A stretch of 64,000 nucleotides of DNA from an uncultured Bacillota bacterium (GTDB taxonomy: Bacteria > Bacillota > Clostridia > Oscillospirales > Oscillospiraceae). Position numbers and translations under genes: made by a program. Under the pieces are notes generated by a model. That model saw only the letters and a list, made by a program, of their open reading frames with translations. It ran no database searches and had not been told where the DNA came from. Positions 1 to 64,000 of the stretch are shown in pieces (the first letter of the stretch is position 1; each line of letters opens with the position of its first letter). The stretch is taken from the NCBI GenBank assembly GCA_947426945.1, contig CANEFX010000004.1, forward strand, positions 1-64,000. The letters run 5' to 3'.

Positions 1-289
1 GCTCCAGAAAATCCCGCAGCAGTTGGTTCTCCATCCGCAGTCTCTTAAGCTCTGCGGCTTCGCTTTGATGCGGCGGCTGGCCATCCTTGCGGGGGCGGCC
101 CTTGGGCTTCGGCTGTATTCCCGCCGCCTGCTTTCTCTGCCTGCAGCGGAATCTCTCCAAACATTTTTTGACCTGGCTGCGCTCTAACCCAAAATATTCT
201 GCTATCTCTCTGTGCGTTTTTCCTGCCCTATGCATTGATACGATCTCTGTTTCCAGTACTTGTATCTTTGTGTATTTTCGCTTCTCCAT
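1..289 (-). CDS. IS3-family transposase OrfA, truncated by the window edge
   Basis: An open frame begins at ATG 289 and runs off the left edge without a stop, giving 96 readable residues. Residues about 8-45 form a helix-turn-helix (HREIAEYFGLERSQVKK). A basic linker with KGRPRK follows, then a heptad-like stretch ending in ELKRLRMENQLLRDFLE. That order, HTH followed by a leucine-zipper start, is typical of OrfA of IS3-type elements, which dimerises and is fused to the DDE integrase OrfB by programmed frameshifting. OrfB would lie outside the window. The codon use is more AT-rich than in the neighbouring genes, fitting a mobile element. Confidence 0.75.
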   Translation of the reverse strand, partial: MEKRKYTKIQVLETEIVSMHRAGKTHREIAEYFGLERSQVKKCLERFRCRQRKQAAGIQPKPKGRPRKDGQPPHQSEAAELKRLRMENQLLRDFLE

Positions 290-296
290 ATTACGA

Positions 297-330
297 CCCC
301 CTGTGTAGTCTTATTTTCCTACACAGGGGG
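297..330. repeat. 12-bp perfect inverted repeat, possible IS end or terminator
   Basis: CCCCCTGTGTAG (297-308) is the exact reverse complement of CTACACAGGGGG (319-330), with a 10-base AT-rich loop. It lies just upstream of the OrfA start, where the left end of an IS3-type element would be; such ends normally begin with TG. It is also the first strong hairpin reached by minus-strand transcripts leaving the SLH gene that ends at 388. Both readings are possible. Confidence 0.45.
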
Positions 331-387
331 CCTTTTGTCTATTGTCCGTTTTTACTGGGGCGGTTCACAGGTCGGGGAATTTTTTCT

Positions 388-3300
388 TTAATAGGTCAGC
401 ACCCGGTGAAGCATCTGCGCCATATCCACCCGGCTCAGGGGCTGGGTGGGGTCCAGCCGGCCGCTCCTGGTGGGCAAATATCCCTGCTGCACCGCGAAGG
501 CCATGGCCCCTTGGGCGTAGCCGGCCACCCGGCCACTGTCGCTGTAGCCGCTCAGGTAGCCGGCGCTGCCGTCGTAGCCACCCATGCCCAGAGCCTGTAT
601 GGCCCGCTGGACCATGCACACTGCGTCCTGCCGGCTCAGGGTCCCGCCGGGGTTATAGCGTCCGCCGCCCACACCGCTGACGACGCCCATTGCCCGCAGG
701 GTGTCCACCGCCTCGGCATAGTAGGCGCCGGAGGCCACATCCTGGAACGGCCTGCTGTTGTAACGGGGGCTCAGCTCCATGGCCTGATAGAGCATCAGTG
801 CGAAATCCCCCCGCCGGATGGAGTTCTCCGGGCCAAACTGAGTGGAGGACATCCCCCGTGTGACGCCATTCTCCCGGCAGAAGTCCACGGCCGCCCGCTG
901 GGCGTCGCTGTAGCCGCCCATATCGCTGAAATAGTCGGAATTGCGAGTGGGAGAGACCGTAATAACCGCTTCACCCTCAAAGGTGGTGCCGTTGGAGTTG
1001 GTACCGGTATAGGGCAGAACCACCGTCCCGGTATAGCCCGCCCTGGGAACAAAGGCCAGGTCGGAGATCAGGTTGCTTCCACTGGTGCGGTAAGAGGTCC
1101 TGGTATCCGCCTCCCGCTCATGGCGGAGGGGACTGGTATACCGGTAGTACAACCGGCCCTCATCCGCCGAGGGCATAGCGTTAAACCGGATGGAGGACAG
1201 GGTACGGGTCCCCTGCCGGAAGTCCCGGTCGTTAAACTGGACCGGGGCGCTCCGGGTGTAGTACTGGGCGCTTGTGTCCGCCTCACCGTGCTCCACTGCA
1301 ATCTCCACCGTGCCCTGGAACACCTCGCCGTAGTCAGAGGTGGCAGTGAAATCGATATACACGGTTCCCGTATAATTCCGGGCGGGGACAAAGGCCACCT
1401 GATTCAGGCTGTTCCGGGAGACAGCGGCGCTGCTGGAGCTGAGGCGCTGCCCCATATTAGAGGAGGAGCGATACCCGGTGTAGAGATCACCCTGGCTGGT
1501 AGAAGGAATCTGGAAACGGACGGAGCGCACATTCTCTCTGGTATCCCACTGGGACAGGCTGTCGAAGTCGTCCCGGTTAAAGACCGCTGCCGAACCGCTG
1601 TCCGTCCGGTAATGAATGGTCCAGTCGGTCACACCGGTGGAGTCGATGGTGATTACTCCGTTAAAGGAATCGCCGTTGACGGCATAGCCTACAAAGGGGA
1701 TATCCACCGAGCCGAAGAACCCGCTGGCTGCGCGGAAGGACAGACGGCTGATCCGGTTGCTGTTGCCATTGGTGTAGTGAGTGCCTATGGCGGCCCGGCT
1801 GGTAGAGTTGTAGTAGACAGAGCCCTCGCTGTAGCTGTCGGGCAGCCGCTGGAAAACAATATAGTTCAGAGTGCGGCCCGTCAGCTCCCGGCACAGACTG
1901 GTAAAATCACTGTTGACAAAGCTCACCGACCGGCCGGGGGAGCAGGTATAGCGGATGTCGCCGCTGCCGCTGCTGCCCCGGACGGCAATCTCCACCCGTC
2001 CGGAGAAGCGGCTGCCGTCCCTGTCCCAGGCGGTAAAGGGGATACGGACCATACCCGTGAAATCCTCTGCCGGGACAAAGGTGATCCGGTCCAGCCGGGG
2101 GGTGCGGCTGTTGTAGTAGTAGCTGCTCCCCACGCTGACGTAGGAGCCGGGACTGCCGGCGCTGCGGTAGTCGTAGTATAAGACACCCTGGGAGGGCCCG
2201 GGCAGGCTGTCAAATTGGATATGACTCAGGGTATTGCCGCTGGGAAGCACCTGCCAGCGGTAGCTTTCAAAGTCCCGGTCGTCAAAGGTGACGGGGCCGC
2301 CGCTGGCGGTAGCGTAAGAGGGGCCCCCCTCTTTAATGTCACTCCGCTCCCCCACCGTAACGGTTATGCTGCCGGAATAGACGCTGCCGGAGGCTCCCCG
2401 GCCCCGGCCGGTGTAGGAAATAGTCACCGGGCCGGTGACGCCGGCGGCAGGAACAAACCAGATGTCGTCCAGCTCTTTTCGGGTGTACAGCTTGCTGGTG
2501 GATACCACACTGCCGTAATCACCCGGACCGGCGTAGTCGGTGTACAGGGTCCCCTGGCGGCTGGAGGGCTGGACAAAGGTGACGGTATCCAGTCCCACCC
2601 CGTTGAACTCCTGGCAGATGCGGTCAAACTCCGCGCTGCTGAACTTGACCGGCGTGTCATAGGGGGTTGACATGGTCAGGACGGGCACGCTGCCTCTGGA
2701 CTCCACATTGAGCAGGATGCGGCACTGGCGGTTTTCATAGGTGCCGGACACCGCGGTGTAGCTGATGGCCACCTCGCCGCCGGAAAAATTAAGCTTGGGG
2801 ACAAAGGTGATGTCGGACAGTCCCCTCTGACCGGTAGACGGATGCAGGTAATAACTGCCCTCCTGGGCCACCCCCGAGCCGGGCTCGGCCTCGGAGTGAT
2901 ATTTATAGTACAGGGTGCCCTGGGCAGTGTCCACCCGCAGACCGGTGATGTGGGACAGGCCGTCCACCTGTCCGCCGATCTGGGCGGCGAGCGCGCCGAA
3001 GTTCAGCGTGTCGTTGACGCTCATGGGGTAGGCTCTCCGGTCAATCGTGGACTTGCCGGGCGTTACGTTCACGGTGACCTTCTCCGGATAGAGTCCGCCG
3101 CCCACACTGACCTCAAGGGTGGTTCTGCCGGGAGCCCGGCCGATCACCTGATAGCCGTTGATCTCCGCCACGCTGGGGTCCGCGGACATCCAGCTCACGG
3201 CCTTTCCGCCGGCCACGCCGAACAGCTCCGTCAGGGGCAGCTCCTTGCTCTGGTCCTCTTCCAGAGAGATGGAGGTCTCGCTCAGCCGGATGCCGCTCAC

Positions 3301-3630
3301 CTCCACGGGTACCTGGGCGGAGTAGCGCACGCCCTCCACCTCGACATAGGCCGTGATCACCGTCCTGCCGGGGCTGAGGGCGTAGATCGTTCCGCGGCTG
3401 AAGCTGGCTACCGCCGGAGCAGAGTTTTCCCACTGTATCTCCGCGCCGGGCGCGTCGGTGGTGGCGGTAAGTCCGCGCTGGTCGCCCTTCTCCATGGTGA
3501 TGGTGTCGGTGGCGCTCAGCTCGACCCAGTATTTCGGCGGATCGTCCGCAAGGACCGCCGGGGCCAGGGTCAGGCTCATGGCCAGGGTCAGCAGCAGGGC
3601 CAGCCAGCGCCGCCCAAGGGTCGTTTTCAT
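388..3630 (-). CDS. Secreted SLH-domain protein with six tandem ~115-residue repeats
   Basis: 1080 residues; ATG at 3630 follows AAGGAG. Residues 1-28 are a signal peptide (basic start, hydrophobic core, AVLA then DD). Residues about 35-195 resemble two bacterial Ig-like (Big2) domains with the NSAPAVAS and MSADPSVAE signatures. Residues about 196-895 hold six diverged repeats, each with the pattern G-x-LYY-x-Y, then (I/L)-x-FVPA, then V-x-I-x-(F/Y)TA and a closing V-x-I-x-V strand, suggesting beta-sandwich modules. The last ~180 residues are three SLH domains (YFSDM..., PFQDV..., YSDSG...), which bind secondary cell-wall polysaccharide. Probably a surface adhesin or wall protein and the last gene of the minus-strand cluster; ligand unknown. 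Confidence 0.85.
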   Translation of the reverse strand: MKTTLGRRWLALLLTLAMSLTLAPAVLADDPPKYWVELSATDTITMEKGDQRGLTATTDAPGAEIQWENSAPAVASFSRGTIYALSPGRTVITAYVEVEGVRYSAQVPVEVSGIRLSETSISLEEDQSKELPLTELFGVAGGKAVSWMSADPSVAEINGYQVIGRAPGRTTLEVSVGGGLYPEKVTVNVTPGKSTIDRRAYPMSVNDTLNFGALAAQIGGQVDGLSHITGLRVDTAQGTLYYKYHSEAEPGSGVAQEGSYYLHPSTGQRGLSDITFVPKLNFSGGEVAISYTAVSGTYENRQCRILLNVESRGSVPVLTMSTPYDTPVKFSSAEFDRICQEFNGVGLDTVTFVQPSSRQGTLYTDYAGPGDYGSVVSTSKLYTRKELDDIWFVPAAGVTGPVTISYTGRGRGASGSVYSGSITVTVGERSDIKEGGPSYATASGGPVTFDDRDFESYRWQVLPSGNTLSHIQFDSLPGPSQGVLYYDYRSAGSPGSYVSVGSSYYYNSRTPRLDRITFVPAEDFTGMVRIPFTAWDRDGSRFSGRVEIAVRGSSGSGDIRYTCSPGRSVSFVNSDFTSLCRELTGRTLNYIVFQRLPDSYSEGSVYYNSTSRAAIGTHYTNGNSNRISRLSFRAASGFFGSVDIPFVGYAVNGDSFNGVITIDSTGVTDWTIHYRTDSGSAAVFNRDDFDSLSQWDTRENVRSVRFQIPSTSQGDLYTGYRSSSNMGQRLSSSSAAVSRNSLNQVAFVPARNYTGTVYIDFTATSDYGEVFQGTVEIAVEHGEADTSAQYYTRSAPVQFNDRDFRQGTRTLSSIRFNAMPSADEGRLYYRYTSPLRHEREADTRTSYRTSGSNLISDLAFVPRAGYTGTVVLPYTGTNSNGTTFEGEAVITVSPTRNSDYFSDMGGYSDAQRAAVDFCRENGVTRGMSSTQFGPENSIRRGDFALMLYQAMELSPRYNSRPFQDVASGAYYAEAVDTLRAMGVVSGVGGGRYNPGGTLSRQDAVCMVQRAIQALGMGGYDGSAGYLSGYSDSGRVAGYAQGAMAFAVQQGYLPTRSGRLDPTQPLSRVDMAQMLHRVLTY

Positions 3631-3712
3631 GGTAAACCACTCCTTTTTTCGTCGGGGTTTGGAAAGGACCCGGCGGGAGCAGGCTCAGGGCCCGCTCCCG
3701 CTGGGGGATGCG

Positions 3713-6700
3713 TCAGCGCCGCCGGGATGAAGCCTGAGTTTCGGTCTTTTCAATCGGGGCTTTAAGATCGTCAGCGGTAACCTTTGCCCAGGCCCTGTTC
3801 AGCGCTGTCGGACCGGTAAGCACACCTGAGCCTCCATCGTCCAGCTTAACCTCAATTGTGATGTCCTTCTGCGCATGGGCCTTGCCGGTTGCGTCATACA
3901 CCTCGATTCCCTTCAATACCGTAATGGTACTGCCTGTCTTGTCAATGCCGGAAACATTAAGCGTGTATTGGGAGGAGCCTGTTTTTGTTGCCTTAGCCAC
4001 GGCCTTACCGCTTGCAGTCTTACAAGCGATATCGCTGATGACTTTCCCGCTCGCATCGCAAAGCGGCTTGCTGAAGTCAAGAACAATCTTCGCTGTACCA
4101 TTGCCGCCGTCCAAATCGTTAATGACTGCATTTGTCAGCTTCGGCGGGATTACGGGCCGATCATCCTCCTTCTCTTCGATTGTCTTGCCATCAAAAAGAA
4201 CGGTTATATGCCTTAGTATGACCGTACCTCCATCGCTTGTTTCCGCCTCTTCTCCCTTAACCCTGATGATAAGCTGCTTCATCGTATCTGATGTCTCGTC
4301 TTCATCAGCATATACCTTAGTATTTGCCAGCAGTTGGATGGCAGCATCCGTTGTTCCCGTTATGCCCGCTATCTTGATCCCATACATTGTGCCGGCGGGG
4401 GAATACGTCTGGGTAACTGTGAGACCTGTGCGCGTTATCCCGCTCTGATCCGAAGTTATATCGGAAATCTGAACTCCGCCGCTGTAAATCCATGTGCTGA
4501 AATCGAGATCAATCGTCGCCTCGCTGTGAGTACTACCCAAATTAATCGTTGCATTCCTCAGCTTCGGCGGGTCTATTGTCAGGCCCCCGTGTTCCAGTAC
4601 ACTCTCAAGTTCCTCAACTTCTGCGAAGCCGATAACCTCCTCCTTGCCCGGATTGTCCGAATCGTTTCCCTCGTAGGTAACTTCCCATCTGCCGATCCAC
4701 CATTTCTCGGAGTTTCCTTCCTCATTCTTCCTCGTCTCAGGACGCACGGTAAATTTGATTCTAAGGGGACCACCCGGGCTGCTGGCGCCCTTGGCATAAA
4801 AACGGCCATTGGGCAAAATTGTATAGGTGTCGCCTCTTTCAAGTCCGCTAAAGTCAAGATCAAAGTCGGAGGGACCTCCCGACGCGCTTGTAAAGGGATG
4901 GCCGCTCTTCACATTGTACAGCAGACCGACCGTCGCATCATCTCCCGTTCCGTCCGGACCAGCGCTGCCGCCCTTTACTACGTACTGCTCATTGTTGTAC
5001 GGCTTGCTCCCGGTCCAGGAAAGCGCCCGGGTAAGCTCAAAGCTGAGGCTGATATTTCCATCGAGCACAGGGCGGTTCGTTTTTTCATCCCAGCCGGTGA
5101 AATTAATATTACCATCCGCAAATCTCAGCTTGGGCGTACTCTTGTCGGCCATCTCAACCGGCGACACAGCGCGGAAGCTGCTTACGCTGACAATATCCGT
5201 GTCCTTGCTCTGAGCGTTGCGGCCCACGACCAGGATCAGATACTCCGTCAGGTCTACGTTATCCCCAAATTTATCCTTGGCAATATCATACCAGCTGCCC
5301 TTCCATACGTACAGCTCTTCCGCCTTATTTTCCTTCGTCGAAAGGCCTCTCTGGGTTACATACGGCTGCAGATTCAGTATCTCGTCATTTTTAAAGGGCT
5401 CATATACTTTGGTTTTGACGTCGGCGCCGGCCAGAACATCGAAAACGCTGAATCCGTCATAGGCTTTGCCGAACCTTCTGTTCTTTTCCGGGGTGCTTCC
5501 ATAGAATGTATCCGAGTTAAAGCTCACCTTGAGGGCATCTTCCAGCGTGGTAACATTCGGATAGCTGGAAGGACCGCCGTTCGTCTCAACGCCTATCGTA
5601 AAGTTTTCCCCAAGCAGCCTCTGGGCAGTGGAGCGCTGGAGGATCATCCAGTCAAACTTGGTCTCCATGCCCTTTTCTTTTGAGTCCGCATCCTCAATCG
5701 TACTTCCGGTGGTGACCCGAAGGTCCTTCATCTCCTGCGTCGCCGAAATCTTGGGCTTGGGGGTGTCTCCGGTGGTGAACTCGTAGAGATAAACGGGGGA
5801 ATCCTCCTTGGTGTCCGACCGAAGCACGATGTAAATGAAGTAGTCGCTGTTCTTCGCCCACTTCACGTCCTTGTCATTGAGCTTTATCGTAGCCTCATCA
5901 TTTTTGGTCTTATAGGATTCATAGGATCTGGAGCTGGTAATGGCGTCCGCACTGGGGTTCAGCACCGAATAGTACTCCAGAGCATCGTCGGACTCCAGCT
6001 TTCCGCAGTCCTCTGCGGTCGTCTGTTTATATACCACGTCCCAGAGTATCCCCTGCCAGCCGTCGCCGTATCCAGCCGGGACCGTTATCCCGCTGTTGAC
6101 GGTTGTATCATTTCCGATTGTGTAGGTTTTATCAACCTCAGCATTATTCTCCGTAACCTTATACTTAATTTCGACATCCTTCCTCGTCTTGATTTCCGTG
6201 CCCGAGAGGGGCTTATCCTTGGGCACGATCCGGTAATAGAGGGTACCGGTATTGTTCAGCTTGAAGGTCATCTGCTCCTTATACTCGCCGTCAAAATAGG
6301 GCTCGAATGAAGGGCCCTCCACAAACCTGGGCGCCTCCTTGACGTTGAAGCCAAAGTCAAGCGTGATAAAGTTCGGAGCGCTGACCACCTCAACTGTCTC
6401 GTTGCTCTTGATGTTGTCCGGCGTGTCCGCTGTACGCAGGGCGTCATCCAGGTTCTGCTCAATGCCGGCTACCACGCCTACCTGCACCTTATACTTTTCA
6501 CCCCAGCTCTCATACTTATTGTCGGCGTCCGAGCGGTCTCCCACCCTGGTGGCGGAGACGGCGAACTCATACCGCATGCCCTGCTTCATCTCGTTCAGCT
6601 TCGGCAAAACGGCGGTATAGCCCGTCTTCTGGGCGTGCAGATGCGCCGCGGTGACGTCCCAGGTGCTGTCTCCCGACATCTTGCTCTTGATATTGCCCAT

Positions 6701-9700
6701 GTAGATCCAGCCATTGGCGTCTGCGCCGTCTGCCGGACCCGTCAGCAGGTCCTTTGTATCGGGGTTCATAATCCGGTAGTACAGGTCGTAGTCCATCTTC
6801 TCCCCGGAAAACAGAGCGATGTCATAGCAGGTTGTATTCTTCACGCTCTGGGTGGAATCAGGGACGATAAAGAAGCTGCCGTCCACGCGGGCAAGGGGTA
6901 TCTGTTTCGAATTTCCCTCCCCGTCCGTCTCTCCGCGCGTGCCGCCGCCCGCTTTACCCTGGGCATTGTTAACCCCGGCCAGCGTATTTTCCTGCCAGTC
7001 CGGCTGCTCTCTCTGCTCCTTCGCAATCTCGCCCAGGGTTATCGACGCCTCGGCCGTTGTGAACGTCCCCAGGACGTGATCTGTTTTCTTGCCCTCCAGC
7101 GCTTCGTACCACAGGTCGGGGTCGTACTCGTTCTCAAAGCCCTGGGGGTTGTTGCCCGTCATGTCCGTAACCTTCGACAGTCTGAAATAATACGTTCTGC
7201 CGCTGGCCAGCTTGATCGCCTTATTGGGGAGAAATACCACTTCAACGCAGCCTTCCTTGCCCTTTACCTGACGGACGGTCACCTGAGAGTAGTCCACCCA
7301 GACGCCATCTTCGTTGGCCTCTGTCTTGCTCTCCACCAGCTTGTGCTTGTTCAGGTCGAGTTCGTCTATGTAGTAGAGCTTGAAGTTGTTCTCCAGAGCC
7401 TCCTTCAGGTCCTTCGGCTTCATTTCCAGCAGGCTCACCGTGCTGGCGCCCACCTTGACCTCCTCGTTGAACTGCAGGATTATCTCATCGGCGATCCTGG
7501 GCGATGCAGGATTGTTCCCGGTCTCGGGATTTCGGAAGTACTGGGTGACCACGGGGCCCACGTTGTCTCTGGTCCGGATGGTAATCTTTTTCACCGCATC
7601 GGAGAAGTTGCCCGCCGTGTCCTCGGCCACGTAGTAAAAATCGTAGGCGGTGGCCGGTTTCAGGTTCTTCACATCAATGTCAACCTCAGTATCCGCCTTC
7701 GAAACCTTTACAGAGCCGTAGATGGATGCGCCCGTATGGTTTTTCACCGCGATCTTCGCGGTCTGGCTGGTCAGGCTGGCGACAAGGTTGCCGTTGGCGT
7801 CCGTCACATTCTCCTTGCTGTCCGGATCGGAAGCGGGAGGGGGATATATCTTGTCCTTGGCTACCGCCACCCAGTAGATAGTACCAGGCTCGTTCAGGCC
7901 GGCGGTCATCTTTACAGACTCATCCTCCTGAACGGCGTTTCTGGGATCGGGGTCCGGGTTGAACTTGGGCGGCGTCTTATCCACGGTCTTGAACTGCACC
8001 GGGACCACCGCGGAGCTGTTGACGCCGTCGGCGTCGCTGAGCCACAGATACAGGGTGTACTCCTTCAGCTCCTGCAGCCGGTTGCTTACGTTGACAACCC
8101 GCTCGGTATTCTTCACCACGTCCACAATACCGTAGCCCAGGTTGCCCGTGACGGATGCGGAGCGCATCTCCGCGGCCGTGGGGGCCGGCGCGCCCTTGAG
8201 CAGCACGGCGTAGTACATTTTGCAGGTCTTGGTTGGCATCACAGTGACCTGCGCCATGGTATTGGTGATAAGGGACATATAGGGGTAGCCCTGAGCAAAG
8301 GCGGGCTTGGAATTATCCGGTGTTGTAAAGGAAATTACCTTCACAGGGCTGCGCTCATCCCGGTCGTCCACCAGCACGGCGGACAGATAGTAGGAGCCGC
8401 CCACTGTCAGGCCGCTGATTTGGGTGCTGCCCACGGTGTCGCCCGCGGGCACGCCCACGGAGCCGCCGCGCACAGCCTTGGAGCCGTAGGAGGGCGGAGC
8501 GATCAGGTCCTCGGCTCCGATGGAGCCGTCGGCGATGTCGCTCACCGCCCAATAGATGGTGCCCTTCTTATTTCCGGCAAAATCCGCCCGGAAGCCGGTG
8601 GGGGCCACGTCGCTGGCCGCCGGGTAGCCGGACAGCAGCCGCGGGTCCAGGGAGGACTCTTCCGCGGCGGCGGAGTCCATCACCGTGCCGTTGACATTAC
8701 CGGTAATGCCGGGCCGGATATAGATATCGTCGGGCAGCATAGTCACGGTGGAGCCTGGGGCGTTGATGTTCAGCTTGCCCACGTCGCCCTCGCCGTTGAC
8801 GTTGGCGGCCACATCCAGATTCAACTCCTTTACTTCGGTGTTCCGGTTAATCTGGATGACTGAATTAGTGGCAGTCTCGTCCACGGTAATGCTCTGGACG
8901 GTGCCCTTGGCCACCTGGATAAAGGAGTCCGGCGTCTTGTCCAGCACCTTCTTGATGCGGCCGGCCAGGTCCAGACGGGTGCCCGATTTGCCCTCCAGGG
9001 TAATGTTCAGCAGACCCTTGTCGTCTGTGTTGTTATCCTCCAGATAGGCGTTTGTCCGCACGGTGGTCTTGGCAATCTCGGTGACGCCGTCCGCCCGGAC
9101 GGTGACATATTTCTTGCGCATGTTGTCCACCAGCAGCTCCTCGGCATTGACATTGCGCATAATCACGCTGGCCGCGCCGCCCTCGCTCTCACCGGTGCCG
9201 CTGACGACAATCCGCCCCAGAACATTCACGTTTTCCAGCTTGACGCCGCCCAGCCCCACGCCGCCGGAGACATACAGGTCCCCGCTGATGGTGGTGTTGC
9301 GCAGGGTGACGTTGGGGGCGGTGATGGTGACGTTGCCGGACACGTCGCCCAGCTCATAGGCGCCGCTCCCGTTGACGGGGGTGCCCAGGCACTGGCTCAC
9401 CAACACAGCCATCTGCCCCTTGGTAATATTGTCCTTGGGACGGAAGGTGTCGTCCGGATAGCCGGTGACAATATAGTTGTTCACGGCAGCCTTGACCATG
9501 CCCCGGGCCCAGCCGCTGATGGAGCGGCTGTCGGCAAAGGCCATATCCTCGCCTGGCATCTCCTTCAGCATCATGTTGCGGCCCAGAATGCATATCGCCT
9601 GCTCCCGGGTCAGCCGGGAATTGGGTGCAGCGGTCGTCTTGGAGGTACCCTTCATATAGCCGGCATTGTAAGCAATGGCCACGTCGTCATAGAACCAGTC

Positions 9701-9988
9701 GCTCTCCGACACGTCCTCAAAGGGCATGGGGCCTACCTCTGTGTAGCCGTAGGCCCGGTTAATGATCGCCATAAATTCGGCGCGGGTCAGCGGGGTGTCC
9801 GGATTGCTGATCTGGTCAGCCCGCATGACGCCCCAGTCCACCATCTGGTCCAGATAGGAGTCAGCCCAATGGGCGGAGGCAGGCAGCGTCAGCCCGGGCA
9901 TGCTCCCCAGCAGCAGAACAGCGGTCAGAAACAGGGAAAAGGCCCGCCCCTTCCAGGTGCGGCGCCGGTTTCCGTCTTTGTGGAACAT
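3713..9988 (-). CDS. Giant (2091 aa) SLH-anchored surface protein with Ig/Fn3-like modules
   Basis: ATG at 9988 follows AAAGGAG. The N terminus is a long signal peptide ending in PASA. Residues about 40-205 are three SLH domains (HWADSYLDQMVDWGV, FEDVSESDWFYDDV, FADSRSISGWAR). Residues about 215-420 are rich in N-x-T/I-x-(V/L) strands like a right-handed beta-helix. The rest is a string of Fn3/Ig-like modules with repeated 'GTIYW' or 'GTLYYRI' cores and KTPPKF-type linkers. It ends in two related C-terminal repeats, each opening with PPKL(R/T)NA. No enzymatic motif is visible. The 3' part of the gene reads less GC-rich than the 5' part. It lies 82 bases upstream of the other SLH gene and 51 bases downstream of the PilZ gene, so shared transcription is likely. 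Confidence 0.85.
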   Translation of the reverse strand: MFHKDGNRRRTWKGRAFSLFLTAVLLLGSMPGLTLPASAHWADSYLDQMVDWGVMRADQISNPDTPLTRAEFMAIINRAYGYTEVGPMPFEDVSESDWFYDDVAIAYNAGYMKGTSKTTAAPNSRLTREQAICILGRNMMLKEMPGEDMAFADSRSISGWARGMVKAAVNNYIVTGYPDDTFRPKDNITKGQMAVLVSQCLGTPVNGSGAYELGDVSGNVTITAPNVTLRNTTISGDLYVSGGVGLGGVKLENVNVLGRIVVSGTGESEGGAASVIMRNVNAEELLVDNMRKKYVTVRADGVTEIAKTTVRTNAYLEDNNTDDKGLLNITLEGKSGTRLDLAGRIKKVLDKTPDSFIQVAKGTVQSITVDETATNSVIQINRNTEVKELNLDVAANVNGEGDVGKLNINAPGSTVTMLPDDIYIRPGITGNVNGTVMDSAAAEESSLDPRLLSGYPAASDVAPTGFRADFAGNKKGTIYWAVSDIADGSIGAEDLIAPPSYGSKAVRGGSVGVPAGDTVGSTQISGLTVGGSYYLSAVLVDDRDERSPVKVISFTTPDNSKPAFAQGYPYMSLITNTMAQVTVMPTKTCKMYYAVLLKGAPAPTAAEMRSASVTGNLGYGIVDVVKNTERVVNVSNRLQELKEYTLYLWLSDADGVNSSAVVPVQFKTVDKTPPKFNPDPDPRNAVQEDESVKMTAGLNEPGTIYWVAVAKDKIYPPPASDPDSKENVTDANGNLVASLTSQTAKIAVKNHTGASIYGSVKVSKADTEVDIDVKNLKPATAYDFYYVAEDTAGNFSDAVKKITIRTRDNVGPVVTQYFRNPETGNNPASPRIADEIILQFNEEVKVGASTVSLLEMKPKDLKEALENNFKLYYIDELDLNKHKLVESKTEANEDGVWVDYSQVTVRQVKGKEGCVEVVFLPNKAIKLASGRTYYFRLSKVTDMTGNNPQGFENEYDPDLWYEALEGKKTDHVLGTFTTAEASITLGEIAKEQREQPDWQENTLAGVNNAQGKAGGGTRGETDGEGNSKQIPLARVDGSFFIVPDSTQSVKNTTCYDIALFSGEKMDYDLYYRIMNPDTKDLLTGPADGADANGWIYMGNIKSKMSGDSTWDVTAAHLHAQKTGYTAVLPKLNEMKQGMRYEFAVSATRVGDRSDADNKYESWGEKYKVQVGVVAGIEQNLDDALRTADTPDNIKSNETVEVVSAPNFITLDFGFNVKEAPRFVEGPSFEPYFDGEYKEQMTFKLNNTGTLYYRIVPKDKPLSGTEIKTRKDVEIKYKVTENNAEVDKTYTIGNDTTVNSGITVPAGYGDGWQGILWDVVYKQTTAEDCGKLESDDALEYYSVLNPSADAITSSRSYESYKTKNDEATIKLNDKDVKWAKNSDYFIYIVLRSDTKEDSPVYLYEFTTGDTPKPKISATQEMKDLRVTTGSTIEDADSKEKGMETKFDWMILQRSTAQRLLGENFTIGVETNGGPSSYPNVTTLEDALKVSFNSDTFYGSTPEKNRRFGKAYDGFSVFDVLAGADVKTKVYEPFKNDEILNLQPYVTQRGLSTKENKAEELYVWKGSWYDIAKDKFGDNVDLTEYLILVVGRNAQSKDTDIVSVSSFRAVSPVEMADKSTPKLRFADGNINFTGWDEKTNRPVLDGNISLSFELTRALSWTGSKPYNNEQYVVKGGSAGPDGTGDDATVGLLYNVKSGHPFTSASGGPSDFDLDFSGLERGDTYTILPNGRFYAKGASSPGGPLRIKFTVRPETRKNEEGNSEKWWIGRWEVTYEGNDSDNPGKEEVIGFAEVEELESVLEHGGLTIDPPKLRNATINLGSTHSEATIDLDFSTWIYSGGVQISDITSDQSGITRTGLTVTQTYSPAGTMYGIKIAGITGTTDAAIQLLANTKVYADEDETSDTMKQLIIRVKGEEAETSDGGTVILRHITVLFDGKTIEEKEDDRPVIPPKLTNAVINDLDGGNGTAKIVLDFSKPLCDASGKVISDIACKTASGKAVAKATKTGSSQYTLNVSGIDKTGSTITVLKGIEVYDATGKAHAQKDITIEVKLDDGGSGVLTGPTALNRAWAKVTADDLKAPIEKTETQASSRRR

Positions 9989-10039
9989 AGATGGTTCTCC
10001 TTTCTAAAGTAGCGCGGGACAGCGCAGAAGCGTGCAGTC

Positions 10040-10624
10040 TCAGCTGGCGGTACGAATTTGTATACTGAACACTGCCTTTCGGATCAGGGCTTCCTCATCG
10101 TGAATCAGATCCACAAATTTGGCGGCGTACAGCGGCAGCCGGGAGTCCTCGTCCGGCAGCACGCGCAGCACCTGGGTCTTGATCAGCAGCGGGGAGTCGG
10201 TAACAGGCAGGACCATCTCCACGATCTCCCTGTCCTCCAGGAAGATCGTGGACCAGAACGCAATACCGCCGCAGCTCAGGTCTTTGGCCTTTATGGCGCG
10301 CTGGCCGGTCCAGTGCCCCGAGACGGGGTACATTACACTCTCAAAGTCGGTGAGGATGCGCAGGTTCTCCCGGGCGGCGGGGCCCAAAGCCGCGGTGGGC
10401 TGGATCACCAGCTGGTCGCCCCGCTGGCGGACGATCACGCCCACCCGGTCAGGGGTGCTCTCCTCCACGCCAATCAGCTGCAGCTCCCGGTGCGCCGCCA
10501 CCGCTTCCACCTTGTCATTGAGCACCCTTACCTGAAGCACTTCAGCGTTCAGCGGCGATTCCAGCACCGCGTTGGCAAGTGGGGTGCCCTGGCTGTCCAG
10601 GATTAAATAGAGCCGTTCTTCCAT
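10040..10624 (-). CDS. PilZ-domain c-di-GMP receptor protein (YcgR-like)
   Basis: 194 residues. The N-terminal half (about 1-75) resembles the YcgR_2/PilZN flagellar-brake-type domain. The C-terminal PilZ domain has both c-di-GMP ligand motifs: RENLR (RxxxR) near residue 86 and DLSCGG (D-x-S-x-x-G) near residue 114. The protein therefore probably binds c-di-GMP. Its ATG overlaps the stop of the upstream FlhB-like gene by one base (TGATG), which shows translational coupling. PilZ proteins of this architecture usually act on flagellar motors. Here the downstream genes are SLH surface proteins, so a different output is possible. Confidence 0.85.
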   Translation of the reverse strand: MEERLYLILDSQGTPLANAVLESPLNAEVLQVRVLNDKVEAVAAHRELQLIGVEESTPDRVGVIVRQRGDQLVIQPTAALGPAARENLRILTDFESVMYPVSGHWTGQRAIKAKDLSCGGIAFWSTIFLEDREIVEMVLPVTDSPLLIKTQVLRVLPDEDSRLPLYAAKFVDLIHDEEALIRKAVFSIQIRTAS

Positions 10625-10986
10625 CAGGACTCTCCTTTCTCTTCAGGCGGCGGAACCTCCCGGGCCGCCAGCTCCGCCTGGGCCGCCAGCGCTTCCCGTT
10701 CCCGACGGGCCTTGTCCGGGTCGTTGGGATCAAAATTCAAAAAGTAGACGTATATCTCCACAATGGCCTGATATAGCGCGTCCGGAATCTCCTGGCCCAG
10801 GGCCAGCTGGGACAGCATGGTGGCCAGAGAGTTGTCCTCATAGATGGGCACGCCGCTCTCGGCGGCCACCTCAATCATCCGCTCGGCCAGATAGCCCATT
10901 CCGGACGCCACCACTACCGGCGCGCCCTCTCCCTCATACCGCAGGGCTACGGCGCGATTCGTGGCCCGGTTATCATATCTTGACAT
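10624..10986 (-). CDS. Stand-alone FlhB cytoplasmic-domain (EscU/YscU/FlhB C-terminal) protein
   Basis: 120 residues with no transmembrane segment. The core (NRAVALRYEGEGAPVV, then GYLAERMIEVAAESGVPIYED, then LATMLSQLALGQEIPDALYQAI) matches the cytoplasmic C-terminal domain of FlhB/YscU. The membrane part and the NPTH autocleavage motif are both absent, since the sequence begins with NRA where NPTH would precede. Such small FlhB-like (FhlB) proteins are known beside fliK-like genes in motile Gram-positives. The gene overlaps the upstream FliK-like gene by 14 bases. In flagella FliK contacts FlhB-C to switch export specificity, so the pairing is probably functional. Confidence 0.8.
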   Translation of the reverse strand: MSRYDNRATNRAVALRYEGEGAPVVVASGMGYLAERMIEVAAESGVPIYEDNSLATMLSQLALGQEIPDALYQAIVEIYVYFLNFDPNDPDKARREREALAAQAELAAREVPPPEEKGES

Positions 10987-12412
10987 TTATGCTGTTCTCC
11001 CCCTCAAAGATCCGGGGAAATACCCCGGATATAGTCAGCGGCCGGTCCATGCGCTGGACCTGGACCGCGCCGGCAGACAGTCCGTTTTCGCTCAAAATAC
11101 GCTGCAGCTCCCCCTGAACCAGCTGGGTAAAGGGGGCCACCTTCTCCGGGCAGAACACCTGGACGTCCACCCGCTCGCCCTGACAGGCCATCACCATGTC
11201 AAAGAAACCCAGGCCCTGGATGTCAATCTTGAACAGAAACCGCAGGGTGTTGGGACGCTCTCCCCGGCCTCTTTTCAGGTTTTCCTCCGTGTCCGGGTCC
11301 ACCCACATCTCGGAAAAAACCATCTTCCCGTCCCACTCCAGGGGAAGCAGGACGTGGTTCAGCGGCATGTGGACGCTCTCGTTGACCAGGAAGGCGGAGA
11401 TGATGTTCCGGAAGGCCTCCTGTACTTCGTTCTTCGCCCCTCCCTGGAGGGCCTGCTGGGCGGCCTTTGCCAGCTGAGAGGCAAACTGGTCTCCTTCGGA
11501 GGCCTTGGCGAAGCTGGTGCTGTCCAAAAGCCTCAGCAGTCCTTCATCGCTCAGCCCTCCCAGCTTCTCTCGAAGTCCCGGGCTGCTGTTGAGCTGATGG
11601 AAGGCCTGGAGCACACTCTCCTCACTGCCGTTCTCATAGCGGGAGATATCCAGTGCCAGCATGGAGATCAGCGTTCGGGACAGGCCCATGTCGTTGGTTT
11701 TGCTGGTGTAGCCTGACAGGAAGGGAAGGATGGAACCCTGGAGCAGCTTCAGCGCTCCCGCCCTGTCTCCGGCGTTCAGCTTTCCCTCCAGCTCAGACAC
11801 CATGGGCAGCAGCTGGCTGCCCCAACTGGCCGGAATGGCCCGGGTCAGCTTGGTCAGAGTGCGCAGCAGGTTGCCCTGTATGTGGGGAGTAGAGGAGTAA
11901 TCCCCATACTTTTTCAAAAACTGGAGGATATTGCTGCGCACCGCCTCGGAGCTGCTGGAGGCGTACGCGCCCCGGAGCAGATCAAACAGGGCGCCGCCGA
12001 AGCGGGTGCCGTTGGCCATCTGGGAAAACAGGAATTTCCCCAACTGTCCCTCGTCCATCTTCAGCATGTTGAGCAGCGCACCCATCTCGCCGGCGAGCCC
12101 CTCCTCGATTCCGGAGGAGACCACCTTTCCCTCGTACATGGCGAAGAGGGTGCGCAGGCTCTCGCCCATCCCGGGCGTGCCCGCCAGGCGCTGCAGGAAA
12201 GCGGCAAAATTGGAATCATAGCGCAGCCCCTGGCTGGAGCCGGCAGAATCGCCGGTATCCTGCCGCTCTGTCCGGTTATCCGGACGGCTGACCCGGGAGG
12301 GGTCGGGGGCGTTCTGGATCCGGGTATCGTTGGGCGAAACAGGGATATTTCGGTTTACGTTGCTGTTATCATGGCCCGGTACCGGGTTTGTCACACCAAG
12401 CAGATCTGGCAT
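10973..12412 (-). CDS. FliK-like (flagellar hook-length-control C-terminal-like) protein
   Basis: 479 residues from ATG 12412, which has GGAG eight bases upstream; GTG 12421 is an in-frame alternative. The first ~75 residues are low-complexity and polar (Asn, Pro, Asp, Ser). The middle is helical. Residues about 355-470 carry a beta-rich segment (MPLNHVLLPLEWDGK, LFKIDIQGLGFFDM, VDVQVF, then a helix and VQVQRM) similar in plan to the FliK C-terminal domain. That fold call is inference. Immediate coupling to the FlhB-C gene supports it. No signal peptide is seen. Divergent from cheA, with promoters expected in the 12413-12573 gap. Confidence 0.55.
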   Translation of the reverse strand: MPDLLGVTNPVPGHDNSNVNRNIPVSPNDTRIQNAPDPSRVSRPDNRTERQDTGDSAGSSQGLRYDSNFAAFLQRLAGTPGMGESLRTLFAMYEGKVVSSGIEEGLAGEMGALLNMLKMDEGQLGKFLFSQMANGTRFGGALFDLLRGAYASSSSEAVRSNILQFLKKYGDYSSTPHIQGNLLRTLTKLTRAIPASWGSQLLPMVSELEGKLNAGDRAGALKLLQGSILPFLSGYTSKTNDMGLSRTLISMLALDISRYENGSEESVLQAFHQLNSSPGLREKLGGLSDEGLLRLLDSTSFAKASEGDQFASQLAKAAQQALQGGAKNEVQEAFRNIISAFLVNESVHMPLNHVLLPLEWDGKMVFSEMWVDPDTEENLKRGRGERPNTLRFLFKIDIQGLGFFDMVMACQGERVDVQVFCPEKVAPFTQLVQGELQRILSENGLSAGAVQVQRMDRPLTISGVFPRIFEGENSINVKI

Positions 12413-12470
12413 TGGCGACACTCCATTTCAGTAAAACTTTGTTTTTTTTCTGAGAATCTTAATTTTCTAA

Positions 12471-12498
12471 TTGACAGTGCCGATATAATGAGTATGAT
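12471..12498 (+). promoter_or_regulatory. Sigma-A-like promoter of the che operon
   Basis: TTGACA at 12471-12476 and TATGAT at 12493-12498 with a 16-base spacer, 75 bases upstream of the cheA ATG. Five of six bases of the -10 box match the consensus. Confidence 0.7.
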
Positions 12499-12573
12499 TA
12501 TAGATAGGCAGGTGTACTACGCCCTTCCGGGCTGGACCCTCGTCAAGCAAACTAAGATAAAGGTGGCGTTTTT

Positions 12574-14661
12574 ATGGGCGACAGTATCCTGGATATGTAC
12601 CTGTATGAGACCAACACTCTGCTGGAGCAACTGGACGGTATTCTGTTGACTGCGGAGCAGGCAGATACGTTCTCTGAGGACAGCGTCAATGAGATTTTCC
12701 GTATTATGCATACCATCAAAGGCTCCTCCGCCATGATGGAATTCAGTTCTCTGATGACGGTGGCCCACCGGATTGAGGACATGTTCTTCATCGTCCGGGA
12801 GAAAGGCATGGATGTGGTTCCTGAGCAGACCAAGCCCGAACTGTTCGATATGCTGTTCCAGGCCGTAGACTTTTTCCGGGGGGAAATTGAAAAAGTAGAA
12901 AACGGAGACCCCCTCTCTCAGTCTATCGACCACATCGTAAATAAAATTAATAGTCTGATCGATAAAATTCAAGGCAATCCCGCCGCCCCCGCAGCCAACG
13001 CTTCCGCTCCAGCTGAAAACGCCTCCGCCCCTGCTGCGGCTGAGGCTTCCGCCCCTGCCATCAGCGCCGTAAATCAGGACTATCCTTTCGGTATCCATGT
13101 CTTTTTTGACGAGGGCAGCGGCATGGAGAATCTGCGTGCCTTTATGCTGGTCAACAGCGTAAAGGATTATTGCGGCGATTTTATTACTTACCCCGACAAT
13201 GTGGAGACCGATCCCTCCACCTCCGATATCATCGCCGACCAAGGCTTCCTGCTGTGGTTCCGCACGGCGGAGGAGCGGGACAACGCCACCCACGCTATGA
13301 ACGGTGCCGGGTCCGTCCGGGAGTATCAGCCGGTGGACGCGGCCAGGCCCGCCCCCGCTCCCACCCAGGCTCCCAAGGATGAGACCCCTGCCCCCGCGGC
13401 TCAGGCTCCCAAGGCAGAGGCTCCCGCGGCCAAGCCCGCTCCCGCTCCCGCTCCGGCCGCCGGACAGCAGCATGCCAAGGAAAGCCTCATCAGCGTTAAC
13501 CTGTCCAAGCTGGACCAACTGCTGGCGGTAGTCAGCGAGATCGTCATCACTGAGTCCATGGTCACCGCCTCCCCCGACCTGAAAGGGCTGCGGCTGGACA
13601 ATTTCACCAAGTCCGCCCGGGATCTGCGCAAGCTCACCGACGACCTTCAGGACGTGTCCATGTCTCTTCGCATGGTGCCCGTGTCCGGCACCTTCCAGAA
13701 GATGAACCGCATCGTTCGTGATATGAGCAAGAAGCTGGGGAAACGCGCCAAGCTCACCCTCATTGGCGAGGACACCGAGGTAGACAAGACTATTGTGGAC
13801 GCCATCGGCGACCCCATCATGCATATCGTCCGCAACTCCATGGACCACGGCCTGGAGGAGAAGGAGTCCGACCGCGTCGCCGCCGGCAAGGACCCGGTCG
13901 GCGAGGTCATCCTTGCCGCCCGACATACCGGCAGCGAGGTCATCATTGAAATTAAGGACGACGGCCAGGGGGTCGATCTCCAGGCCGTGCTCAATAAGGC
14001 CATCCGTCAGGGCCTGGCCCAACAGGATCACGAGTACAGCCAGAAGGAGATTCTCAACTTCCTGATGATGCCCGGCTTCTCCACCAACACCGAGGTAACG
14101 GAGTACTCCGGCCGCGGCGTGGGCATGGATGTGGTCAAAAAGAACGTGGCCGACGTAGGCGGCACCGTGTCCATCACCAGCGAGTGGGGCAAGGGCATGA
14201 CCACCACCCTGAAGATCCCTCTGACCATGGCCATCATGGACGGCATGGAGGTCTCGGTGGGCGGCTCCATGTTCACCATTCCCATCAACAGCATCCAGTC
14301 CTCTCTGAAGGTGGCTGCCAAGGACGTAATCCACGATCCCGCCCGGGGCGAAATGGTCAAGATTCGGGACAATTTCTATCCCATCATCCGGGCCAAGGAG
14401 CTCTTCCAGATGGATAAGGGCTACGAAAACATTGAGGACGGCATCCTCATGTGGGTGGAATCCGGCGAGCACTCCTACTGCCTGTTTGTTGACGAACTGC
14501 TGGGTGAGCAGCAGATTGTGGTAAAGCCGCTGCCCAACTATGTGAACAGCTTCGGCGTGAAGAACTATGGCATCACCGGCTGCAGCATTCTGGGCGATGG
14601 CAGCATCAGCATTATTCTGGATGTCATCAATGTATACACCGCCGCCCACAACATCTTTTGA
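12574..14661 (+). CDS. cheA: Chemotaxis histidine kinase CheA
   Basis: 695 residues; AAAGGTGG precedes the ATG. Residues 1-110 form the Hpt (P1) domain with phosphorylated His46 in MHTIKGSS. Residues about 165-255 form a P2-like response-regulator docking domain, set off on both sides by Ala/Pro-rich linkers. A P3 dimerisation helix pair follows. The P4 ATPase has the N box (RNSMDHGLE), G1 box (DDGQGVD) and G2 box (GRGVGMDVV). The C terminus is a CheW-like P5 domain. CheA autophosphorylates in response to chemoreceptors and passes phosphate to CheY and CheB. First gene of an operon with cheW, cheR and cheB; no cheY or receptor gene lies in the window. Confidence 0.97.
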   Translation: MGDSILDMYLYETNTLLEQLDGILLTAEQADTFSEDSVNEIFRIMHTIKGSSAMMEFSSLMTVAHRIEDMFFIVREKGMDVVPEQTKPELFDMLFQAVDFFRGEIEKVENGDPLSQSIDHIVNKINSLIDKIQGNPAAPAANASAPAENASAPAAAEASAPAISAVNQDYPFGIHVFFDEGSGMENLRAFMLVNSVKDYCGDFITYPDNVETDPSTSDIIADQGFLLWFRTAEERDNATHAMNGAGSVREYQPVDAARPAPAPTQAPKDETPAPAAQAPKAEAPAAKPAPAPAPAAGQQHAKESLISVNLSKLDQLLAVVSEIVITESMVTASPDLKGLRLDNFTKSARDLRKLTDDLQDVSMSLRMVPVSGTFQKMNRIVRDMSKKLGKRAKLTLIGEDTEVDKTIVDAIGDPIMHIVRNSMDHGLEEKESDRVAAGKDPVGEVILAARHTGSEVIIEIKDDGQGVDLQAVLNKAIRQGLAQQDHEYSQKEILNFLMMPGFSTNTEVTEYSGRGVGMDVVKKNVADVGGTVSITSEWGKGMTTTLKIPLTMAIMDGMEVSVGGSMFTIPINSIQSSLKVAAKDVIHDPARGEMVKIRDNFYPIIRAKELFQMDKGYENIEDGILMWVESGEHSYCLFVDELLGEQQIVVKPLPNYVNSFGVKNYGITGCSILGDGSISIILDVINVYTAAHNIF

Positions 14662-14688
14662 CCGGACCAACAGAAGGGAGAGCTAACT

Positions 14689-15177
14689 ATGGCACAAATG
14701 TTACAGTCTGAAGAGGTATTGTTTGCGACCGAGAGCGATGTGGACGACTACAACGACCAGCTGCCCGAGATTGCAACTGAAAAATATCTGATTTTTTCCT
14801 CCGATGGCCTGATGTACGGCATCAAGGCCGAACAGGTGAAGGATATCATCACCGACTACACCATCACTTACCTCCCCCGGGTCCCCGACTATGTGCGGGG
14901 CGTCATCAATCTCCGGGGCCAGATTATCCCTGTGGTGGACATCCGCCTACGCCTGGGCAAACCGGAACAGGACAATTTCTGCGGCATTGTAGTGGATGTG
15001 GACGGCAGTATGGTAGGCATTCTGGTGGATATGGTGGAGCAGATGGTAGATGTCCCCCTGGACTCTATCCTGCCCGTTCCCACCAGTACCAGCCAGGCTA
15101 TGGTCTCCGGCATGTGCACGCTGCACGACGGCAATACCATGCTGGAGCTGGACTGTGGGTTGTTGCTCCACGACTGA
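14689..15177 (+). CDS. cheW: Chemotaxis coupling protein CheW
   Basis: 162 residues, led by AGGGAG. After about 25 polar N-terminal residues the CheW fold runs to the end: KYLIFSSDGLMYGIKAEQV, the conserved NLRGQIIPVVDIRLRLG, VDGSMVGILVDMV, and a C-terminal strand with MLELDCGLLL. It bridges CheA P5 and chemoreceptors in signalling arrays. It lies 27 bases after cheA and 36 before cheR, clearly co-transcribed. Confidence 0.95.
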   Translation: MAQMLQSEEVLFATESDVDDYNDQLPEIATEKYLIFSSDGLMYGIKAEQVKDIITDYTITYLPRVPDYVRGVINLRGQIIPVVDIRLRLGKPEQDNFCGIVVDVDGSMVGILVDMVEQMVDVPLDSILPVPTSTSQAMVSGMCTLHDGNTMLELDCGLLLHD

Positions 15178-15213
15178 CTCTGATTATACCGCCGAAAGCG
15201 AGGGAATTCTGAG

Positions 15214-16020
15214 ATGATACAGCCCATCTCTGATGAAGATTTTCGCCGTCTGACTTCTTTTATCAAGAGCCAGTACGGAATTACGCTGCAGGAAAAACGC
15301 CAGCTGGTCACCAGCCGCCTGTCCTCTCTGCTGGCAGAGCAGGGCTACACCGATTTTTCCCAATTCGTCACCCAGCTTCTGAAGGAGCAAAACCCCCAAA
15401 AGATCGAGCTGGTGCTCAACCGCCTTACCACCAATTACACCTTCTTCATGCGGGAAACGGAACACTTTGATTTTTTCACCAAGGTGGTCCTGCCCGAGTT
15501 GACACGCAAATATCAGAAAAAGAAATCCATTGCTATCTGGAGCGCCGGCTGTTCCAGCGGAGAGGAACCTTACAACCTTTCCATGTACATCAAGGATTTT
15601 TTAGGTATGCAGGCCAGCCAGTGGGACACCCGCATCCTGGCCACCGACATCTCTCAAAAGGCTCTGGCCAAGGCCAAGCAGGGCGTCTACGAGGTGCCTG
15701 ACACCGTACCCGAGTCCTCGCGCAGAAAATATTTCAAAAAGATTGAGGGCAGTCGGTACGCTGTCTCTCCCGAGATTCGCAATAATGTCATTTTCCAGAC
15801 CTTCAATCTGATGGACCCCATTAAATTCCGGACAAAGTTTGACGTGATTTTCTGCCGCAACGTGATGATTTATTTCGACCAGCCCACCAAGGACGCTTTG
15901 GTGCGCCGTTTTTACGACGCCACCAACCCCGGCGGCTATCTGATGATCAGCCATTCGGAGAACTTGAGCAAGAACGCCCCCTATGCCACGGTGGCCCCGT
16001 CCACCTTCCAGAAGAGGTAA
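15214..16020 (+). CDS. cheR: Chemoreceptor glutamate methyltransferase CheR
   Basis: 268 residues, GAGGGA before the ATG. The N-terminal helical domain (about 1-75) includes LVTSRLSSLL. The SAM-dependent methyltransferase domain carries WSAGCSSGEEPYNL (SAM-binding loop), ATDISQKAL and FCRNVMIYFD, the standard CheR signatures. It methylates receptor glutamates using SAM, opposing CheB. The presence of CheR and CheB implies methyl-accepting receptors encoded elsewhere. Confidence 0.95.
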   Translation: MIQPISDEDFRRLTSFIKSQYGITLQEKRQLVTSRLSSLLAEQGYTDFSQFVTQLLKEQNPQKIELVLNRLTTNYTFFMRETEHFDFFTKVVLPELTRKYQKKKSIAIWSAGCSSGEEPYNLSMYIKDFLGMQASQWDTRILATDISQKALAKAKQGVYEVPDTVPESSRRKYFKKIEGSRYAVSPEIRNNVIFQTFNLMDPIKFRTKFDVIFCRNVMIYFDQPTKDALVRRFYDATNPGGYLMISHSENLSKNAPYATVAPSTFQKR

Positions 16021-16048
16021 TCTGCCTGTTAAAGGAGGTAGTTTTCAT

Positions 16049-17158
16049 ATGTGGCCATCCAATAAGAAAATACGCGTCATGGTGGTAGACGATTCCGTCT
16101 TAGCCCGTACCATGATCTCCAACGGCCTGAACGCCTCCCCCCGCATTGAGGTTGTGGCTACCAGCTTCAACGCCCAGGACGCTCGGAGCAAAATTGATCA
16201 GGTCAAGCCCGACGTGATGACCCTGGACGTGGAGATGCCCGGGATGAATGGCATCGACTTTTTAAAGCAGCTGCTCCCCGTCGTTCCTCTGCCGGTCATT
16301 CTGGTGTCCTCTCTGGACCTGCGGGTCTTTGACGCTCTATCTGCCGGAGCGGTGGATTTTGTCCGCAAGCCGGAACCCGGCAAGAATGATGCTTTTATCC
16401 AAGCCCTCACCGGCAAGGTAATCGCCGCCGCCGGCGCCCACGTCCGTCCCCGCCCCGGCGCTCCAACGCTGGCCCCCAAGCCCGTCTCCGGGGCTGCCGC
16501 CGCTCCCGGCGCGGTCCGCCTGCCCATCACCGGCACCAAGCCGGCCCTTCCCGCGCCTCCGCTGCTGGGAAACCGGCCCGCTCTGGACAGCGTCATCATC
16601 GGCCTGGGCGCTTCTACCGGCGGGACAGAGGCTACACTGGAGGTCATGAAGCGGCTGCCTGCCGATATTCCCGGCATGCTTATCGTCCAGCACATGCCGC
16701 CGGGCTTTACCCAGATGTACGCCGACCGCCTCAACCGCCTGTGCCATATGGAGGTGCGTGAGGCCAAAAACGGCGACGAGATTCACAGGGGGCTGGCCCT
16801 GCTTGCCCCCGCTGATTTTCAGATGCGGGTGGTCCGCTCCGGCTCCCGCTACACCGTGTCCTGCCAGCCCGGCGAAAAGGTCAGCGGGCACCGCCCCTCG
16901 GTGGATGCCCTGTTCTTCTCCATGGCCGAGCAGGTAAAGTGCAGGATGACCGGCGTCATTATGACCGGGATGGGCCGGGACGGCGCCGACGGTCTGCTGA
17001 AAATGCGTCAGGCCGGGGCCTACACCATCGGCCAGGACAAGGAGTCCTCCGTGGTGTATGGTATGCCCATGGTGGCCTACAACATTGGGGCCGTCCAGAT
17101 TCAGGGCTCCTGCGAAGATATCGCCGGCATCCTGCTGCGTCACCTGCAAAAGCTGTAA
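16049..17158 (+). CDS. cheB: Chemotaxis response regulator protein-glutamate methylesterase CheB
   Basis: 369 residues from ATG 16049, directly behind AAAGGAGGT; a longer in-frame ATG at 15983 lies inside cheR without such a site. The receiver domain (about 8-125) has the acidic pair VDD and phospho-acceptor Asp60 in TLDVEMPGMNG. An Ala/Pro-rich linker leads to the methylesterase domain with catalytic Ser in GASTGG, His in QHMPPGFT and Asp in GMGRDGADG. It demethylates or deamidates receptors after phosphorylation by CheA. Last gene of the che operon. Confidence 0.96.
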   Translation: MWPSNKKIRVMVVDDSVLARTMISNGLNASPRIEVVATSFNAQDARSKIDQVKPDVMTLDVEMPGMNGIDFLKQLLPVVPLPVILVSSLDLRVFDALSAGAVDFVRKPEPGKNDAFIQALTGKVIAAAGAHVRPRPGAPTLAPKPVSGAAAAPGAVRLPITGTKPALPAPPLLGNRPALDSVIIGLGASTGGTEATLEVMKRLPADIPGMLIVQHMPPGFTQMYADRLNRLCHMEVREAKNGDEIHRGLALLAPADFQMRVVRSGSRYTVSCQPGEKVSGHRPSVDALFFSMAEQVKCRMTGVIMTGMGRDGADGLLKMRQAGAYTIGQDKESSVVYGMPMVAYNIGAVQIQGSCEDIAGILLRHLQKL

Positions 17159-17175
17159 TACCACTCCCCCGTTTA

Positions 17176-17216
17176 GATAATTATTTCCCCGTCTTTTGGA
17201 CGGGGAAATAATTATC
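17176..17216. repeat. 18-bp perfect inverted repeat after cheB
   Basis: 17176-17193 and 17199-17216 are exact reverse complements around a 5-base TTTTG loop (core ATTTCCCCGTC / GACGGGGAAAT). It is placed as a che-operon terminator, 18 bases past the stop, but has no T-run after the stem on either strand. Confidence 0.8.
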
Positions 17217-17279
17217 TATGCTTCCAATCTCTCCATGCGTACGGCCCTCCCTTCCAACGGGCAGAGAACGCAGATATGC

Positions 17280-17314
17280 AAAAGATCACCCCGCCGGTGA
17301 CGGGGTGATCTTTT
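17280..17314 (-). terminator. Terminator of the Asp23 gene, overlapping its stop codon
   Basis: AAAAGATCACCCCG (17280-17293) pairs perfectly with CGGGGTGATCTTTT (17301-17314). On the minus strand the stem ends in TTTT. The stop codon at 17313-17315 lies within the hairpin. Confidence 0.75.
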
Positions 17315-17663
17315 ACTGCTCTTTTGGCGGAAAGACAATGCCGCCCACGCTGATATTGACGGCAGCAACCTCCAGGCCGCTCATAGACTCGATGGCGTTC
17401 TTCACCGCCTCCTGCACAGCTTTGCCCACCTCTGGAATGGTGTGGCCATAGGTCATCAGGACCGACATGGCCACCACTACCTTCTCCTCCTCCAACTTGA
17501 TATGGATGCCCCGGGTGGAGTTTTTCTTGTTCGGGCTGGTCAGGCTGCTGACTCCCTCCACCTCCAGGGCAGCGGCGGCGGAGATAGCCGCCAGGACTTC
17601 TTCTGAGATATGAATATTGCCCAGTTCGTCAGAGCGGGAGACGTAATCCTTGCTGTCACTCAT
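17313..17663 (-). CDS. Asp23/Gls24 family envelope stress response protein
   Basis: 116 residues. It opens with the family's IHISEEVLAAISAAAALEVEGV, then GIHIKLEEEKVVVAMSVLMTYGHTIPEV and KNAIESMSGLEVAAVNISVGGIVF. These proteins are small, often membrane-associated through AmaP-type partners, and linked to cell-envelope homeostasis. Some relatives sit near accBC or nusB, but this copy is monocistronic between che and spoIIIA, with its own promoter and terminator. Confidence 0.92.
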   Translation of the reverse strand: MSDSKDYVSRSDELGNIHISEEVLAAISAAAALEVEGVSSLTSPNKKNSTRGIHIKLEEEKVVVAMSVLMTYGHTIPEVGKAVQEAVKNAIESMSGLEVAAVNISVGGIVFPPKEQ

Positions 17664-17704
17664 ACGATATCACTCCTGTTCCCAGTTTTCAAACGACTGC
17701 CATT

Positions 17705-17733
17705 ATTTTACCACACTTTTTCCCGTTTGACAA
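17705..17733 (-). promoter_or_regulatory. Sigma-A-like promoter of the Asp23 gene
   Basis: On the minus strand, TTGTCA (17733-17728), a 17-base spacer and TAAAAT (17710-17705) lie 42 bases before the ATG. Confidence 0.6.
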
Positions 17734-17751
17734 CCGCGCAGGAGAAAAACT

Positions 17752-18399
17752 TTACTCCACCTCAATAATGCTGATCTGGTCGGCGGTAAATCCGGCAGTC
17801 CGGTTTACCACGTCCACGATCCGGGCTGTGTCCGCCTCGGTCAGTCCCCCTTCCGGGGCGGACACGGCCAGCGAGAGAGTATCCTCCCCGATGAAGGCCA
17901 CACAGTCGGCATAGCCCTTGGCCACTACCAGATTTTCGATCTGGGCCTCGGTAACAGTGTAGTCGGCCATGGTCTGAATGTTGTCGTTGAGCTGATTTTT
18001 CACCGTTTCATCCGCATCTTCCCGGGCGGCGGCATCCTGGAGCAGGGACAAGGCGCTGTCTCTGGCCTGCTGCCGGTTCAGCCGTGCGGTGGCAAAGTAG
18101 GCGCTGCCGCCCGACTCCCCGGAGGTCTGGGTCTCCCCGTTGGTCTGGGCATCTCCGGCAGTGGAGGAGTCTTCACCTGCAGCGCTACCCGCCGCTGCAG
18201 AGCTGTTTCCACCCAGCAGGGGGTCCTGGGTCCTGCCCCCCACCATGGCGGATTGACCCAGGGTTTTTCCTGCGTCGGTGTCGCTCTCCCTGCCATAATT
18301 CCAGTTCAGATACACCGCCGCACATACGAACAAGGCAATGGCGGCCACCACCGCATTTCGCTTCCACAGCTGGCTCCAGCCATTTTTTTTCGTCCTCAT
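17752..18399 (-). CDS. spoIIIAH: Stage III sporulation protein SpoIIIAH
   Basis: 215 residues behind AGGAGG. Residues about 14-33 form a single membrane anchor (NAVVAAIALFVCAAVYLNWNYG), followed by a low-complexity Gly/Ser/Thr linker. The C-terminal half is a ring-building domain: ARLNRQQARDSALSLLQ, then the TVTEAQIENLVVAKGYADCVAFI block and a final beta-strand segment. SpoIIIAH on the mother-cell side pairs with forespore SpoIIQ to form the feeding-tube channel across the intermembrane space. Last gene of the spoIIIA operon. Confidence 0.93.
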   Translation of the reverse strand: MRTKKNGWSQLWKRNAVVAAIALFVCAAVYLNWNYGRESDTDAGKTLGQSAMVGGRTQDPLLGGNSSAAAGSAAGEDSSTAGDAQTNGETQTSGESGGSAYFATARLNRQQARDSALSLLQDAAAREDADETVKNQLNDNIQTMADYTVTEAQIENLVVAKGYADCVAFIGEDTLSLAVSAPEGGLTEADTARIVDVVNRTAGFTADQISIIEVE

Positions 18400-18455
18400 G
18401 ATAATTCCTCCTCATTTAGATTTTTCCGTTTAAGGACCCCCTGCCAAGGTGGTTT

Positions 18456-18968
18456 TTACCCGCTGGCACACACGGCGATCCGGTCGCTGCCCAATCCGGT
18501 GACAGCAGACACCGCCTCAATGAGCTTCAGCCGCACTTGGGCGCTGCCCCCACCTGGACAGACCACCAGAGCCCCCCGGAACTGAGGGGCCACCGTCTGG
18601 ATAGGGACTGCCTCCTGCTGTCCGGAGCCCTTTCCCACCGTGACTACCGTGTTAGAGCCTCCCCCTTCACCGTCCCGGTCCTGATTGCGGGCCAGCACTT
18701 GGCGGCTGCCTCCGTCCAGAGTGAGAACCACCTTTGCCTCTCCCGCGCCCTCGATTTGGGACAAGGTCCGCTCCAGCTTGTTCTCAAAGGCCTCCAGGTC
18801 AAAGGCCGAACCCTCCTCCCGGGCCGGGGCCTCCTCCTCAGGGCTGTCCCGCCCTCCGGCGGGCAGCAGCAGAAGAACCGCTCCCACGGCGATAATCAAA
18901 AGCACATATTGATATTTTTTCAGCGCCTCCCTCCATTTCTGGGCCGCCTCTATCCATTTTCCCTTCAC
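18456..18968 (-). CDS. spoIIIAG: Stage III sporulation protein SpoIIIAG
   Basis: 170 residues from GTG 18968, which overlaps the spoIIIAF stop (GTGA) and has GGAGGA upstream. One membrane segment (about 19-37, YVLLIIAVGAVLLLLPAG). The soluble part has the FENKLERTLSQIEGAGEAKVVLTLDGG ring-building motif, and ends with QTVAPQFRGALVVCPGGGSAQVRLKLIEAV. Known SpoIIIAG forms a large oligomeric ring in the engulfed-forespore secretion complex. Confidence 0.93.
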   Translation of the reverse strand: MKGKWIEAAQKWREALKKYQYVLLIIAVGAVLLLLPAGGRDSPEEEAPAREEGSAFDLEAFENKLERTLSQIEGAGEAKVVLTLDGGSRQVLARNQDRDGEGGGSNTVVTVGKGSGQQEAVPIQTVAPQFRGALVVCPGGGSAQVRLKLIEAVSAVTGLGSDRIAVCASG

Positions 18969-19462
18969 GGCACGTCCTCCTCCGCAATGTACATCTGTTC
19001 CGGCTCCGGGACGCCCAAATCCTCCGCGACGATCCGCGCAAGCTCGGTCCGCTCCCGTTCCGTAAGCGCGCCGGACACCCTAACTCGGGCAGGAAGACAC
19101 AACCCTTCCTCCGACAGGCCGCACTCCACCCGTGCAGAGCAGCTTATGCCCAACTGCGCCGCCTTGTCCACAATATATGCGGCATACTCCTGTTCTATGA
19201 TGACTTTCATCTGACTGTTCACTGTCTCCGCCAGCTCCACTTCCCGTTCATCCAGAGAGGCGAGACAGTCCTCTACCCACTGCCGGCCGCCGGATATGTC
19301 CAACTCTGCCAGCGGCGACAGGATAGCGGCCAGCAGCACCAAGCCGCACACCAGCCGCCCCACCCGGCGCACCGCTCCCTGGGGCATCAGTGCATCTGCC
19401 AGGGCACAGATAAGGCTGGCCGCAATGACGGCCAGCAGCCAGCCGCGCACCGCCCCCATCAT
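18965..19462 (-). CDS. spoIIIAF: Stage III sporulation protein SpoIIIAF
   Basis: 165 residues from ATG 19462, which overlaps the spoIIIAE stop (ATGA). Upstream in-frame starts would lie inside spoIIIAE. Two N-terminal membrane helices (GWLLAVIAASLICALADALM and RLVCGLVLLAAILSPL), then a soluble domain with a C-terminal EKVDVSV-like ring-building region (CSARVECGLSEEG to AEDLGVPEPEQMYI). Member of the SpoIIIA-SpoIIQ channel assembly. Confidence 0.92.
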   Translation of the reverse strand: MMGAVRGWLLAVIAASLICALADALMPQGAVRRVGRLVCGLVLLAAILSPLAELDISGGRQWVEDCLASLDEREVELAETVNSQMKVIIEQEYAAYIVDKAAQLGISCSARVECGLSEEGLCLPARVRVSGALTERERTELARIVAEDLGVPEPEQMYIAEEDVP

Positions 19463-20520
19463 GGCGCCACCGCCGCCACGGCGGACACCAGGCTCACCAG
19501 CAGCACCAGCGCCCCTGCCCCCGTCATTCCCAATATCAGACCGAAAGCAGAACCGATATCGTCGATCAGGGCGGCCAGCCGGGGCTGAGCTACCGCGGCG
19601 CACAGGGCAGCCGCTCCCTTATACACCAGATACTGCAGGGCCAAACGGAGGAAGGGTGTCAGACAGATAGCCAGCACCACAAGCAGACCCGCCGCCCCCA
19701 CCGTCCCCCGGAGAGCTCCCGCCCCGGCCAGCACCGTCTCGGAGGCGTCGGCCAGAATTCCCCCCACCACCGGAATGGCCCGGGAGATGGCCAGTTTGGC
19801 CGCTTTGACTGCGGCGGCGTCCACGCTGCCCGCGATGGCCCCGCTGGCGGTAAGATAGCCCACAAAGGCCAGTAGAAGAGCGGTCAGCACAAAGGTGATT
19901 GTCCCTTTCAGCAGTCCCGCCGTCCTCTTCAGACCCGGATTGCCCACGGCGGCGCAGGCGCAGCTTACTGCCACAAAGGCGTAAACCAGGGGGACCAGCA
20001 GCCGGTCCATAACTGCAATCAGCAGTTGAGAGAATAGCACTGTCGCCCCCTGACGAGCAGCAGCGGCAGTTATTCCTCCTGTCGCCGCGGTCAATACGGA
20101 TATCACTGGCAGAAGCAAGCCGGAAAAGTCCTCCATCTTCCCCAGGGTGTCTCGTCCCAGGCCGATCATCACAGCCATATCCGTCATGGTCAGGGCGGTA
20201 ATAGCCAGCGCCCCGGCGATAGAGACCGGCTGAAGGCCGCTCTCTTCCTCCTCCCTGACACTCTGGGCCAGGGAGCACAGCAGCACCACCGCCGTCAGCT
20301 TCGCCGCCGTGGACAGGCTGGCCCGAAGGAGAGCGCCCGCCTGCTCCAGTGCGTCGGAAAACAGATTGGACAGGCCCTGGTCCAGCGTGGCCTCTTGGGT
20401 GACCCCATATTCCTCCGCCTCCTCCCACACCCGGTCCAGCCCGGGAACGGCCAGCTCTGCCCCGCAGGCGGGGACAGCGCACAAGAGGGCCAGAATGCAA
20501 AAAATGACCGTCTTTTTCAT
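19459..20520 (-). CDS. spoIIIAE: Stage III sporulation protein SpoIIIAE
   Basis: 353 residues, ATG overlapping the spoIIIAD stop. An N-terminal signal peptide (MKKTVIFCILALLCAVPACGAE) precedes a helical segment and about seven membrane spans, including AITALTMTDMAVMIGLG, LLLPVISVLTAATGG and LLVVLAICLTPFLRLALQYLVYK. The order and length fit the SpoIIIAE family, the multipass membrane component proposed as a transporter-like part of the channel. Confidence 0.94.
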   Translation of the reverse strand: MKKTVIFCILALLCAVPACGAELAVPGLDRVWEEAEEYGVTQEATLDQGLSNLFSDALEQAGALLRASLSTAAKLTAVVLLCSLAQSVREEEESGLQPVSIAGALAITALTMTDMAVMIGLGRDTLGKMEDFSGLLLPVISVLTAATGGITAAAARQGATVLFSQLLIAVMDRLLVPLVYAFVAVSCACAAVGNPGLKRTAGLLKGTITFVLTALLLAFVGYLTASGAIAGSVDAAAVKAAKLAISRAIPVVGGILADASETVLAGAGALRGTVGAAGLLVVLAICLTPFLRLALQYLVYKGAAALCAAVAQPRLAALIDDIGSAFGLILGMTGAGALVLLVSLVSAVAAVAP

Positions 20521-20906
20521 ACCAGCAGCTCCCCCATCAGCTGAGCCACCGCCCGGACCAGAGGCAGAGCGGCCAGCAGGGCCAGAGCGGCCCCCGCCGT
20601 CTCCACAAAGGCGGCCACGCTCCCTTCCCCCGCCGACCGGCAGATCTCCGCCGTCAGCCTGGTGAGAATGGACAGCGCTACCGTTTTGATTACCGGCTCC
20701 AGCAGCACCTCAGACAGACCAGCCTGCCGGGCCAGCTCCCCCATCAGCGCCACCGCCGCCCCCAGGCCGTCAGCAGCCTGGGCCAGCATCCACAGCCCGG
20801 CGGCCAGGGCCAGCAGCAGCGCCAGCTCGGGGGTGTTTTTTTTCAGCACCGCGCTGAGCACCACCGCCGTCACCCCCACGGCGGCCAGCTTTGCCATCGC
20901 CTCCAT
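20517..20906 (-). CDS. spoIIIAD: Stage III sporulation protein SpoIIIAD
   Basis: 129 residues from ATG 20906, overlapping the spoIIIAC stop (TGATG); an in-frame GTG three bases upstream is less likely. Four hydrophobic segments: AKLAAVGVTAVVLSAVL, LALLLALAAGLWMLAQA, LLEPVIKTVALSILTRL and TAGAALALLAALPLVRAV. The size and the EICRSAGEGSVA loop are typical of SpoIIIAD. Confidence 0.92.
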   Translation of the reverse strand: MEAMAKLAAVGVTAVVLSAVLKKNTPELALLLALAAGLWMLAQAADGLGAAVALMGELARQAGLSEVLLEPVIKTVALSILTRLTAEICRSAGEGSVAAFVETAGAALALLAALPLVRAVAQLMGELLV

Positions 20907-21100
20907 CACAGCCTGAAGAGATTTTTTACCAGATCAAACAGGCTTGCAATTTCCTGAACCACCATCATCAACACTACCACCAGCCCCGCCAGGGTGGTCA
21001 TCATGGCCTGCTCGTCCCGGCCCGCCCGGCTGAGCACCTGGTTCAGCACCGCCACCAAAATACCGATGGCCGCAATTTTAAAGATCAGATCAACTTCCAC
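20906..21100 (-). CDS. spoIIIAC: Stage III sporulation protein SpoIIIAC
   Basis: 64 residues if started at GTG 21100 (MEVDLIFKIAAIGILVAVLN), the start that fits the roughly 65-residue family best. A longer frame reaches TTG 21148 but adds a charged, uncharacteristic extension. No strong ribosome binding site is visible before either. Two membrane helices flank a short RAGRDEQAM loop. Confidence 0.85.
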   Translation of the reverse strand: MEVDLIFKIAAIGILVAVLNQVLSRAGRDEQAMMTTLAGLVVVLMMVVQEIASLFDLVKNLFRL

Positions 21101-21181
21101 ATGGATTACCCGCTTTCTTTCGTGGTCTTTCGTCCCCCGCAGGGTCAAAACTTTTCTGGCAAGTGGGCCTTTTCTCTCCGC

Positions 21182-21691
21182 CTACAGCAGCAGGATCACC
21201 AGAAACGCCCCGCCGGACAGGCCTAATGCCTGATATACCCGTCCCTGTCTCCGGCTGTCCGCCTCCAGGCGGGCTGCCAACTCCGCCAGCCGCCGGCTGG
21301 CGGCGGCTAGGGCCTCCCGCTGGCGCTCTCCATCGTACCTCCCCAGAGTATCTCCCAGGGGAAGCAGGACGGCCTGTCCCTCAGGGCCCAGTCCACCGCA
21401 GCCGGACACCTGCCGCCGCCACAGAGCGGAAAAATCCTCCCGGTCCAGGTTGTCCAGCCCCAGCAGGCATCCCTGGAACAGTGCCTTTGCCGGTCCCCGC
21501 CCCCGGGCGGTTCCACACGCCAGCAGCCGGGACAGGGGCGGGGCGTTCAGCTCCAGCTCCCGCTCCAGCAGGGCAAGCCCCTCAGACGCCTCCTCCAGGG
21601 CCCGCACCTGGCCGCGCAGCCCTGCCGCCGCTTGAAGCCCCAGAAAGCCGCATCCTGCCGCCACCAGGACGGCTCCAACAAGACGCACCAT
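21182..21691 (-). CDS. spoIIIAB: Stage III sporulation protein SpoIIIAB
   Basis: 169 residues; its ATG directly abuts the spoIIIAA stop. N-terminal membrane helix (VRLVGAVLVAAGCGFLGLQAAAG), long helical hairpin (ALEEASEGLALLERELELNAPPL), and a C-terminal helix (YQALGLSGGAFLVILLL). The two-ended anchor with a helical bundle like GspF of type II secretion is typical of SpoIIIAB. Confidence 0.92.
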   Translation of the reverse strand: MVRLVGAVLVAAGCGFLGLQAAAGLRGQVRALEEASEGLALLERELELNAPPLSRLLACGTARGRGPAKALFQGCLLGLDNLDREDFSALWRRQVSGCGGLGPEGQAVLLPLGDTLGRYDGERQREALAAASRRLAELAARLEADSRRQGRVYQALGLSGGAFLVILLL

Positions 21692-22603
21692 TTATTTCAG
21701 CTCCTCCACGGTATAAACTCGCCGCTCCCCTACCCGGCGGATACGGACTAAAAATTGAAACAGCCCCTCCTCCAACAGAGGGCGGTACAGAGGCCGGCGC
21801 TCCAGGCCGGCCCACTCCTCCCCGTGGGCGGTGGCCAGCAGGGTAACGCCGCACCCCGCCGCCGTAATAAGGGCTTTTACATCCTCCGGCGCGGTAATCT
21901 CATCCGCCGCCAGCACCTGAGGGTTCATGGCCCGAAGGAGAAGCATCAGTCCCTGGGCCTTGGGACAGCCCTCCGCCACATCGGTGCGCCGGCCCACCTC
22001 CAGCTGGGGCAGGCCGTTGTACATGGCGGCCACCTCCCCCCGCTCATCGGCCAGGGCCACCCGCAGAGGGAGGCACCCCTCCCCCTCGGACACCGCCCGG
22101 AGCAGATCCCGGAGTAGTGTGGTCTTGCCCAGGCCGGGCGGGGCCAGGATCAGGGTATCCGCCAGCCGTCCGCCGGGGCACAGCCTGTCCAGCACCGGGC
22201 CGGCCGCTCCCCGCACCTGCCGGGCAATCCGCAGATTGGCGGAGGAGACAGCCCGCAGGCTGTGTATCTCCCCCTCCCGGAGAACCGTCGTGCCGCACAG
22301 ACCGATACGGTGCCCGCCTGCAAAGGTGAGATAGCCCCGGCGCATCTGGTCCAGCACCGTGTGGCGGGAGGCCCCGCTGGCAATCTCCACCAGCCGCTCC
22401 AGCTCCGCCCCCTCCACCGGGGGGCCGCCCAGGGGGCGCTCCGCCCCGCAGATCAGCGCTGTCATGGGCCAGCCTGCCCGCAGGCGCAGCTCTTCGACCC
22501 GGGCCCGGTCTCCCTCCGGCAGGGTGAGTGCCTCCTCCCGCAGCCGCAGAGGCAGCGCCTGAACGGCCTGTACAAAGCTTTCCGCCGCTGTCATTGGTTT
22601 CAT
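21692..22603 (-). CDS. spoIIIAA: Stage III sporulation ATPase SpoIIIAA
   Basis: 303 residues from ATG 22603 (GGTGG five bases before); GTG 22612 would add three residues. The RecA-like fold shows Walker A LAPPGLGKTTLLRDL near residue 150 and Walker B LMLLLRAMNPQVLAADEI. The leading ASGASRHTVLDQMRRGYLTFAGGHRIG is the family signature. SpoIIIAA is the cytosolic secretion-type ATPase of the SpoIIIA channel in the mother cell. First gene of the eight-gene operon AA-AB-AC-AD-AE-AF-AG-AH, mostly overlapping or closely spaced. Confidence 0.95.
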   Translation of the reverse strand: MKPMTAAESFVQAVQALPLRLREEALTLPEGDRARVEELRLRAGWPMTALICGAERPLGGPPVEGAELERLVEIASGASRHTVLDQMRRGYLTFAGGHRIGLCGTTVLREGEIHSLRAVSSANLRIARQVRGAAGPVLDRLCPGGRLADTLILAPPGLGKTTLLRDLLRAVSEGEGCLPLRVALADERGEVAAMYNGLPQLEVGRRTDVAEGCPKAQGLMLLLRAMNPQVLAADEITAPEDVKALITAAGCGVTLLATAHGEEWAGLERRPLYRPLLEEGLFQFLVRIRRVGERRVYTVEELK

Positions 22604-22625
22604 GTCATCCACCAGCCTTTGCCCT

Positions 22626-22654
22626 ATCCTATGAGGACAAGCCGGGGGTTATGA
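22626..22654 (-). promoter_or_regulatory. Sigma-E-like promoter of the spoIIIA operon
   Basis: On the minus strand TCATAAC (22654-22648), a 14-base spacer and CATAGGAT (22633-22626) resemble the Bacillus sigma-E boxes (kmATATT, N14-15, CATACAmT). The expected start would leave a leader of about 16 bases before ATG 22603. Mother-cell sigma-E control is what is known for spoIIIA. Confidence 0.6.
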
Positions 22655-22699
22655 CAAATAAAAAACAGCGCGGACCGCCCAATGGCAGTCCGTGCTGTT
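22655..22699 (-). terminator. Rho-independent terminator of the serC-serA operon
   Basis: On the minus strand AACAGCACGGAC (22699-22688) pairs with GTCCGCGCTGTT (22675-22664) with one G-U pair, followed by TTTTTATTTG. It lies 44 bases past the serA stop. Confidence 0.9.
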
Positions 22700-22743
22700 C
22701 TCAGCAGCATATCAGGTTTTAAGGGATCTATATCAGAGCTTCC

Positions 22744-23916
22744 TTAATGATTCAGCACCCGGACCCGGACCATGTTGGGAATGGCCCGCAGTTCCTCAGC
22801 CACTTCCTCAGTAATGCGGGAGTTCACATCCACCATGGTATAGGCGTAGTCCTTTTTCGACTTGTTTGTCAGATTCTCCACGTTGATGTGGTCGTCAGAC
22901 AGGACTCCCATGATCTGGGTCAGCATACCGGGAAGATTTTTGTGGATCAGGCAGATGCGGGCAATGCCGCTCCAATCCTGCACCACGTTGGGCAGGTTGA
23001 CCGAGTTTGTGACGTTGCCGTTAAGCAGATAGTCCTGAAGCTGGCGGGCGGCCATAACGGCGCAGTTCTCCTCGCTCTCCGGGGTGGAGGCCCCCAGGTG
23101 GGGCAGGGCGATCACGTTCTTCACCGTGGTGATCCGGTCGTCCGGGAAGTCGGTGACATATTTGGCTACCCGGCCCGACTCCAGGGCCGCGATCATGTCG
23201 TCGTCGTTGACCAGCCCGCCCCGGGCCAGATTGAGCACCCGCACCTGCCCCTTCATTTTGCCGATCGCCTCGGCGTTGATAAAGTCCTTTGTGGAGCTGT
23301 TGTACGGCACATGGATGGTAACGTAATCCGAGGCCCTGTACAGCTCGTCCACGTCCTTTACCACGTGGACGTGGCGGTCCAGGCGCAGGGCGGCATCCAC
23401 CGACAGGAAGGGGTCGTAGCCGTACACATCCATCCCCAGGTCCAGCGCAACATTGCACACCAGGGCTCCGATGGCCCCCAGGCCGATCACGCCCAGGGTC
23501 TTTCTGTACAGCTCCGGACCGGCGAAGGCGGACTTCCCTTTCTCCACCGCGGCGGCCACGTCAACCTTGGGGGTGTGGGCCTGCTCCTGCACCCAGTCGG
23601 CCCCTCCCAGAATATCCCGGGAAGCCACCAGCATGGCGGCGATGACCAGCTCCTTCACCGCGTTGGCGTTGGCCCCGGGGGTGTTGAACACCACAATGCC
23701 GCTCTCAGAACAACGGTCAATGGGGATATTGTTGGTCCCCGCCCCCGCCCGGGCAATGGCCCGGAGGGAGTCGGGAAAGACATAGTCGTGCATGGGGGCG
23801 GAGCGGACCAGGATGCCGTCCTCGTTCTCCAGATCGTTCCCCACCTGAAAACGGCTGCGGTCCAGCCGGGACAGGCCCACAGAGGATATTTTGTTCAGGG
23901 TTTTGATACGGTACAT
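22744..23916 (-). CDS. serA: D-3-phosphoglycerate dehydrogenase SerA
   Basis: 390 residues, GAGGT before the ATG. The substrate/NAD-binding dehydrogenase core has GVIGLGAIGALVCNVALDLGM (Rossmann loop), the catalytic-Arg region LNLARGGLVND and the catalytic His in ALPHLGASTPESE. A C-terminal ACT domain (about 315-390, ICLIHKNLPGMLTQIMGVL) is the usual serine sensor. It oxidises 3-phosphoglycerate to 3-phosphohydroxypyruvate, the first step of serine synthesis. Third gene of the serC-ECF-serA operon. Confidence 0.93.
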   Translation of the reverse strand: MYRIKTLNKISSVGLSRLDRSRFQVGNDLENEDGILVRSAPMHDYVFPDSLRAIARAGAGTNNIPIDRCSESGIVVFNTPGANANAVKELVIAAMLVASRDILGGADWVQEQAHTPKVDVAAAVEKGKSAFAGPELYRKTLGVIGLGAIGALVCNVALDLGMDVYGYDPFLSVDAALRLDRHVHVVKDVDELYRASDYVTIHVPYNSSTKDFINAEAIGKMKGQVRVLNLARGGLVNDDDMIAALESGRVAKYVTDFPDDRITTVKNVIALPHLGASTPESEENCAVMAARQLQDYLLNGNVTNSVNLPNVVQDWSGIARICLIHKNLPGMLTQIMGVLSDDHINVENLTNKSKKDYAYTMVDVNSRITEEVAEELRAIPNMVRVRVLNH

Positions 23917-23931
23917 GTGTATTACCTCAAA

Positions 23932-24441
23932 TCAGTTATGGATTACCCGCTCTTTCAGCTTCACTCCGTCCAGAGCGGGAGCGACGGCCAGGAACAGCGC
24001 GCCGCTGCCGATCCCCTGGGCCAGGGTACCCACAAACTGGGGGACAAAGGCGGCCATGGTGCCGGCCATAGCGCATCCGGCCAGGGCATAGGCGGCGGGG
24101 GAAAACAGTCCGGCAAGGATCACGGCGGCGCAGCTGCGGCGGCACAGGATGCGCTCTGTCCTGCTGGAGAAGAACAGCACGATCACCGCCTTGATGACCA
24201 GGGTGGGCAGCGCCCACATGGGGGCGGTGAGCAGATCGGCCAGCCCCGCGCCGATGGCCGCCGCCGCCACCGCATAGGGGGCGGGCAGCAGACAGGCCGC
24301 CAGGTAAATCAGGGTATCCCCCAGGTGGACGTACCCTCCGGTGGGAATGGGGATATGGAGCATGTAAGCGGTCACTACCGTGATTGCCGCGGCAAACAGG
24401 GCGGTCGTAGCCAGCAGGTGCAGGTCCTCTTTACGGGACAT
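23932..24441 (-). CDS. ECF transporter S component (TIGR04002-like) inside the serine operon
   Basis: 169 residues from ATG 24441; an upstream in-frame TTG 24459 is less likely. Five to six membrane spans, with a typical S-component start (LATTALFAAAITVVTAYM), a GGYVHLGDTLIYLAACLLP segment and ALPTLVIKAVIVLFFSS. These features recall the BioY/ThiT/HmpT-type substrate-binding subunits that use a shared ECF energising module. The start lies 21 bases after the serC stop and the stop 15 bases before serA. Substrate unknown; a vitamin B6-type ligand would fit the PLP need of SerC, but that is inference only. Confidence 0.75.
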   Translation of the reverse strand: MSRKEDLHLLATTALFAAAITVVTAYMLHIPIPTGGYVHLGDTLIYLAACLLPAPYAVAAAAIGAGLADLLTAPMWALPTLVIKAVIVLFFSSRTERILCRRSCAAVILAGLFSPAAYALAGCAMAGTMAAFVPQFVGTLAQGIGSGALFLAVAPALDGVKLKERVIHN

Positions 24442-24462
24442 AGGATCGTCTTCTTTCAAAAT

Positions 24463-25548
24463 TTAATTTTGTTTGTCAAAGGCCCGGATAAAGTCGCACA
24501 GCTTCTCCACGCCCTCCACGGGCATGGCGTTATAGATGCTGGCCCGCATCCCCCCGGTCAGACGGTGGCCCTTCAGGTTGACAAAACCGGCCTGGGCCGC
24601 CTCCTTCACAAATTTGGCGTCCAGCTCCTCGTCCCCCGTGCGGAAGGTGACGTTCATCCCGGAGCGGGAGCCCTTGTCCGCGTGGCAGGTGAACAGCCGG
24701 GAGGCGTCCAGCACGTCGTAGAGCATGCCGGCCCGCTGCCATTTCAGCTTCTCCATTCCCTCCGGACCGCCGTTTTCCGCCACCCAGTCCAGGGTGAGCC
24801 CCAGCATGTAGATGCACCAGCAGGGGGGGGTATTGTACATGGAGTCCTTGTCGATCATGGTCCGGTAGTTCATCATGAGGGGGGTAAAGGGCAGCTCATG
24901 GCCGGCCAGACTGTCTTTGATGATGACCACCGTCAGCCCGGCGGGGGCCATATTCTTTTGCGCTCCGGCGTAGATAATGCCGAATCTGGACACATCCACC
25001 GGCATAGACAGGATATTGGAGGACATGTCGCAAATCAGGGGGACCTCTCCTGTCTCGGGCACGTAGTCCCACTCGGTACCGTAGATGGTATTGTTGGCGC
25101 AGTAGTAGAAATAACTGGCCTCGTTGTCCAGCTTCAGCTCCTCCTGTCTGGGAATATAGCTGTGATTCCGGCCGCCGGTGTCGCAGGCCAGGCTGATCTG
25201 ACCGTACTTTTTGGCCTCCTTGCAGGCCAGGCCGGAAAAATTGCCGGTAACGGCATAGTCCGCCTTTCCTGTTTTGCCGATCAGATTCAGCGGGATCATG
25301 GAGAACTGGCCGGAGGCTCCGGTCTGGAGAAACAGGATGCGGTAGTCCTCCGGAATGTTCATCAGCCGGCGCAGCTTGTCCCGGGTCTCCTGAAAGATGT
25401 CCATAAACACCTTGGATCGGTGGCTCATCTCCATCACGGACATGCCGCTGCCCCGGTAGTTGGTAATCTCCGACCCGGCGCGCTCCAGCACAGACAGCGG
25501 AAGCACGGAGGGCCCGGCGGCAAAATTATAGACGCGGGAGTTGGTCAT
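24463..25548 (-). CDS. serC: Phosphoserine aminotransferase SerC
   Basis: 361 residues from ATG 25548 (AAAGGGG upstream); the longer frame reaches through the promoter hairpin and is not used. Starts VYNFAAGPSVLPLSVLE, the class V aminotransferase SerC signature. FLQTGASGQFSMIPLNL lines the PLP pocket and the PLP lysine lies in YAGAQKNMAPAG. It converts 3-phosphohydroxypyruvate and glutamate to phosphoserine. First gene of the serine operon; a phosphoserine phosphatase is not in the window. Confidence 0.95.
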   Translation of the reverse strand: MTNSRVYNFAAGPSVLPLSVLERAGSEITNYRGSGMSVMEMSHRSKVFMDIFQETRDKLRRLMNIPEDYRILFLQTGASGQFSMIPLNLIGKTGKADYAVTGNFSGLACKEAKKYGQISLACDTGGRNHSYIPRQEELKLDNEASYFYYCANNTIYGTEWDYVPETGEVPLICDMSSNILSMPVDVSRFGIIYAGAQKNMAPAGLTVVIIKDSLAGHELPFTPLMMNYRTMIDKDSMYNTPPCWCIYMLGLTLDWVAENGGPEGMEKLKWQRAGMLYDVLDASRLFTCHADKGSRSGMNVTFRTGDEELDAKFVKEAAQAGFVNLKGHRLTGGMRASIYNAMPVEGVEKLCDFIRAFDKQN

Positions 25549-25576
25549 AAGAGAGAGCCCCTTTCTGTAATAAAAT

Positions 25577-25611
25577 AAAAACTGCCGCACCACGGGGGCG
25601 TGGCAGTTTTT
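25577..25611 (-). promoter_or_regulatory. Hairpin at the extreme 5' end of the serC transcript
   Basis: AAAAACTGCC (25577-25586) and GGCAGTTTTT (25602-25611) are perfect complements with a 15-base loop. On the minus strand the stem is followed by TTTTTATTTTATT. It begins within a few bases of the predicted transcription start, so it acts either as an early terminator or as a 5' stabilising stem-loop. Confidence 0.65.
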
Positions 25612-25612
25612 T

Positions 25613-25641
25613 ATTATAGCCCCAGGTAAAGTGAGTGTCAA
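25613..25641 (-). promoter_or_regulatory. Near-consensus sigma-A promoter of serC-serA
   Basis: On the minus strand TTGACA (25641-25636), a 17-base spacer and TATAAT (25618-25613), both perfect matches. Expected start about 25606. Confidence 0.85.
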
Positions 25642-25657
25642 TGGGCAAATGGGAGAA

Positions 25658-25748
25658 GGAGGTGTCCACAGAGAAGATATATTGACGTGTTTCCCCCGCC
25701 TCCGGCGGGGGGAAACACAGCTAAAATCTCCCCGTTTGGGACACTTCC
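25658..25748. repeat. 91-bp element with nested inverted repeats
   Basis: Outer arms GGAGGTGTCC (25658-25667) and GGACACTTCC (25739-25748) are complements with one mismatch. Inside lies a strong hairpin (25687-25718, GTGTTTCCCCCGCC against GGCGGGGGGAAACAC, one bulged base). It may serve as the pepD terminator, although no T-run follows. A related inner motif occurs at 51042-51100. Confidence 0.5.
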
Positions 25749-25764
25749 ATAGGAGAACAGCTCA

Positions 25765-27213
25765 TCACCTGCTGCGTTTAAGCAGCTCGCAGGTCAGCTT
25801 ATACACCAGTCCGGTGGAGGCCACGCTCAGCTTCTCCGCAGTGGAGTGGACGTCGTGGAGCTCCGGGCCAAAGGATACCGCGTCCAGGCCGGGAATCTTT
25901 TCAATGAACAGTCCGCACTCCAGGCCGCCGTGGGTGGCCTCGATCTTTCCTTCACGGCCGCTTACCGTTTTCCAGGCCGCCAGTACATCTTCCCGCAGCC
26001 TGGACTGCCGGGCATACTGCCAGCCGGGATAATTGCTCCGCTCAGAGACCGTCCCGCCCCCCATCTCCAGAATGGCCCGCAGCCGCTGGACCATCATGGC
26101 CTTCTGGGAGGCAATGCAGGAGCGCACAGAGATGCTGAAATGCAGGCCGTCCGCTTCCATCCCCATGATGCCCAGGTTCAAAGAGGTTTGTACCAGGCCG
26201 GGGAAGTCCACATTCATGGCCTGGACCCCCTGGGGAATGGCCAGCAGCGTGCGCAGAATATTGGCGGTGTCCTCCCGGGACAGAGCTCCGTCCAGTACTG
26301 TCCGCTCACAGCGCAGGGAGACGCCGCTGTCACAGCCGGCGTACTCGTTTTTCAGCACTCCGTCAAATTCCCGGATAAAGGCCTCGAAGGTCTCCTCTCC
26401 GCCGGCGGGAACAGCCGCCCGGGCCTGATTGGAGGAGCAGATCACGTTGTCAAATTTTCCTCCCCGGACGTCGCTCAGCCTCAGACCCGGAACGCGCTCC
26501 ATGGCGCTGTACAGCACCCGGCCCATCACCTGGTTGGCGGAGGCCCGGCCCCTGTGAATGTCGCCTCCGGAGTGGCCTCCCAGCAAGCCGTCCAGCGTGA
26601 CGGTATAGCCCGTCTCTCCGGCCAGAGGCTCCTGCTTCCCGGCCAGGAAGCAGTCCAGCCGCACCCCTCCGGCACAGGAGACGGTAAATACCCCCTCCTC
26701 CTCCGAGTCCAGATTGACCAGTTTCTTTCCCTTCAGATCGGAGCAGTCCAGGGCAAAGGCCCCGTCCATCCCCACCTCCTCATCCACGGTGAACACCGCC
26801 TCCAGGGGGGGATGGGGCAGGCTGTCGTCAGCCAGAATGGCCAGGATCATGGCCACGGCAATGCCGTTATCCCCGCCCAGGGAGGTCTTGTCCGCCCAGA
26901 CCCACTCCCCGTCGGTGACCAGATCCAGCCCCTCCCTGGCCATATCCTTGCCGCAGTCCTCTGTTTTGACGCACACCATGTCGATGTGTCCCTGAAGAAT
27001 GACGGGAGCGGCCTCTTCATAGCCAGGGGAGGCATCCTTCCAGATAACCACGTTGTTGACCGCATCCTGCCTGTATTTCAGGCCCAGCTCCCGGGCAAAG
27101 GACATGCACAGATCGCTGATCTGTTTGGTGTTGTGGCTGCCGTGGGGAACGGCACACAGCTTTTCAAAGTATTCGAATACCTTCCTGGGCTCCAGCCCGG
27201 ACAGAACTGCCAT
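25765..27213 (-). CDS. pepD: Aminoacyl-histidine dipeptidase (PepD, M20 family)
   Basis: 482 residues from ATG 27213, directly behind AAAGGAGGAAAC; an upstream in-frame start lacks such a site. M20 metal-site motifs are LQGHIDMVCVK, SLGGDNGIAVAM (bridging Asp) and FTVDEEVGMDGA (general-base Glu), with a lid domain between about 190 and 390 (LGGHSGGDIHRGRASA). The C terminus includes a Glu-rich ATHGGLECG block. It hydrolyses Xaa-His and other dipeptides using Zn in the cytosol. It lies downstream of the DUF3798 importer operon but is separated by a hairpin. Confidence 0.93.
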   Translation of the reverse strand: MAVLSGLEPRKVFEYFEKLCAVPHGSHNTKQISDLCMSFARELGLKYRQDAVNNVVIWKDASPGYEEAAPVILQGHIDMVCVKTEDCGKDMAREGLDLVTDGEWVWADKTSLGGDNGIAVAMILAILADDSLPHPPLEAVFTVDEEVGMDGAFALDCSDLKGKKLVNLDSEEEGVFTVSCAGGVRLDCFLAGKQEPLAGETGYTVTLDGLLGGHSGGDIHRGRASANQVMGRVLYSAMERVPGLRLSDVRGGKFDNVICSSNQARAAVPAGGEETFEAFIREFDGVLKNEYAGCDSGVSLRCERTVLDGALSREDTANILRTLLAIPQGVQAMNVDFPGLVQTSLNLGIMGMEADGLHFSISVRSCIASQKAMMVQRLRAILEMGGGTVSERSNYPGWQYARQSRLREDVLAAWKTVSGREGKIEATHGGLECGLFIEKIPGLDAVSFGPELHDVHSTAEKLSVASTGLVYKLTCELLKRSR

Positions 27214-27240
27214 ATCGTTTCCTCCTTTTTCAATGAAAGA

Positions 27241-27263
27241 CCGTCCCGCCTTGGGCGGGGCGG
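27241..27263 (-). terminator. Hairpin between the ABC operon and pepD
   Basis: CCGTCCCGCC (27241-27250) pairs with GGCGGGGCGG (27254-27263) with one G-U pair. The plus strand has a clear T-run after it; the minus strand has only TCTTTC. It is probably a partial terminator for the importer operon. Confidence 0.5.
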
Positions 27264-27287
27264 CCTTTTTTCGCATTGTATTTCAGT

Positions 27288-27782
27288 TCAGGCGATCACG
27301 TCGCCCTCCAGACCCAAGTCCTCGCCGATGCCGAACTCGTCGCCGGCGCCGGGCTCCTCTTCATCCGGCTCCTCGGGCTCGGGGGCGGGAATAAACTCGC
27401 TCATCCAGGCCTCCTCCGGCAAACCGGCCAGATAGGCGGGCAGGTTGACAATGATGCCGTCCAGATTATAGGGCAGCTTCATGGTAATCTCCCGGGTTTC
27501 GGGCTGGCCGCCCTTCTCCTGGGTGATCTCCAGCGTCATTCTGAAGGTCTGCCCGATGCACAGGGACATACCCCGCTCCCGGGGCCCCAGCTTTGTGAGC
27601 TCCTCGCCGTCAACGGTGATGACGATCCGGTGGGCGGCCTTGTAGGTCTGTCCCTGATAGTCCTCCAGGGTCTTGTTGTCCAGATAGATCGTGTGGCCAC
27701 GGCCGATGACCATCATCACCGCGCCCAGCGCGATGCACAGGGCCACGGCGGCCAGACGGATTAGAAGCTTCTTCCCTTTCAC
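27288..27782 (-). CDS. Small membrane-anchored protein of the DUF3798 importer operon
   Basis: 164 residues from GTG 27782, overlapping the permease stop (GTGA) and preceded by AGGAGGGGG. One N-terminal membrane segment (about 8-27, IRLAAVALCIALGAVMMVIG), then a mixed beta domain (HTIYLDNKTLEDYQG, RIVITVDGEEL, FRMTLEITQ) and an acidic Pro/Glu tail. It may belong to a DUF family found in such operons (DUF6672 is a guess). The coupling to the permease genes suggests an accessory role in the importer; no enzymatic motif is seen. Confidence 0.65.
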   Translation of the reverse strand: MKGKKLLIRLAAVALCIALGAVMMVIGRGHTIYLDNKTLEDYQGQTYKAAHRIVITVDGEELTKLGPRERGMSLCIGQTFRMTLEITQEKGGQPETREITMKLPYNLDGIIVNLPAYLAGLPEEAWMSEFIPAPEPEEPDEEEPGAGDEFGIGEDLGLEGDVIA

Positions 27783-28903
27783 GACTGGACGCCCCCTTCC
27801 TTCTGGGCCAGCGCCAGCAGCGCGCCGCCCTGGCTCCTGGCCCGGCGCTTCTTGGTCTCATACATAATGAGGGCCAGCGTGATAACGCCGTAGGAGACGA
27901 ACACCCGGAAATACTCGCCGATCATGGCATTGCCGGTGATAGCGGCGCCCGCCCTGGGGGCCATGATAAACATGGTGTGGAACAGGATTACACCCAGGAA
28001 TACGTTGCCGATGGAGGCCTTCTCCACGCTGGCCCCGCCCACCAGCAAGGCAGCGATACAGAACATACCGATCTGGGTGTGGGCGGTGCAGGTGGGGAAG
28101 TTGCCGATGTTCTGCAGGTAGATGATCTGCCCAAAGCCGGCAAAGACGGTGGACATGATGATAGCAATAATACGGGTGCGCTCCACCTTGATGCCAGCGG
28201 CCCGGGCCACCTCCATGTCCTGTCCCACCGCCCGCATATCCTGGCCCAGCTTGGTGCGGCGGAACCAGAGGATAAACAGGCACAGCGCGCCGATGATGAT
28301 AAAGGTCAGAACGGGAATCTTGACTCCCTGAACGCGGATAGCGAACTGGTTATCCAGACACTGGCGCAGATTGGTCAGGTTCACAGTGGTGCGCAGGCCA
28401 TAACCTCTGGGCAGCCGGATGGAGGCATGCTTGATGGGGATGATAGGGCCCATCATATACAGCACCACCAGCTGGTAGAGACCGCCGACAAAATAGTTCA
28501 TCATATAGCCCAGGATCATCTCCCGGCCCTTTACCATGTTCATCAGCTTGCCGCACATCAGGCCCATAAGCGCAGAGAGCGGAATGGACAGCAGCATAGC
28601 CAGCACTACGCCGGGAATGCCCCAGATCTGCCAGTCGGTGACAAAAATCAGGGCGATCTGTCCCGCCATAGCGCCCAGGGTCATACCAAAGTTCAGGCCC
28701 ATGCCGGCCATAATGGGGATCAGCAGGCTGAGAATCAGGAAGATATTCCGGCCCATACGGGTGACAATCTCATTGATCAGATAGCTGGGGGAAAACCCGG
28801 CAAGAGGGTAGCAGACAATGCAGATGGCGATAAACATGATGGGTACCAGGTTGTTCTGGAGGAAGTTGGAGGTCTGGCCTCTCAAATCCTTTTTCATCTT
28901 CAT
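27779..28903 (-). CDS. ABC transporter permease (BPD_transp_2 / RbsC-like), second subunit
   Basis: 374 residues from ATG 28903, overlapping the stop of the first permease (ATGA). Eight to ten membrane helices. The family core NFGMTLGAMAGQIALIFV (GxxAGQ region) and the conserved AVGQDMEVARAAGIKVERTRI followed by LVGGASVEKASIGNVFLG mark the ribose/nucleoside-type permease family. Paired with the 28900-29976 gene it would form a heterodimeric channel. Confidence 0.88.
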   Translation of the reverse strand: MKMKKDLRGQTSNFLQNNLVPIMFIAICIVCYPLAGFSPSYLINEIVTRMGRNIFLILSLLIPIMAGMGLNFGMTLGAMAGQIALIFVTDWQIWGIPGVVLAMLLSIPLSALMGLMCGKLMNMVKGREMILGYMMNYFVGGLYQLVVLYMMGPIIPIKHASIRLPRGYGLRTTVNLTNLRQCLDNQFAIRVQGVKIPVLTFIIIGALCLFILWFRRTKLGQDMRAVGQDMEVARAAGIKVERTRIIAIIMSTVFAGFGQIIYLQNIGNFPTCTAHTQIGMFCIAALLVGGASVEKASIGNVFLGVILFHTMFIMAPRAGAAITGNAMIGEYFRVFVSYGVITLALIMYETKKRRARSQGGALLALAQKEGGVQS

Positions 28904-29976
28904 TTCCCCCCCTCCGTCTTTCTGGTCAGGGCATAGACAATCATGCCGTTGGAAACGATAATGCGGACGACCTCGCTGATGTCGATGTGGATCAGGGCGT
29001 TCATCACGGTTGGAGTCATAGTCACAAGGCCCTGGAACAGAATGGTACCGACAATGACATTGCCCACAGACGCCTTGTTCACCGACGCACCACCGATGAG
29101 GATAGCCGCCACTGCCGGCATTGCCATATAGAAGGGGGCCGTGTAGAGCTGGACAAAGCCGAAGCCCTGCTGATAGATCAGGATACCCACGGCGCCCAGC
29201 CACGTGGACAGAATGACCGACAGCATCCGAATCCGGTCCACGTTGATGCCGGCGGCCTTGGCAAAGGTGGGATTGGAGCCCACAGCCGTCATGGCGGTGC
29301 CCGTCTTGGTGTGGAGGAAGGCCCACATTCCAAAGGCCAGCAGGGCAAAGAAGAGCAGAGACCCTGTCGGGATAACCAGATTGATACCGATAGGATTCAG
29401 GTCAATTTTCAGGAAATCAGACAGGACATTGGCATAAAAGTTCTCAAGAGAAAACACGTTGCGCAGGCCCACGCCGGTATATGCCATAACTATGGAAGGA
29501 TTCTTATAGGGGATCATCAGCCACATAATGCACATGAAGGACACCGAGGAGAATCCCACATAGGTGGCCACCATCATCTCGCCTCCCTTGATCCGGTTCA
29601 GCAGCAGTCCGTAGCCGCCGCCGAAGAGGAGGGCGAAGGGAGTGGAAATCAAAATGGCCATCACAAAGCTGAGCGCCCCGGTAAAGCCCATCTCAATGGA
29701 CAGGGTAGCGCCCAGCAGTCCGGCCAAAATCCCAAGGGGAATGCCAAAGTTCAGGCCGCAGCCCGAGTGTACCATGGGCACCATAGCCAGCACCAAAACA
29801 GCGTTCCAGCTGAAGCGGTTGAACACATTGGTGATCTGGGTGGGCAGGTCGGCCCCGGCGATGGGGGCAACGATAAAGAGGAAAAGCAAAAATCCGGCAA
29901 TAATCAGTCTTGGCAGGCCAAAGGTATTGACAAGCTGGCTCAGCCGGGTCTGCTGAAGTCGTTCTGATTTATCCAT
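28900..29976 (-). CDS. ABC transporter permease (BPD_transp_2 / RbsC-like), first subunit
   Basis: 358 residues, GGGGGG-rich site before ATG 29976. About nine membrane helices. NFGIPLGILAGLLGATL, AVGSNPTFAKAAGINVDRIRM and LIGGASVNKASVGNVIVG parallel the partner permease, showing an old duplication. It ends in a Gly-rich tail translationally coupled to the partner. Confidence 0.88.
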   Translation of the reverse strand: MDKSERLQQTRLSQLVNTFGLPRLIIAGFLLFLFIVAPIAGADLPTQITNVFNRFSWNAVLVLAMVPMVHSGCGLNFGIPLGILAGLLGATLSIEMGFTGALSFVMAILISTPFALLFGGGYGLLLNRIKGGEMMVATYVGFSSVSFMCIMWLMIPYKNPSIVMAYTGVGLRNVFSLENFYANVLSDFLKIDLNPIGINLVIPTGSLLFFALLAFGMWAFLHTKTGTAMTAVGSNPTFAKAAGINVDRIRMLSVILSTWLGAVGILIYQQGFGFVQLYTAPFYMAMPAVAAILIGGASVNKASVGNVIVGTILFQGLVTMTPTVMNALIHIDISEVVRIIVSNGMIVYALTRKTEGGK

Positions 29977-29991
29977 ATCACATATCCCCCC

Positions 29992-31596
29992 TTACACAAC
30001 CTGGCTGACCATCAGCGCACCGAAGGACTCGGAGGAGTCGGCGGCCGGACGTATGCCCGCCACCCGGCCGCCAGAGACAATGGCGATCCGGTCACAGGTC
30101 TGCCGGAGCTCCTCCAGCTCAGAGGAGATCATCACTACGGTGACGCCGCTCTCCCGGTTGAACTGCCGCAGCGCATCCAGCACCAGGGCCTTTGCGCCCA
30201 CGTCGATGCCCCGGGTGGGCTCGGACACAAAGAGGAACTTGGGCTCCAGGGCAAAGGCCTTGGCCAGACAAATCTTCTGCTGATTGCCGCCCGACAGCTC
30301 CCTGGCCTTCTGCGTGGTGCTGGTGCACTTGATCTGGAGCTGATCCACATATTTCTGGGTTACCTGATGGATAGCCCTCTCGTCCCGCCACTTAATCAGG
30401 CCGCCCAGCAGCTTTTTCAAAAACTTGTCCTGGATCTGCATGGCGGGAAAAGCCACGTTCCACTCCAGGCTCTCGTCCAGCAGCAGACCTACCTCCCGCC
30501 GGTCCTCCGACACAAAGGCCAGGGAGGAATCCAGGCACTTTCTTGGACTGTTCAGGGGAATCTCCCGGCCGTCAAACACCACGGTGCCGCCCGCCTCATA
30601 CAGACCCATGACGCCGTTGGGAATACCCAGCTTACCCTGGCCGGCCAGTCCGCCAATGCCCAGGATTTCGCCCTCTCGCACATCCAGGGATACGTCGCGC
30701 ACCGTCTCGCCAGGCATATCCACCCACAGATTTTTGATGGACATGATAATCTTTGCGTCGGCGGCCTCCGCCTTTGTCTCAATGGAAGCGGCAGTGCTCT
30801 GCACGTCCCGGCCCACCATCCAGCGGGTGATATCGTCCACACTGGTCTGGCCGGCGGGCACATCCCGGACCACGTGGCCGTCCCGCATGACCACTACCTT
30901 GTCACAGACCGCCAGAATCTCATGCAGGCGGTGCGTAATGAAAATGACGGAGATACCCTGGGCGGCCATGCCCCGGATGGAGTCCAGCAGGGCCTCGGCC
31001 TCCTTTTCCGTCAGCACGGCGGTAGGCTCGTCCAGAATCAGCAGCTTCAGCTGGTCCTTGCTCAGCTCCCGGGCAATCTCGGTAAACTGCTTGTGGCCCA
31101 CAGGCATGCTGCTGATTATCATTTTGGCGTCGATCTCCACGCCCATCTTTTCGATGGCCGCGGCGGCCCGCCGATCCATCTCTTTATAATCCAGAGTATT
31201 CAGCCGGTCGCCGAACACCTCTGAAATAACATTCTTCTTTTGGGGCTCCCGATTCAGGAGAATATTTTCCGTGGCGGTGAAGCCGGGGATCAGAGAAAAT
31301 TCCTGATGCACCATGCCGATGCCCGCCGCCAGCGCGTCGAAGGGGGTGTTGAACGCCGCCTTCTCGCCGTTGATAAGGATGTCGCCGCTGTAGCCGCCGG
31401 TCTCCCGGATGACGTCCATGCCGAACAAAATTTTCATCAGCGTGGACTTGCCTGCGCCGTTCTCCCCGCACAGACCCAGGACCTGGCCTGCTTCCAGGGT
31501 GAAATTAATATCGGTGAGGACCTGATTTCCGAAAAAGTCTTTTTTGATGCCTCGCATCTCCAGCAGAGGAGCAGTTGAACTATCTATCGTAATCAC
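29992..31596 (-). CDS. ABC transporter ATP-binding protein with two nucleotide-binding domains (RbsA-like)
   Basis: 534 residues from GTG 31596. Domain 1 (about 8-240) has Walker A GENGAGKSTLMKIL and Walker B LLILDEPTAVLTEKEAE, with the degenerate signature SMPVGHKQFTEIARELSK. Domain 2 (about 285-525) has the signature LSGGNQQKICLAKAFA and FLFVSEPTRGIDVGAK; its Walker A region reads GIGGLAGQGKLGIPNGV and is degenerate, as in RbsA/MglA. It powers uptake for the two adjoining permeases. A hairpin between it and the binding-protein gene may lower its expression. Confidence 0.93.
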   Translation of the reverse strand: MITIDSSTAPLLEMRGIKKDFFGNQVLTDINFTLEAGQVLGLCGENGAGKSTLMKILFGMDVIRETGGYSGDILINGEKAAFNTPFDALAAGIGMVHQEFSLIPGFTATENILLNREPQKKNVISEVFGDRLNTLDYKEMDRRAAAAIEKMGVEIDAKMIISSMPVGHKQFTEIARELSKDQLKLLILDEPTAVLTEKEAEALLDSIRGMAAQGISVIFITHRLHEILAVCDKVVVMRDGHVVRDVPAGQTSVDDITRWMVGRDVQSTAASIETKAEAADAKIIMSIKNLWVDMPGETVRDVSLDVREGEILGIGGLAGQGKLGIPNGVMGLYEAGGTVVFDGREIPLNSPRKCLDSSLAFVSEDRREVGLLLDESLEWNVAFPAMQIQDKFLKKLLGGLIKWRDERAIHQVTQKYVDQLQIKCTSTTQKARELSGGNQQKICLAKAFALEPKFLFVSEPTRGIDVGAKALVLDALRQFNRESGVTVVMISSELEELRQTCDRIAIVSGGRVAGIRPAADSSESFGALMVSQVV

Positions 31597-31610
31597 ACCC
31601 TTTTATCTAA

Positions 31611-31647
31611 GGAAACAGGGGAGAGGATGAACCTCACCCCTGTTTCC
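31611..31647 (-). promoter_or_regulatory. Intercistronic hairpin between binding protein and ATPase genes
   Basis: GGAAACAGGGG (31611-31621) pairs with CCCCTGTTTCC (31637-31647), with extra inner pairs. It has no T-run. Such stems after a binding-protein gene commonly protect its mRNA and raise its level above the downstream ABC genes. Confidence 0.6.
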
Positions 31648-31680
31648 ATCATCGGTTTCCTGTAAAATACGCAGTTTGGA

Positions 31681-32958
31681 TTACTTCACGGTGTAGTACT
31701 TCTCAGGCACCTCAACATCGGTGGCGCCCATGAACTTGCCGGGATTGCCCATGATATAGGTATCCTGGTAGATCAGGAACACATTGTCCTCCTTGACGCC
31801 GGTGTCGGCATTGGTGTAGCCGGAGCCATTCCAGGCGGCCTTGGGGGAGTACTCCTGCAGGGCGGCGGCCACATCGTCCATGTCAGTGATCTCGCTCTTG
31901 CCCTCAATCACATTGATGGCGTGCTGAGCCAGACCGGCGGACAGGCAGTAACCGTAGGAATAAGCCCAGGTGCCGAAGCGGCCCTCGCCGCCGGCATCCA
32001 CGACAGCCTTCTCCACCTTGGCCAGGATAGCGTCAAAGTCGCCGGCCTCGGCAGTCAGATCCAGATCGCCCAGGGCGTTGGGATAGCCCATCAGAGGGGA
32101 GGGCAGGTCGGCCTCGATGAAGTAGCCGCCCAGCTCCAGCAGGCGCTGCAGCAGAGGAGCGGTGTGAGCGTCGTTGGTGCAGAAGTAGGCGGAATTCTGG
32201 CCGTACTTCTGGATCCACTCGGGGGCCTTCTCCAGCACATAGGCCTGAGCGCCGGTAACGCCTACGTCGGTGGTGGGGTCGGGAGCGGTCTCAAGCACGA
32301 ACTGCATGCCGAACTCCTTGCAGGCTTCGGTCATGACAGCCACACGGCGGCTCATGGTCTCGTAGGACATGTGCCGGGGGAAGGAGATGTGCACGAAGGT
32401 ATCGCAGCCCAGCTCATGGGCAGTGCGGATAATCAGGTATCCGCGGGAGACGAAGTCGTTGTTGCAGACCAGGTCGGCGGAGGCGCCCACTACAGGCAGA
32501 TCCTCATGGGCCTCGCCGGCGATGCACAGGATGTCAGGGCGGCGCTCCTTAATCTGGGTAAAGGCCTCGGCGGTGCCGGGGACAGACTGGTTGACGATGA
32601 TAGCCTTCATCTGGGGGTCGTCAGACATGTTGACGATGGTCTGGATAGTGGTCTCCAGCTCCTCAGTGAAGTTGTCGGGATAGGTGGCCAGTTTGACCTT
32701 GTCCGCGCCGTACTTGGCCTGGATGGCCTCGGCGCCGCGCAGGTCGTCCTCAGACTGAGAGACGGTACCGGTGATGATGCCAATGTGCCAGTCCTCCGCC
32801 GCGTCGCCGCCTGCGTTGGACTGATTGGCGCTGCTGTTGCTCTGGCTGCCGGGATTGTTCTGGCTGCCGGTATTGCTGGGAGTATTGGGCTTGCCGCCGC
32901 AGCTCACCAGGGTGAGCATCATGGCAGCAGCCAGCAGCATGCTGATCCTCTTTTTCAT
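31681..32958 (-). CDS. DUF3798 family substrate-binding lipoprotein
   Basis: 425 residues from ATG 32958, behind TTAGGAGGT; an upstream in-frame frame lacks a site. A lipoprotein signal (LTLVSC, lipidated Cys20) is followed by an Asn/Ser-rich linker and a two-lobed periplasmic-binding-like fold (DWHIGIITGTVSQSEDDLRGAE, MKAIIVNQSVPGTAEAF, TFVHISFPRHMSYETM, AYFCTNDAHTAPLLQRLLEL). This matches PF12683 (DUF3798) as remembered. Its ligand is not known. It is the first gene of an importer operon with ATPase, two permeases and a small anchored protein. Confidence 0.85.
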   Translation of the reverse strand: MKKRISMLLAAAMMLTLVSCGGKPNTPSNTGSQNNPGSQSNSSANQSNAGGDAAEDWHIGIITGTVSQSEDDLRGAEAIQAKYGADKVKLATYPDNFTEELETTIQTIVNMSDDPQMKAIIVNQSVPGTAEAFTQIKERRPDILCIAGEAHEDLPVVGASADLVCNNDFVSRGYLIIRTAHELGCDTFVHISFPRHMSYETMSRRVAVMTEACKEFGMQFVLETAPDPTTDVGVTGAQAYVLEKAPEWIQKYGQNSAYFCTNDAHTAPLLQRLLELGGYFIEADLPSPLMGYPNALGDLDLTAEAGDFDAILAKVEKAVVDAGGEGRFGTWAYSYGYCLSAGLAQHAINVIEGKSEITDMDDVAAALQEYSPKAAWNGSGYTNADTGVKEDNVFLIYQDTYIMGNPGKFMGATDVEVPEKYYTVK

Positions 32959-33014
32959 TGTATACCTCCTAAAAAAGTACCTTGTGTCTTGGGGCTGTAC
33001 GACATCCATTTTCC

Positions 33015-33060
33015 TTTCCGCTTTGCATCCGCAAAGCGGAAAAAAGGCGTACGCCTTTTT
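33015..33060 (-). promoter_or_regulatory. Leader with hairpin and 20-bp palindrome before the DUF3798 gene
   Basis: TTTCCGCTTTGC (33015-33026) pairs with GCAAAGCGGAAA (33031-33042). Next to it, 33041-33060 is a perfect 20-base palindrome (AAAAAGGCGT and its complement). Both lie in the 5' leader of the importer operon and may also stop transcripts coming from the DNA-repair pair. Confidence 0.6.
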
Positions 33061-33073
33061 CGACTACCTAATT

Positions 33074-33101
33074 ATTTTAACAAAAATCGCCGGTTTGTCA
33101 A
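33074..33101 (-). promoter_or_regulatory. Sigma-A-like promoter of the DUF3798 importer operon
   Basis: On the minus strand TTGACA (33101-33096), a 16-base spacer and TAAAAT (33079-33074). It overlaps the last bases before the stop region of the upstream gene (stop at 33104). Confidence 0.7.
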
Positions 33102-33103
33102 CC

Positions 33104-33985
33104 TCAAATTGTCCTCCGGCCGCTATTTTCCGTGTATTTTCTCAATAAAATTCCCTCAATTTTCCCGTTTTCTTCTGTGTCTTTTGATGAAATCCGCCCG
33201 CCGCGTCCCGGCATCTCCGGCAGAGCGGCGTCCCGTTCCTCCTGAAATTCGGTCATCATGGCCCAGTAGCGTTTGGGCATGTGGGTCATGCGGCACCGGG
33301 GATTGTACCGCCCCTCAATGGCAATGGTGTCGTAAAAGGTCCGCCACAGCTTCCGATAGGCCAGTTCCTCCTCTCCAGCCGGACCCGGGGAAAAGTCCTC
33401 TACGGACAAAATGGCCCAGCCCCCGGGGCCTGGCCGGTGAAACAGCGCCTCAGCGTGGGTGCGGTCATGCAGGACAAATCGCTCCTGGGGATACCGGGAG
33501 CAGAAGTGGGGCCGCAGCAGGGGGAGCACCCGGTTCTTGGGCTCGATCTCCCCCACCAGTATCTCCTCCTGCTGAGAAAACCGTGCAAAGCCCTTGTACT
33601 GATGGGCCTCGTGCTCCAGGTGCCACACCGCTTTGCGCACCTTGTCCACAACCGGATCGGTGAGATTCCGGCTCACCCCGGCTCCCTGCTCATAGCCCAG
33701 CCGGAGGAACCGCCACAGCCACAGCTCTCTCTCAGGCAGACAGGTGAGAAAGCATCGGACGGCCAGCTCCCGGCCCTCCCGACCGAACTTATCAAAGGAG
33801 CGGTATACCCGCCGGGCGTGCTCCATATCGGTCTCCACCGTCCGCAGGGGGTAGAGAGAGCAGCACATGTCGTCGGGCGTGCGGAACTCCGCCGGTTCCT
33901 CCCGGTTGACCCAACAGTCAAACACACAGGAGAGAAATCCGGGGTAGGTGCCGTCGTACTGGCAGGAAATTTGTGCCCAGGACAT
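33104..33985 (-). CDS. TIGR03915 family putative DNA metabolism protein (DUF4130)
   Basis: 293 residues from ATG 33985 behind AAGGGAGG; a longer in-frame start at 34036 has no such site. The family signatures are YDGTYPGFLSCVFDCW at the N terminus, ELWLWRFLRLGYEQG in the middle and HDRTHAEALFH followed by YRKLWRTFYDTIAIEGRYNPRCRMTHMPKRYW near the end. Known to occur next to a radical SAM partner (TIGR03916), as here, and proposed to act in DNA repair or modification, with no proven activity. Part of a two-gene operon. Confidence 0.88.
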   Translation of the reverse strand: MSWAQISCQYDGTYPGFLSCVFDCWVNREEPAEFRTPDDMCCSLYPLRTVETDMEHARRVYRSFDKFGREGRELAVRCFLTCLPERELWLWRFLRLGYEQGAGVSRNLTDPVVDKVRKAVWHLEHEAHQYKGFARFSQQEEILVGEIEPKNRVLPLLRPHFCSRYPQERFVLHDRTHAEALFHRPGPGGWAILSVEDFSPGPAGEEELAYRKLWRTFYDTIAIEGRYNPRCRMTHMPKRYWAMMTEFQEERDAALPEMPGRGGRISSKDTEENGKIEGILLRKYTENSGRRTI

Positions 33986-34062
33986 GAAAAGACCTCCCTT
34001 CCTGCCCCCCGCCTTCCGTTGGAAAAGACTCCTCAAGGCAAAGGGGCCTTACGAAAACTCTC

Positions 34063-35322
34063 CTATACAGCATCCCCGAACAGTGACAGCTGTTCCGGCA
34101 TGGGAGCCGCCAGGGCGGGGGCCTCCAATGAGATCAGGTGGCGCAGCAGACCGTCCTCACTGACACGCAGTCCGGTCATCATCCGCCCGGAGCAGGTGAG
34201 GAAGTACTGGGCCCGCTTGAGAACCACCCCCAGCCGCTTCAGTCCCTCAAAGCTGAGAGGACCCACCCGCCGGGCTCTCAGGATACGCCGGGCCGACCGC
34301 ACCCCCAGGCCCGGCACCCGAAGTAAAACCTCGTAGTCCGCCCGGTTGACCTCCACCGGGAAAAACTCCAGGTGGCGCAGGGCCCAGCAGCACTTTGGAT
34401 CCATCCGCGGGTCCAGGTTGGGCCTGGACTCGTCCAAAATCTCCTCTGCCCGAAAGTGGTAGTACCGCAACAGCCAGTCGGCCTGATACAGCCGGTGCTC
34501 CCGGAGCAGAGGGGGCTGGTAGTCCTCGGACACGGGAACCAGGGGGCTGACGGGCATATAAGCGGAGTAGAACACCCGCTTGAGCTGATAGCGGTCGTAG
34601 AGGGCCTGGGTGAGGGTGAGGATATGCCGGTCGCTCTCCGGGGTGGCTCCCACGATCATCTGGGTGGACTGCCCCGCCGGGGCGAATCGAGGGGCGTGAC
34701 GGTACACCGCAATCTCCTGTTTGGATTGGGAAATTCCATCCCTGATTTGCCCCATAGGGGCAAGAATGGCCTCCTTCTTCTTATCCGGGGCCAGCAGGGC
34801 CAGGCTGGGCGAAGACGGCAGCTCAATGTTCACGCTCAGCCGATCGGCCAGCAGGCCCAGCCGCCGGGTAAGAAGAGGGTCGGCTCCCGGGATGGCCTTG
34901 GCGTGTATATAGCCGCCGAAACGGTGCTTCTCCCGCAGAATGCGCAGGGTGCGGATCATCAGCTCGGTAGTGTAATCCGGACTCTTGATCACCGCCGAGG
35001 ACAGAAACAGCCCTTCAATGTAATTGCGGCGGTAGAAGCCCATAGTCAGCTCGCACAGCTCCTCCGGGGTAAAGGCCGCCCGGGGCACGTCGTTGGACCT
35101 GCGGTTGACACAGTATTGGCAGTCATAGATACAGACGTTGGTCTGAAGCACCTTCAGCAGAGAGATGCATCGACCGTCGGCGGAGAAGGAGTGGCAGCAG
35201 CCGGCCATCGTCGTGTTTCCGATGGTCCCCGGCCGGCCCGAGCGGTCCAGCCCGCTGGAGGTACAGGCGGCGTCGTACTTGGCTGCGTCGGCCAGAATAT
35301 TCAGCTTGTCCAGCAGCTCCAC
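34063..35322 (-). CDS. TIGR03916 family putative DNA repair/modification radical SAM protein
   Basis: 419 residues from GTG 35322, behind AAGGAGGGAG; the longer frame would extend to 35382. The radical SAM [4Fe-4S] ligands are Cys64, Cys68 and Cys71 in VCIYDCQYC. The barrel is followed by a helix-hairpin-helix DNA-binding motif near residue 345 (LLRVPGLGVRSARRIL), and the tail MPEQLSLFGDAV has a QLSLF motif resembling a sliding-clamp (beta) binding site. That motif and the HhH suggest action on DNA; the clamp-binding reading is inference. Confidence 0.9.
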   Translation of the reverse strand: MELLDKLNILADAAKYDAACTSSGLDRSGRPGTIGNTTMAGCCHSFSADGRCISLLKVLQTNVCIYDCQYCVNRRSNDVPRAAFTPEELCELTMGFYRRNYIEGLFLSSAVIKSPDYTTELMIRTLRILREKHRFGGYIHAKAIPGADPLLTRRLGLLADRLSVNIELPSSPSLALLAPDKKKEAILAPMGQIRDGISQSKQEIAVYRHAPRFAPAGQSTQMIVGATPESDRHILTLTQALYDRYQLKRVFYSAYMPVSPLVPVSEDYQPPLLREHRLYQADWLLRYYHFRAEEILDESRPNLDPRMDPKCCWALRHLEFFPVEVNRADYEVLLRVPGLGVRSARRILRARRVGPLSFEGLKRLGVVLKRAQYFLTCSGRMMTGLRVSEDGLLRHLISLEAPALAAPMPEQLSLFGDAV

Positions 35323-35370
35323 AGGGCTCCCTCCTTGAGAAAATATGTTCGATAGAACTGTTGTACTATC

Positions 35371-35398
35371 ATTATAGCGCAAAAAGATCCCGTGTCAA
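35371..35398 (-). promoter_or_regulatory. Consensus sigma-A promoter of the TIGR03916-TIGR03915 operon
   Basis: On the minus strand TTGACA (35398-35393), 16 bases, TATAAT (35376-35371), 49 bases before the GTG start. Confidence 0.8.
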
Positions 35399-35425
35399 GG
35401 GGGAATTTTCCGGAAAAAGAATATA

Positions 35426-35454
35426 TTGACCGTTCCCCAACAAATGAGTAAAAT
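35426..35454 (+). promoter_or_regulatory. Sigma-A-like promoter of the NSS transporter
   Basis: TTGACC (35426-35431), a 17-base spacer and TAAAAT (35449-35454), 34 bases before the ATG and divergent from the DNA-repair promoter. Confidence 0.65.
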
Positions 35455-35487
35455 GAGAATGTTGTATTTGATGAGGAGGCAACCATT

Positions 35488-36873
35488 ATGGAGAAACGAG
35501 AAACATTTTCCTCCCGCCTGGGCTTTGTGCTCATTTCGGCGGGTTGCGCCATCGGCCTGGGCAACGTGTGGCGCTTTCCCTATATCACGGGGCAGTACGG
35601 CGGGGCGGCCTTTGTGCTGCTGTACCTGCTGTTCCTGGTGATTCTGGGCCTGCCCGTCATGGTGATGGAGCTGGCCGTAGGCCGGGCCAGCCAGCGGAGC
35701 ATCGCCCTGTCCTTCCAGCGGCTGGAGCCCAAGGGGAGCAAGTGGCACTGGTACAGCTATGCCGGCTTCGCGGGCAACTACCTGCTGATGATGTTCTACA
35801 CCGTCATCGCCGGGTGGCTTCTGTACTACTTTGTGGAAACCCTTCGGGGCAGCTTTGCAGGGCTGGACGCGGGCGCGGTGGCCGGCAAATTCAGCGACCT
35901 GCTCAGCCGTCCGGGAACTATGACGGCCTATATGGCAGTTGTGGTCTCCGTCGGCATGCTGGTATGCGTCCAGGGGCTGCGCAACGGCGTGGAACGGGTG
36001 AACAAAGTGATGATGGTCTGCCTGCTGGCCCTGATGGCGGTGCTGGCAGTGAACTCCGTCCTGTTGGAGGGGGCTGGCGAGGGCCTGCGGTTCTACCTCC
36101 AGCCCAATTTCCACAATCTAATGTACGACGCCGATGGAAATTGGATTCTGGGCGAGGCAATCTTTGCCGCCATGGGTCAAGCCTTTTTTACCCTCTCCCT
36201 GGGCATCGGGGCCATCGCCATCTTCGGCAGCTATATCGGCAAGGAACACCGGCTGGCCGGAGAGGCCCTGCGCATCGGCGTGCTGGACACCTGCGTGGCC
36301 TTTGTGGCGGGCCTGATTATCTTCCCCGCCTGCTCTGCTTTCGGCGTGTCCACCGGGGAGGGTCCCGCCCTGGTGTTTATCACCCTGCCCAACATCTTCA
36401 ACCATATGCCCATGGGGAACCTGTGGGGGGCCGCCTTCTTCCTGTTTCTGTCCTGCGCCGCCCTGTCCACCGTAATAGCCGTTTTTGAGAACATCATCTC
36501 CTTTACCATGGACCGGTGGTGGATGAGTCGAAAAAAAGCGGTGCTGGTCAACCTGATCGGGGTATTTCTGCTGTCTATGCCCTGTGTGCTGGGGTCCAAT
36601 CTGTGGTCCGGCTTCACCGTGCTGGGTATGGACATCTCCGGCCTGGAAGATTTTCTGGTCTCCCAAAATATTCTGCCCCTGGGCTCGCTGGTCTATGTGC
36701 TGTTCTGCACCCATAGGCGGGGCTGGGGCTGGAATCGCTTCCTGGCTGAGGCCAACCAGGGCGACGGCCCGGCCTTCCCTGAGGGCGTACGGTTCTATGT
36801 CAGCTATATCCTGCCCCTGATCGTTTTTTTCATCTTTATCATGGGCTACTGGAATCAGTTTGGCTCCAAATAA
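35488..36873 (+). CDS. Sodium:neurotransmitter symporter (NSS/SNF) family amino acid transporter
   Basis: 461 residues, GAGGAGG before the ATG. Eleven to twelve membrane helices. The N terminus carries the family's GCAIGLGNVWRFPYITGQYGGAAFVLLYLL, where the unwound helix 1 binds Na+ and substrate, and helix 6 shows AAMGQAFFTLSLGIGAIAIFGSYI. Known bacterial members import amino acids such as tryptophan, tyrosine or leucine with Na+. Substrate cannot be read from the sequence. Monocistronic. Confidence 0.93.
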   Translation: MEKRETFSSRLGFVLISAGCAIGLGNVWRFPYITGQYGGAAFVLLYLLFLVILGLPVMVMELAVGRASQRSIALSFQRLEPKGSKWHWYSYAGFAGNYLLMMFYTVIAGWLLYYFVETLRGSFAGLDAGAVAGKFSDLLSRPGTMTAYMAVVVSVGMLVCVQGLRNGVERVNKVMMVCLLALMAVLAVNSVLLEGAGEGLRFYLQPNFHNLMYDADGNWILGEAIFAAMGQAFFTLSLGIGAIAIFGSYIGKEHRLAGEALRIGVLDTCVAFVAGLIIFPACSAFGVSTGEGPALVFITLPNIFNHMPMGNLWGAAFFLFLSCAALSTVIAVFENIISFTMDRWWMSRKKAVLVNLIGVFLLSMPCVLGSNLWSGFTVLGMDISGLEDFLVSQNILPLGSLVYVLFCTHRRGWGWNRFLAEANQGDGPAFPEGVRFYVSYILPLIVFFIFIMGYWNQFGSK

Positions 36874-36881
36874 AAAAATCC

Positions 36882-36908
36882 CCGCGCCGCCCCGTCGGGG
36901 CGGCGCGG
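36882..36908. terminator. Bidirectional terminator between converging genes
   Basis: CCGCGCCGCCCC (36882-36893) and GGGGCGGCGCGG (36897-36908) are perfect complements. On the minus strand GATTTTTTTATTTGG follows, a strong tract for the ECF gene; the plus strand, serving the NSS gene, has a weaker one. Confidence 0.88.
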
Positions 36909-36915
36909 AGTCATT

Positions 36916-37431
36916 TTACGGCATGGCGTCCCTCAGTCTTGTCAGCAGCCGGCACAGCGGCCTTTCCAGGGCCAGGGTCAGGCCGAAATTCCCGGCACAG
37001 TGGAGCAGATCAAATGGAATTCCCGCCATCCAATAGGAAAAGGCGGCCCAAGGCCCCCCCGCAAAATAGGGCAGGGCGCACAGCGCCCCAAAGCCAAGGC
37101 CAAAGGCTCCGCTGGCCGCGGCCCACGCCAGGGGGGACAGCTCCCTCTTCCGTCCGATCAGCAGGACGGCCAGGGCCCACAGGCTCCAGATATACAGATA
37201 GGTCACCCACCACAGGTGAAAGCCGTAGAGCAGCCCCTCCAGCAGCGCAAATGTATAGATGATATAGAACACCTGCCGGCCAAGGACCAAAGTATATATC
37301 AGAATCAGCAGCGACACCGGCTCGATGTTGGGCAGAGGCGACATGGCCGCCTGCAGGGCGGTCGTCACGGCGGCCAGCATGGCGCACAGCACCACCTGAC
37401 GGCTCTTTGTCTGCCAGCTTCTTCCGTTCAT
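36916..37431 (-). CDS. ECF transporter S component, probably for cobalamin or a precursor
   Basis: 171 residues. Six membrane spans: VVLCAMLAAVTTALQAAMS, ANIEPVSLL-type loop (LPNIEPVSLLILIYTLVLG), VFYIIYTFALLEGLLYG, YLYIWSLWALAVLLIG, GAFGLGFGALCALPYF and a last helix with GNFGLTLALERPL. This is the plan of substrate-binding S components of group II ECF transporters, which need separate EcfA/A'/T. It shares an mRNA with a DUF4430 gene under a cobalamin riboswitch, so a corrinoid ligand is likely (CbrT-like role). No energising module lies nearby. Confidence 0.82.
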   Translation of the reverse strand: MNGRSWQTKSRQVVLCAMLAAVTTALQAAMSPLPNIEPVSLLILIYTLVLGRQVFYIIYTFALLEGLLYGFHLWWVTYLYIWSLWALAVLLIGRKRELSPLAWAAASGAFGLGFGALCALPYFAGGPWAAFSYWMAGIPFDLLHCAGNFGLTLALERPLCRLLTRLRDAMP

Positions 37432-37442
37432 GGCAGCCGGCC

Positions 37443-37835
37443 TCAGTAGGTGGACATGGTCAGCTCAAAATGGTCGCCGTCCGCAACGGGGGTCGCATCC
37501 GCTCCTGTGTCCACTCTGCCGCCGTCTTTGGTGATACACCACCACTGCCGCAGGCTGTCCTGGGCCGTCTCCCCGTCCACTGCGGTAATAAACAGGCCGT
37601 AAGCGCTCTGTTCCCCCTCTGCCAGCTTTTCCTCCAGAAGCAGCTGGCCTAAATACTCCGCGTCAGTATGGTAAGTAAACTCCCGGCTGCTCTCGTCGGC
37701 GTGAATCACCTGGACCACAACGGTCTTGTCCCCTGGCTGGATCTGGGGCCTGGAAAAATACCACAACCCCAGCATCAGGGCCGCTGCCAGGGCCAGCGCG
37801 GCCACGGCAAACAGTGTCTTTTTGCTTCCTTTCAT
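37443..37835 (-). CDS. DUF4430 (transcobalamin C-terminal-like) membrane-anchored protein
   Basis: 130 residues from ATG 37835, behind GGGAGGT; the longer frame would enter the riboswitch. An uncleaved-looking anchor (about 7-28, LFAVAALALAAALMLGLWYF) is followed by one small beta domain: KTVVVQVIHADESSREFTYHTDAEYLGQLLLEEKL, then GLFITAVDGETA, then QWWCITKDGGRVDTGADATPVADGDHFELTM. This DUF4430 fold matches the C-terminal domain of eukaryotic cobalamin carriers. Situated outside the membrane, it could capture cobalamin for the adjacent S component. Confidence 0.82.
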   Translation of the reverse strand: MKGSKKTLFAVAALALAAALMLGLWYFSRPQIQPGDKTVVVQVIHADESSREFTYHTDAEYLGQLLLEEKLAEGEQSAYGLFITAVDGETAQDSLRQWWCITKDGGRVDTGADATPVADGDHFELTMSTY

Positions 37836-37879
37836 GGTAAAAACCTCCCTGCTGTCTCTCGCAGCATGTGTGTTATGTC

Positions 37880-38035
37880 TCCAGGCAGGTCTTCTGACTT
37901 GAGGCTCCACACCCGGCTCCGCCTTCCCGATTTCTCAGTGGCATTCTGAAGCCCGGCTCCCCTCTCACAGCGGCGGGACCGTACCTTTCTTCCCTATTCT
38001 TCCGGATTTGTCCATCCGGACACCTGGAGCGGGGT
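37880..38035 (-). promoter_or_regulatory. Cobalamin (AdoCbl-type) riboswitch
   Basis: Read on the minus strand, the leader shows the conserved blocks of the class in order: GGTACGGTCCCGCCGCTGTG, then GGGGAGCC, then the B12-box-like AATGCCACTG, GGGAAGGC, and the closing CAAGTCAGAAGACCTGCC. It begins near 38028, a few bases after an extended -10 promoter (TGGTATGAT, 38045-38037), and ends 45 bases before the DUF4430 ATG. Such switches repress downstream uptake genes when cobalamin is plentiful. No clear terminator is seen, so control may be at translation. Confidence 0.92.
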
Positions 38036-38193
38036 TATCATACCACAGTCCGGCAAAAAAAGGAAGTCCCATACTAGGGGCTCTGGTGGGAAACCTCCCA
38101 AATACAGCGCTTTTACCTGCGTTTCCTCTGCCTTCGGCGGAAAAATATGCAGACAAATTCTCTCAGCGGACATTTCCGCTTCGGCGTTTTTAC

Positions 38194-38222
38194 TTGACAC
38201 ACACCGCGTAAGATGCTAGTAT
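38194..38222 (+). promoter_or_regulatory. Sigma-A promoter of the cysE-VOC-cysS operon
   Basis: TTGACA (38194-38199), a 17-base spacer and TAGTAT (38217-38222). The start would be about 38229, at the 5' end of the T-box. Confidence 0.75.
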
Positions 38223-38234
38223 ACTATATTGTCA

Positions 38235-38460
38235 GCGCGAGGAACGGAAAAGTAGCAGCCCGTCCAGCGGTCAGAGAGAGCCCCTCACCGGCTGAAAGGG
38301 GGCTTACGGCGGAGGGTTGTGAAGTGCGTCCGGGAGCGCGGCGGGTAATGCCGCCCGGCCTGGCCCCGATAGCGGCCAATCGAGTGAAAATGAGAGTGGA
38401 ACCGCGAGAAGATCGCCTCTTATGCCCTTGTGGGCATAGGAGGTTCTTTGTTTATCCCCG
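38235..38460 (+). promoter_or_regulatory. T-box leader, cysteine-specific
   Basis: Stem I begins with AACGGAAAAGTAGC and the AG-rich internal loop GGTCAGAGAGAG. The specifier loop GAAGTGCG places TGC (Cys) at 38325-38327. The T-box core AGTGGAACCGCG lies at 38395-38406; its TGGA would pair with a UCCA tRNA end, and tRNA-Cys carries U73. A terminator stem follows (CCTCTTATGCCC 38416-38427 with GGGCATAGGAGG 38432-38443) with TTCTTTGTTT. Uncharged tRNA-Cys would favour antitermination into cysE. Confidence 0.93.
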
Positions 38461-38473
38461 TATGTATTTTGCC

Positions 38474-38500
38474 GTATGGGCCGCCCAGGGCGGCCCATAC
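38474..38500 (+). repeat. 13-bp perfect inverted repeat before cysE
   Basis: GTATGGGCCGCCC (38474-38486) and GGGCGGCCCATAC (38488-38500) are complements around a single base. It lies between the T-box terminator and the AAAGGTG site of cysE, where it could stabilise or insulate the processed mRNA. Confidence 0.6.
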
Positions 38501-38518
38501 AGAAAGGTGATTAGCTCC

Positions 38519-39205
38519 ATGTTTAAAGCCTTAAACGAGACCCTGGAGGCTTACCAGCGTCGGGACCCGGCGGCCCGGTCCAAGCTGGAGATCCTCCTGC
38601 TGTACCAGGGAGTCCACGCCACCCTGTATCACCGGCTGGCCCACTGGCTATACTGTCACAAGTGCAAGTTCCTGGCCCGGGTTATCTCCCAGTGGTCCCG
38701 GTTCTGGACGGGCATCGAGATCCACCCCGGAGCCAGGATCGGCCGGCGGTTCGTCATCGACCACGGCATGGGCATCGTCATCGGCGAGACCGCCGAGGTG
38801 GGAGACGATGTGCTTATCTACCACGGCGTCACCCTGGGGGGCACTGGCAAGGACCAGGGCAAGCGCCACCCCACCATCGGCAATAATGTGCTCATTTCCT
38901 GCGGGGCCAAGGTGCTGGGGCCCTTCAAGGTGGGGGACAACGCCCGCATCGCCGCCAATGCCGTGGTTCTGTCCGAGGTGCCGGAGAACGCCACCGCCGT
39001 GGGCATCCCCGCCCAGATCGTCCGCATCGCCGGCCGCTCCACCCGCTACGCCGACGACGTGGACCAGATCAGCGTCAACAACCCCACACTGGAGAAGCTG
39101 GCCGCCCTCTCCGCCCGGCTGGAGCTGGTGGAAAAACTGCTGGATGAGAAATTTTTGGAGGAGAAAGCTCGGGAAAGCGTAAGGAGGGATCGTGATGCTG
39201 TTTGA
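38519..39205 (+). CDS. cysE: Serine O-acetyltransferase CysE
   Basis: 228 residues from ATG 38519 (AAAGGTG upstream); the longer in-frame extension runs through the T-box and is excluded. A short helical N-terminal domain is followed by left-handed beta-helix hexapeptide repeats with the family's [43 protein letters not shown] and [19 protein letters not shown]. Catalytic His-Asp pair in VIDHGMG and the GGTG loop bind acetyl-CoA. It makes O-acetylserine for cysteine synthesis. The tail (about 185-228) is an extra helical extension. Confidence 0.95.
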
Positions 39206-39575
39206 GCGGATGCACCACGTGGCTGTCATCGTCTCGGACTACGAGAAGGCCAAGGAGTTCTATGTGGAGAAGCTGGGCTTTCCCGTCCTCCGGGAGAACT
39301 ACCGGCCCGACCGGGGGGACTGGAAGCTGGACCTGAAATTCGGGGACAGCGAGCTGGAGATCTTTTCCATCCCCAACGCGCCGCCCCGGCTCAGCTACCC
39401 GGAGGCCCGGGGCCTGCGTCACCTGGCCTTCCGGGTGGAGGATATTGAGAGGGCAATCCGGGAACTGGAGGAGAAGGGCATCCCCTGCGAGCCTGTCCGC
39501 CGGGACCCGTACACCCAGCGCCGCATGACCTTTTTCCACGACCCGGACGGCCTGCCCCTGGAACTCCACGAATAA
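39195..39575 (+). CDS. VOC superfamily (glyoxalase I-like) protein
   Basis: 126 residues from ATG 39195 behind AAGGAGGG; GTG 39192 is adjacent. It overlaps the end of cysE by 11 bases. One VOC module: [25 protein letters not shown] (metal His), LELEIFSIP-type middle ([14 protein letters not shown]), [15 protein letters not shown] (second metal His) and [14 protein letters not shown] (metal Glu). Close to the YaeR/SMU1112c-type proteins, whose substrate is uncertain. Its place between cysE and cysS under a Cys T-box suggests a link to thiol metabolism. Confidence 0.9.
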
Positions 39576-39671
39576 ACCCATATGATACGGTCCGGCAATC
39601 CCGCCGCACCGCAGACAATCAAAAACGGCGTGCCCGCTGGGCGCGCCCCGCAAAACGGAGGATGAAAGAAA

Positions 39672-41117
39672 ATGCTGCTATACAATTCCGCCACCCACAA
39701 GAAAGAAACGTTCACCACCCACATTCCCGGCCATGTGGAGATGTACACCTGCGGCCCCACGGTGTACCACTTCGCCCACATCGGCAACCTGCGCTCCTAC
39801 ATCATGGAGGACGTGCTGGAGAAGTTCCTGCGGTACGACGGCTACGACGTAAACCGGGTGATGAACATCACCGACGTGGGCCACCTGTCCAGCGACGCCG
39901 ACACCGGCGAGGACAAGATGCTCAAGGGGGCCAAGCGGGAGCACAAGACGGTGATGGAGATCGCCCAGTACTACACCGACGCCTTCTTTGACGACTGCCA
40001 CAAGCTGAACATCAAAACCCCCGATGTGGTCCAGCCCGCCACTGGCCTCATCGACGACTTTATTAGAATTGTTTCCGGTCTCATCGACAAGGGCTACGCC
40101 TACGTGGCCGGGGGAAATGTGTACTTCGACACCTCCAAGCTGGATCGGTACTATGTCTTTAACGACCACGACGAGGAGGACCTGGCAGTGGGCGTCCGGG
40201 AAGGAGTGGAGGAGGACCAGAACAAGCGAAACAAGAACGACTTCGTCCTCTGGTTCACCAAGAGCAAGTTTGAGGACCAGGCCCTGAAATGGGACTCCCC
40301 CTGGGGGGTGGGCTACCCCGGCTGGCATATCGAGTGCTCCGGCATCTCCCTGAAATACAACGGCGAGTACCTGGACCTCCACTGCGGCGGCATCGACAAC
40401 GCCTTCCCCCACCATACCAACGAGATCGCCCAGTCTGAGAGCTACATCGGCCACCCCTGGTGCAAACAGTGGTTCCATGTCCACCACCTGAACACCAACT
40501 CCGGCAAGATGTCCAAGTCCAAGGGGGAGTTCCTCACCGTCTCCCTGCTGGAGGAGAAGGGCTACGACCCCATCGTTTACCGCTTCTTCTGTCTCCAGAG
40601 CCACTACCGCAAGGGGCTGGTGTTCTCCTGGGAGAACCTGGACAACGCCGCCGGGGCTTTCCAGAAGCTCATCGCCAAAATCGCCGCCCTGGACCCTGCG
40701 GACGGCCCTGTAGACGAGGCCGCAGTGTCTGAATATAAGGAAAAATTCCGGACCCAGGTGGGCAACGACCTGAACACCGCCCTGGGGATCACCGCCCTGT
40801 ACGACGCCCTCAAGTCCAAGACCAACGGCGCCACCCGGCTGGCCGTGCTGGACAGCTTTGACCAGGTGCTGTCCCTGTCCCTGCTGGACAAGGCCGCCAA
40901 GGTGCGGGAGGAGCAGAAGAAGCAGAAAACCGCCTCCCAGGGGGGCTATACCATCACCGGCGAGGGCGACCCGGCCGTGGACGCCCTGGTCCTTCAGCGG
41001 TATGAGGCCAAGAAGGCCAAAAACTTTGCCGAGGCCGACCGCATCCGGGATGCGCTGAAGGCCCAGGGCATTGAGGTCACCGACCTGCCCGGCGGGGCCA
41101 GCTGGAAGAGGATATAA
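39672..41117 (+). CDS. cysS: Cysteinyl-tRNA synthetase CysS
   Basis: 481 residues. Class I signatures: HFAHIGNLR (HIGH-type) near residue 35 and KMSKSKG near residue 280. Zn-binding cysteines include YTCGPT and the WHIECSG block, with the HHTNEIAQSE region after it. The C-terminal helical domain contains LVLQRYEAKKAKNFAEADRIRDALKAQGI, the usual anticodon-recognition tail. It charges tRNA-Cys. Last gene of the T-box-controlled operon, 96 bases after the VOC gene. Confidence 0.97.
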   Translation: MLLYNSATHKKETFTTHIPGHVEMYTCGPTVYHFAHIGNLRSYIMEDVLEKFLRYDGYDVNRVMNITDVGHLSSDADTGEDKMLKGAKREHKTVMEIAQYYTDAFFDDCHKLNIKTPDVVQPATGLIDDFIRIVSGLIDKGYAYVAGGNVYFDTSKLDRYYVFNDHDEEDLAVGVREGVEEDQNKRNKNDFVLWFTKSKFEDQALKWDSPWGVGYPGWHIECSGISLKYNGEYLDLHCGGIDNAFPHHTNEIAQSESYIGHPWCKQWFHVHHLNTNSGKMSKSKGEFLTVSLLEEKGYDPIVYRFFCLQSHYRKGLVFSWENLDNAAGAFQKLIAKIAALDPADGPVDEAAVSEYKEKFRTQVGNDLNTALGITALYDALKSKTNGATRLAVLDSFDQVLSLSLLDKAAKVREEQKKQKTASQGGYTITGEGDPAVDALVLQRYEAKKAKNFAEADRIRDALKAQGIEVTDLPGGASWKRI

Positions 41118-41122
41118 AAAAG

Positions 41123-41147
41123 AGAGGTCTCCCACCGGGAGACCTCT
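41123..41147. terminator. Bidirectional terminator between cysS and the coiled-coil gene
   Basis: AGAGGTCTCCC (41123-41133) and GGGAGACCTCT (41137-41147) are perfect complements. The minus strand continues TCTTTTTTATA, a strong tract for the 41159 gene; cysS ends just before it on the other strand. Confidence 0.85.
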
Positions 41148-41158
41148 GCCATTATAAA

Positions 41159-41569
41159 TCAGTCCTGCTTTTCCTCGGGCTGCTCGGGAGCTTCTTCCGT
41201 GTGTACAGGGGGCTCCTCGGGCTGTGCCTCAACCTCTACGGCCACGGCTTCCACCTCCACCTTGACCTCAGACTCGGGATCACCGGGCTGCTTCAGCTCT
41301 GCAATCCGCTCGTTGTTGGTTTCAATGACAGCCTTGGAAGCGGTGATCCGCTCACAGGCGGCAGCAAAGGCCCCGTCCGGGGCGGCGCCCTGCTCGGCAT
41401 AATAGAGCTTGCCAATCTCAATATATGCCTTCTTGATGGTGTCCTCCTCGGCCATATTGGCGGTTTTCAGCCTGGCAATCTCGGCCAGCCGCTTGGACTG
41501 GGCCACACCCGCCTGGGCCAGATCGGTGGCTTTATCCTTCAAGGTCTCAAAGGTGCTCTTAAAATCCAT
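41159..41569 (-). CDS. Small coiled-coil protein of unknown function
   Basis: 136 residues, AAGGAGG before the ATG. The first ~90 residues are alpha-helical and coiled-coil-like (MDFKSTFETLKDKATDLAQ, AQSKRLAEIARLKTANMAEEDTIKKAYIEIGKLYYAEQ, ASKAVIETNNERIAELK). The last ~40 are an acidic Glu/Pro/Val tail. No signal peptide or membrane segment. Similar short proteins with IKKAYIEIGKLYYE cores are common in gut Clostridia, but I cannot assign a function. It has its own promoter and terminator. Confidence 0.8.
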   Translation of the reverse strand: MDFKSTFETLKDKATDLAQAGVAQSKRLAEIARLKTANMAEEDTIKKAYIEIGKLYYAEQGAAPDGAFAAACERITASKAVIETNNERIAELKQPGDPESEVKVEVEAVAVEVEAQPEEPPVHTEEAPEQPEEKQD

Positions 41570-41612
41570 GGTAGTAACCTCCTTAAATTACGGTCTCCCG
41601 CTTGATGCCTCT

Positions 41613-41641
41613 ATTCTATCCAATTTCTCTCCCGGGCGCAA
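41613..41641 (-). promoter_or_regulatory. Sigma-A-like promoter of the coiled-coil gene
   Basis: On the minus strand TTGCGC (41641-41636), a 17-base spacer and TAGAAT (41618-41613), 44 bases before the ATG. Confidence 0.55.
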
Positions 41642-41701
41642 GAGGCTTTCCCCTTATTTAATGATTTTTTCATCAGAAGTATATTTGCCTTTCAGATTGA
41701 A

Positions 41702-41730
41702 ACGGGCTCCCGGCACAATCGGGAGCCCGT
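41702..41730 (-). terminator. Terminator of the uracil permease gene
   Basis: ACGGGCTCCCG (41702-41712) and CGGGAGCCCGT (41720-41730) are perfect complements. On the minus strand TTTCAATCTG follows, 8 bases past the stop. Confidence 0.8.
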
Positions 41731-41737
41731 CTGACTC

Positions 41738-43084
41738 TTAATAGCGCCCAAAGTCGCCGGAGCGCCCCTGGGTCACGTCGGAACCAAATTCGTAGTCCTT
41801 GCCGGGCAGAATCGCGTTGAGCGCGATGCCGGCGATGGCGGCAATGGCCAGGGAGGTCAGGGTAATGGAAGTGCCGCCCACGCTGAAGGTGAGGCCGGAG
41901 AACTCGTTGCTGAAGCCCCAGATCTTGAAGCCCAGGCCGCACACCATGATAACGGCAGCGATAATCAGGTTCCGGGAGTTGGTAAAGTCTACCCGGTTCT
42001 CCACCACGTTGCGCACGCCGATGGCGGAGATCATGCCGTAGAGGATGAAGGACACGCCCCCGATGATAGCGGTGGGGATGGAATTGATGACGGCGGCAAA
42101 CTTGGGGGAGAAGGACAGCACCACCGCATAGACAGCGGCCAGCCGGACCACCTTGGGGTCAAAGACCCGGGACAGCTCCAGCACGCCGGTATTCTCGCCA
42201 TAGGTGGTATTGGCGGGGCCGCCGAACATGCCGGCCAGAGAGGTGGCAATGCCATCGCCGATCAGGGTGCGGTGCAGGCCGGGGTCCTCAATGAAATTCT
42301 CCTCCACGGTGGCAGAGATGGCAGACATGTCGCCGATGTGCTCCATCATGGCGGCAATGGCGATGGGGGCCATGACCAGGATGGAGGTCAGGTCAAACTT
42401 GGCCAGCACGAAGGGCTGGATACCCACGGCGTTGGCGGCGGCCACCCCGGAGAAGTCCACCTGTCTGGTGACCAGAGCCACCGCATAGGGAATCAGCACG
42501 CCCAGCAGGATGGGAATGATCTTAATCATGCCCTTACCCCAGATATTCGCCGCCACAATGACAGCGATAGACAAAATGGCCAGCCACCAGTTGGTGGATG
42601 CGTTGTTGATGGCGCTGGGGGCCAGGGACAGACCGATAAGAATGATGATGGGTCCGGTAACCACAGGGGGCAGGAAGCGCATCACCTTATGGACGCCTAC
42701 CGCCTTGATCAGCCCGGCCAGCGCCAGATACAGCAGGCCGGCCACCACGATGCCGCCCAAGGCGTAGGGCAGCTTCTCCTCACCGGACATGCCGGCGTAG
42801 ATGCCGGAGTTCAGCTCCGCCACAGCGGCGAAGCCGCCCAGGTAGGCGAAGGAGGAGCCCAGGAAAGCGGGCACCTTAAACTTGGTGCAGACATGGAAAA
42901 ACAGGGTGCCGACACCGGCAAAGAACAAGGTGGTCTGGATGCTGAGGGGCAGACCGTAGCCCTGGACCAGGATGGGCACCAGGACGGTCGCGCCAAACAT
43001 GGCAAACATGTGCTGCAGGCCCAGAATCAGCATCTTGGGCAGGCCCAGCTGCCGGGCATCGCGGATGGGTTGGTTTTCGTTCAT
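41738..43084 (-). CDS. uraA: Uracil/xanthine permease family transporter, probably UraA
   Basis: 448 residues, GAAAGGAG before the ATG. About 12-14 membrane helices. NCS2 signatures: GLQHMFAMFGATVLVP at the N terminus, the TM8 acidic region IAIAAMMEHIGDMSAISATVEENFIEDPGLHRTLIGDG and the downstream GGPANTTYGENTGVLELSRVFDPKVV block. NCS2 members are proton-nucleobase symporters; the leader architecture (U-rich tract plus attenuator) supports uracil. The C-terminal tail (DYEFGSDVTQGRSGDFGRY) is cytosolic. Confidence 0.92.
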   Translation of the reverse strand: MNENQPIRDARQLGLPKMLILGLQHMFAMFGATVLVPILVQGYGLPLSIQTTLFFAGVGTLFFHVCTKFKVPAFLGSSFAYLGGFAAVAELNSGIYAGMSGEEKLPYALGGIVVAGLLYLALAGLIKAVGVHKVMRFLPPVVTGPIIILIGLSLAPSAINNASTNWWLAILSIAVIVAANIWGKGMIKIIPILLGVLIPYAVALVTRQVDFSGVAAANAVGIQPFVLAKFDLTSILVMAPIAIAAMMEHIGDMSAISATVEENFIEDPGLHRTLIGDGIATSLAGMFGGPANTTYGENTGVLELSRVFDPKVVRLAAVYAVVLSFSPKFAAVINSIPTAIIGGVSFILYGMISAIGVRNVVENRVDFTNSRNLIIAAVIMVCGLGFKIWGFSNEFSGLTFSVGGTSITLTSLAIAAIAGIALNAILPGKDYEFGSDVTQGRSGDFGRY

Positions 43085-43108
43085 ACTGTTCTCCTTTCTC
43101 TAACGCAC

Positions 43109-43134
43109 AAAAAAACGACCACCAATGCGGCCGT
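43109..43134 (-). terminator. Attenuator hairpin in the uraA leader
   Basis: On the minus strand ACGGCCGC (43134-43127) pairs with GTGGTCGT (43122-43115) including two G-U pairs, with an ATTG loop and a run of seven T. Its first base is the A of the leader peptide's TGA stop. Confidence 0.75.
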
Positions 43135-43190
43135 CAACAAAAAATAGAAACAGAAAAACTGTCAAACATCAAGCTTAAACCCTTCAGCAT
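43134..43190 (-). CDS. uraA leader peptide (18 aa)
   Basis: ATG 43190 is preceded by an excellent site (AAAAGGAGGG, 8 bases away) and encodes MLKGLSLMFDSFSVSIFC then TGA. The 3' half is very U-rich in the RNA, and the stop codon overlaps the first base of the attenuator stem. The arrangement is that of pyrBI-type attenuation: slow transcription through the U tract at low UTP lets the ribosome catch up and mask the terminator. Only the sequence layout is seen; the mechanism is inferred. Confidence 0.65.
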   Translation of the reverse strand: MLKGLSLMFDSFSVSIFC

Positions 43191-43217
43191 GGCAATCCCT
43201 CCTTTTCTATCCGGGGT

Positions 43218-43264
43218 ATTATAGCAGAAACAGCCCGGTTCCGCAAGAGAAGTCGGGCTGTTTT
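43218..43264 (-). promoter_or_regulatory. uraA promoter overlapping an upstream hairpin
   Basis: On the minus strand TTGCGG (43246-43241), a 17-base spacer and TATAAT (43223-43218), about 30 bases before the leader peptide ATG. The same bases carry a hairpin, AACAGCCCG (43229-43237) with CGGGCTGTT (43253-43261), which may end transcripts from the 43291 gene. Confidence 0.6.
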
Positions 43265-43290
43265 TTCAGTTTTAGCAGTTTTCACAAATT

Positions 43291-43953
43291 TTAATCCGTT
43301 TTCCTTCTTTTTCCTGCCCACAGATCGGCCCCGACGAGGACTCCGCACCAGACCAGCAGCAGGGCCAAAATCAGGACGGCACAGTTGCGAAAAAAGTCCT
43401 GGGGCAGAAAGAGGATGATAGGGTCGGTCTGCCAGTCGAAGATCCAATTGTCCTTCCCTGGGAAAAAAACACTGTGAAAGATGACAAAGGCCCGATCGAA
43501 ATCCAGGGCGGCCAAGCCGCCCACGATGAGGCATGAGGCCCCCAGCCCCGCCGCCGCCCAGAAGCCGGGGCCCCAGCCCAGAAAGGGGTGGGGACGGACC
43601 TTTCTCATCTTGCACACGGCCAGCGCCGCCGCCAGCAGGGCCAGGGCGGCCGTCAGCACCCGCAGGTCCAGCAGGAACAGCCCCCGCACGTCGGCGAAAT
43701 GGTTTGCCCCCGACTGTGAGAAGGCCAGCACCCCGGCGGAAAATTTCTCCCGCCTGCCCAGACAGAAGTCCATCATCTCGTCATAGGCGGTTTTGATTTC
43801 CTCCCGGGACAGGCCATATTCCTCCAGGCGCATGGGCCCGATGTGGGCGTAGTAAAAGCTCCGGCACAGCAGAGGCACGGCAATGGAGCCCGCCAGCACA
43901 ACCAGGGCGATTAGGATGGACAGGAGCACGGACAGGACTTTGCTGGTTTTCAT
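43291..43953 (-). CDS. TIGR01906 family integral membrane protein (DUF1461)
   Basis: 220 residues from ATG 43953 behind GGAAGGTG; GTG 43962 is an alternative. Four membrane helices: VLSVLLSILIALVVLAGSIAVPLL, LRVLTAALALLAAALAV, GFWAAAGLGASCLIVGGLAAL and CAVLILALLLVWCGVLVG. A conserved extracytoplasmic loop contains NHFADVRGLF and FHSVFFPGKDNWIFD (family hallmark). Function not established in general. It stands alone on the minus strand. Confidence 0.85.
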   Translation of the reverse strand: MKTSKVLSVLLSILIALVVLAGSIAVPLLCRSFYYAHIGPMRLEEYGLSREEIKTAYDEMMDFCLGRREKFSAGVLAFSQSGANHFADVRGLFLLDLRVLTAALALLAAALAVCKMRKVRPHPFLGWGPGFWAAAGLGASCLIVGGLAALDFDRAFVIFHSVFFPGKDNWIFDWQTDPIILFLPQDFFRNCAVLILALLLVWCGVLVGADLWAGKRRKTD

Positions 43954-44068
43954 TAGGATCACCTTCCGATCTCAGCTCTTTCGTCTCCCCGCAGGGACAA
44001 GGCTCCTCTCCTCTTCCCCGCAAGTCCCCTCCATCATACCACACATCCCCGCCCCGTGCAATCAGAAA

Positions 44069-44092
44069 GCGGGTCCGGAATACCGGACCCGC
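44069..44092. terminator. Bidirectional terminator after cstA
   Basis: GCGGGTCCGG (44069-44078) and CCGGACCCGC (44083-44092) are perfect complements. T tracts follow on both strands (TTTTTGC plus, TTTCTGATT minus), and it lies 31 bases past the cstA stop. Confidence 0.85.
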
Positions 44093-44123
44093 TTTTTGCT
44101 CTGTTTGGATGGAACAGGGTAGT

Positions 44124-45869
44124 TTAGGCCTTCTTCTTGCCCTTACCAAAGATGGTCATGCAGCCCTCGACGGCCAGCACGATGGCCAGGATGAAGAGCA
44201 GGGCGCCCAGGATGGCCTGAGCGTAAGTGCCCCAGTCCACCTTGGCCAGCACCTCGGGATTGTCGCTGGTAATCTGACCGATGCGGCTGGTGACGGTCTG
44301 GAACAGGGAGGTCAGGGTGACGATAAGCATAAAGCCCATGGGGAAGTAGAACATCTTGTTGTTCCGGCCGATGTTGCCCAGCCAGGCGCAGACGGTGAGC
44401 AGGGCCAGAGCGGCCAGCAGCTGGTTGGCGGCGCCGAACAGGGGCCAGATCTTACCGTAGCCGGTCATGCCCAGGCCAACGCCCAGCACCACGGTGATGG
44501 CGGTAGCCACAAAGGGGTTGCACAGGGTGGCCTTGACACCGGTGACATCCTTATAGGTCTCACCGGGCTTGAGCCAGAACTCCTGGAACATGTACCGGGC
44601 CAGACGGGTGGCGGTGTCCAGAGAGGTGAGGCAGAAGGCGGAGACGGTGAGCACCAGCAGGGAGGCAACGGTGGTCTGGGTGGCCTCCAGGCCGGGGATG
44701 GAAGCGACCATCCGGGAGATACCGGTGGCAAAGACCTGGGTGGGAACGCGGATGTCGCCGGCCACGTACTCCTGCCAGATGAAGGAGACAGCGGCCAGGG
44801 AGATCAGAGCCAGGGCGCACTCGATGAGCATACCGCCGTAGGCGATGGGTTTGGCGTCCTTCTCATGGTCCAGCTGCTTGGCGGTGGTGCCGGAGCCCAC
44901 CAGGGAGTGGAATCCGGAGATAGCGCCGCAGGCGATGGTGACGAACAGAGCGGGGAACATGGTGCCCAGAGTGGTGATGGGGTCCTTCCAGGCGGTGAAG
45001 GCGGGCATGTCCATGTGGGCGGCATCCGCGCCGGTGAGGCCTGCGCCGATGACGCCCACGGCGGCGATGATCATCATGCCGTAGAGCAGGAAGGAGCTGA
45101 GATAGTCACGGGGCTGGAGCAGAATCCACACCGGAGCTACCGAGGCAATGAGGATGTACACAGCGATGATCCACATCCAGGCAGTATTGGACAGGTAAAT
45201 GGGGTGGAAGTTCAGGCCGATGACCAGGCAGACCAGAATACCCACTACACCGGCGACGGTGGCCACGGACAGGGGCGCACCCCGGCGATAGACCAGGACG
45301 CCGAAAATAATGGCCATCAGGATAAACAGAATGGAGATCATGGCCACGGAGGCGTTGGTGGCGGAGGCGGCCATATCCACAGCGCCGGCCTCGGTGTACT
45401 TGGCCTCAAAGGTGCCGGCCACGATGGAGGCGAAGGCGGCCACCACCAGCACCAGGGTCAGGTAAGAGAATACCAGGAAAAGCTTCTTGGCCCGCTCGCC
45501 GATATTGACAGCTACCACCTCGCCCAGGGACTGGCCCTTGTGGCGGATGGAGGCGAACAGGGCGCCGTAGTCGTGGACGGCTCCGAAGAAGATACCGCCG
45601 ATGAGGACCCACAGCACCACAGGCACCCAGCCGAAAACAGCCGCCTGAATGGGGCCGTTGATGGGGCCGGCGCCAGCGATGGAGGAAAAGTGGTGGCCCA
45701 TCAGGACAGGGGCCTTGGCAGGGACGTAGTCCATGCCATCCTCCAGCTCATGAGCTGGAGTGACCTTGGTATCGTCCACGCCCCACTGCTTGGCAAGCCA
45801 GCCGCCGTAGAAGATGTAGCCTACGACCAGGATGGCAATGCCAACGATGACAACTAACATTGCATTCAT
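44124..45869 (-). CDS. cstA: Carbon starvation protein CstA family transporter
   Basis: 581 residues from ATG 45869 (ATAGGAGAGGAG upstream), overlapping the stop of the upstream gene (ATGA). About 15 membrane helices. CstA signatures: KAPVLMGHHFSSIAGAGPINGPIQAAVFGWVPVVLWVLIG near residues 50-90, then GAVHDYGALFASIRHKGQSLGEV. Homologues import pyruvate or peptides (CstA, YjiY/BtsT); the substrate here cannot be told by eye. The C terminus ends in a Lys-rich tail (GKGKKKA). Confidence 0.94.
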   Translation of the reverse strand: MNAMLVVIVGIAILVVGYIFYGGWLAKQWGVDDTKVTPAHELEDGMDYVPAKAPVLMGHHFSSIAGAGPINGPIQAAVFGWVPVVLWVLIGGIFFGAVHDYGALFASIRHKGQSLGEVVAVNIGERAKKLFLVFSYLTLVLVVAAFASIVAGTFEAKYTEAGAVDMAASATNASVAMISILFILMAIIFGVLVYRRGAPLSVATVAGVVGILVCLVIGLNFHPIYLSNTAWMWIIAVYILIASVAPVWILLQPRDYLSSFLLYGMMIIAAVGVIGAGLTGADAAHMDMPAFTAWKDPITTLGTMFPALFVTIACGAISGFHSLVGSGTTAKQLDHEKDAKPIAYGGMLIECALALISLAAVSFIWQEYVAGDIRVPTQVFATGISRMVASIPGLEATQTTVASLLVLTVSAFCLTSLDTATRLARYMFQEFWLKPGETYKDVTGVKATLCNPFVATAITVVLGVGLGMTGYGKIWPLFGAANQLLAALALLTVCAWLGNIGRNNKMFYFPMGFMLIVTLTSLFQTVTSRIGQITSDNPEVLAKVDWGTYAQAILGALLFILAIVLAVEGCMTIFGKGKKKA

Positions 45870-46408
45870 TGGGTTTTCTCCTCTCCTATTTGATTTGCAG
45901 AGATAATGCGGTCCGTCAGCCGTTTCAGGTCCTTTGCCAGGGCTTTCCCGGCCCGGTTGACGGTGATTTCGCCGGTGGACAGGTCCACGGCGGCTATTCT
46001 GAACTCCATCCATCCATGGAGCGATAGCTTAAATTCCCGGCGCTTCTTCAGTTTTTTCAACTGCTCCAGGGCGTCCGGTTGGGCGCTGTCGTACAGCGCC
46101 ACGGCAGTAAGGTAGGTATACATGTGCTGGGAATGGGGACGCACCCGGGGTTCGCCGTCGGCCAGGGTACGGCGGAAAATATCCCCCACCGCGCCGGTGT
46201 CCAGACGGCCCGTGTCCCACAGGTAGAGGTACTCGTGGCACTCCGCCGCCCAAAGCTCCGCTTTCTTTACCAGCACATACTGACTGTCCCGCATGTGGTA
46301 GCTGCACCGAACCTTCAGGGCGGTGCCGTCGTCGATCTCCTCAACGTCAAAATAAGCGGTGTAGGCCTTCTTCAGCCCTTCCAGGACCTGTTCGCTGAGC
46401 TGGGACAC
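45866..46408 (-). CDS. Unknown protein co-translated with CstA
   Basis: 180 residues from GTG 46408 with GAGG about 10 bases before. No signal peptide or membrane helix is seen. Mixed alpha/beta: LKVRCSYHMRDSQYVLVKKAELWAAECHEYLYLWDTG, then RPHSQHMYTYLTAVALYD, then FKLSLHGWMEFRIAAVDLSTGEITVNRAGKALAKDLKRL. I do not recognise a family. The stop is embedded in the cstA start, so it is almost certainly made together with the transporter. Confidence 0.75.
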   Translation of the reverse strand: MSQLSEQVLEGLKKAYTAYFDVEEIDDGTALKVRCSYHMRDSQYVLVKKAELWAAECHEYLYLWDTGRLDTGAVGDIFRRTLADGEPRVRPHSQHMYTYLTAVALYDSAQPDALEQLKKLKKRREFKLSLHGWMEFRIAAVDLSTGEITVNRAGKALAKDLKRLTDRIISANQIGEEKTQ

Positions 46409-46473
46409 TCCCGTTCCTCGCTTTCCCTCCCGCCCTCCGGCGGGACTTTGTGAATAAATTGTGAAGCAGAGTT

Positions 46474-46502
46474 ATCATATCAGATTTAACCACTTTTTTC
46501 AA
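46474..46502 (-). promoter_or_regulatory. Sigma-A-like promoter of the CstA operon
   Basis: On the minus strand TTGAAA (46502-46497), a 17-base spacer and TATGAT (46479-46474), 65 bases before the GTG of the first gene. Confidence 0.65.
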
Positions 46503-46590
46503 GAAAATTCTTTGGTGTATATGCACAAAATACGCATAATTGCACATTGCTTTTTCGCGCTAATGCACAGTACGGTGAAAGTGCCGGCCG

Positions 46591-46619
46591 TTGACAACCG
46601 CGGAGCAATCCAGTACAAT
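46591..46619 (+). promoter_or_regulatory. Sigma-A-like promoter of the LtaS-like gene
   Basis: TTGACA (46591-46596), a 17-base spacer and TACAAT (46614-46619), 56 bases before the TTG start. In the 46503-46590 gap, TGCACA occurs three times (46522, 46541, 46564). Confidence 0.7.
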
Positions 46620-46675
46620 ACTCCAAGAGTACAGGGCGGCTGCCGGCCGTCCGGCGCACACGGAGGTGAACCCCC

Positions 46676-48736
46676 TTGGACATCGCAAAACCCACCTTTT
46701 GGACAAAATGGCGGCAGCTGGCCGCCCCTTCCCTCTTTTTTCTGGGGGTCATCTGCTATGAGGAGCTGTTTTTAAAGCTCTACTGCTTCCGCTCCCTGAC
46801 GGTGGCGGGGGTATTTTTCACCTGTCTGTTTACCCTTCCTGCAGCCATGCTGCTGGGCCTGCTCTGCGGCGGCGTATCCCCCCGCCTGGGACGGATTCTG
46901 CTGCCGGCATGCACCGGACTGGTCTCCCTGTGGATCGGCTCCCAGCTGGTTTATTACCATCTGTTCAAAACCTTTCTCTCCATCTTTTCCCTCACCAAGA
47001 TGGTCATGGTGGCCAAGTCCTTCGGCGAGATGGCGGTGGGCAACGTGCTGGCCAGCTGGTTCCCCATTCTGGCGATGTGCGTGCCCACCATTTTGTCCAT
47101 TGTACTCCGGACACGGCTCATTCCTGACCGGGACGGGGGCGTGCCGCAGGAGGGACACCCCCTCCTGCGCTGGGCGGCCATGGCCGCCGCCGCCCAGCTG
47201 ATCTCTATGGGCCTGGTTCTGCTGTGCGGCGGCGGGACCCTCTCCCTGCGGTATATCTACTACCGGGCCGCCACCCCGGAGCTGGAGGTGCAGAACTTCG
47301 GCGTATTCACCCAGACCCGGCTGGAGCTGTCCCGCGTCCTGTTCGGCATCAAGCCGGACTCCCCCGACCTGAGCGGGGAGCCCGCGCCCGACAAGGCGCC
47401 CCCTGACCTGGAGCCTACGCTGCCCCCCGATGACGACCCGCCCCCCGGCGGCAGCGTATTCCGGCCCGAGACCATACCTGGCTACCACACTCTGCCCATC
47501 AGCTTCGACGCCCTGATCGACAGCGAGGAGGACGAGGGGCTGAAACAGGCCCACCAGTGGTTTTCCCAGCGTATTCCCGCCCCGGAAAATCTGTGGACGG
47601 GCTACTTTGAGGGCAAAAACCTGATTTGGATCGTGGCCGAGGGCTTCTCCACCCTGGCTATGGACCCTCAGCGCACCCCCACACTGTGGAAGCTGTCCCA
47701 TCAGGGCTTTGTCTTTGACAACTTTTACACCCCCTTGTGGGGGGTATCCACCTCCGACGGGGAGTACGTCACCACCACCGGCCTGATCCCCAAGTCCGGA
47801 GTCTGGAGCTACTCCCTGTCCTCGGAAAATTATATGCCCTTCGCTCTGGGCAATCAATTCCGGAAGGAGGGCTATTCCACTTTCGCTTTCCACGATTATC
47901 TCTATAATTATTATGACCGGGACAAGTCCCACCCCAACATGGGCTACGATTACTACGCCTTGGGCCAGGGCCTGGAGCTGGAGGAGGTCTGGCCCCCCTC
48001 CGACCTGGAAATGATGGAGAAAATTGTCCCCATGTTCATCCATGAGGATCGCTTTCTGGTCTACTGCCTCACCGTCAGCGGCCACCTGACCTATACCCTG
48101 GACTCCAACGCCATGTCCGCCCGCCACTGGGATACGGTGGCCGACCTGCCCTACAGCGAGGAGGTGCGGTGCTATCTGGCCTGTCAGATGGAGCTGGAAC
48201 TGGCCATGGAGAGCCTGCTCAGCCAGCTGGAATCGGCAGGCAGGCTGAAGGACACTGTGATCGTCCTGTCCGCCGACCACTACCCATACGGCCTAACTGA
48301 CGAGCAGTACAGCGAGCTGGCCGGCCACACGGTGGACCCGGTATTTGAGATTTTCAAAAACACCCTGATTCTCTGGAGCGGCGACATGGAGGGGGCCGCC
48401 GTCCACGTGGACAAATACTGCTCCAGCCTGGATGTAATGCCCACCCTGTCCAACCTCTTCGGCCTGGATTACGACTCCCGGCTTATCATGGGTTCGGACA
48501 TCCTGTCCGGTGACGAGCCCCTGGTCATCTTCGCCAACTACAGCTTTATCAACGGATCGGGCTATTACAACTCCACTCTGGACCAGTTCACCCGCTGGGA
48601 CGGGGAGGAGTCCAGCCCGGAGGAGGTGGCCGCTATGGTGGCCGAGGTGCAGAACCGGGTGGCCTACTCCGCCACCATTCTGGACACCGACTACTACCGC
48701 CTGATTCTGGATTGGGCCGGAATGATCGGTCCCTGA
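46676..48736 (+). CDS. LtaS-like sulfatase-fold phosphoglycerol transferase
   Basis: 686 residues from TTG 46676, behind CGGAGGTG. Five N-terminal membrane spans in about 15-210, then a Pro-rich spacer (about 230-260) and an extracellular sulfatase-fold domain. Features as in lipoteichoic acid synthases: NLIWIVAEGFSTLAMDP (metal Glu), PLWGVSTSDGEYVTTTG (nucleophile Thr of the TSD motif), FHDYLYNYYDRDKSHPNMGYD and VIVLSADHYPYG (metal Asp-His). It would transfer glycerolphosphate or a related group to a wall or lipid acceptor on the outer face. Monocistronic. Confidence 0.88.
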   Translation: MDIAKPTFWTKWRQLAAPSLFFLGVICYEELFLKLYCFRSLTVAGVFFTCLFTLPAAMLLGLLCGGVSPRLGRILLPACTGLVSLWIGSQLVYYHLFKTFLSIFSLTKMVMVAKSFGEMAVGNVLASWFPILAMCVPTILSIVLRTRLIPDRDGGVPQEGHPLLRWAAMAAAAQLISMGLVLLCGGGTLSLRYIYYRAATPELEVQNFGVFTQTRLELSRVLFGIKPDSPDLSGEPAPDKAPPDLEPTLPPDDDPPPGGSVFRPETIPGYHTLPISFDALIDSEEDEGLKQAHQWFSQRIPAPENLWTGYFEGKNLIWIVAEGFSTLAMDPQRTPTLWKLSHQGFVFDNFYTPLWGVSTSDGEYVTTTGLIPKSGVWSYSLSSENYMPFALGNQFRKEGYSTFAFHDYLYNYYDRDKSHPNMGYDYYALGQGLELEEVWPPSDLEMMEKIVPMFIHEDRFLVYCLTVSGHLTYTLDSNAMSARHWDTVADLPYSEEVRCYLACQMELELAMESLLSQLESAGRLKDTVIVLSADHYPYGLTDEQYSELAGHTVDPVFEIFKNTLILWSGDMEGAAVHVDKYCSSLDVMPTLSNLFGLDYDSRLIMGSDILSGDEPLVIFANYSFINGSGYYNSTLDQFTRWDGEESSPEEVAAMVAEVQNRVAYSATILDTDYYRLILDWAGMIGP

Positions 48737-48738
48737 GC

Positions 48739-48776
48739 AAACCACCGCCCGCCGGGATGCCGGCGGGCGGTGGTTT
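48739..48776 (+). terminator. Strong terminator after the LtaS-like gene
   Basis: AAACCACCGCCCGCCG (48739-48754) and CGGCGGGCGGTGGTTT (48761-48776) form a 16-bp perfect stem. A second stem (48790-48818, GCAGAGCC against GGCTCTGC) follows before the next small ORF. Confidence 0.85.
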
Positions 48777-48863
48777 GTCCCAAAACCGGCAGAGCCCCCG
48801 AAAATCCGGAGGCTCTGCCCAAAAAGAGAGGGGAGGAAATATGAGAACCCATCCGCAGACGGG

Positions 48864-49100
48864 GTGTTTTTGGTCTGCCGCGCCGGGGCCCGAAGCCGCG
48901 GGGCGGCAGTGGAGCGCATGCCTTGCGCAAGGGACTCTGAGAAACCGGATATGTCCGGAGTTCACGCGTTCTTCCGGACCGTGGAGCCGCTTTTGCCGCC
49001 CCGGGAAAAATCGGATCAGTTCCTTGAGCTGTTTTCAGGATACCACAAACACCTTATCTATTCTTCACCAGACTTGGAACTTTTTGTGAAGAATGTGTGA
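48864..49100 (+). CDS. Possible small protein, start or reading frame uncertain
   Basis: This 78-residue frame from GTG 48864 reads like protein in its second half (SGVHAFFRTVEPLLPPREKSDQFLELFSGYHKHLIYSSPDLELFVKNV). The good ribosome binding site (GGGGAGGAAAT) instead leads to ATG 48841 in another frame. A +1 shift or sequencing error near 48860 would join the site to this frame. A terminator follows at once, which supports expression. No family recognised. Otherwise the stretch 48777-49104 holds only the two hairpins and this ORF. Confidence 0.35.
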   Translation: MFLVCRAGARSRGAAVERMPCARDSEKPDMSGVHAFFRTVEPLLPPREKSDQFLELFSGYHKHLIYSSPDLELFVKNV

Positions 49101-49104
49101 AGAG

Positions 49105-49132
49105 AACCGGGACGGCGGGGGCCGTCCCGGTT
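49105..49132 (+). terminator. Rho-independent terminator after the small ORF
   Basis: AACCGGGACGGC (49105-49116) and GCCGTCCCGGTT (49121-49132) are complements, followed by ATTTTTAC on the plus strand. On the minus strand it also lies just past the 49137 stop. Confidence 0.8.
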
Positions 49133-49136
49133 ATTT

Positions 49137-49304
49137 TTACATATCGTGCCCTTCTCGCCTCATCCGCATCTCCAGGGGATCGGCCATGGGGTCCTGGGCG
49201 TTGGTGGCAGTGTCGGTGCGATTCTGGCCGGCGATGGGGGCGGAGCCCCGCAGATCTCGGCCGGTGCGGGGATCGCGGCTCTTCTGATTTTTCGGCTTGC
49301 TCAT
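49137..49304 (-). CDS. Small hydrophilic protein (55 aa), unknown
   Basis: ATG 49304 is preceded by CAAGGAGGTCTTACCC, a near-perfect site. The product begins MSKPKNQKSRDPRTGRDLRG and ends RMRREGHDM. It is basic at the start, without a membrane segment or known motif, and is probably unstructured. It is too short for the usual length filter. The 63-base gap to the next upstream gene suggests it may be expressed from the FAD-oxidoreductase transcript. Confidence 0.6.
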   Translation of the reverse strand: MSKPKNQKSRDPRTGRDLRGSAPIAGQNRTDTATNAQDPMADPLEMRMRREGHDM

Positions 49305-49367
49305 GGGTAAGACCTCCTTGTTTTAGATGGTCTCAGTATGCCCCAAAATCCCAAAAGCATTCCCGGC

Positions 49368-50948
49368 TTACCGGGAGGCCACCGCTTCGGCCACCCGGAT
49401 ACCGTCTACGGCCGCTGAGACAATGCCGCCCGCGTATCCCGCCCCTTCTCCGCAGGGGTACAGCCCCCGTAACAACGATTGATAATTTTCATCCCGAAGA
49501 ATACGAATCGGAGAGGACGACCGGGTCTCCACCCCCGTGAGCACCCCGTCAGGGGCGGCAAAACCCCGCAGCTTTCGATCCATCAGGGGCAGCGCCTGCC
49601 GCAGGGTATCGGTGACATAGCCGGGCAGACAGGGAGACAGGTCCGTCCAGGCCACGCCGGGGCAGTAGGTAGGCAGAACGGAGCCGGGGCCCTCCGAGGG
49701 CCGGCCCCGGAGAAAGTCCCCCACCCGCTGGGCGGGGGCCCGGAACCCGCCGCCTCCCAGGCGAAACGCCGCCGCCTCCCATTGCTCCTGAAAGCGGACC
49801 CCGGAGAGCACGTCTCCCTCCGGAAAGTCCTCCGGCCCCACCCCCACCAACAGGCCGCCGTTGATATTCTCTCCGTCCCGGGCCCGGCGGCTCATTCCGT
49901 TGGTTACCACGCCCCTCTGCTGAGAGGCTGCGGCCACCACCTGTCCCCCGGGGCAGACGCAGAAGGTGAAAGCGGACCGGCCAGAGGGCAGGTGACAGGA
50001 CAGCTTGTAGTCGGGGGGAGGAAGCTTCTCCCAGGCAGAGCCGTACTGACTCAGGCTGATTTCCCTCTGGCTGTGCTCAATGCGCACGCCGACGGCAAAT
50101 CTCTTCCGCTCCATAGGCACCCCGGCTTCCCGGAGCATGGCAAAGGTATCCCGGGCGGAGTGGCCGGGGGCCAGGATTACCGTATCGGCCGCCAGGATAC
50201 GGCGGCCCTCCGGTCCCTCCGCCTCCACCCCCGTCACAGTTCCTCCGCTGACTGTCAGGCCGGTAAGCTTATGGCCGAAGCGCACATCGCAGCCCAGGGC
50301 GATCAGCTCCTTCCGGATGGCCCTCACCACCTCCCTCAGCACGTCGGTGCCGATGTGGGGCTTGTGGGAGTATCTGATATCGACGGGGGCCCCCGCCTCT
50401 GCCAGGGCGTCCAGCACGGCGGAGATGCGCCTGTCATGGGTGCCGGTGGTCAGCTTTCCATCGGAGAAAGCGCCCGCTCCCCCCTCGCCAAACTGGACGT
50501 TGGAGCTCTCGTCCAGCGCCCCGGCGCTCCAGAAGTTCTCCACATCCCGGGTGCGCCTGTCCACGTCCTGTCCACGCTCCAGGATGATACAGGGCAGGCC
50601 GTTCCGGGCCAGAAACAGAGCGGCGAACAGCCCCGCCGGGCCCATCCCAACCACCACCGGCGGGAGGGAGGACCTTCGGGAGACTTTGGGGAATACGTAG
50701 GGGGTTCGCTCCGTCAGCGTGACACTCCGCCCCGGCGCGTTTTTGACCAGGGCGGCCTCGTTGGGCATGGACAGCTCCACGGTGTAAATATAGCGGATGT
50801 CATTTTTCTTCCTGGCGTCGATGGACTGGCGGACGATCGTCAGTTCTTCCAGCGCACCGGGGCGCACTCCCAGGGCCCGGGCGGTCCGTCTGCGCAGCAA
50901 CTCCATATCCCCGTCCGGTGGCAGGGACAGATTTCCAACTCGCAGCAT
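49368..50948 (-). CDS. FAD-dependent oxidoreductase (YhiN/NAD(P)-FAD family with FAD-dependent-protein C-terminal domain)
   Basis: 526 residues from ATG 50948; a longer frame to 51056 has no such site. N-terminal ~90 residues are an extra alpha/beta domain (ALGVRPGALEELTIVRQSIDARKKNDIRYIYTVEL). The Rossmann FAD site follows: VVVGMGPAGLFAALFLARNGLPCIILERG. The signature NVQFGEGGAGAFSDGKLTTGT is distinctive of this group of FAD proteins, and GEGAGYAGGIVSAAVDGIRVAEAV closes the cofactor pocket. Substrate not known. Own promoter predicted at 50993-51021. Confidence 0.88.
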   Translation of the reverse strand: MLRVGNLSLPPDGDMELLRRRTARALGVRPGALEELTIVRQSIDARKKNDIRYIYTVELSMPNEAALVKNAPGRSVTLTERTPYVFPKVSRRSSLPPVVVGMGPAGLFAALFLARNGLPCIILERGQDVDRRTRDVENFWSAGALDESSNVQFGEGGAGAFSDGKLTTGTHDRRISAVLDALAEAGAPVDIRYSHKPHIGTDVLREVVRAIRKELIALGCDVRFGHKLTGLTVSGGTVTGVEAEGPEGRRILAADTVILAPGHSARDTFAMLREAGVPMERKRFAVGVRIEHSQREISLSQYGSAWEKLPPPDYKLSCHLPSGRSAFTFCVCPGGQVVAAASQQRGVVTNGMSRRARDGENINGGLLVGVGPEDFPEGDVLSGVRFQEQWEAAAFRLGGGGFRAPAQRVGDFLRGRPSEGPGSVLPTYCPGVAWTDLSPCLPGYVTDTLRQALPLMDRKLRGFAAPDGVLTGVETRSSSPIRILRDENYQSLLRGLYPCGEGAGYAGGIVSAAVDGIRVAEAVASR

Positions 50949-50992
50949 GGCGGCTTCATCTCCTCTCCGGGCCGCAGCCCGAACTTTTTTGT

Positions 50993-51021
50993 ATTTTACC
51001 ACAAACCGGGCCGCCCTGAAA
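50993..51021 (-). promoter_or_regulatory. Extended -10 promoter of the FAD oxidoreductase
   Basis: On the minus strand TTTCAG (51021-51016), a 17-base spacer and TAAAAT (50998-50993) with TG one base before the -10 box. Confidence 0.55.
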
Positions 51022-51041
51022 CCCCCCTTCACTGTAAGCGT

Positions 51042-51100
51042 GTCCGAAGAAAGCACCTGCTGTGTTTCTCTGCCGGAAGCATGGGAAACACAGATAAAAC
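51042..51100. repeat. Hairpin element related to the one at 25658-25748
   Basis: CTGTGTTTC (51060-51068) pairs with GAAACACAG (51085-51093), followed by ATAAAAC. The stretch GTGTCC ... GTGTTTC ... GAAACACAG then TAAAA shares its order with 25661-25726. The 50949-51275 gap otherwise contains the FAD-gene promoter and an AT-rich leader before the integrase. Confidence 0.4.
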
Positions 51101-51275
51101 CTCTGTATTGGAGCCCTCTTTTTCCCCATTTGCCCCGTCAATTTTACTTTTTCAGCCATTTTTGGCAAATTTTCTTGTCCCTGCCGCCTGCATGCCCCAT
51201 ATTCTTTATTCAGGGTAAATTTTCCTTAAACAGGGAAAAATACCTCATAAATTAAAGATATGGAGGTCAATCACT

Positions 51276-52406
51276 ATGGCAAGAAAGACTGTGGAACGCA
51301 ATATATCCTATGACGACGTTCGGAGGATCTACTACGTCAGCATGGACCTGGGCAGGGACAAGGAGGGCAGGCGGGTCAAACGGTATCAGACCTACCGCAC
51401 CCTTCACGCAGCCCGCATGGGGCTGCGCAGCTTCCTGACCCACCGGGAGGAGGAAATCAACACCCCAAAGCACAGCCTGACCCTGGCCGACTGGCTGGAG
51501 GGTTGGATGGACAACATTGTCCGGCCCACCCGGGCGGAAACCACGGCGTACGGCTATCAGAAGATCATCGACAACCACATTCTCCCCGCTCTGGGACACA
51601 TCCCCCTGCTCAAGCTCACTCCCATGGACATCCAGCAGTATTATATCCAGGTCCGGCAGAGCGCCAACCTGTCCTCCAACACCCTGCGCAGGCACCACGA
51701 CCTGCTGTCTTCCTCCCTGCGCTCTGCGGTGCGGCAGGACAAGCTGCTGGTCTCCCCCATGGACAAGGTAGAGCCCCCTCGGGCCAAGCAGAAGGAGGCC
51801 TCCTACTACCGCCCGGAGGAGTTGAAGCGGCTGTACACCCTGGTGGAAGGGCACCCCCTGGAGCTGTGCGTCAAGCTGGCGGGCAGCCTTGGCATGCGCA
51901 GGGAAGAAATCTGCGGGCTGAAATGGGAGTGCATCGATTACCAGCGGCAGCTGCTCTTCATCCGGGAGGCCCGCACCGCCTACGGCGCCACTGTCGTTCA
52001 GAAGGAGACCAAGACCCGATCTTCGGTACGTACCCTGTTCCTCCCCGACGATGTGGCCCGCCTGCTGCACGTGGAGCAGGCCCGGCAGGCAGACCAGCTG
52101 CGGGAGGGTCTGCTGTCCGAACCCAGCCAGTTTGTGGTGCTGGACCACAAATGCCAGCCCTACTCCCCCAACGCCCTGTCTGTGGCCTTCACCCGGTTCG
52201 TGCGGAAAAACGGTCTGCCCCGGGTCACCCTTCACGGTCTGCGCCATTCCTTCGCCACCGTGGCCTCCTTCCAGGGGGTGCCCCTCTTTGACATCGGCAA
52301 GGCTCTGGGCCACGCCACCCCTGCCACCACCGGCAGGATCTACACCCACCTGGTGGATCACACCCATGAGGACACTCTGCTCAAGGTGTCCGATGCGCTG
52401 AAATGA
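51276..52406 (+). CDS. Orphan tyrosine recombinase / site-specific integrase
   Basis: 376 residues, ATATGGAGGTCA before the ATG. N-terminal arm-binding domain (about 12-55), core-binding SAM-like domain (about 65-155, SLTLADWLEGWMDNIVRPTR) and a C-terminal catalytic domain. Catalytic residues: Arg in GSLGMRREEICGL, His-x-x-Arg in LHGLRHSFAT, His in LGHATPATTG and the nucleophile Tyr in GRIYTHL. This looks intact. No excisionase, other phage or conjugative genes, or obvious attachment repeats flank it. Confidence 0.93.
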   Translation: MARKTVERNISYDDVRRIYYVSMDLGRDKEGRRVKRYQTYRTLHAARMGLRSFLTHREEEINTPKHSLTLADWLEGWMDNIVRPTRAETTAYGYQKIIDNHILPALGHIPLLKLTPMDIQQYYIQVRQSANLSSNTLRRHHDLLSSSLRSAVRQDKLLVSPMDKVEPPRAKQKEASYYRPEELKRLYTLVEGHPLELCVKLAGSLGMRREEICGLKWECIDYQRQLLFIREARTAYGATVVQKETKTRSSVRTLFLPDDVARLLHVEQARQADQLREGLLSEPSQFVVLDHKCQPYSPNALSVAFTRFVRKNGLPRVTLHGLRHSFATVASFQGVPLFDIGKALGHATPATTGRIYTHLVDHTHEDTLLKVSDALK

Positions 52407-52411
52407 CAGGC

Positions 52412-52444
52412 AAAACCGGGGACTGTGCGGCAGTCCCCGGTTTT
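52412..52444. terminator. Bidirectional terminator between integrase and mtlD
   Basis: AAAACCGGGGACT (52412-52424) and AGTCCCCGGTTTT (52432-52444) are perfect complements, with TTTT at the end on both strands; it lies between converging genes. Confidence 0.88.
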
Positions 52445-52471
52445 ACAGCTTTTCCCGCTCCAGGAGCGGTC

Positions 52472-53635
52472 TTATCCCTTTTTCGCCACGGTCAGGGCGC
52501 GGTACACGTCCAAAATACGGCCAAACAGGGCGTTCTCAGGCTTCAGGCCGGTGTACTCTGCCAGGGCCTTTTCCACGCCCTCGGTCTCAAGCTTCTTCAT
52601 CAGCTCCACGCTCTGCTCGTCCTCGGGGCAGTTGAAATGGAGGGCGGCGGCCGCGCCGAAAATCAGGTGATCCACGTTCAGGCCGTAGCTGCAGGCGGTG
52701 GTCAGCGGCTTGATGAGCCGGTCGGTGGGAGCCAGCTTGCGGATGGGCTCCCGGGCCACCCGCTGGGTCTCGTCGGCCAGGAAGGGGTTCTGGAAACGGG
52801 CAAAGATACGCTCAATATAGGCGTGGTGGGCGTCGGGGTCAAAGTTAAACTTTTTAATCAGACCTTCGCCGCTTTCCCACATGGCCTGGTGGACCAAGTC
52901 GTGAATGGCGGGGTCGGCAATGCTCTCCACAATGGTTTTATAGCCCTTCAACGCGCCCAGGTAGGCACAGATGGCGTGGCCGCTGTTCAGAGTGAACAGC
53001 TTGCGCTCCAGGTAGGCGTCCAGGTTGTCCACCCAGCCCAGGCCCTGGATTTCAGGCAGCTCGCCTTTCCAGCCGCCCTTCTCCACGTCCCACTCGGTGT
53101 ACTGCTCCACCGCCACGTCCAGGGGATTCTCAAAGGAGGCCTTGGGGACGATGCGGTCCACGGCGCAGTCGGCAAAGCCCACATACTCCTTGGCGTAGGC
53201 CAGCTCCTCCTCATTCAGGTGAGAGTAAACGGCATCCCGCAGCTGACTGGTGCCCCGGATGGCGTTCTCACATGCCACGATATTGAGGATCTGGGTGCTG
53301 CCCGCCGCTTTCCGGGCCCGGATGCCGGCGGCAATGGGCTTGGCCACAATGGGCAGGATGCGCAGACCCACGGCAGTGGTGATGAGCTCGCAATCCCCTC
53401 CGATGGCATCCACCAGCTCCGGACCGGCGGAGGAGATGCCGCTGATGTTGGTGACGGTCCACTCCGCGCATTCCTTATCCTGGATGTGGACGGTGTAGCG
53501 CTTCCTCTCGTTTATGGCGGAGATAAGATTTTCCGCCACATCGGCGAAGATGACGTGATAACCGCTCTTCTCCAGCAGGGCCCCAATAAAACCCCGACCG
53601 ATGTTGCCTGCGCCAACCATAATTGCCTGTTTCAT
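52472..53635 (-). CDS. mtlD: Mannitol-1-phosphate 5-dehydrogenase MtlD
   Basis: 387 residues from ATG 53635, 11 bases after AAAAGGAG. The NAD site is IMVGAGNIGRGFIGALL. Family markers KPIAAGIRARK, IVACENAIRGTS, VGFADCAVDRIVP and the active-site stretch LNSGHAICAYLGAL lie in the expected order. It converts mannitol-1-phosphate to fructose-6-phosphate with NAD, following PTS uptake by MtlA. Divergent from the deoR-mtlA pair. Confidence 0.95.
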   Translation of the reverse strand: MKQAIMVGAGNIGRGFIGALLEKSGYHVIFADVAENLISAINERKRYTVHIQDKECAEWTVTNISGISSAGPELVDAIGGDCELITTAVGLRILPIVAKPIAAGIRARKAAGSTQILNIVACENAIRGTSQLRDAVYSHLNEEELAYAKEYVGFADCAVDRIVPKASFENPLDVAVEQYTEWDVEKGGWKGELPEIQGLGWVDNLDAYLERKLFTLNSGHAICAYLGALKGYKTIVESIADPAIHDLVHQAMWESGEGLIKKFNFDPDAHHAYIERIFARFQNPFLADETQRVAREPIRKLAPTDRLIKPLTTACSYGLNVDHLIFGAAAALHFNCPEDEQSVELMKKLETEGVEKALAEYTGLKPENALFGRILDVYRALTVAKKG

Positions 53636-53690
53636 ATTACTTTCCACTCCTTTTATTGTTTTTTATGTGTTTCCAGGTCTCGTTGCCTAC

Positions 53691-53719
53691 AGTATAGCAT
53701 CCCCTCCCCATCTTCGCAA
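53691..53719 (-). promoter_or_regulatory. Sigma-A-like promoter of mtlD
   Basis: On the minus strand TTGCGA (53719-53714), a 17-base spacer and TATACT (53696-53691), 56 bases before the ATG. Confidence 0.65.
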
Positions 53720-53932
53720 GACGGGAAAATACCGAAAATTTCCGGTAAAAATCAGTCAATATCCGTCAAATGAGCGATTCTGACTGTTTTCGCCGTCTAA
53801 CTGCTTTTTATTTATGCTCCAGAGTGTGTAAAAGGTACCGTCTTTTTAATTATTTTTCTTTCCTTTTTGATTTTATACGGATTATACAAAAATTGTTTCG
53901 GCTTTTTGGTTATAAAATAAATAAAAATTGGA

Positions 53933-53961
53933 TTGACAACCCCTTTGGTCCGTGGTAATAT
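53933..53961 (+). promoter_or_regulatory. Sigma-A-like promoter of the deoR-mtlA operon
   Basis: TTGACA (53933-53938), a 17-base spacer and TAATAT (53956-53961). It sits in a strikingly AT-rich 250-base stretch between the divergent mtlD and deoR genes; nothing else is seen in that gap. Confidence 0.75.
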
Positions 53962-53969
53962 TTTGTCAG

Positions 53970-54000
53970 TCAAAATCAATCACAGCTTCAAAATCAATCA
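53970..54000 (+). promoter_or_regulatory. Two 13-bp direct repeats, likely operators for the DeoR regulator
   Basis: TCAAAATCAATCA occurs perfectly at 53970-53982 and 53988-54000, 18 bases apart, between the -10 box and the deoR start. Read on the other strand (TGATTGATTTTGA) it resembles known DeoR-family operator half sites. Binding there would block its own transcript. Confidence 0.6.
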
Positions 54001-54018
54001 AACAGGAGGTGAATCATT

Positions 54019-54768
54019 ATGCTGGCTGAGCAGCGCGCCAGAGCTATCCTGCAGCAGCTCGCCCAGCGTCAGACTGTCAGCGTGGCCGACCTGTGCCAGT
54101 CCACCGGGGCCTCGGAGGCCACCATTCGCCGGGACCTGAACGCCCTGGCCCGCCAGGGCCGCCTTGTGAAGATCCATGGCGGGGCTACCAGCCTGGAAGA
54201 GGAGGAGTTCCTGGCCCGGGAACCCGACCTGGCCACCAAGCAGCGCTACTCCCGGGAGAAAGAACGCATTGCCCGCTACGCCGCAGGCCTGGTAGGGGAG
54301 GACGATGTGGTCTTTCTGGATACGGGCACCACGGTGCTCCATATTGCCGAACATCTGAAGGGCTCTAAAGCCCTGTTCGTCACCAGCAGCATTGACCTGG
54401 CCGGCCGTCTTACCGGGCTCAGCCTTCATGTCTATGTCCTGGGTGGAACGCTGAAGACGGGCACGGTGGACATCGTGGGGGCGGAGGCGTTAGACGCCCT
54501 GCGGCGCTACAACTTTACCAAGGCCTTTCTGGGCACCAGCGGCGTCAGTGTCAGCCAGGGCTTTACCACCCCGGACCCGGAAGCGGCAGCGCTGAAGATT
54601 CTGGCAGCCTCCAAGGCCCAGGCGGTGTATATGCTGGCCGATTCCAGCAAATTCGGCCGGGTCACCGCCGCCACCATCCTGCCTCTTGAGGAGGCTCGGA
54701 TCATCACCGACCGTCAGCCCGACCGGAAGTATCTGGACTGCACAGAGGTCACCGCAGTACCCGCCTGA
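54019..54768 (+). CDS. DeoR/GlpR-family transcriptional regulator of the mannitol genes
   Basis: 249 residues, CAGGAGGTG before ATG. The N-terminal winged HTH (RQTVSVADLCQSTGASEATIRRDLNALARQGRLVKIHGGA) is classic DeoR, and the C-terminal sugar-phosphate sensor follows (DDVVFLDTGTTVLHIAEHL, GGTLKTGTVDIVGAEALDALRRYNFTKAFLGTSGV, ADSSKFGRV). These regulators are usually repressors released by a phosphosugar. It probably senses a mannitol- or fructose-derived phosphate here; most Bacillus relatives use MtlR instead. Confidence 0.92.
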   Translation: MLAEQRARAILQQLAQRQTVSVADLCQSTGASEATIRRDLNALARQGRLVKIHGGATSLEEEEFLAREPDLATKQRYSREKERIARYAAGLVGEDDVVFLDTGTTVLHIAEHLKGSKALFVTSSIDLAGRLTGLSLHVYVLGGTLKTGTVDIVGAEALDALRRYNFTKAFLGTSGVSVSQGFTTPDPEAAALKILAASKAQAVYMLADSSKFGRVTAATILPLEEARIITDRQPDRKYLDCTEVTAVPA

Positions 54769-54803
54769 TCCCGCAGCAAATTATTAAGAAAGGACGATTC
54801 CCT

Positions 54804-56714
54804 GTGAAAGAACACGTACAAAAATTCGGCCGCTTTCTCAGCGGCATGGTGATGCCCAACATAGGGGCATTCATCGCCTGGGGCCTCATCGCCGCCCTGT
54901 TTATCGAGGCCGGCTGGTTCCCCAACGCCACCATCGCCCAAATGGTAGGTCCCATGCTCCAGTACCTGCTCCCCATTCTGATCGGCTACACCGGCGGCAA
55001 GGCCGTGGGCGGCCAGAAGGGAGCTGTGGCCGGCGCTCTGGCCACCCTGGGCGCAATCGCCTCCACCTCCAGCACCATGTTTATCGGGGCCATGATCTGC
55101 GGCCCGCTGGGCGGCTGGTGCATCAAGAAGTTTGACGAGAAGATGGAGGGACACATCCCCGCCGGCTTCGAGATGGTGGTCAACAACTTCTCTGTGGGCA
55201 TCATCGGCGGCATTCTGGCCGTGCTGGCCATCTTCGCCATCGGTCCTGCCTGTGTTGTCCTTACCGACGTGCTGGGCAAGGGCGTGGGCTGGCTGGTGGA
55301 CCACAGCCTGCTGCCCCTCACCGCCATACTGGTGGAGCCCGCCAAGGTCCTCTTCCTGAATAACGCCATCAACCACGGCGTCTTTACCCCCATCGGCACT
55401 GAACAGGTGGAGGCCCTCCGGGCCGCAGGGGAGATTGGCAAATCCATTCTTTACATGATCGAGTCCAACCCCGGCCCCGGCTTAGGGCTTCTGCTGGCCT
55501 ACTGCGTGGCCGGCAAGGGTGAAACCCGCTCTTCCGCCGGCGCCGCCGCCGTCATCCAGTTCGTGGGCGGTATCCACGAGATCTACTTCCCCTATGTGCT
55601 GATGAATCCCATCGTCATCCTGGGGCCCATGGTGGGCAACATGGCCGGCATCTTCACCCTTAGCGTTTTGGGCGGCGGTCTGTCCGGCCCTGCCTCCCCC
55701 GGCAGCATTATCGCTGAAATGATGATGACACCCAAGGGTGTTTACTTCGCCAACATTGCCGGCATCGCCGTGGCCGGGGCAGTCAGCTTCGCCATCTCCG
55801 TGTTCCTGCTGAAGTTCTTCGGCAAGGACGCCAGCCTGGCTGAGGCCCAGGCTCAGGTGGCCGCCTCCAAGGCCGCTTCCAAGGGTCAGGCCGTGAACAC
55901 TGACGCCCCCGCCGGCGCCAACGTGGACATCAAGTCCGTGAAGAAGATTGTTTTCGCCTGCGACGCTGGCATGGGCTCCTCCGCCATGGGCGCCACCATG
56001 CTGCGCAACAAGCTGAAGGACGCGGGCATCACCGATATCGAAGTCATTCACCACCCCGTGTCCGAGATTCCCTCCGACTGTCAGATTGTCGTCACCCATC
56101 ACGAGCTGGCCCACCGGGCTGTGGCCAGCAACCCCAATGCCCGGGTGATTCCCATCCAGAACTTCATGGGCGCCCCCGAGTACGCCATGCTGGTAGACGA
56201 GCTGGTGGCCGCCCGCAGCGGCAAGGCCGCTCCCGCCCCCGCCGCCAAGCCCGCCGAGGCCCCCGCCGCCGCTCCCGGCGCCATCCTGCTGGAGAAGAAA
56301 AACATCATTTTGGGCTGCGAGTCTGTCACCCCTGAGGAGGCTATTCGGGCCTGCGGCAGATTGATGGTAGACAGCGGATACTGCACCGAGGGTTACGTAC
56401 AGGGCATGATTGAGCGCAACGCGGGCTTCCCTGTAGCCATTGGCAGTCATGTTGCCATCCCCCATGGCACCAACGAGTCCCGGGAGTTTATCAAAAAGAC
56501 CGGCCTTGTGGTTATGACCTACCCCAAGGGCATTGTCTGGGGCGAGGATGAAGAGCTGGTCCGTCTGGTGATCGGCATCGCCTCTCAGGGCGAGGAGCAC
56601 CTGGATATCCTCAACCGCATCGTAGAGGTGGCCGAGACCGAGGAGGACACCGACGCGCTGGTGGACAACGCCACTGTGGAAGAGCTGTATAAAAAGCTGA
56701 ACGGCCTGAACTGA
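54804..56714 (+). CDS. mtlA: Fused PTS mannitol transporter EIICBA (MtlA)
   Basis: 636 residues from GTG 54804. The IIC membrane domain (about 1-340) has six or more spans and the GIHEIYFPY motif near residue 257. An Ala/Lys/Gln-rich linker leads to IIB with phosphocysteine Cys386 in ACDAGMGSSAMGATM. A second Ala/Pro-rich linker leads to IIA with the phospho-histidine His554 in VAIPHGTN. The full CBA order equals the E. coli-type fused mannitol permease. It imports mannitol as mannitol-1-phosphate using PEP-derived phosphate. It lies 35 bases after the regulator gene. Confidence 0.96.
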   Translation: MKEHVQKFGRFLSGMVMPNIGAFIAWGLIAALFIEAGWFPNATIAQMVGPMLQYLLPILIGYTGGKAVGGQKGAVAGALATLGAIASTSSTMFIGAMICGPLGGWCIKKFDEKMEGHIPAGFEMVVNNFSVGIIGGILAVLAIFAIGPACVVLTDVLGKGVGWLVDHSLLPLTAILVEPAKVLFLNNAINHGVFTPIGTEQVEALRAAGEIGKSILYMIESNPGPGLGLLLAYCVAGKGETRSSAGAAAVIQFVGGIHEIYFPYVLMNPIVILGPMVGNMAGIFTLSVLGGGLSGPASPGSIIAEMMMTPKGVYFANIAGIAVAGAVSFAISVFLLKFFGKDASLAEAQAQVAASKAASKGQAVNTDAPAGANVDIKSVKKIVFACDAGMGSSAMGATMLRNKLKDAGITDIEVIHHPVSEIPSDCQIVVTHHELAHRAVASNPNARVIPIQNFMGAPEYAMLVDELVAARSGKAAPAPAAKPAEAPAAAPGAILLEKKNIILGCESVTPEEAIRACGRLMVDSGYCTEGYVQGMIERNAGFPVAIGSHVAIPHGTNESREFIKKTGLVVMTYPKGIVWGEDEELVRLVIGIASQGEEHLDILNRIVEVAETEEDTDALVDNATVEELYKKLNGLN

Positions 56715-56736
56715 GTACAAATCATCCGTAAAAATT

Positions 56737-56778
56737 GCCCCGCCGCAGGTATCTACCTCGCAGCGGGGCGTTCTTTTG
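56737..56778 (+). terminator. Terminator after mtlA
   Basis: GCCCCGC (56737-56743) pairs with GCGGGGC (56763-56769) with inner pairs around a loop and a GTTCTTTT tail. Confidence 0.75.
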
Positions 56779-56800
56779 CTTTAAACCCGCCATAAACCAC

Positions 56801-56829
56801 TTGCCTTTCCCTCCGGCGTCCAGTATAAT
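56801..56829 (+). promoter_or_regulatory. Sigma-A promoter of the aminotransferase gene
   Basis: TTGCCT (56801-56806), a 17-base spacer and a perfect TATAAT (56824-56829), 46 bases before the ATG. Confidence 0.75.
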
Positions 56830-56875
56830 GAGTAGCATCTCACAAGCCCCGCCGACAGTTAGAAGGAGGTAAGTT

Positions 56876-58153
56876 ATGAAACAGTATCAGGAAATGACCA
56901 GGGAGGAGCTGCTGACCCAGAAGGAACAGCTGACCCAGACCTATTCCCGGCTCCAGGCCAAGGGACTCAAGCTGAACATGGCCAGGGGCAAGCCGGGGGC
57001 CGATCAGCTGGAGCTGTCCCTGCCCATGCTGGACGTGCTCAGCTCCAAAAGCAGCTGCGTCACCGAAAGCGGTTTGGACTGCCGCAACTACGGCGAGCTG
57101 CTGGGCATTCCGGAGGCCCGGAAGCTCTTTGGGGAATACATGGGCGTAACGCCTGAGGAGACTATCGTGGTGGGCTCTGCCTCCCTCACCTTCATGTACG
57201 ACTGCATGGCCCGAGCCATGCTGCTGGGCGTGCTGGGAGGAGAAAAACCCTGGTGCAGGTACGACAAGGTAAAATTCCTCTGCCCCGTCCCCGGCTACGA
57301 CCGCCACTTTACCATCTGCGAGACCCTGGGCGTTGAGATGATCCCCATCTCCCTCTCCGAGTGGGGCCCGGACATGGACCTGGTGGAAAAACTGGTGTCT
57401 GAGGATGAGACCGTCAAGGGCATATGGTGCGTGCCCAAGTACACCAACCCCCTGGGCGGCTCCTACTCCGATGAGGCGGTGCGCCGCCTGGCCGCCCTCA
57501 AACCCGCGGCCAAAGACTTCCGCATCTTCTGGGACAACGCCTATGCGGCTCACTACGTCTATGAGGACACCCCGGTGCTCAACATCCTGGAGGAGTGCAA
57601 AAAGGCCGGGAATCCCGACATGGTATACATGTTCGGCTCCACCTCCAAAATTACCTTCCCGGGGGCGGGGGTAGCCTTCTTTGCCGCCTCTAAAGCCAAC
57701 GTGGATTTTACCGCCAAACAGCTGGATGCCCAGGCCATCAGCTGGGACAAGATGAATATGCTGCGCCATGTGCGCTACTTCAAGGATGTAGACGGCATCC
57801 GGGCCCAGATGGACAAGCACGCCGCCATCCTCCGGCCCAAGTTCGACGCAGTGCTCTCCACTCTGGAGGCCGAGCTAGGCGGCACCGGAGCGGGCTCCTG
57901 GGTAAAGCCCAAGGGGGGCTATTTTGTCACCTATATGTCCATGCCCGGCTGCGCCAAGCGGATCGTCTCCCTGTGCAAGGACGCAGGCGTGGTCCTCACC
58001 GGGGCGGGGGCCACCCATCCCTACCACAGGGACCCGGAGGACAGCTATATCCGGCTGGCTCCCTCCTTCCCCTCCCCTGCCGAGCTGGCCCAGGCGATGG
58101 AGGTTTTCTGCGCCGCCGCCAAGCTGGCCGCCGTGGAAAAGCTGCTGGCCTGA
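56876..58153 (+). CDS. Class I/II aminotransferase of the aspartate aminotransferase Ic type
   Basis: 425 residues, AGAAGGAGGT before the ATG. Early GLKLNMARGKPGADQLELS is characteristic of the type Ic (PF12897-like) enzymes, which are unlike the usual AspC. The PLP lysine lies in MFGSTSKITFPGAGVAF, the aspartate in RIFWDNAYAAHYV and a substrate Arg in YIRLAPSFP. It probably transfers amino groups between aspartate and 2-oxoglutarate. Own promoter and terminator. Confidence 0.9.
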   Translation: MKQYQEMTREELLTQKEQLTQTYSRLQAKGLKLNMARGKPGADQLELSLPMLDVLSSKSSCVTESGLDCRNYGELLGIPEARKLFGEYMGVTPEETIVVGSASLTFMYDCMARAMLLGVLGGEKPWCRYDKVKFLCPVPGYDRHFTICETLGVEMIPISLSEWGPDMDLVEKLVSEDETVKGIWCVPKYTNPLGGSYSDEAVRRLAALKPAAKDFRIFWDNAYAAHYVYEDTPVLNILEECKKAGNPDMVYMFGSTSKITFPGAGVAFFAASKANVDFTAKQLDAQAISWDKMNMLRHVRYFKDVDGIRAQMDKHAAILRPKFDAVLSTLEAELGGTGAGSWVKPKGGYFVTYMSMPGCAKRIVSLCKDAGVVLTGAGATHPYHRDPEDSYIRLAPSFPSPAELAQAMEVFCAAAKLAAVEKLLA

Positions 58154-58162
58154 TTGACCGAG

Positions 58163-58192
58163 CGGCCGGCTTTGGGACTCCAAAGCCGGCCG
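58163..58192 (+). terminator. Terminator after the aminotransferase gene
   Basis: CGGCCGGCTTT (58163-58173) and AAAGCCGGCCG (58182-58192) are perfect complements, followed by TATTTTGG. Confidence 0.8.
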
Positions 58193-58242
58193 TATTTTGG
58201 GGAAAATTTCATAAAATCTTAATGTCCCGGGGCGCAGCCCTG

Positions 58243-58251
58243 TGATATACT
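58243..58251 (+). promoter_or_regulatory. Extended -10 promoter of the glf-glycosyltransferase pair
   Basis: TGATATACT (58243-58251) is an extended -10 box (TG, one base, TATACT). No good -35 box lies 17 bases before it. The glf start is 63 bases on. Confidence 0.5.
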
Positions 58252-58313
58252 ATTCATGCGGCTGAAATGCCGCTCTGTTCTGCCCCCTCCGGGGCCGGAA
58301 AGGATGGACACCA

Positions 58314-59519
58314 GTGAAAAAACAGTACGATGTCCTGGCGGTGGGGGCCGGCTACGCCGGCGCAGTGTCCGCCCGGGCTCTGGCAGAAAAGGGAAAAAAG
58401 GTGCTGGTGCTGGAGCGCCGGGACCACATCGGCGGCAACGCTTACGACTGCCTGGACGAGCACGGGGTGCTCATCCACAAATACGGCCCCCATATCTTCC
58501 ACACCAACGACAAAAGGGTGTTCGACTTTCTGTCCCGCTTCACGGAATGGCGGGACTATCAGCACCGGGTGGTTGCCAGCATCCCCGACCCCGAGCACCC
58601 TGACCGGCGTGGCTGGCGCCTGCAATATCCCGTCCCCTTCAACCTCACCTCAATGGAGGAGGCCTTCGGTCCCGAGGAGGGCAAGGCCCTGGGGGACAAG
58701 CTCATCGCCGCCTACGGGGCCGAGAAAAAGGTCACCATTCTGGAGCTGCGCCAGAACCCAGATCCCGAAATTTCCGCCCTGGCCGACTATGTGTACGAAC
58801 ATGTCTTTGTCCACTACACCATGAAGCAGTGGGGCCAGAGGCCGGAGGAGATTGACCCCAGCACCACTGCCCGGGTGCCCGTGTTCCTCTCCCGGGACGA
58901 CCGCTATTTTCAGGATAAATACCAGGGGATGCCGGCCGAGGGTTACACCAGAATGTTTGAGAAGATGCTGGACCACCCCAACATCGAGGTGCGCCTGGGG
59001 GTGGACGCCCGCCCCCTGCTGAAGGAGGCCGGCGGCCCCGTTATCTACACCGGTCAGGCCGACGAGCTCTTCGACTTCCAGTTCGGCCCCCTGCCCTACC
59101 GGACGCTAGATTTCCGGTTTGAGACCTGGCAGGAGCGGGACTACAGCGCCCCCGGTATGCCCTACCCTGACCCGGACCACCCCCTGCGGGGCGGCAATTT
59201 CTTCCAGACCCATGCCACGGTGAACTACACCATGGACGAGGACTACACCCGCATCACCGAATTTAAGCGCCTCACCGGCCAGGACCTGCCCGGCGTAACC
59301 ACTATTGTCAAGGAGTATTCCAAAGCCTATACCGGCGCGGGCGGGGAAATCCCCTACTACGCTATCATCAACCCCGAGAACAACGCCCTCTACGCCAAAT
59401 ACAAGGCGGAGGCGGAGAAATACCCCGGCCTCCACCTGCTGGGCCGGCTGGCCGAGTACAAATACTACAACATGGACGCCATCGCCGCGAGAGCTTTGGA
59501 ATTGGCAGATAGGCTGTAA
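58314..59519 (+). CDS. glf: UDP-galactopyranose mutase Glf
   Basis: 401 residues from GTG 58314, AAAGGA 8 bases before. The FAD dinucleotide loop is LAVGAGYAGAVSARALAEKGKKVLVLERRDHIGGNAYD. HKYGPHIFHTND and QYPVPFNLTS line the UDP-Gal site, and the CTD has FVHYTMKQWGQRPEEIDPSTTARVPV. It converts UDP-galactopyranose to UDP-galactofuranose in the cytosol, for surface glycans. It is 15 bases upstream of a glycosyltransferase. Confidence 0.95.
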   Translation: MKKQYDVLAVGAGYAGAVSARALAEKGKKVLVLERRDHIGGNAYDCLDEHGVLIHKYGPHIFHTNDKRVFDFLSRFTEWRDYQHRVVASIPDPEHPDRRGWRLQYPVPFNLTSMEEAFGPEEGKALGDKLIAAYGAEKKVTILELRQNPDPEISALADYVYEHVFVHYTMKQWGQRPEEIDPSTTARVPVFLSRDDRYFQDKYQGMPAEGYTRMFEKMLDHPNIEVRLGVDARPLLKEAGGPVIYTGQADELFDFQFGPLPYRTLDFRFETWQERDYSAPGMPYPDPDHPLRGGNFFQTHATVNYTMDEDYTRITEFKRLTGQDLPGVTTIVKEYSKAYTGAGGEIPYYAIINPENNALYAKYKAEAEKYPGLHLLGRLAEYKYYNMDAIAARALELADRL

Positions 59520-59534
59520 AGGAGAGAACAACCA

Positions 59535-60563
59535 ATGGAGAAGCTGATTACCTTCGCCGTCCCCTGCTACAACTCGGCGGCCTACATGGAGCACTGTGTG
59601 GATACCCTGCTCCAGGGGGGGGACGACATTGAGATCATTCTGGTGGACGACGGCTCCACCAGGGACGACACTCCCGCCATCTGCGATCGCTACGCGGAGC
59701 AGTATCCCAACATTGTCCGGGCCATCCACCAGGAGAACGGCGGCCACGGCGAGGGGGTAAACCAGGGCATTCGGAACGCGTCCGGCATCTACTACAAGGT
59801 GGTGGACTCCGACGACTGGCTGGATGTGGAGGCTCTTCACCAGGTGCTGGACAAGCTGCGTCAGTTTATCCGGGACGGCAAGCCGGTGGACCTGATGATC
59901 GCCAACTACGTCTATGAGCACGTGGAGGACCACACCCAGCGGCCGGTAAACTACCGCAACGTGTTCCCGGTTGGGAGGGTTTTTAACTGGAGACACATCG
60001 GCCGCTTTAAACCCTCTCAGTATCTGCTGATGCACAGCGTGATTTACCGCACACAGATCTTGCGGGACTGCGGGTTAGAACTGCCCAAACACACCTTCTA
60101 CGTGGACAACATTTTCGTGTATGAGCCCCTGCCCCATGTGCGCAACATCTACTATATGGATGTAGACCTGTACCGCTACTTCATCGGCCGGGCAGATCAG
60201 AGCGTTAACGAGAGCGTGATGATGGGCCGGGTGGATCAGCAACTGCGGGTAAATTATCACATGATCGACGCCATCAACCTGCGTGAGGTGGCCCGGAAGG
60301 ACAAAAAGCTGGCCAAGTATATGTACAATTACCTGGCCATGATGATGGCTATCTCCTCCATTTTCCTGACCATGGAGGGCAGTCCCGAATCCCTGGGCAA
60401 GCGGACCCGGCTGTGGGAGTACCTGCGGACAGTGGATTCCGGGCTTTATGGCAGAATGCGCTATTTCGCCGTCTCTGCCGCCACCAACCTGCCCACCGCC
60501 CCGGGACGAAAGCTTTCCATTGCCCTGTACCGGCTGGCCCGGAAGATTTATAAGTTTAACTGA
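59535..60563 (+). CDS. Family 2 glycosyltransferase
   Basis: 342 residues, GGAGAG before the ATG. A GT-A fold: FAVPCYNSAAYMEHCVDTLL, then IEIILVDDGSTRDDTPAICDRY, NGGHGEGVNQGIRNASGIYYKVVDSDDWLD (the DxD metal site is DSDDW), as in capsule and wall-polymer synthases. A C-terminal helical extension (about 230-342) is rich in Lys/Arg, without membrane helices. Co-transcription with glf suggests that it adds galactofuranose or an adjoining sugar. Confidence 0.92.
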   Translation: MEKLITFAVPCYNSAAYMEHCVDTLLQGGDDIEIILVDDGSTRDDTPAICDRYAEQYPNIVRAIHQENGGHGEGVNQGIRNASGIYYKVVDSDDWLDVEALHQVLDKLRQFIRDGKPVDLMIANYVYEHVEDHTQRPVNYRNVFPVGRVFNWRHIGRFKPSQYLLMHSVIYRTQILRDCGLELPKHTFYVDNIFVYEPLPHVRNIYYMDVDLYRYFIGRADQSVNESVMMGRVDQQLRVNYHMIDAINLREVARKDKKLAKYMYNYLAMMMAISSIFLTMEGSPESLGKRTRLWEYLRTVDSGLYGRMRYFAVSAATNLPTAPGRKLSIALYRLARKIYKFN

Positions 60564-60567
60564 CCGG

Positions 60568-60606
60568 AACCGCGGCGCAGCATTGGTAGCGCCGCGGGTT
60601 TTTTCC
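60568..60606 (+). terminator. Terminator after the glycosyltransferase gene
   Basis: AACCGCGGCGC (60568-60578) and GCGCCGCGGGTT (60589-60600) form a strong stem, then TTTTTTCC. Confidence 0.88.
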
Positions 60607-60641
60607 TTTTAAAAAATTTGAGGACAATATTGTTTCCACTC

Positions 60642-60670
60642 TTGATTTGCCGGTCTCCCGGTGCTAAACT
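60642..60670 (+). promoter_or_regulatory. Sigma-A-like promoter of the membrane protein-Sel1 operon
   Basis: TTGATT (60642-60647), a 17-base spacer and TAAACT (60665-60670), 66 bases before ATG 60736. Confidence 0.55.
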
Positions 60671-60735
60671 AAGGCTGAAAACGGCTGCGCACACAGCCGG
60701 GAAAAGGATGTTATTTCAAAAGGAGCGTGTGGGGA

Positions 60736-62367
60736 ATGGACCAGGGTAGCAAGGGCGGTTTTCACTTGAAATGGCCTTGGAACTGGGTGGTCTGCGGAGT
60801 GTTTGTCGCGGCGGCCGGATATTTTATCGGCTACCTGTGGAGCGCTCTGCTGGCCGCTCTGTTTTTATGGTGGCAGAAAAAACGGCACCCGGACGCGATT
60901 CCCCAGGGGGGCTACTGCCTGGACCGGACCCGGAAGCGGCTGGGGCGGCTTCTGTGGTCGGTGCTGTATCTCCTCCTGGCTGCCGGCTGCGGCGTGGTCT
61001 TCTTTATGGGATTCGGGGAGGAGAAAACGGAGATTTCCGACTGGGCCGTCTGGATCGTAAGCGGCGGCGGTTTCTTCCTCTTTACTGCCTGCTGCCTGTA
61101 TGAGACCTACACCGATCTGCGGGACGCCCTGTTCCCCGCCAAGAGCCGCCTTGCCAGCTCCATCCGCTCTCAGCTGCCCTATCCCGACGAGGCCCCTCCT
61201 GTAGAAGAGCTGTTCGCCATGGTGGACAAGGACATTCAGGCCAACGGCCAGTGGTTTGACCGGGTAGCCATCGGCAAAGAGTGGGTCCTGGGGGACGACG
61301 TCTCCTCCATCTCCCGCATCCGGGGTGTCTTTTCCCGGGATGAGATCAAGGTCCATTACTCTGGCGGACGCCGGCAGAGCGCCCGCATTATCGAGCTGTA
61401 CATCGTGGATGACCGGCGGCAGATCCAGTCCACCGGTCTGCGCAAGCCCGCCGAGCTCCAAGCGGCGGTAAGCTGCCTGCGTCTGCGGGCGCCCGAGGCG
61501 TTTTTTGACGACTATAAAAACATGTCCGACTTTACCGGCCAGTCCGATGAAGAATGGGAGGCTGTCAACCGCTCCTGTCTCCGCCGCCGGGACCAGCGGC
61601 TGGCCGGTCAGGCGGACCAGGACCGGCACACCGCTGGCAGCAGCCCGGACTTTGTCCTCATCGACCTCCAGGGCCGGCGCACCTCTCGTTTCGACCGAAA
61701 AGCGGTGGAGGACCAGCTTACCGGCCTGAACGGTCAGGGCAGCCACTTTGCCCTGGAGCCGGTGGAGCTCATCCCCATTCCGGGGCTGAACGGGGTATCT
61801 CTCTCCCGGCTGGAGTGCGGCCTCACCAGCACGGGGCTGACCCTTATCGCCGTACAGAAGATGGCCGGAGGGCTCTTTCAGGCCTTTGCCCGACCGGTGA
61901 GCGAGAAAGAGGCCTGGGAGGCCTTCGCCAACCTCCTGGAGCGAAAGCAGCTGCCCGATTTTTCCAATCTTTCCCTGTGGCAGCCTCTTCGGGGTACGGA
62001 ACAGCCCCGGTCCCAGGCTCGAGCCCGTCTGTCCCTCAGCGACCGCACCGGCGCCACCCGGGATTACGACTCCTTTACCCGCCGAGACGTGGAGCTGGCC
62101 GGGACTGGCCTGGCTGAGGGGAAGTATACGGTAGCGGCCCTGTTCGCCGGCCCCAGATATCTGTATTTAAAGGCGGGGGACAAGTCGGACGGCCGGATCA
62201 CCGTCAACGCCAGCCGCCCCGATCCCGATAAGCTGCGGGTATTTGAGACCAAATGTACCCACCGCCAGGCTCAGGAGTGGCTGATTCAGATGTTCGAGGG
62301 TATTTTTGACCCCGATTTTTCCCAGTGGAAGGATATCACCAAGCAGCTGGAGAAGTCGAAAAAATAG
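60736..62367 (+). CDS. Membrane-anchored protein of unknown function
   Basis: 543 residues from ATG 60736 (AAAAGGAG 10 bases before); a GTG at 60727 is too near that site. N-terminal membrane spans: VVCGVFVAAAGYFIGYLWSALLAALFLWW, LLWSVLYLLLAAGCGVVFFMGF and WAVWIVSGGGFFLFTACCLYETY. A soluble region of about 400 residues then folds in beta-rich modules (IGKEWVLGDDVSSISRIRGVFSRDEIKVHYSGGRRQSARIIELYIVDDRRQIQS). The YIVDD and TYGWVLG-like pattern appears again near the end. No known family recognised. Its Sel1-repeat neighbour starts 21 bases later. Confidence 0.7.
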   Translation: MDQGSKGGFHLKWPWNWVVCGVFVAAAGYFIGYLWSALLAALFLWWQKKRHPDAIPQGGYCLDRTRKRLGRLLWSVLYLLLAAGCGVVFFMGFGEEKTEISDWAVWIVSGGGFFLFTACCLYETYTDLRDALFPAKSRLASSIRSQLPYPDEAPPVEELFAMVDKDIQANGQWFDRVAIGKEWVLGDDVSSISRIRGVFSRDEIKVHYSGGRRQSARIIELYIVDDRRQIQSTGLRKPAELQAAVSCLRLRAPEAFFDDYKNMSDFTGQSDEEWEAVNRSCLRRRDQRLAGQADQDRHTAGSSPDFVLIDLQGRRTSRFDRKAVEDQLTGLNGQGSHFALEPVELIPIPGLNGVSLSRLECGLTSTGLTLIAVQKMAGGLFQAFARPVSEKEAWEAFANLLERKQLPDFSNLSLWQPLRGTEQPRSQARARLSLSDRTGATRDYDSFTRRDVELAGTGLAEGKYTVAALFAGPRYLYLKAGDKSDGRITVNASRPDPDKLRVFETKCTHRQAQEWLIQMFEGIFDPDFSQWKDITKQLEKSKK

Positions 62368-62388
62368 AAAATGAAGGAGCGGATCACA

Positions 62389-63639
62389 ATGGGCAAGTAT
62401 TTCAGCGACGCGGTAGACAGCGCCATTGAGGCCATCTACTACACCTACGACCGAGAGAAGGCGGCGGCCGCCGTGCAGCCCCTGGCCGACGCAGCCAACG
62501 CCGGCGACGGCGACGCGGCCTATATCCTGTCCCGGTGCACCTCCGGGCCTCAGTACAGCTGGGACTACCACCCCTTCAAGGAGGACGACGAGGTTACCGA
62601 ACAGTTGATTCGGCAGAGCATTGTCAACGGCAGCGCCATGGGCGTACTGGGCGCCATGCGGTGCGGGATGCTCACCCCGGAGATGGAGGAGGCCATGAAG
62701 GCCCACTACCCCAGTCTCAGAGACGTGTGGAACACGGTTTATGAAAAAGCCCAGGCGGGCTGTCTGTTCGCCATGAACATGATCGGGAACACCTATTTCT
62801 GGCTGGATATCGTGCGCATTGAGAACAAAGGCCCCGAGGATTTTCCCAGCAAGGCGGCCTTTGGCCAGTGGCTGCGGGAGAATGAGCTGAAATGCCTGCC
62901 CTGGTTCGAGCGGGCCTTTGAAGGCGGCATGGGCTTCGCCGGTCGGAATATGTATAACCTGTACAACGATGGAGAAGAGGGCGTGATGGAGGCCGACAAG
63001 TCCAAGGCCGAGGCCATCGCCCGGCTGGGAGCCGAGAAGGGCTACCCCGACTGGCAGGAGCGGTACGCCGGCTTCCTGCTTAATCGGGAGGGTCGGACCC
63101 AGGAGGCCCTGGACCTGTACTTTGCCGCCGCCAAGCAGGGCCAGCTGTCCAGCTGGTTCTACATCGGCAAGACCTTCCAGGAGGGCAAGCTGGTGCCCAA
63201 GGACTGCGTACAGGCCATGAAGTGCTATGAGCTGGGCCTCCAGGACCCGGATCAGGTGGGCTGTGCCAACCGGGCCGGTGAGCTGCTCTTCCTGGGCCAG
63301 GACGGCATTCCCCAGGACTACGCCCGGGCTGTTCAGCTTTTTGAACAGGCCCACGACCACAACAACAAGTGGGGCAACGACATGCTGGGCACCTGCTACC
63401 TTTTCGGCTACGGCTGTCAGAAGGACCCCGCCCGGGCCCTCCAGCTCTTCCAGGAGGCGGACTACACCTCCGATCTGAAGAAGTACGGATTGGGCGTCAT
63501 CTACACCGAGGGTCTGGGCGTCCCCGCCGACATCAAGAAGGGCGTGGAGTATCTCCAAAAGGCCCCCAATTACGCCCCCGCTCAGGAGGCGCTCCTGAAA
63601 TTCAAAAAGACCCTCTTCGGCAAGTGGGTGCGCCGCTAA
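62389..63639 (+). CDS. Sel1-repeat (SLR/TPR-like) protein
   Basis: 416 residues from ATG 62389, behind AAGGAG; the ATG 18 bases earlier has no site. No signal peptide. From about residue 130, helical repeats of roughly 36 residues follow the Sel1 pattern: GFAGRNMYNLYNDGEEGVMEADKSKAEAIARLGAEKG, SSWFYIGKTFQEGKLVPKDCVQAMKCYELGL, AGELLFLGQDGIPQDYARAVQLFEQAH, GTCYLFGYGCQKDPARALQLFQEA and GVIYTEGLGVPADIKKGVEYLQKA. Sel1 proteins are protein-protein scaffolds. Coupled to the membrane protein before it. Confidence 0.88.
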   Translation: MGKYFSDAVDSAIEAIYYTYDREKAAAAVQPLADAANAGDGDAAYILSRCTSGPQYSWDYHPFKEDDEVTEQLIRQSIVNGSAMGVLGAMRCGMLTPEMEEAMKAHYPSLRDVWNTVYEKAQAGCLFAMNMIGNTYFWLDIVRIENKGPEDFPSKAAFGQWLRENELKCLPWFERAFEGGMGFAGRNMYNLYNDGEEGVMEADKSKAEAIARLGAEKGYPDWQERYAGFLLNREGRTQEALDLYFAAAKQGQLSSWFYIGKTFQEGKLVPKDCVQAMKCYELGLQDPDQVGCANRAGELLFLGQDGIPQDYARAVQLFEQAHDHNNKWGNDMLGTCYLFGYGCQKDPARALQLFQEADYTSDLKKYGLGVIYTEGLGVPADIKKGVEYLQKAPNYAPAQEALLKFKKTLFGKWVRR

Positions 63640-63644
63640 CATGA

Positions 63645-63680
63645 AAAAGCGCTCCGGTTTCTGTGAACCGGAGCGCTTTT
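63645..63680. terminator. Bidirectional terminator after the Sel1 gene
   Basis: AAAAGCGCTCCGGTT (63645-63659) and AACCGGAGCGCTTTT (63666-63680) are perfect complements between convergent genes. Confidence 0.88.
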
Positions 63681-63683
63681 ATC

Positions 63684-64000
63684 TTACAGCAGGGGGGCCG
63701 CCAGCAGGAAAAAGTCTCCGTGGGTAAGCGGCTGGGGGACCGCCTCAGGCGCTTTTCCCAGTCGGGCGGAGAGAACCCCTCTCACGTCCTCTCCGGTAAC
63801 CGGGGTATCGGCAGCGGCCTTGTCCCCCTGGAGGCACCCGGCCCGACAGGCCAGCAGCAGCGGGGCGGCGTAGGGGTGGCCGGGCTTGAGGTCGGACCAG
63901 GGGAGCCTCTCCTCCCCCCGGATCAGGGCAATGCGGGTATCGACGGCCTCCCAGCCGAAGGCCATCATGGCCAGTTCTCCCCGGGTGAGGGGATTGTCCG
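63684..64000 (-). CDS. C-terminal end of an SLH-like domain protein, truncated by the window edge
   Basis: The open frame continues upstream past 63968 to the right edge, so only about 105 residues can be read; the start lies outside. DNPLTRGELAMMAFGWEAVD matches the SLH pattern (PLTRAEFAxMLxR), and RLPWSDLKPGHPYAAPLLLACRAGCLQG resembles the next SLH repeat, followed by VTGEDVRGVLSARLG. The tail is short and hydrophobic. It would be a third wall-anchored protein in this window; the two SLH-like copies look diverged. Confidence 0.6.
   Translation of the reverse strand, partial: DNPLTRGELAMMAFGWEAVDTRIALIRGEERLPWSDLKPGHPYAAPLLLACRAGCLQGDKAAADTPVTGEDVRGVLSARLGKAPEAVPQPLTHGDFFLLAAPLL

Follow-up and report, generated by a model that had tools for sequence, protein, structure and literature searches.

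Introduction

FliK and FlhB form a known export switch of flagella, and YcgR and MotI are flagellar brakes which respond to c-di-GMP through a PilZ domain. To our knowledge, little work has addressed how a Gram-positive cell surface accommodates both flagella and an S-layer. A stand-alone FlhB C-terminal domain, HP1575, is described in Helicobacter pylori as a "spare part" for FlhB_CC (Wand et al. 2006, cited in PMC3040844), and PMC9321776 names an flhX-fliK gene pair in Nitratiruptor. The large secreted SLH protein SlhA of Paenibacillus alvei is required for both swarming and biofilm formation; according to PMC3776848, its loss abolishes swarming while flagella remain. SlhA combines C-terminal SLH domains with a CBM6 domain, and its gene is flanked by the S-layer gene on one side and the cell-wall polymer locus on the other.

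The locus analyzed here lies in a 64,000-nucleotide stretch of Oscillospiraceae DNA (the window), where a cheA-cheW-cheR-cheB operon is divergent from genes for a FliK-like protein, a stand-alone FlhB C-terminal domain (FlhX), a PilZ-domain protein and two large SLH proteins. Literature searches found no description of a cheA/FliK-like/FlhX/PilZ/SLH locus, which does not prove that none exists.

Organization of the locus

All of the open reading frames that a first-pass annotation of the window had claimed were located (Table 1), and Pfam confirmed the identities of CheA, CheW, CheR, CheB, the FlhB C-terminus, PilZ and SLH. Within the minus-strand run from the FliK-like gene to SLH1, neighbouring genes overlap by 14 and 1 bases or are separated by gaps of 51 and 82 bases. 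Translation of the FliK-like protein probably begins at the ATG at 12412, which relatives favour over the GTG, and the start codons assigned in one set of the sequences are guesses. No flagellar structural gene was found among 20 further open reading frames scanned, which are a subset of those in the window.

Table 1. Coordinates of the features of the locus in the window.
Feature	Position	Strand	Description and basis
SLH1	388-3630	minus	1080-aa surface protein; ORF call, Pfam SLH
SLH2	3713-9988	minus	2091-aa surface protein; ORF call, Pfam SLH
PilZ-domain protein	10040-10624	minus	194 aa; Pfam PilZ, E 9e-6
FlhX (stand-alone FlhB-C)	10624-10986	minus	120 aa; Pfam FlhB C-terminus, E 9e-19
FliK-like protein	10973-12421	minus	482 aa; GTG start at 12421
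Divergent intergenic region between the FliK-like gene and cheA	12422-12573		
Sigma-28-type promoter box CTTAATTTT-N12-GCCGATA, 5' of cheA	12458-12485	plus	pattern match
cheA	12574-14661	plus	Pfam CheA
cheW	14689-15177	plus	Pfam CheW
cheR	15214-16020	plus	Pfam CheR
cheB	15983-17158	plus	Pfam CheB
Terminator-like hairpin 3' of cheB	17280-17314	plus	terminator scan

Flagellar genes of the source genome

The source assembly, which is 91.7% complete, carries on another contig a flagellar operon with its own FliK, FlhB, FlhA, CheY, FliM, MotAB and CheV; CheC, CheD and FliY are also encoded in this main operon, and fliD and fliS were found in the genome. The operon looks complete, and flagellin and flgK/flgL are not among the genes located. 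The CheA of the window is the only one found in the assembly, which is that of a flagellate and in which CheY and receptors are present. Because the flagellar operon lies elsewhere in the genome and the only CheA found is here, cheA-cheW-cheR-cheB is read as the flagellar chemotaxis operon, and its CheA would signal to the CheY, FliM and FliY of the main operon.

Conservation of gene order

Almost every one of 80 loci shows the order cheB-cheR-cheW-cheA / FliK-like, FlhX, PilZ, SLH2, SLH1, which bears out the earlier proposal that the minus-strand genes form a unit divergent from cheA. These loci comprise 79 distinct FliK-like genes (L122 and L123 being the same) and are mutually related, so that the counts which follow are not independent: CheA is divergent in 72 of the 74 testable loci, SLH2 comes next in order in 73 of 76, and an SLH1 match follows SLH2 in most loci with sufficient sequence. 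FliK-like proteins in the order-keeping loci are 50-93% identical. Culturable relatives that carry the locus include Flintibacter muris DSM 110149 and Oscillibacter valericigenes An907 (loci L078 and L143). The arrangement is thus a conserved unit of Oscillospiraceae-type genomes rather than a chance neighbourhood, and in this family of bacteria of animal guts the two SLH genes, with very few exceptions, come directly after flagellar accessory genes in a run that is divergent from the chemotaxis genes. The first-pass annotation had set against its own proposal the case of a complete flagellar regulon to which these genes were adjacent by chance; the regulon is present, but the adjacency is no product of chance.

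Relatives also place the locus among flagellar genes. The genes flgM, flgN, flgK and an flgL-like gene lie 3' of cheB in 28 of the 80 loci, and the FliK-like/FlhX/PilZ trio lies between flagellin and fliD-fliS in L099 and between cheA and basal-body genes in L103, where FlgL and FlgB (L103) and FlgB and FliB (L099) were named by eye with absent or sub-threshold Pfam matches, and FlgM of L103 scores just below the Pfam cut-off. Both of these loci have the trio with SLH2 missing at the locus. At L104 no che gene was found, yet an SLH2 relative is still present roughly 1.5 kb away, on the other side of the trio. In two distant relatives, L065 and L067, the stretch examined contains the FliK-like/FlhX pair, and neither PilZ nor SLH2 has a match there; in L067 an EAL-HDOD gene comes after flhX, another c-di-GMP-type gene in the position of PilZ.

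The trio can accordingly be classed, from its gene content and neighbours, as a putative flagellar accessory module, and the genes divergent from cheA as a candidate flagellar accessory operon. A reading as a non-flagellar secretion system was rejected because the genome has its own flagellar operon and relatives have flagellar neighbours. The first-pass annotation had suggested that sensory input and c-di-GMP may govern whether SLH proteins are secreted or displayed, "rather than, or together with, flagella"; the same evidence, together with the tracking of FlhA by SLH2 described below, gives no support to "rather than".

The FliK-like protein and FlhX

The FliK-like protein is predicted to consist of a conserved N-terminal segment, a helical middle and a strand-rich C-terminal domain (AlphaFold model, mean pLDDT 54.7). 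A direct match to FliK failed by three routes: Pfam (Flg_hook, PF02120), a PDB profile search, and hhalign against the FliK of the genome's own flagellar operon, which gave nothing significant. Indirect support for the label comes from six distant relatives, in which the open reading frame directly upstream of flhX exceeds the FliK_C (PF02120) cut-off. By hhalign the FliK-like family reaches 98.9% with intermediates, and the intermediates reach 77.5% with three PF02120-positive open reading frames; when the intermediates are omitted, the value is 34.9%, and against the flagellar-operon FliK set it is less than 2%, the FliK profile comparison using the 7 recognisable FliK from 30 FliK loci. The two families are thus weakly joined, through intermediates.

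FlhX is homologous to the C-terminus of FlhB alone and lacks the membrane part; its best NCBIfam match is TIGR00789 (FlhB-like), at 79.5 bits against a cut-off of 117.35. The NPTH autocleavage site is present in none of 21 whole FlhX proteins, and PTH in none of 80 aligned segments. FlhX coexists in the same genome with a full cleavable FlhB, which retains the site as RNPTH (contig C7). By analogy with the H. pylori homologue, FlhX and the FliK-like protein may be a second, non-cleavable pair of switch proteins that would operate on the export gate in trans.

The PilZ protein and c-di-GMP

The c-di-GMP motif of the PilZ protein is intact: RxxxR (R85, R89) and DxSCGG (D115-G120) are both present, the motif columns are invariant in 15 of 15 sequences, and the RxxxR/DxSxxG motif occurs in 77 of 78 aligned relatives. 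A Pfam search gave no family for the N-terminal half of the protein at E <= 0.001. The protein is a putative c-di-GMP receptor which, judging by its motif and place, might bind c-di-GMP and tune export or the motor; the genome has three GGDEF matches. Control by a c-di-GMP riboswitch was dropped from consideration, as there was no Rfam match in positions 1-18000 of the window at E <= 1 or, at the gathering score, in seven further stretches from elsewhere in the genome.

Promoter and terminator signals

The sigma-28-type box in Table 1 is the only zero-mismatch match to its pattern in the genome. With up to two mismatches the sigma-28-type pattern gives 12 matches, compared with 9 for a reversed control, and a strict E. 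coli-like sigma-28 pattern is at background level (4 matches, 6 in the control). A box directed toward cheA is found in all 75 intergenic regions that remain after 5 of the 80 loci without a CheA match are left out, where mononucleotide shuffles lead one to expect 0.1; the pattern was fitted after inspection of these regions, so this count is a description and not a blind test. No box is directed toward the FliK-like gene in any of the 75, and a shared bidirectional sigma-28 promoter was rejected on this ground. Common control of the two operons is unsupported, because the box faces cheA only.

Terminator-like sites number 25 in 18 kb, compared with 14.5 expected by shuffling. SLH1 may be transcribed apart from SLH2, since a terminator-like hairpin follows SLH2 in 17 of 67 loci; the length of the scanned stretch varied by site, so that the counts for the three sites scanned compare only loosely.

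The SLH proteins and their route of export

SLH1 has a signal sequence, Big_2 and cadherin/CshA-like repeats (the CshA and tandem-95 matches lying below their cut-offs) and a C-terminal SLH domain. SLH2 has N-terminal SLH domains within a base which is conserved over approximately residues 1-700, and more weakly to about 950, followed by a hypervariable C-terminal part that includes the distal 1100 or so residues. Compared with its two nearest relatives, the base is about 90% identical and the tail 36-42%. The base is about as conserved as the FliK-like and PilZ proteins, in a comparison from which CheA of both relatives, PilZ of L072 and the FliK-like protein of L069 were left out as wrongly paired.

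Both proteins have Sec-type signal sequences, as judged by eye and by hydrophobicity rather than by SignalP, and a hydrophobic N-terminal segment is present in all 67 SLH2 relatives. They therefore have the SLH domains and signal sequence of SLH-anchored surface proteins, and, on the same eye and hydrophobicity call, do not have the freedom from a Sec signal peptide that is demanded of a substrate of the flagellar type III system. Flagellar export substrates are not known to use Sec-type signal sequences, and export of SLH1 and SLH2 through the flagellar apparatus is unlikely because both bear them.

This evidence weighs on the idea, put forward in the first-pass annotation, that the FliK-like protein and FlhX retool flagellar export, with c-di-GMP and sensory input gating whether the SLH proteins are secreted or displayed. 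The genes share a putative operon, the FliK-FlhB switch is a precedent and the PilZ motif is intact, but the Sec-type signals make secretion through such a switch unlikely, and since the FliK-like/FlhX pair of L065 and L067 is accompanied by neither a PilZ nor an SLH2 match in the stretch examined, the pair would serve without either; we consider the idea highly improbable. SLH2 and SLH1 would instead exit by Sec and, held to the wall through their SLH domains, make up a coat or adhesin on the cell surface, the conserved base of SLH2 lying on the wall and its variable tip pointing outward.

Distribution of SLH2 and flagella across the family

Of 400 genomes of the family searched genome-wide, 50 have an SLH2 orthologue and 87 have FlhA, with both together in 46 (Fisher's p 3e-31, phylogeny being ignored). 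The four genomes with SLH2 and without FlhA (G056, G311, G343 and G371) are each 78-84% complete, and FlhA is missing from none of the 31 SLH2 genomes with completeness of at least 90% and contamination of at most 5%. Seven genera were chosen because they hold both flagellate and non-flagellate species; in these, SLH2 is present in 15 of 15 flagellates and in 0 of 12 non-flagellates carrying a listed genus label, and within the genus of the source genome the figures are 5 of 5 and 0 of 5. Genera g42, g44 and g106 fit the pattern uncleanly. SLH2 is absent from 41 of the 87 flagellate genomes, most of them in genera where no SLH2 was seen (G222, 71% complete, and G044 belong to SLH2-bearing genera), so flagella have no general need of it.

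Loss linked to that of the whole locus could lie behind part of this co-occurrence, and SLH2 and SLH1 might then be ordinary S-layer or adhesin genes that disappear with flagella by deletion of the locus. The abundance of SLH-type matches (96 of 120 family genomes), the adhesin-like variation of the SLH2 tail and the trio without SLH2 at the locus in L099 and L103 are all compatible with this. We nevertheless regard it as rather unlikely, given that 49 of the 50 orthologues adjoin this PilZ gene over many genera (the window, 14 of 14 and 34 of 35), that L104 retains an SLH2 relative near the trio with no che gene found, and that the base is conserved like its neighbours.

A more specific role would make SLH2 a port or collar carrying the flagellum through the S-layer and wall, the Gram-positive counterpart of outer-membrane rings. 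Strict linkage to one flagellar lineage and the roughly 90% identity of the wall-anchored base among nearest relatives speak for such a part, but 41 flagellates of the family do without it and the hypervariable distal region better suits an exposed adhesin, and we judge this quite improbable. Also improbable, and more speculative in scope, is the suggestion that one Gram-positive flagellar lineage has SLH2 as a dedicated component, its base building or lining a site in the S-layer or wall at or near the flagella, its variable tip outward like that of flagellin, and FlhX, the FliK-like protein and PilZ timing its action by c-di-GMP.

Discussion

The reading we favour, with some reserve, is that the locus serves flagella and chemotaxis and that flagellated cells would carry SLH2 and SLH1 as a surface coat or adhesin, the genes of which stand together with those for a putative c-di-GMP receptor and a second pair of export-switch proteins. 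The presence, absence and position of SLH2 suggest that swimming cells bear a dedicated surface coat, and the linkage of the SLH proteins to a c-di-GMP receptor may couple swimming with surface attachment. Gene position and the pattern of presence and absence both link SLH2, a giant wall-anchored protein, to a single flagellar lineage, and its gene adjoins those for the putative receptor and switch pair. SLH2 is a gene with which one can ask if the motility machinery includes an S-layer-type protein, and for FlhX, which is poorly understood, the locus provides a partner system.

As with HP1575 and the flhX-fliK pairs, the gene for a short FlhB C-terminal domain adjoins a FliK-like one here, and the genome also encodes a full FlhB; unlike them, the locus continues into PilZ and SLH genes, faces cheA, and has a FliK-like partner which is missed by the FliK model of Pfam. 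The PilZ protein shares with YcgR and MotI an RxxxR and DxSxxG PilZ domain and a flagellar gene neighbourhood, and differs from them in its unmatched N-terminal half. The single CheA with CheW, CheR and CheB resembles a flagellar chemosensory system with CheV, CheC and CheD, except that these four genes lie apart from the main flagellar operon. SLH2, finally, resembles P. alvei SlhA in being large, secreted and equipped with SLH domains, the comparison extending to the SLH domains, but those of SLH2 are N-terminal and its gene stands behind flagellar genes.

Gene content of the locus and of its source genome

Every gene that the first-pass annotation had listed was found in the window, which constitutes bases 1-64000 of contig C4 in a 2.4-Mb assembly of 52 contigs that is 91.7% complete. 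Pfam matched the plus-strand genes to CheA, CheW, CheR and CheB, and minus-strand genes to the FlhB C-terminus, PilZ and SLH; on the minus strand five genes follow one another in the order FliK-like, FlhX (the stand-alone FlhB cytoplasmic C-terminal domain), PilZ, SLH2 and SLH1, with overlaps of 14 and 1 bases and gaps of 51 and 82 bases between them. The conserved start of the relatives, MPDLLGVTNPVPG, suggests that the FliK-like gene begins at 12412 rather than 12421. Elsewhere in the window (see table), spoIIIA sporulation genes follow cheB, which makes it probable that the organism forms spores; a mobile element is possible near a phage-type integrase gene; and four kinds of gene running in one direction may form an uptake operon with the DUF3798 protein.

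Features located by coordinates
Feature	Position	Strand
Region upstream of FliK-like start	window 12422-12500	
spoIIIA genes (SpoIIIAA, AE, AF and AH matches)	window 17752-22612	-
M20 peptidase, BPD_transp_2 permease, ABC ATPase and DUF3798 genes	window 25765-33009	-
Phage-type integrase	window 51276-52406	+
EAL-HDOD gene of distant relative L067	locus 7353-8582	
Locus L199 (SLH2 relative away from PilZ)	G132:C1:366000-382000	

The source genome is that of a flagellate. The search for flagellar genes beyond the window that had been proposed at first pass located a flagellar operon on contig C7, with matches to structural and export proteins (FlgB-type rod protein, FliF, FliG, FliI, FliK (PF02120), FlgD, FlgE-type protein, FliP, FlhB, FlhA and two FlgF/G-type proteins), to motor and signalling proteins (MotA, MotB, FliM, a FliY-type protein, a CheY-like receiver and CheV), to a sigma factor, and to CheC and CheD; relatives of FliD and FliS lie on contig C35. 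The genome holds five receptors, three GGDEF matches and three CheW-domain places, namely the window CheA, the window CheW and CheV. No second CheA was found in the assembly, so the che genes of the window are the operon for flagellar chemotaxis, which stands apart from the main flagellar operon.

Conservation of gene order

Of 120 family genomes searched for a stand-alone FlhB-C homologue, 30 gave some FlhB match; in 15 of these, the source genome included, the match was close (at least 60% identity). Matches to SLH1, SLH2, PilZ, FlhX and the FliK-like protein stand in the window's order in all 14 other close genomes, and CheA faces the minus-strand genes in each of the 12 whose contig extends that far. 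The FliK-like family, run against named genomes, produced 148 relatives, of which 80 were kept; since their titles mention Oscillospiraceae, Lawsonibacter, Flintibacter, Pseudoflavonifractor, Oscillibacter, Flavonifractor, Intestinimonas, Pygmaiobacter, one Peptococcaceae MAG and many unnamed Firmicutes or Clostridia, the family is taken as Oscillospiraceae.

Among loci with enough contig, a divergent CheA is present in 72 of 74, and SLH2 comes next in 73 of 76. The exceptions are L099, in which the trio of FliK-like, FlhX and PilZ genes lies between flagellin and fliD-fliS, without che and without SLH2; L103 (Pygmaiobacter massiliensis), in which the run csrA-fliW-flgL-like-flgK-flgN-flgM-cheB-R-W-A adjoins the trio, a hemerythrin gene and then basal-body genes and fliF, again without SLH2; and L104, which lacks che and has an SLH2 relative upstream of the trio on the same strand. 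The genes flgM, flgN and flgK and a flgL-like gene follow cheB in 28 of the 80 loci, none of them among the Lawsonibacter-like loci L069-L098. The alternative raised at first pass, that these genes lie side by side merely by chance, does not account for the conserved order and these flagellar neighbours. Two named assemblies each hold two copies of the locus (L070/L080 and L122/L123, the latter with identical FliK-like genes), representing either mixed bins or duplication.

A sigma-28-type box, CTTAATTTT-N12-GCCGATA, stands in front of cheA and is matched without mismatch nowhere else in the genome; with two mismatches allowed the pattern gives 12 matches and its reversed control 9, hardly a difference. 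With a pattern fitted after the regions had been viewed, all of 75 intergenic regions have a sigma-28-type box pointing toward cheA, and none has one toward the FliK-like gene (the 5 of 80 loci without a CheA match being left out), so another promoter serves the FliK-like operon. In 60 of 80 loci (L069-L148), a count made without a shuffled control, a short conserved AA(G/C)(A/T)TTT element, perhaps a promoter or another signal, lies ahead of the start of the FliK-like gene. Terminator-like hairpins occur between PilZ and SLH2 in 5 of 61 loci, after cheB in 19 of 56 and after SLH2 in 17 of 67, a distribution that fits read-through into SLH2 better than read-through into SLH1.

The FliK-like, FlhX and PilZ proteins

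FlhX aligns to the end of FlhB, including FlhB chains from the PDB. The NPTH cleavage motif occurs in 0 of 21 whole FlhX proteins, and PTH in 0 of 80 aligned segments; the full-length FlhB of the source genome retains NPTH. Pfam does not recognize the FliK-like protein as FliK. Seven distant relatives have a second FliK_C-positive ORF, which is immediately upstream of flhX in six; in the seventh, G032, the FlhB-C search gave no stand-alone flhX match. In profile comparisons the FliK-like protein reaches intermediates at 98.9% and then three of these FliK_C-positive ORFs at 77.5%; without the intermediates the latter figure is 34.9%, and for the FliK set of the fla operons it is less than 2%. 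An AlphaFold model of low overall quality (mean pLDDT 54.7) shows a strand-rich C-terminal domain at 355-457, with pLDDT of about 80 at 411-460 and below 65 before 400. The name FliK-like is used here, and membership of the FliK family is not claimed.

In PilZ, R85, R89, D115, S117, G119 and G120 are invariant in 15 of 15 aligned sequences. Directly 3' of flhX, the place of PilZ in the window, distant relative L067 has an EAL-HDOD gene, so that the FliK-like/FlhX pair may have gained a c-di-GMP-type neighbour on more than one occasion; in another, L065, a VanY carboxypeptidase gene follows flhX.

Distribution and layout of the SLH proteins

A genome-wide search with an alignment of the SLH2 core, blind to the locus, gave matches in 50 of 400 family genomes, none of them below 700 bits. 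FlhA, the marker for flagellate genomes, was above cut-off in 87; 46 genomes have both, 41 flagellates lack SLH2, and the four with SLH2 and without FlhA are 78-84% complete. Across seven genera with flagellate and non-flagellate species (g1, g23, g64, g66, g69, g74 and g82), SLH2 is present in 15 of 15 flagellates versus 0 of 12 non-flagellates with a genus label given, and in the window's own genus in 5 of 5 versus 0 of 5. The pattern is less clear-cut in genera g42, g44 and g106, where G311, G343 and G371 carry SLH2 but not FlhA, and G044 and G222 carry FlhA but not SLH2, G044 being the only one of these genomes more than 90% complete. In G343 PilZ is retained next to SLH2 and the other locus genes are absent nearby; in G311 a contig end cuts the locus.

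SLH2 adjoins PilZ in 49 of the 50 genomes (the window, 14 of 14 and 34 of 35), the sole exception, in flagellate G132, being a divergent SLH2 relative of 1479 aa at another site, with no trio or cheA match within 16 kb.

In 67 of 67 SLH2 proteins a hydrophobic segment lies ahead of the SLH domain. Residues 1-700 are about 90% identical to the two nearest relatives, like the FliK-like protein (0.88-0.95, L072) and PilZ (0.92-0.95, L069), and the last 1130 residues are 36-42% identical; the switch near residue 700 is sharp, from about 90% to about 10-65% between nearest relatives. By these alignments SLH2 has a two-part layout that reads as a conserved base and a hypervariable tip. SLH1 is intermediate, at 0.52-0.88 in 100-residue blocks, the end region with incomplete relatives' copies being left out.

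Proposed working and comparison with known systems

The gene content, order, linkage, motifs and two-part SLH2 layout are observed, and the most likely mechanism joins them as follows. Receptors would signal through CheA and CheY to the motor; FlhX and the FliK-like protein would work on the export gate in trans; PilZ would read c-di-GMP and act on export or the motor; and SLH2 and SLH1, exported by Sec, would provide flagellated cells with a coat or adhesin.

SLH proteins as such and PilZ brakes are already known. FlhX-FliK pairs are also known, according to a passage of PMC9321776, and Wand et al. 2006, as cited in PMC3040844, in their title call the homologous short protein of H. pylori a 'spare part' for FlhB_CC. 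In P. alvei, an excerpt of PMC3776848 reports, an SLH protein is required for swarming, with flagella unaffected. Oscillibacter valericigenes Sjm18-20 is described in part of PMC3558957 as having oscillatory motility and peritrichous flagella, and the locus is present in a record of that name, strain An907 (L143). The fixed union of an FlhX-FliK pair, PilZ and a flagellum-tracking SLH protein, no description of which was met in the literature search, is to our knowledge new.
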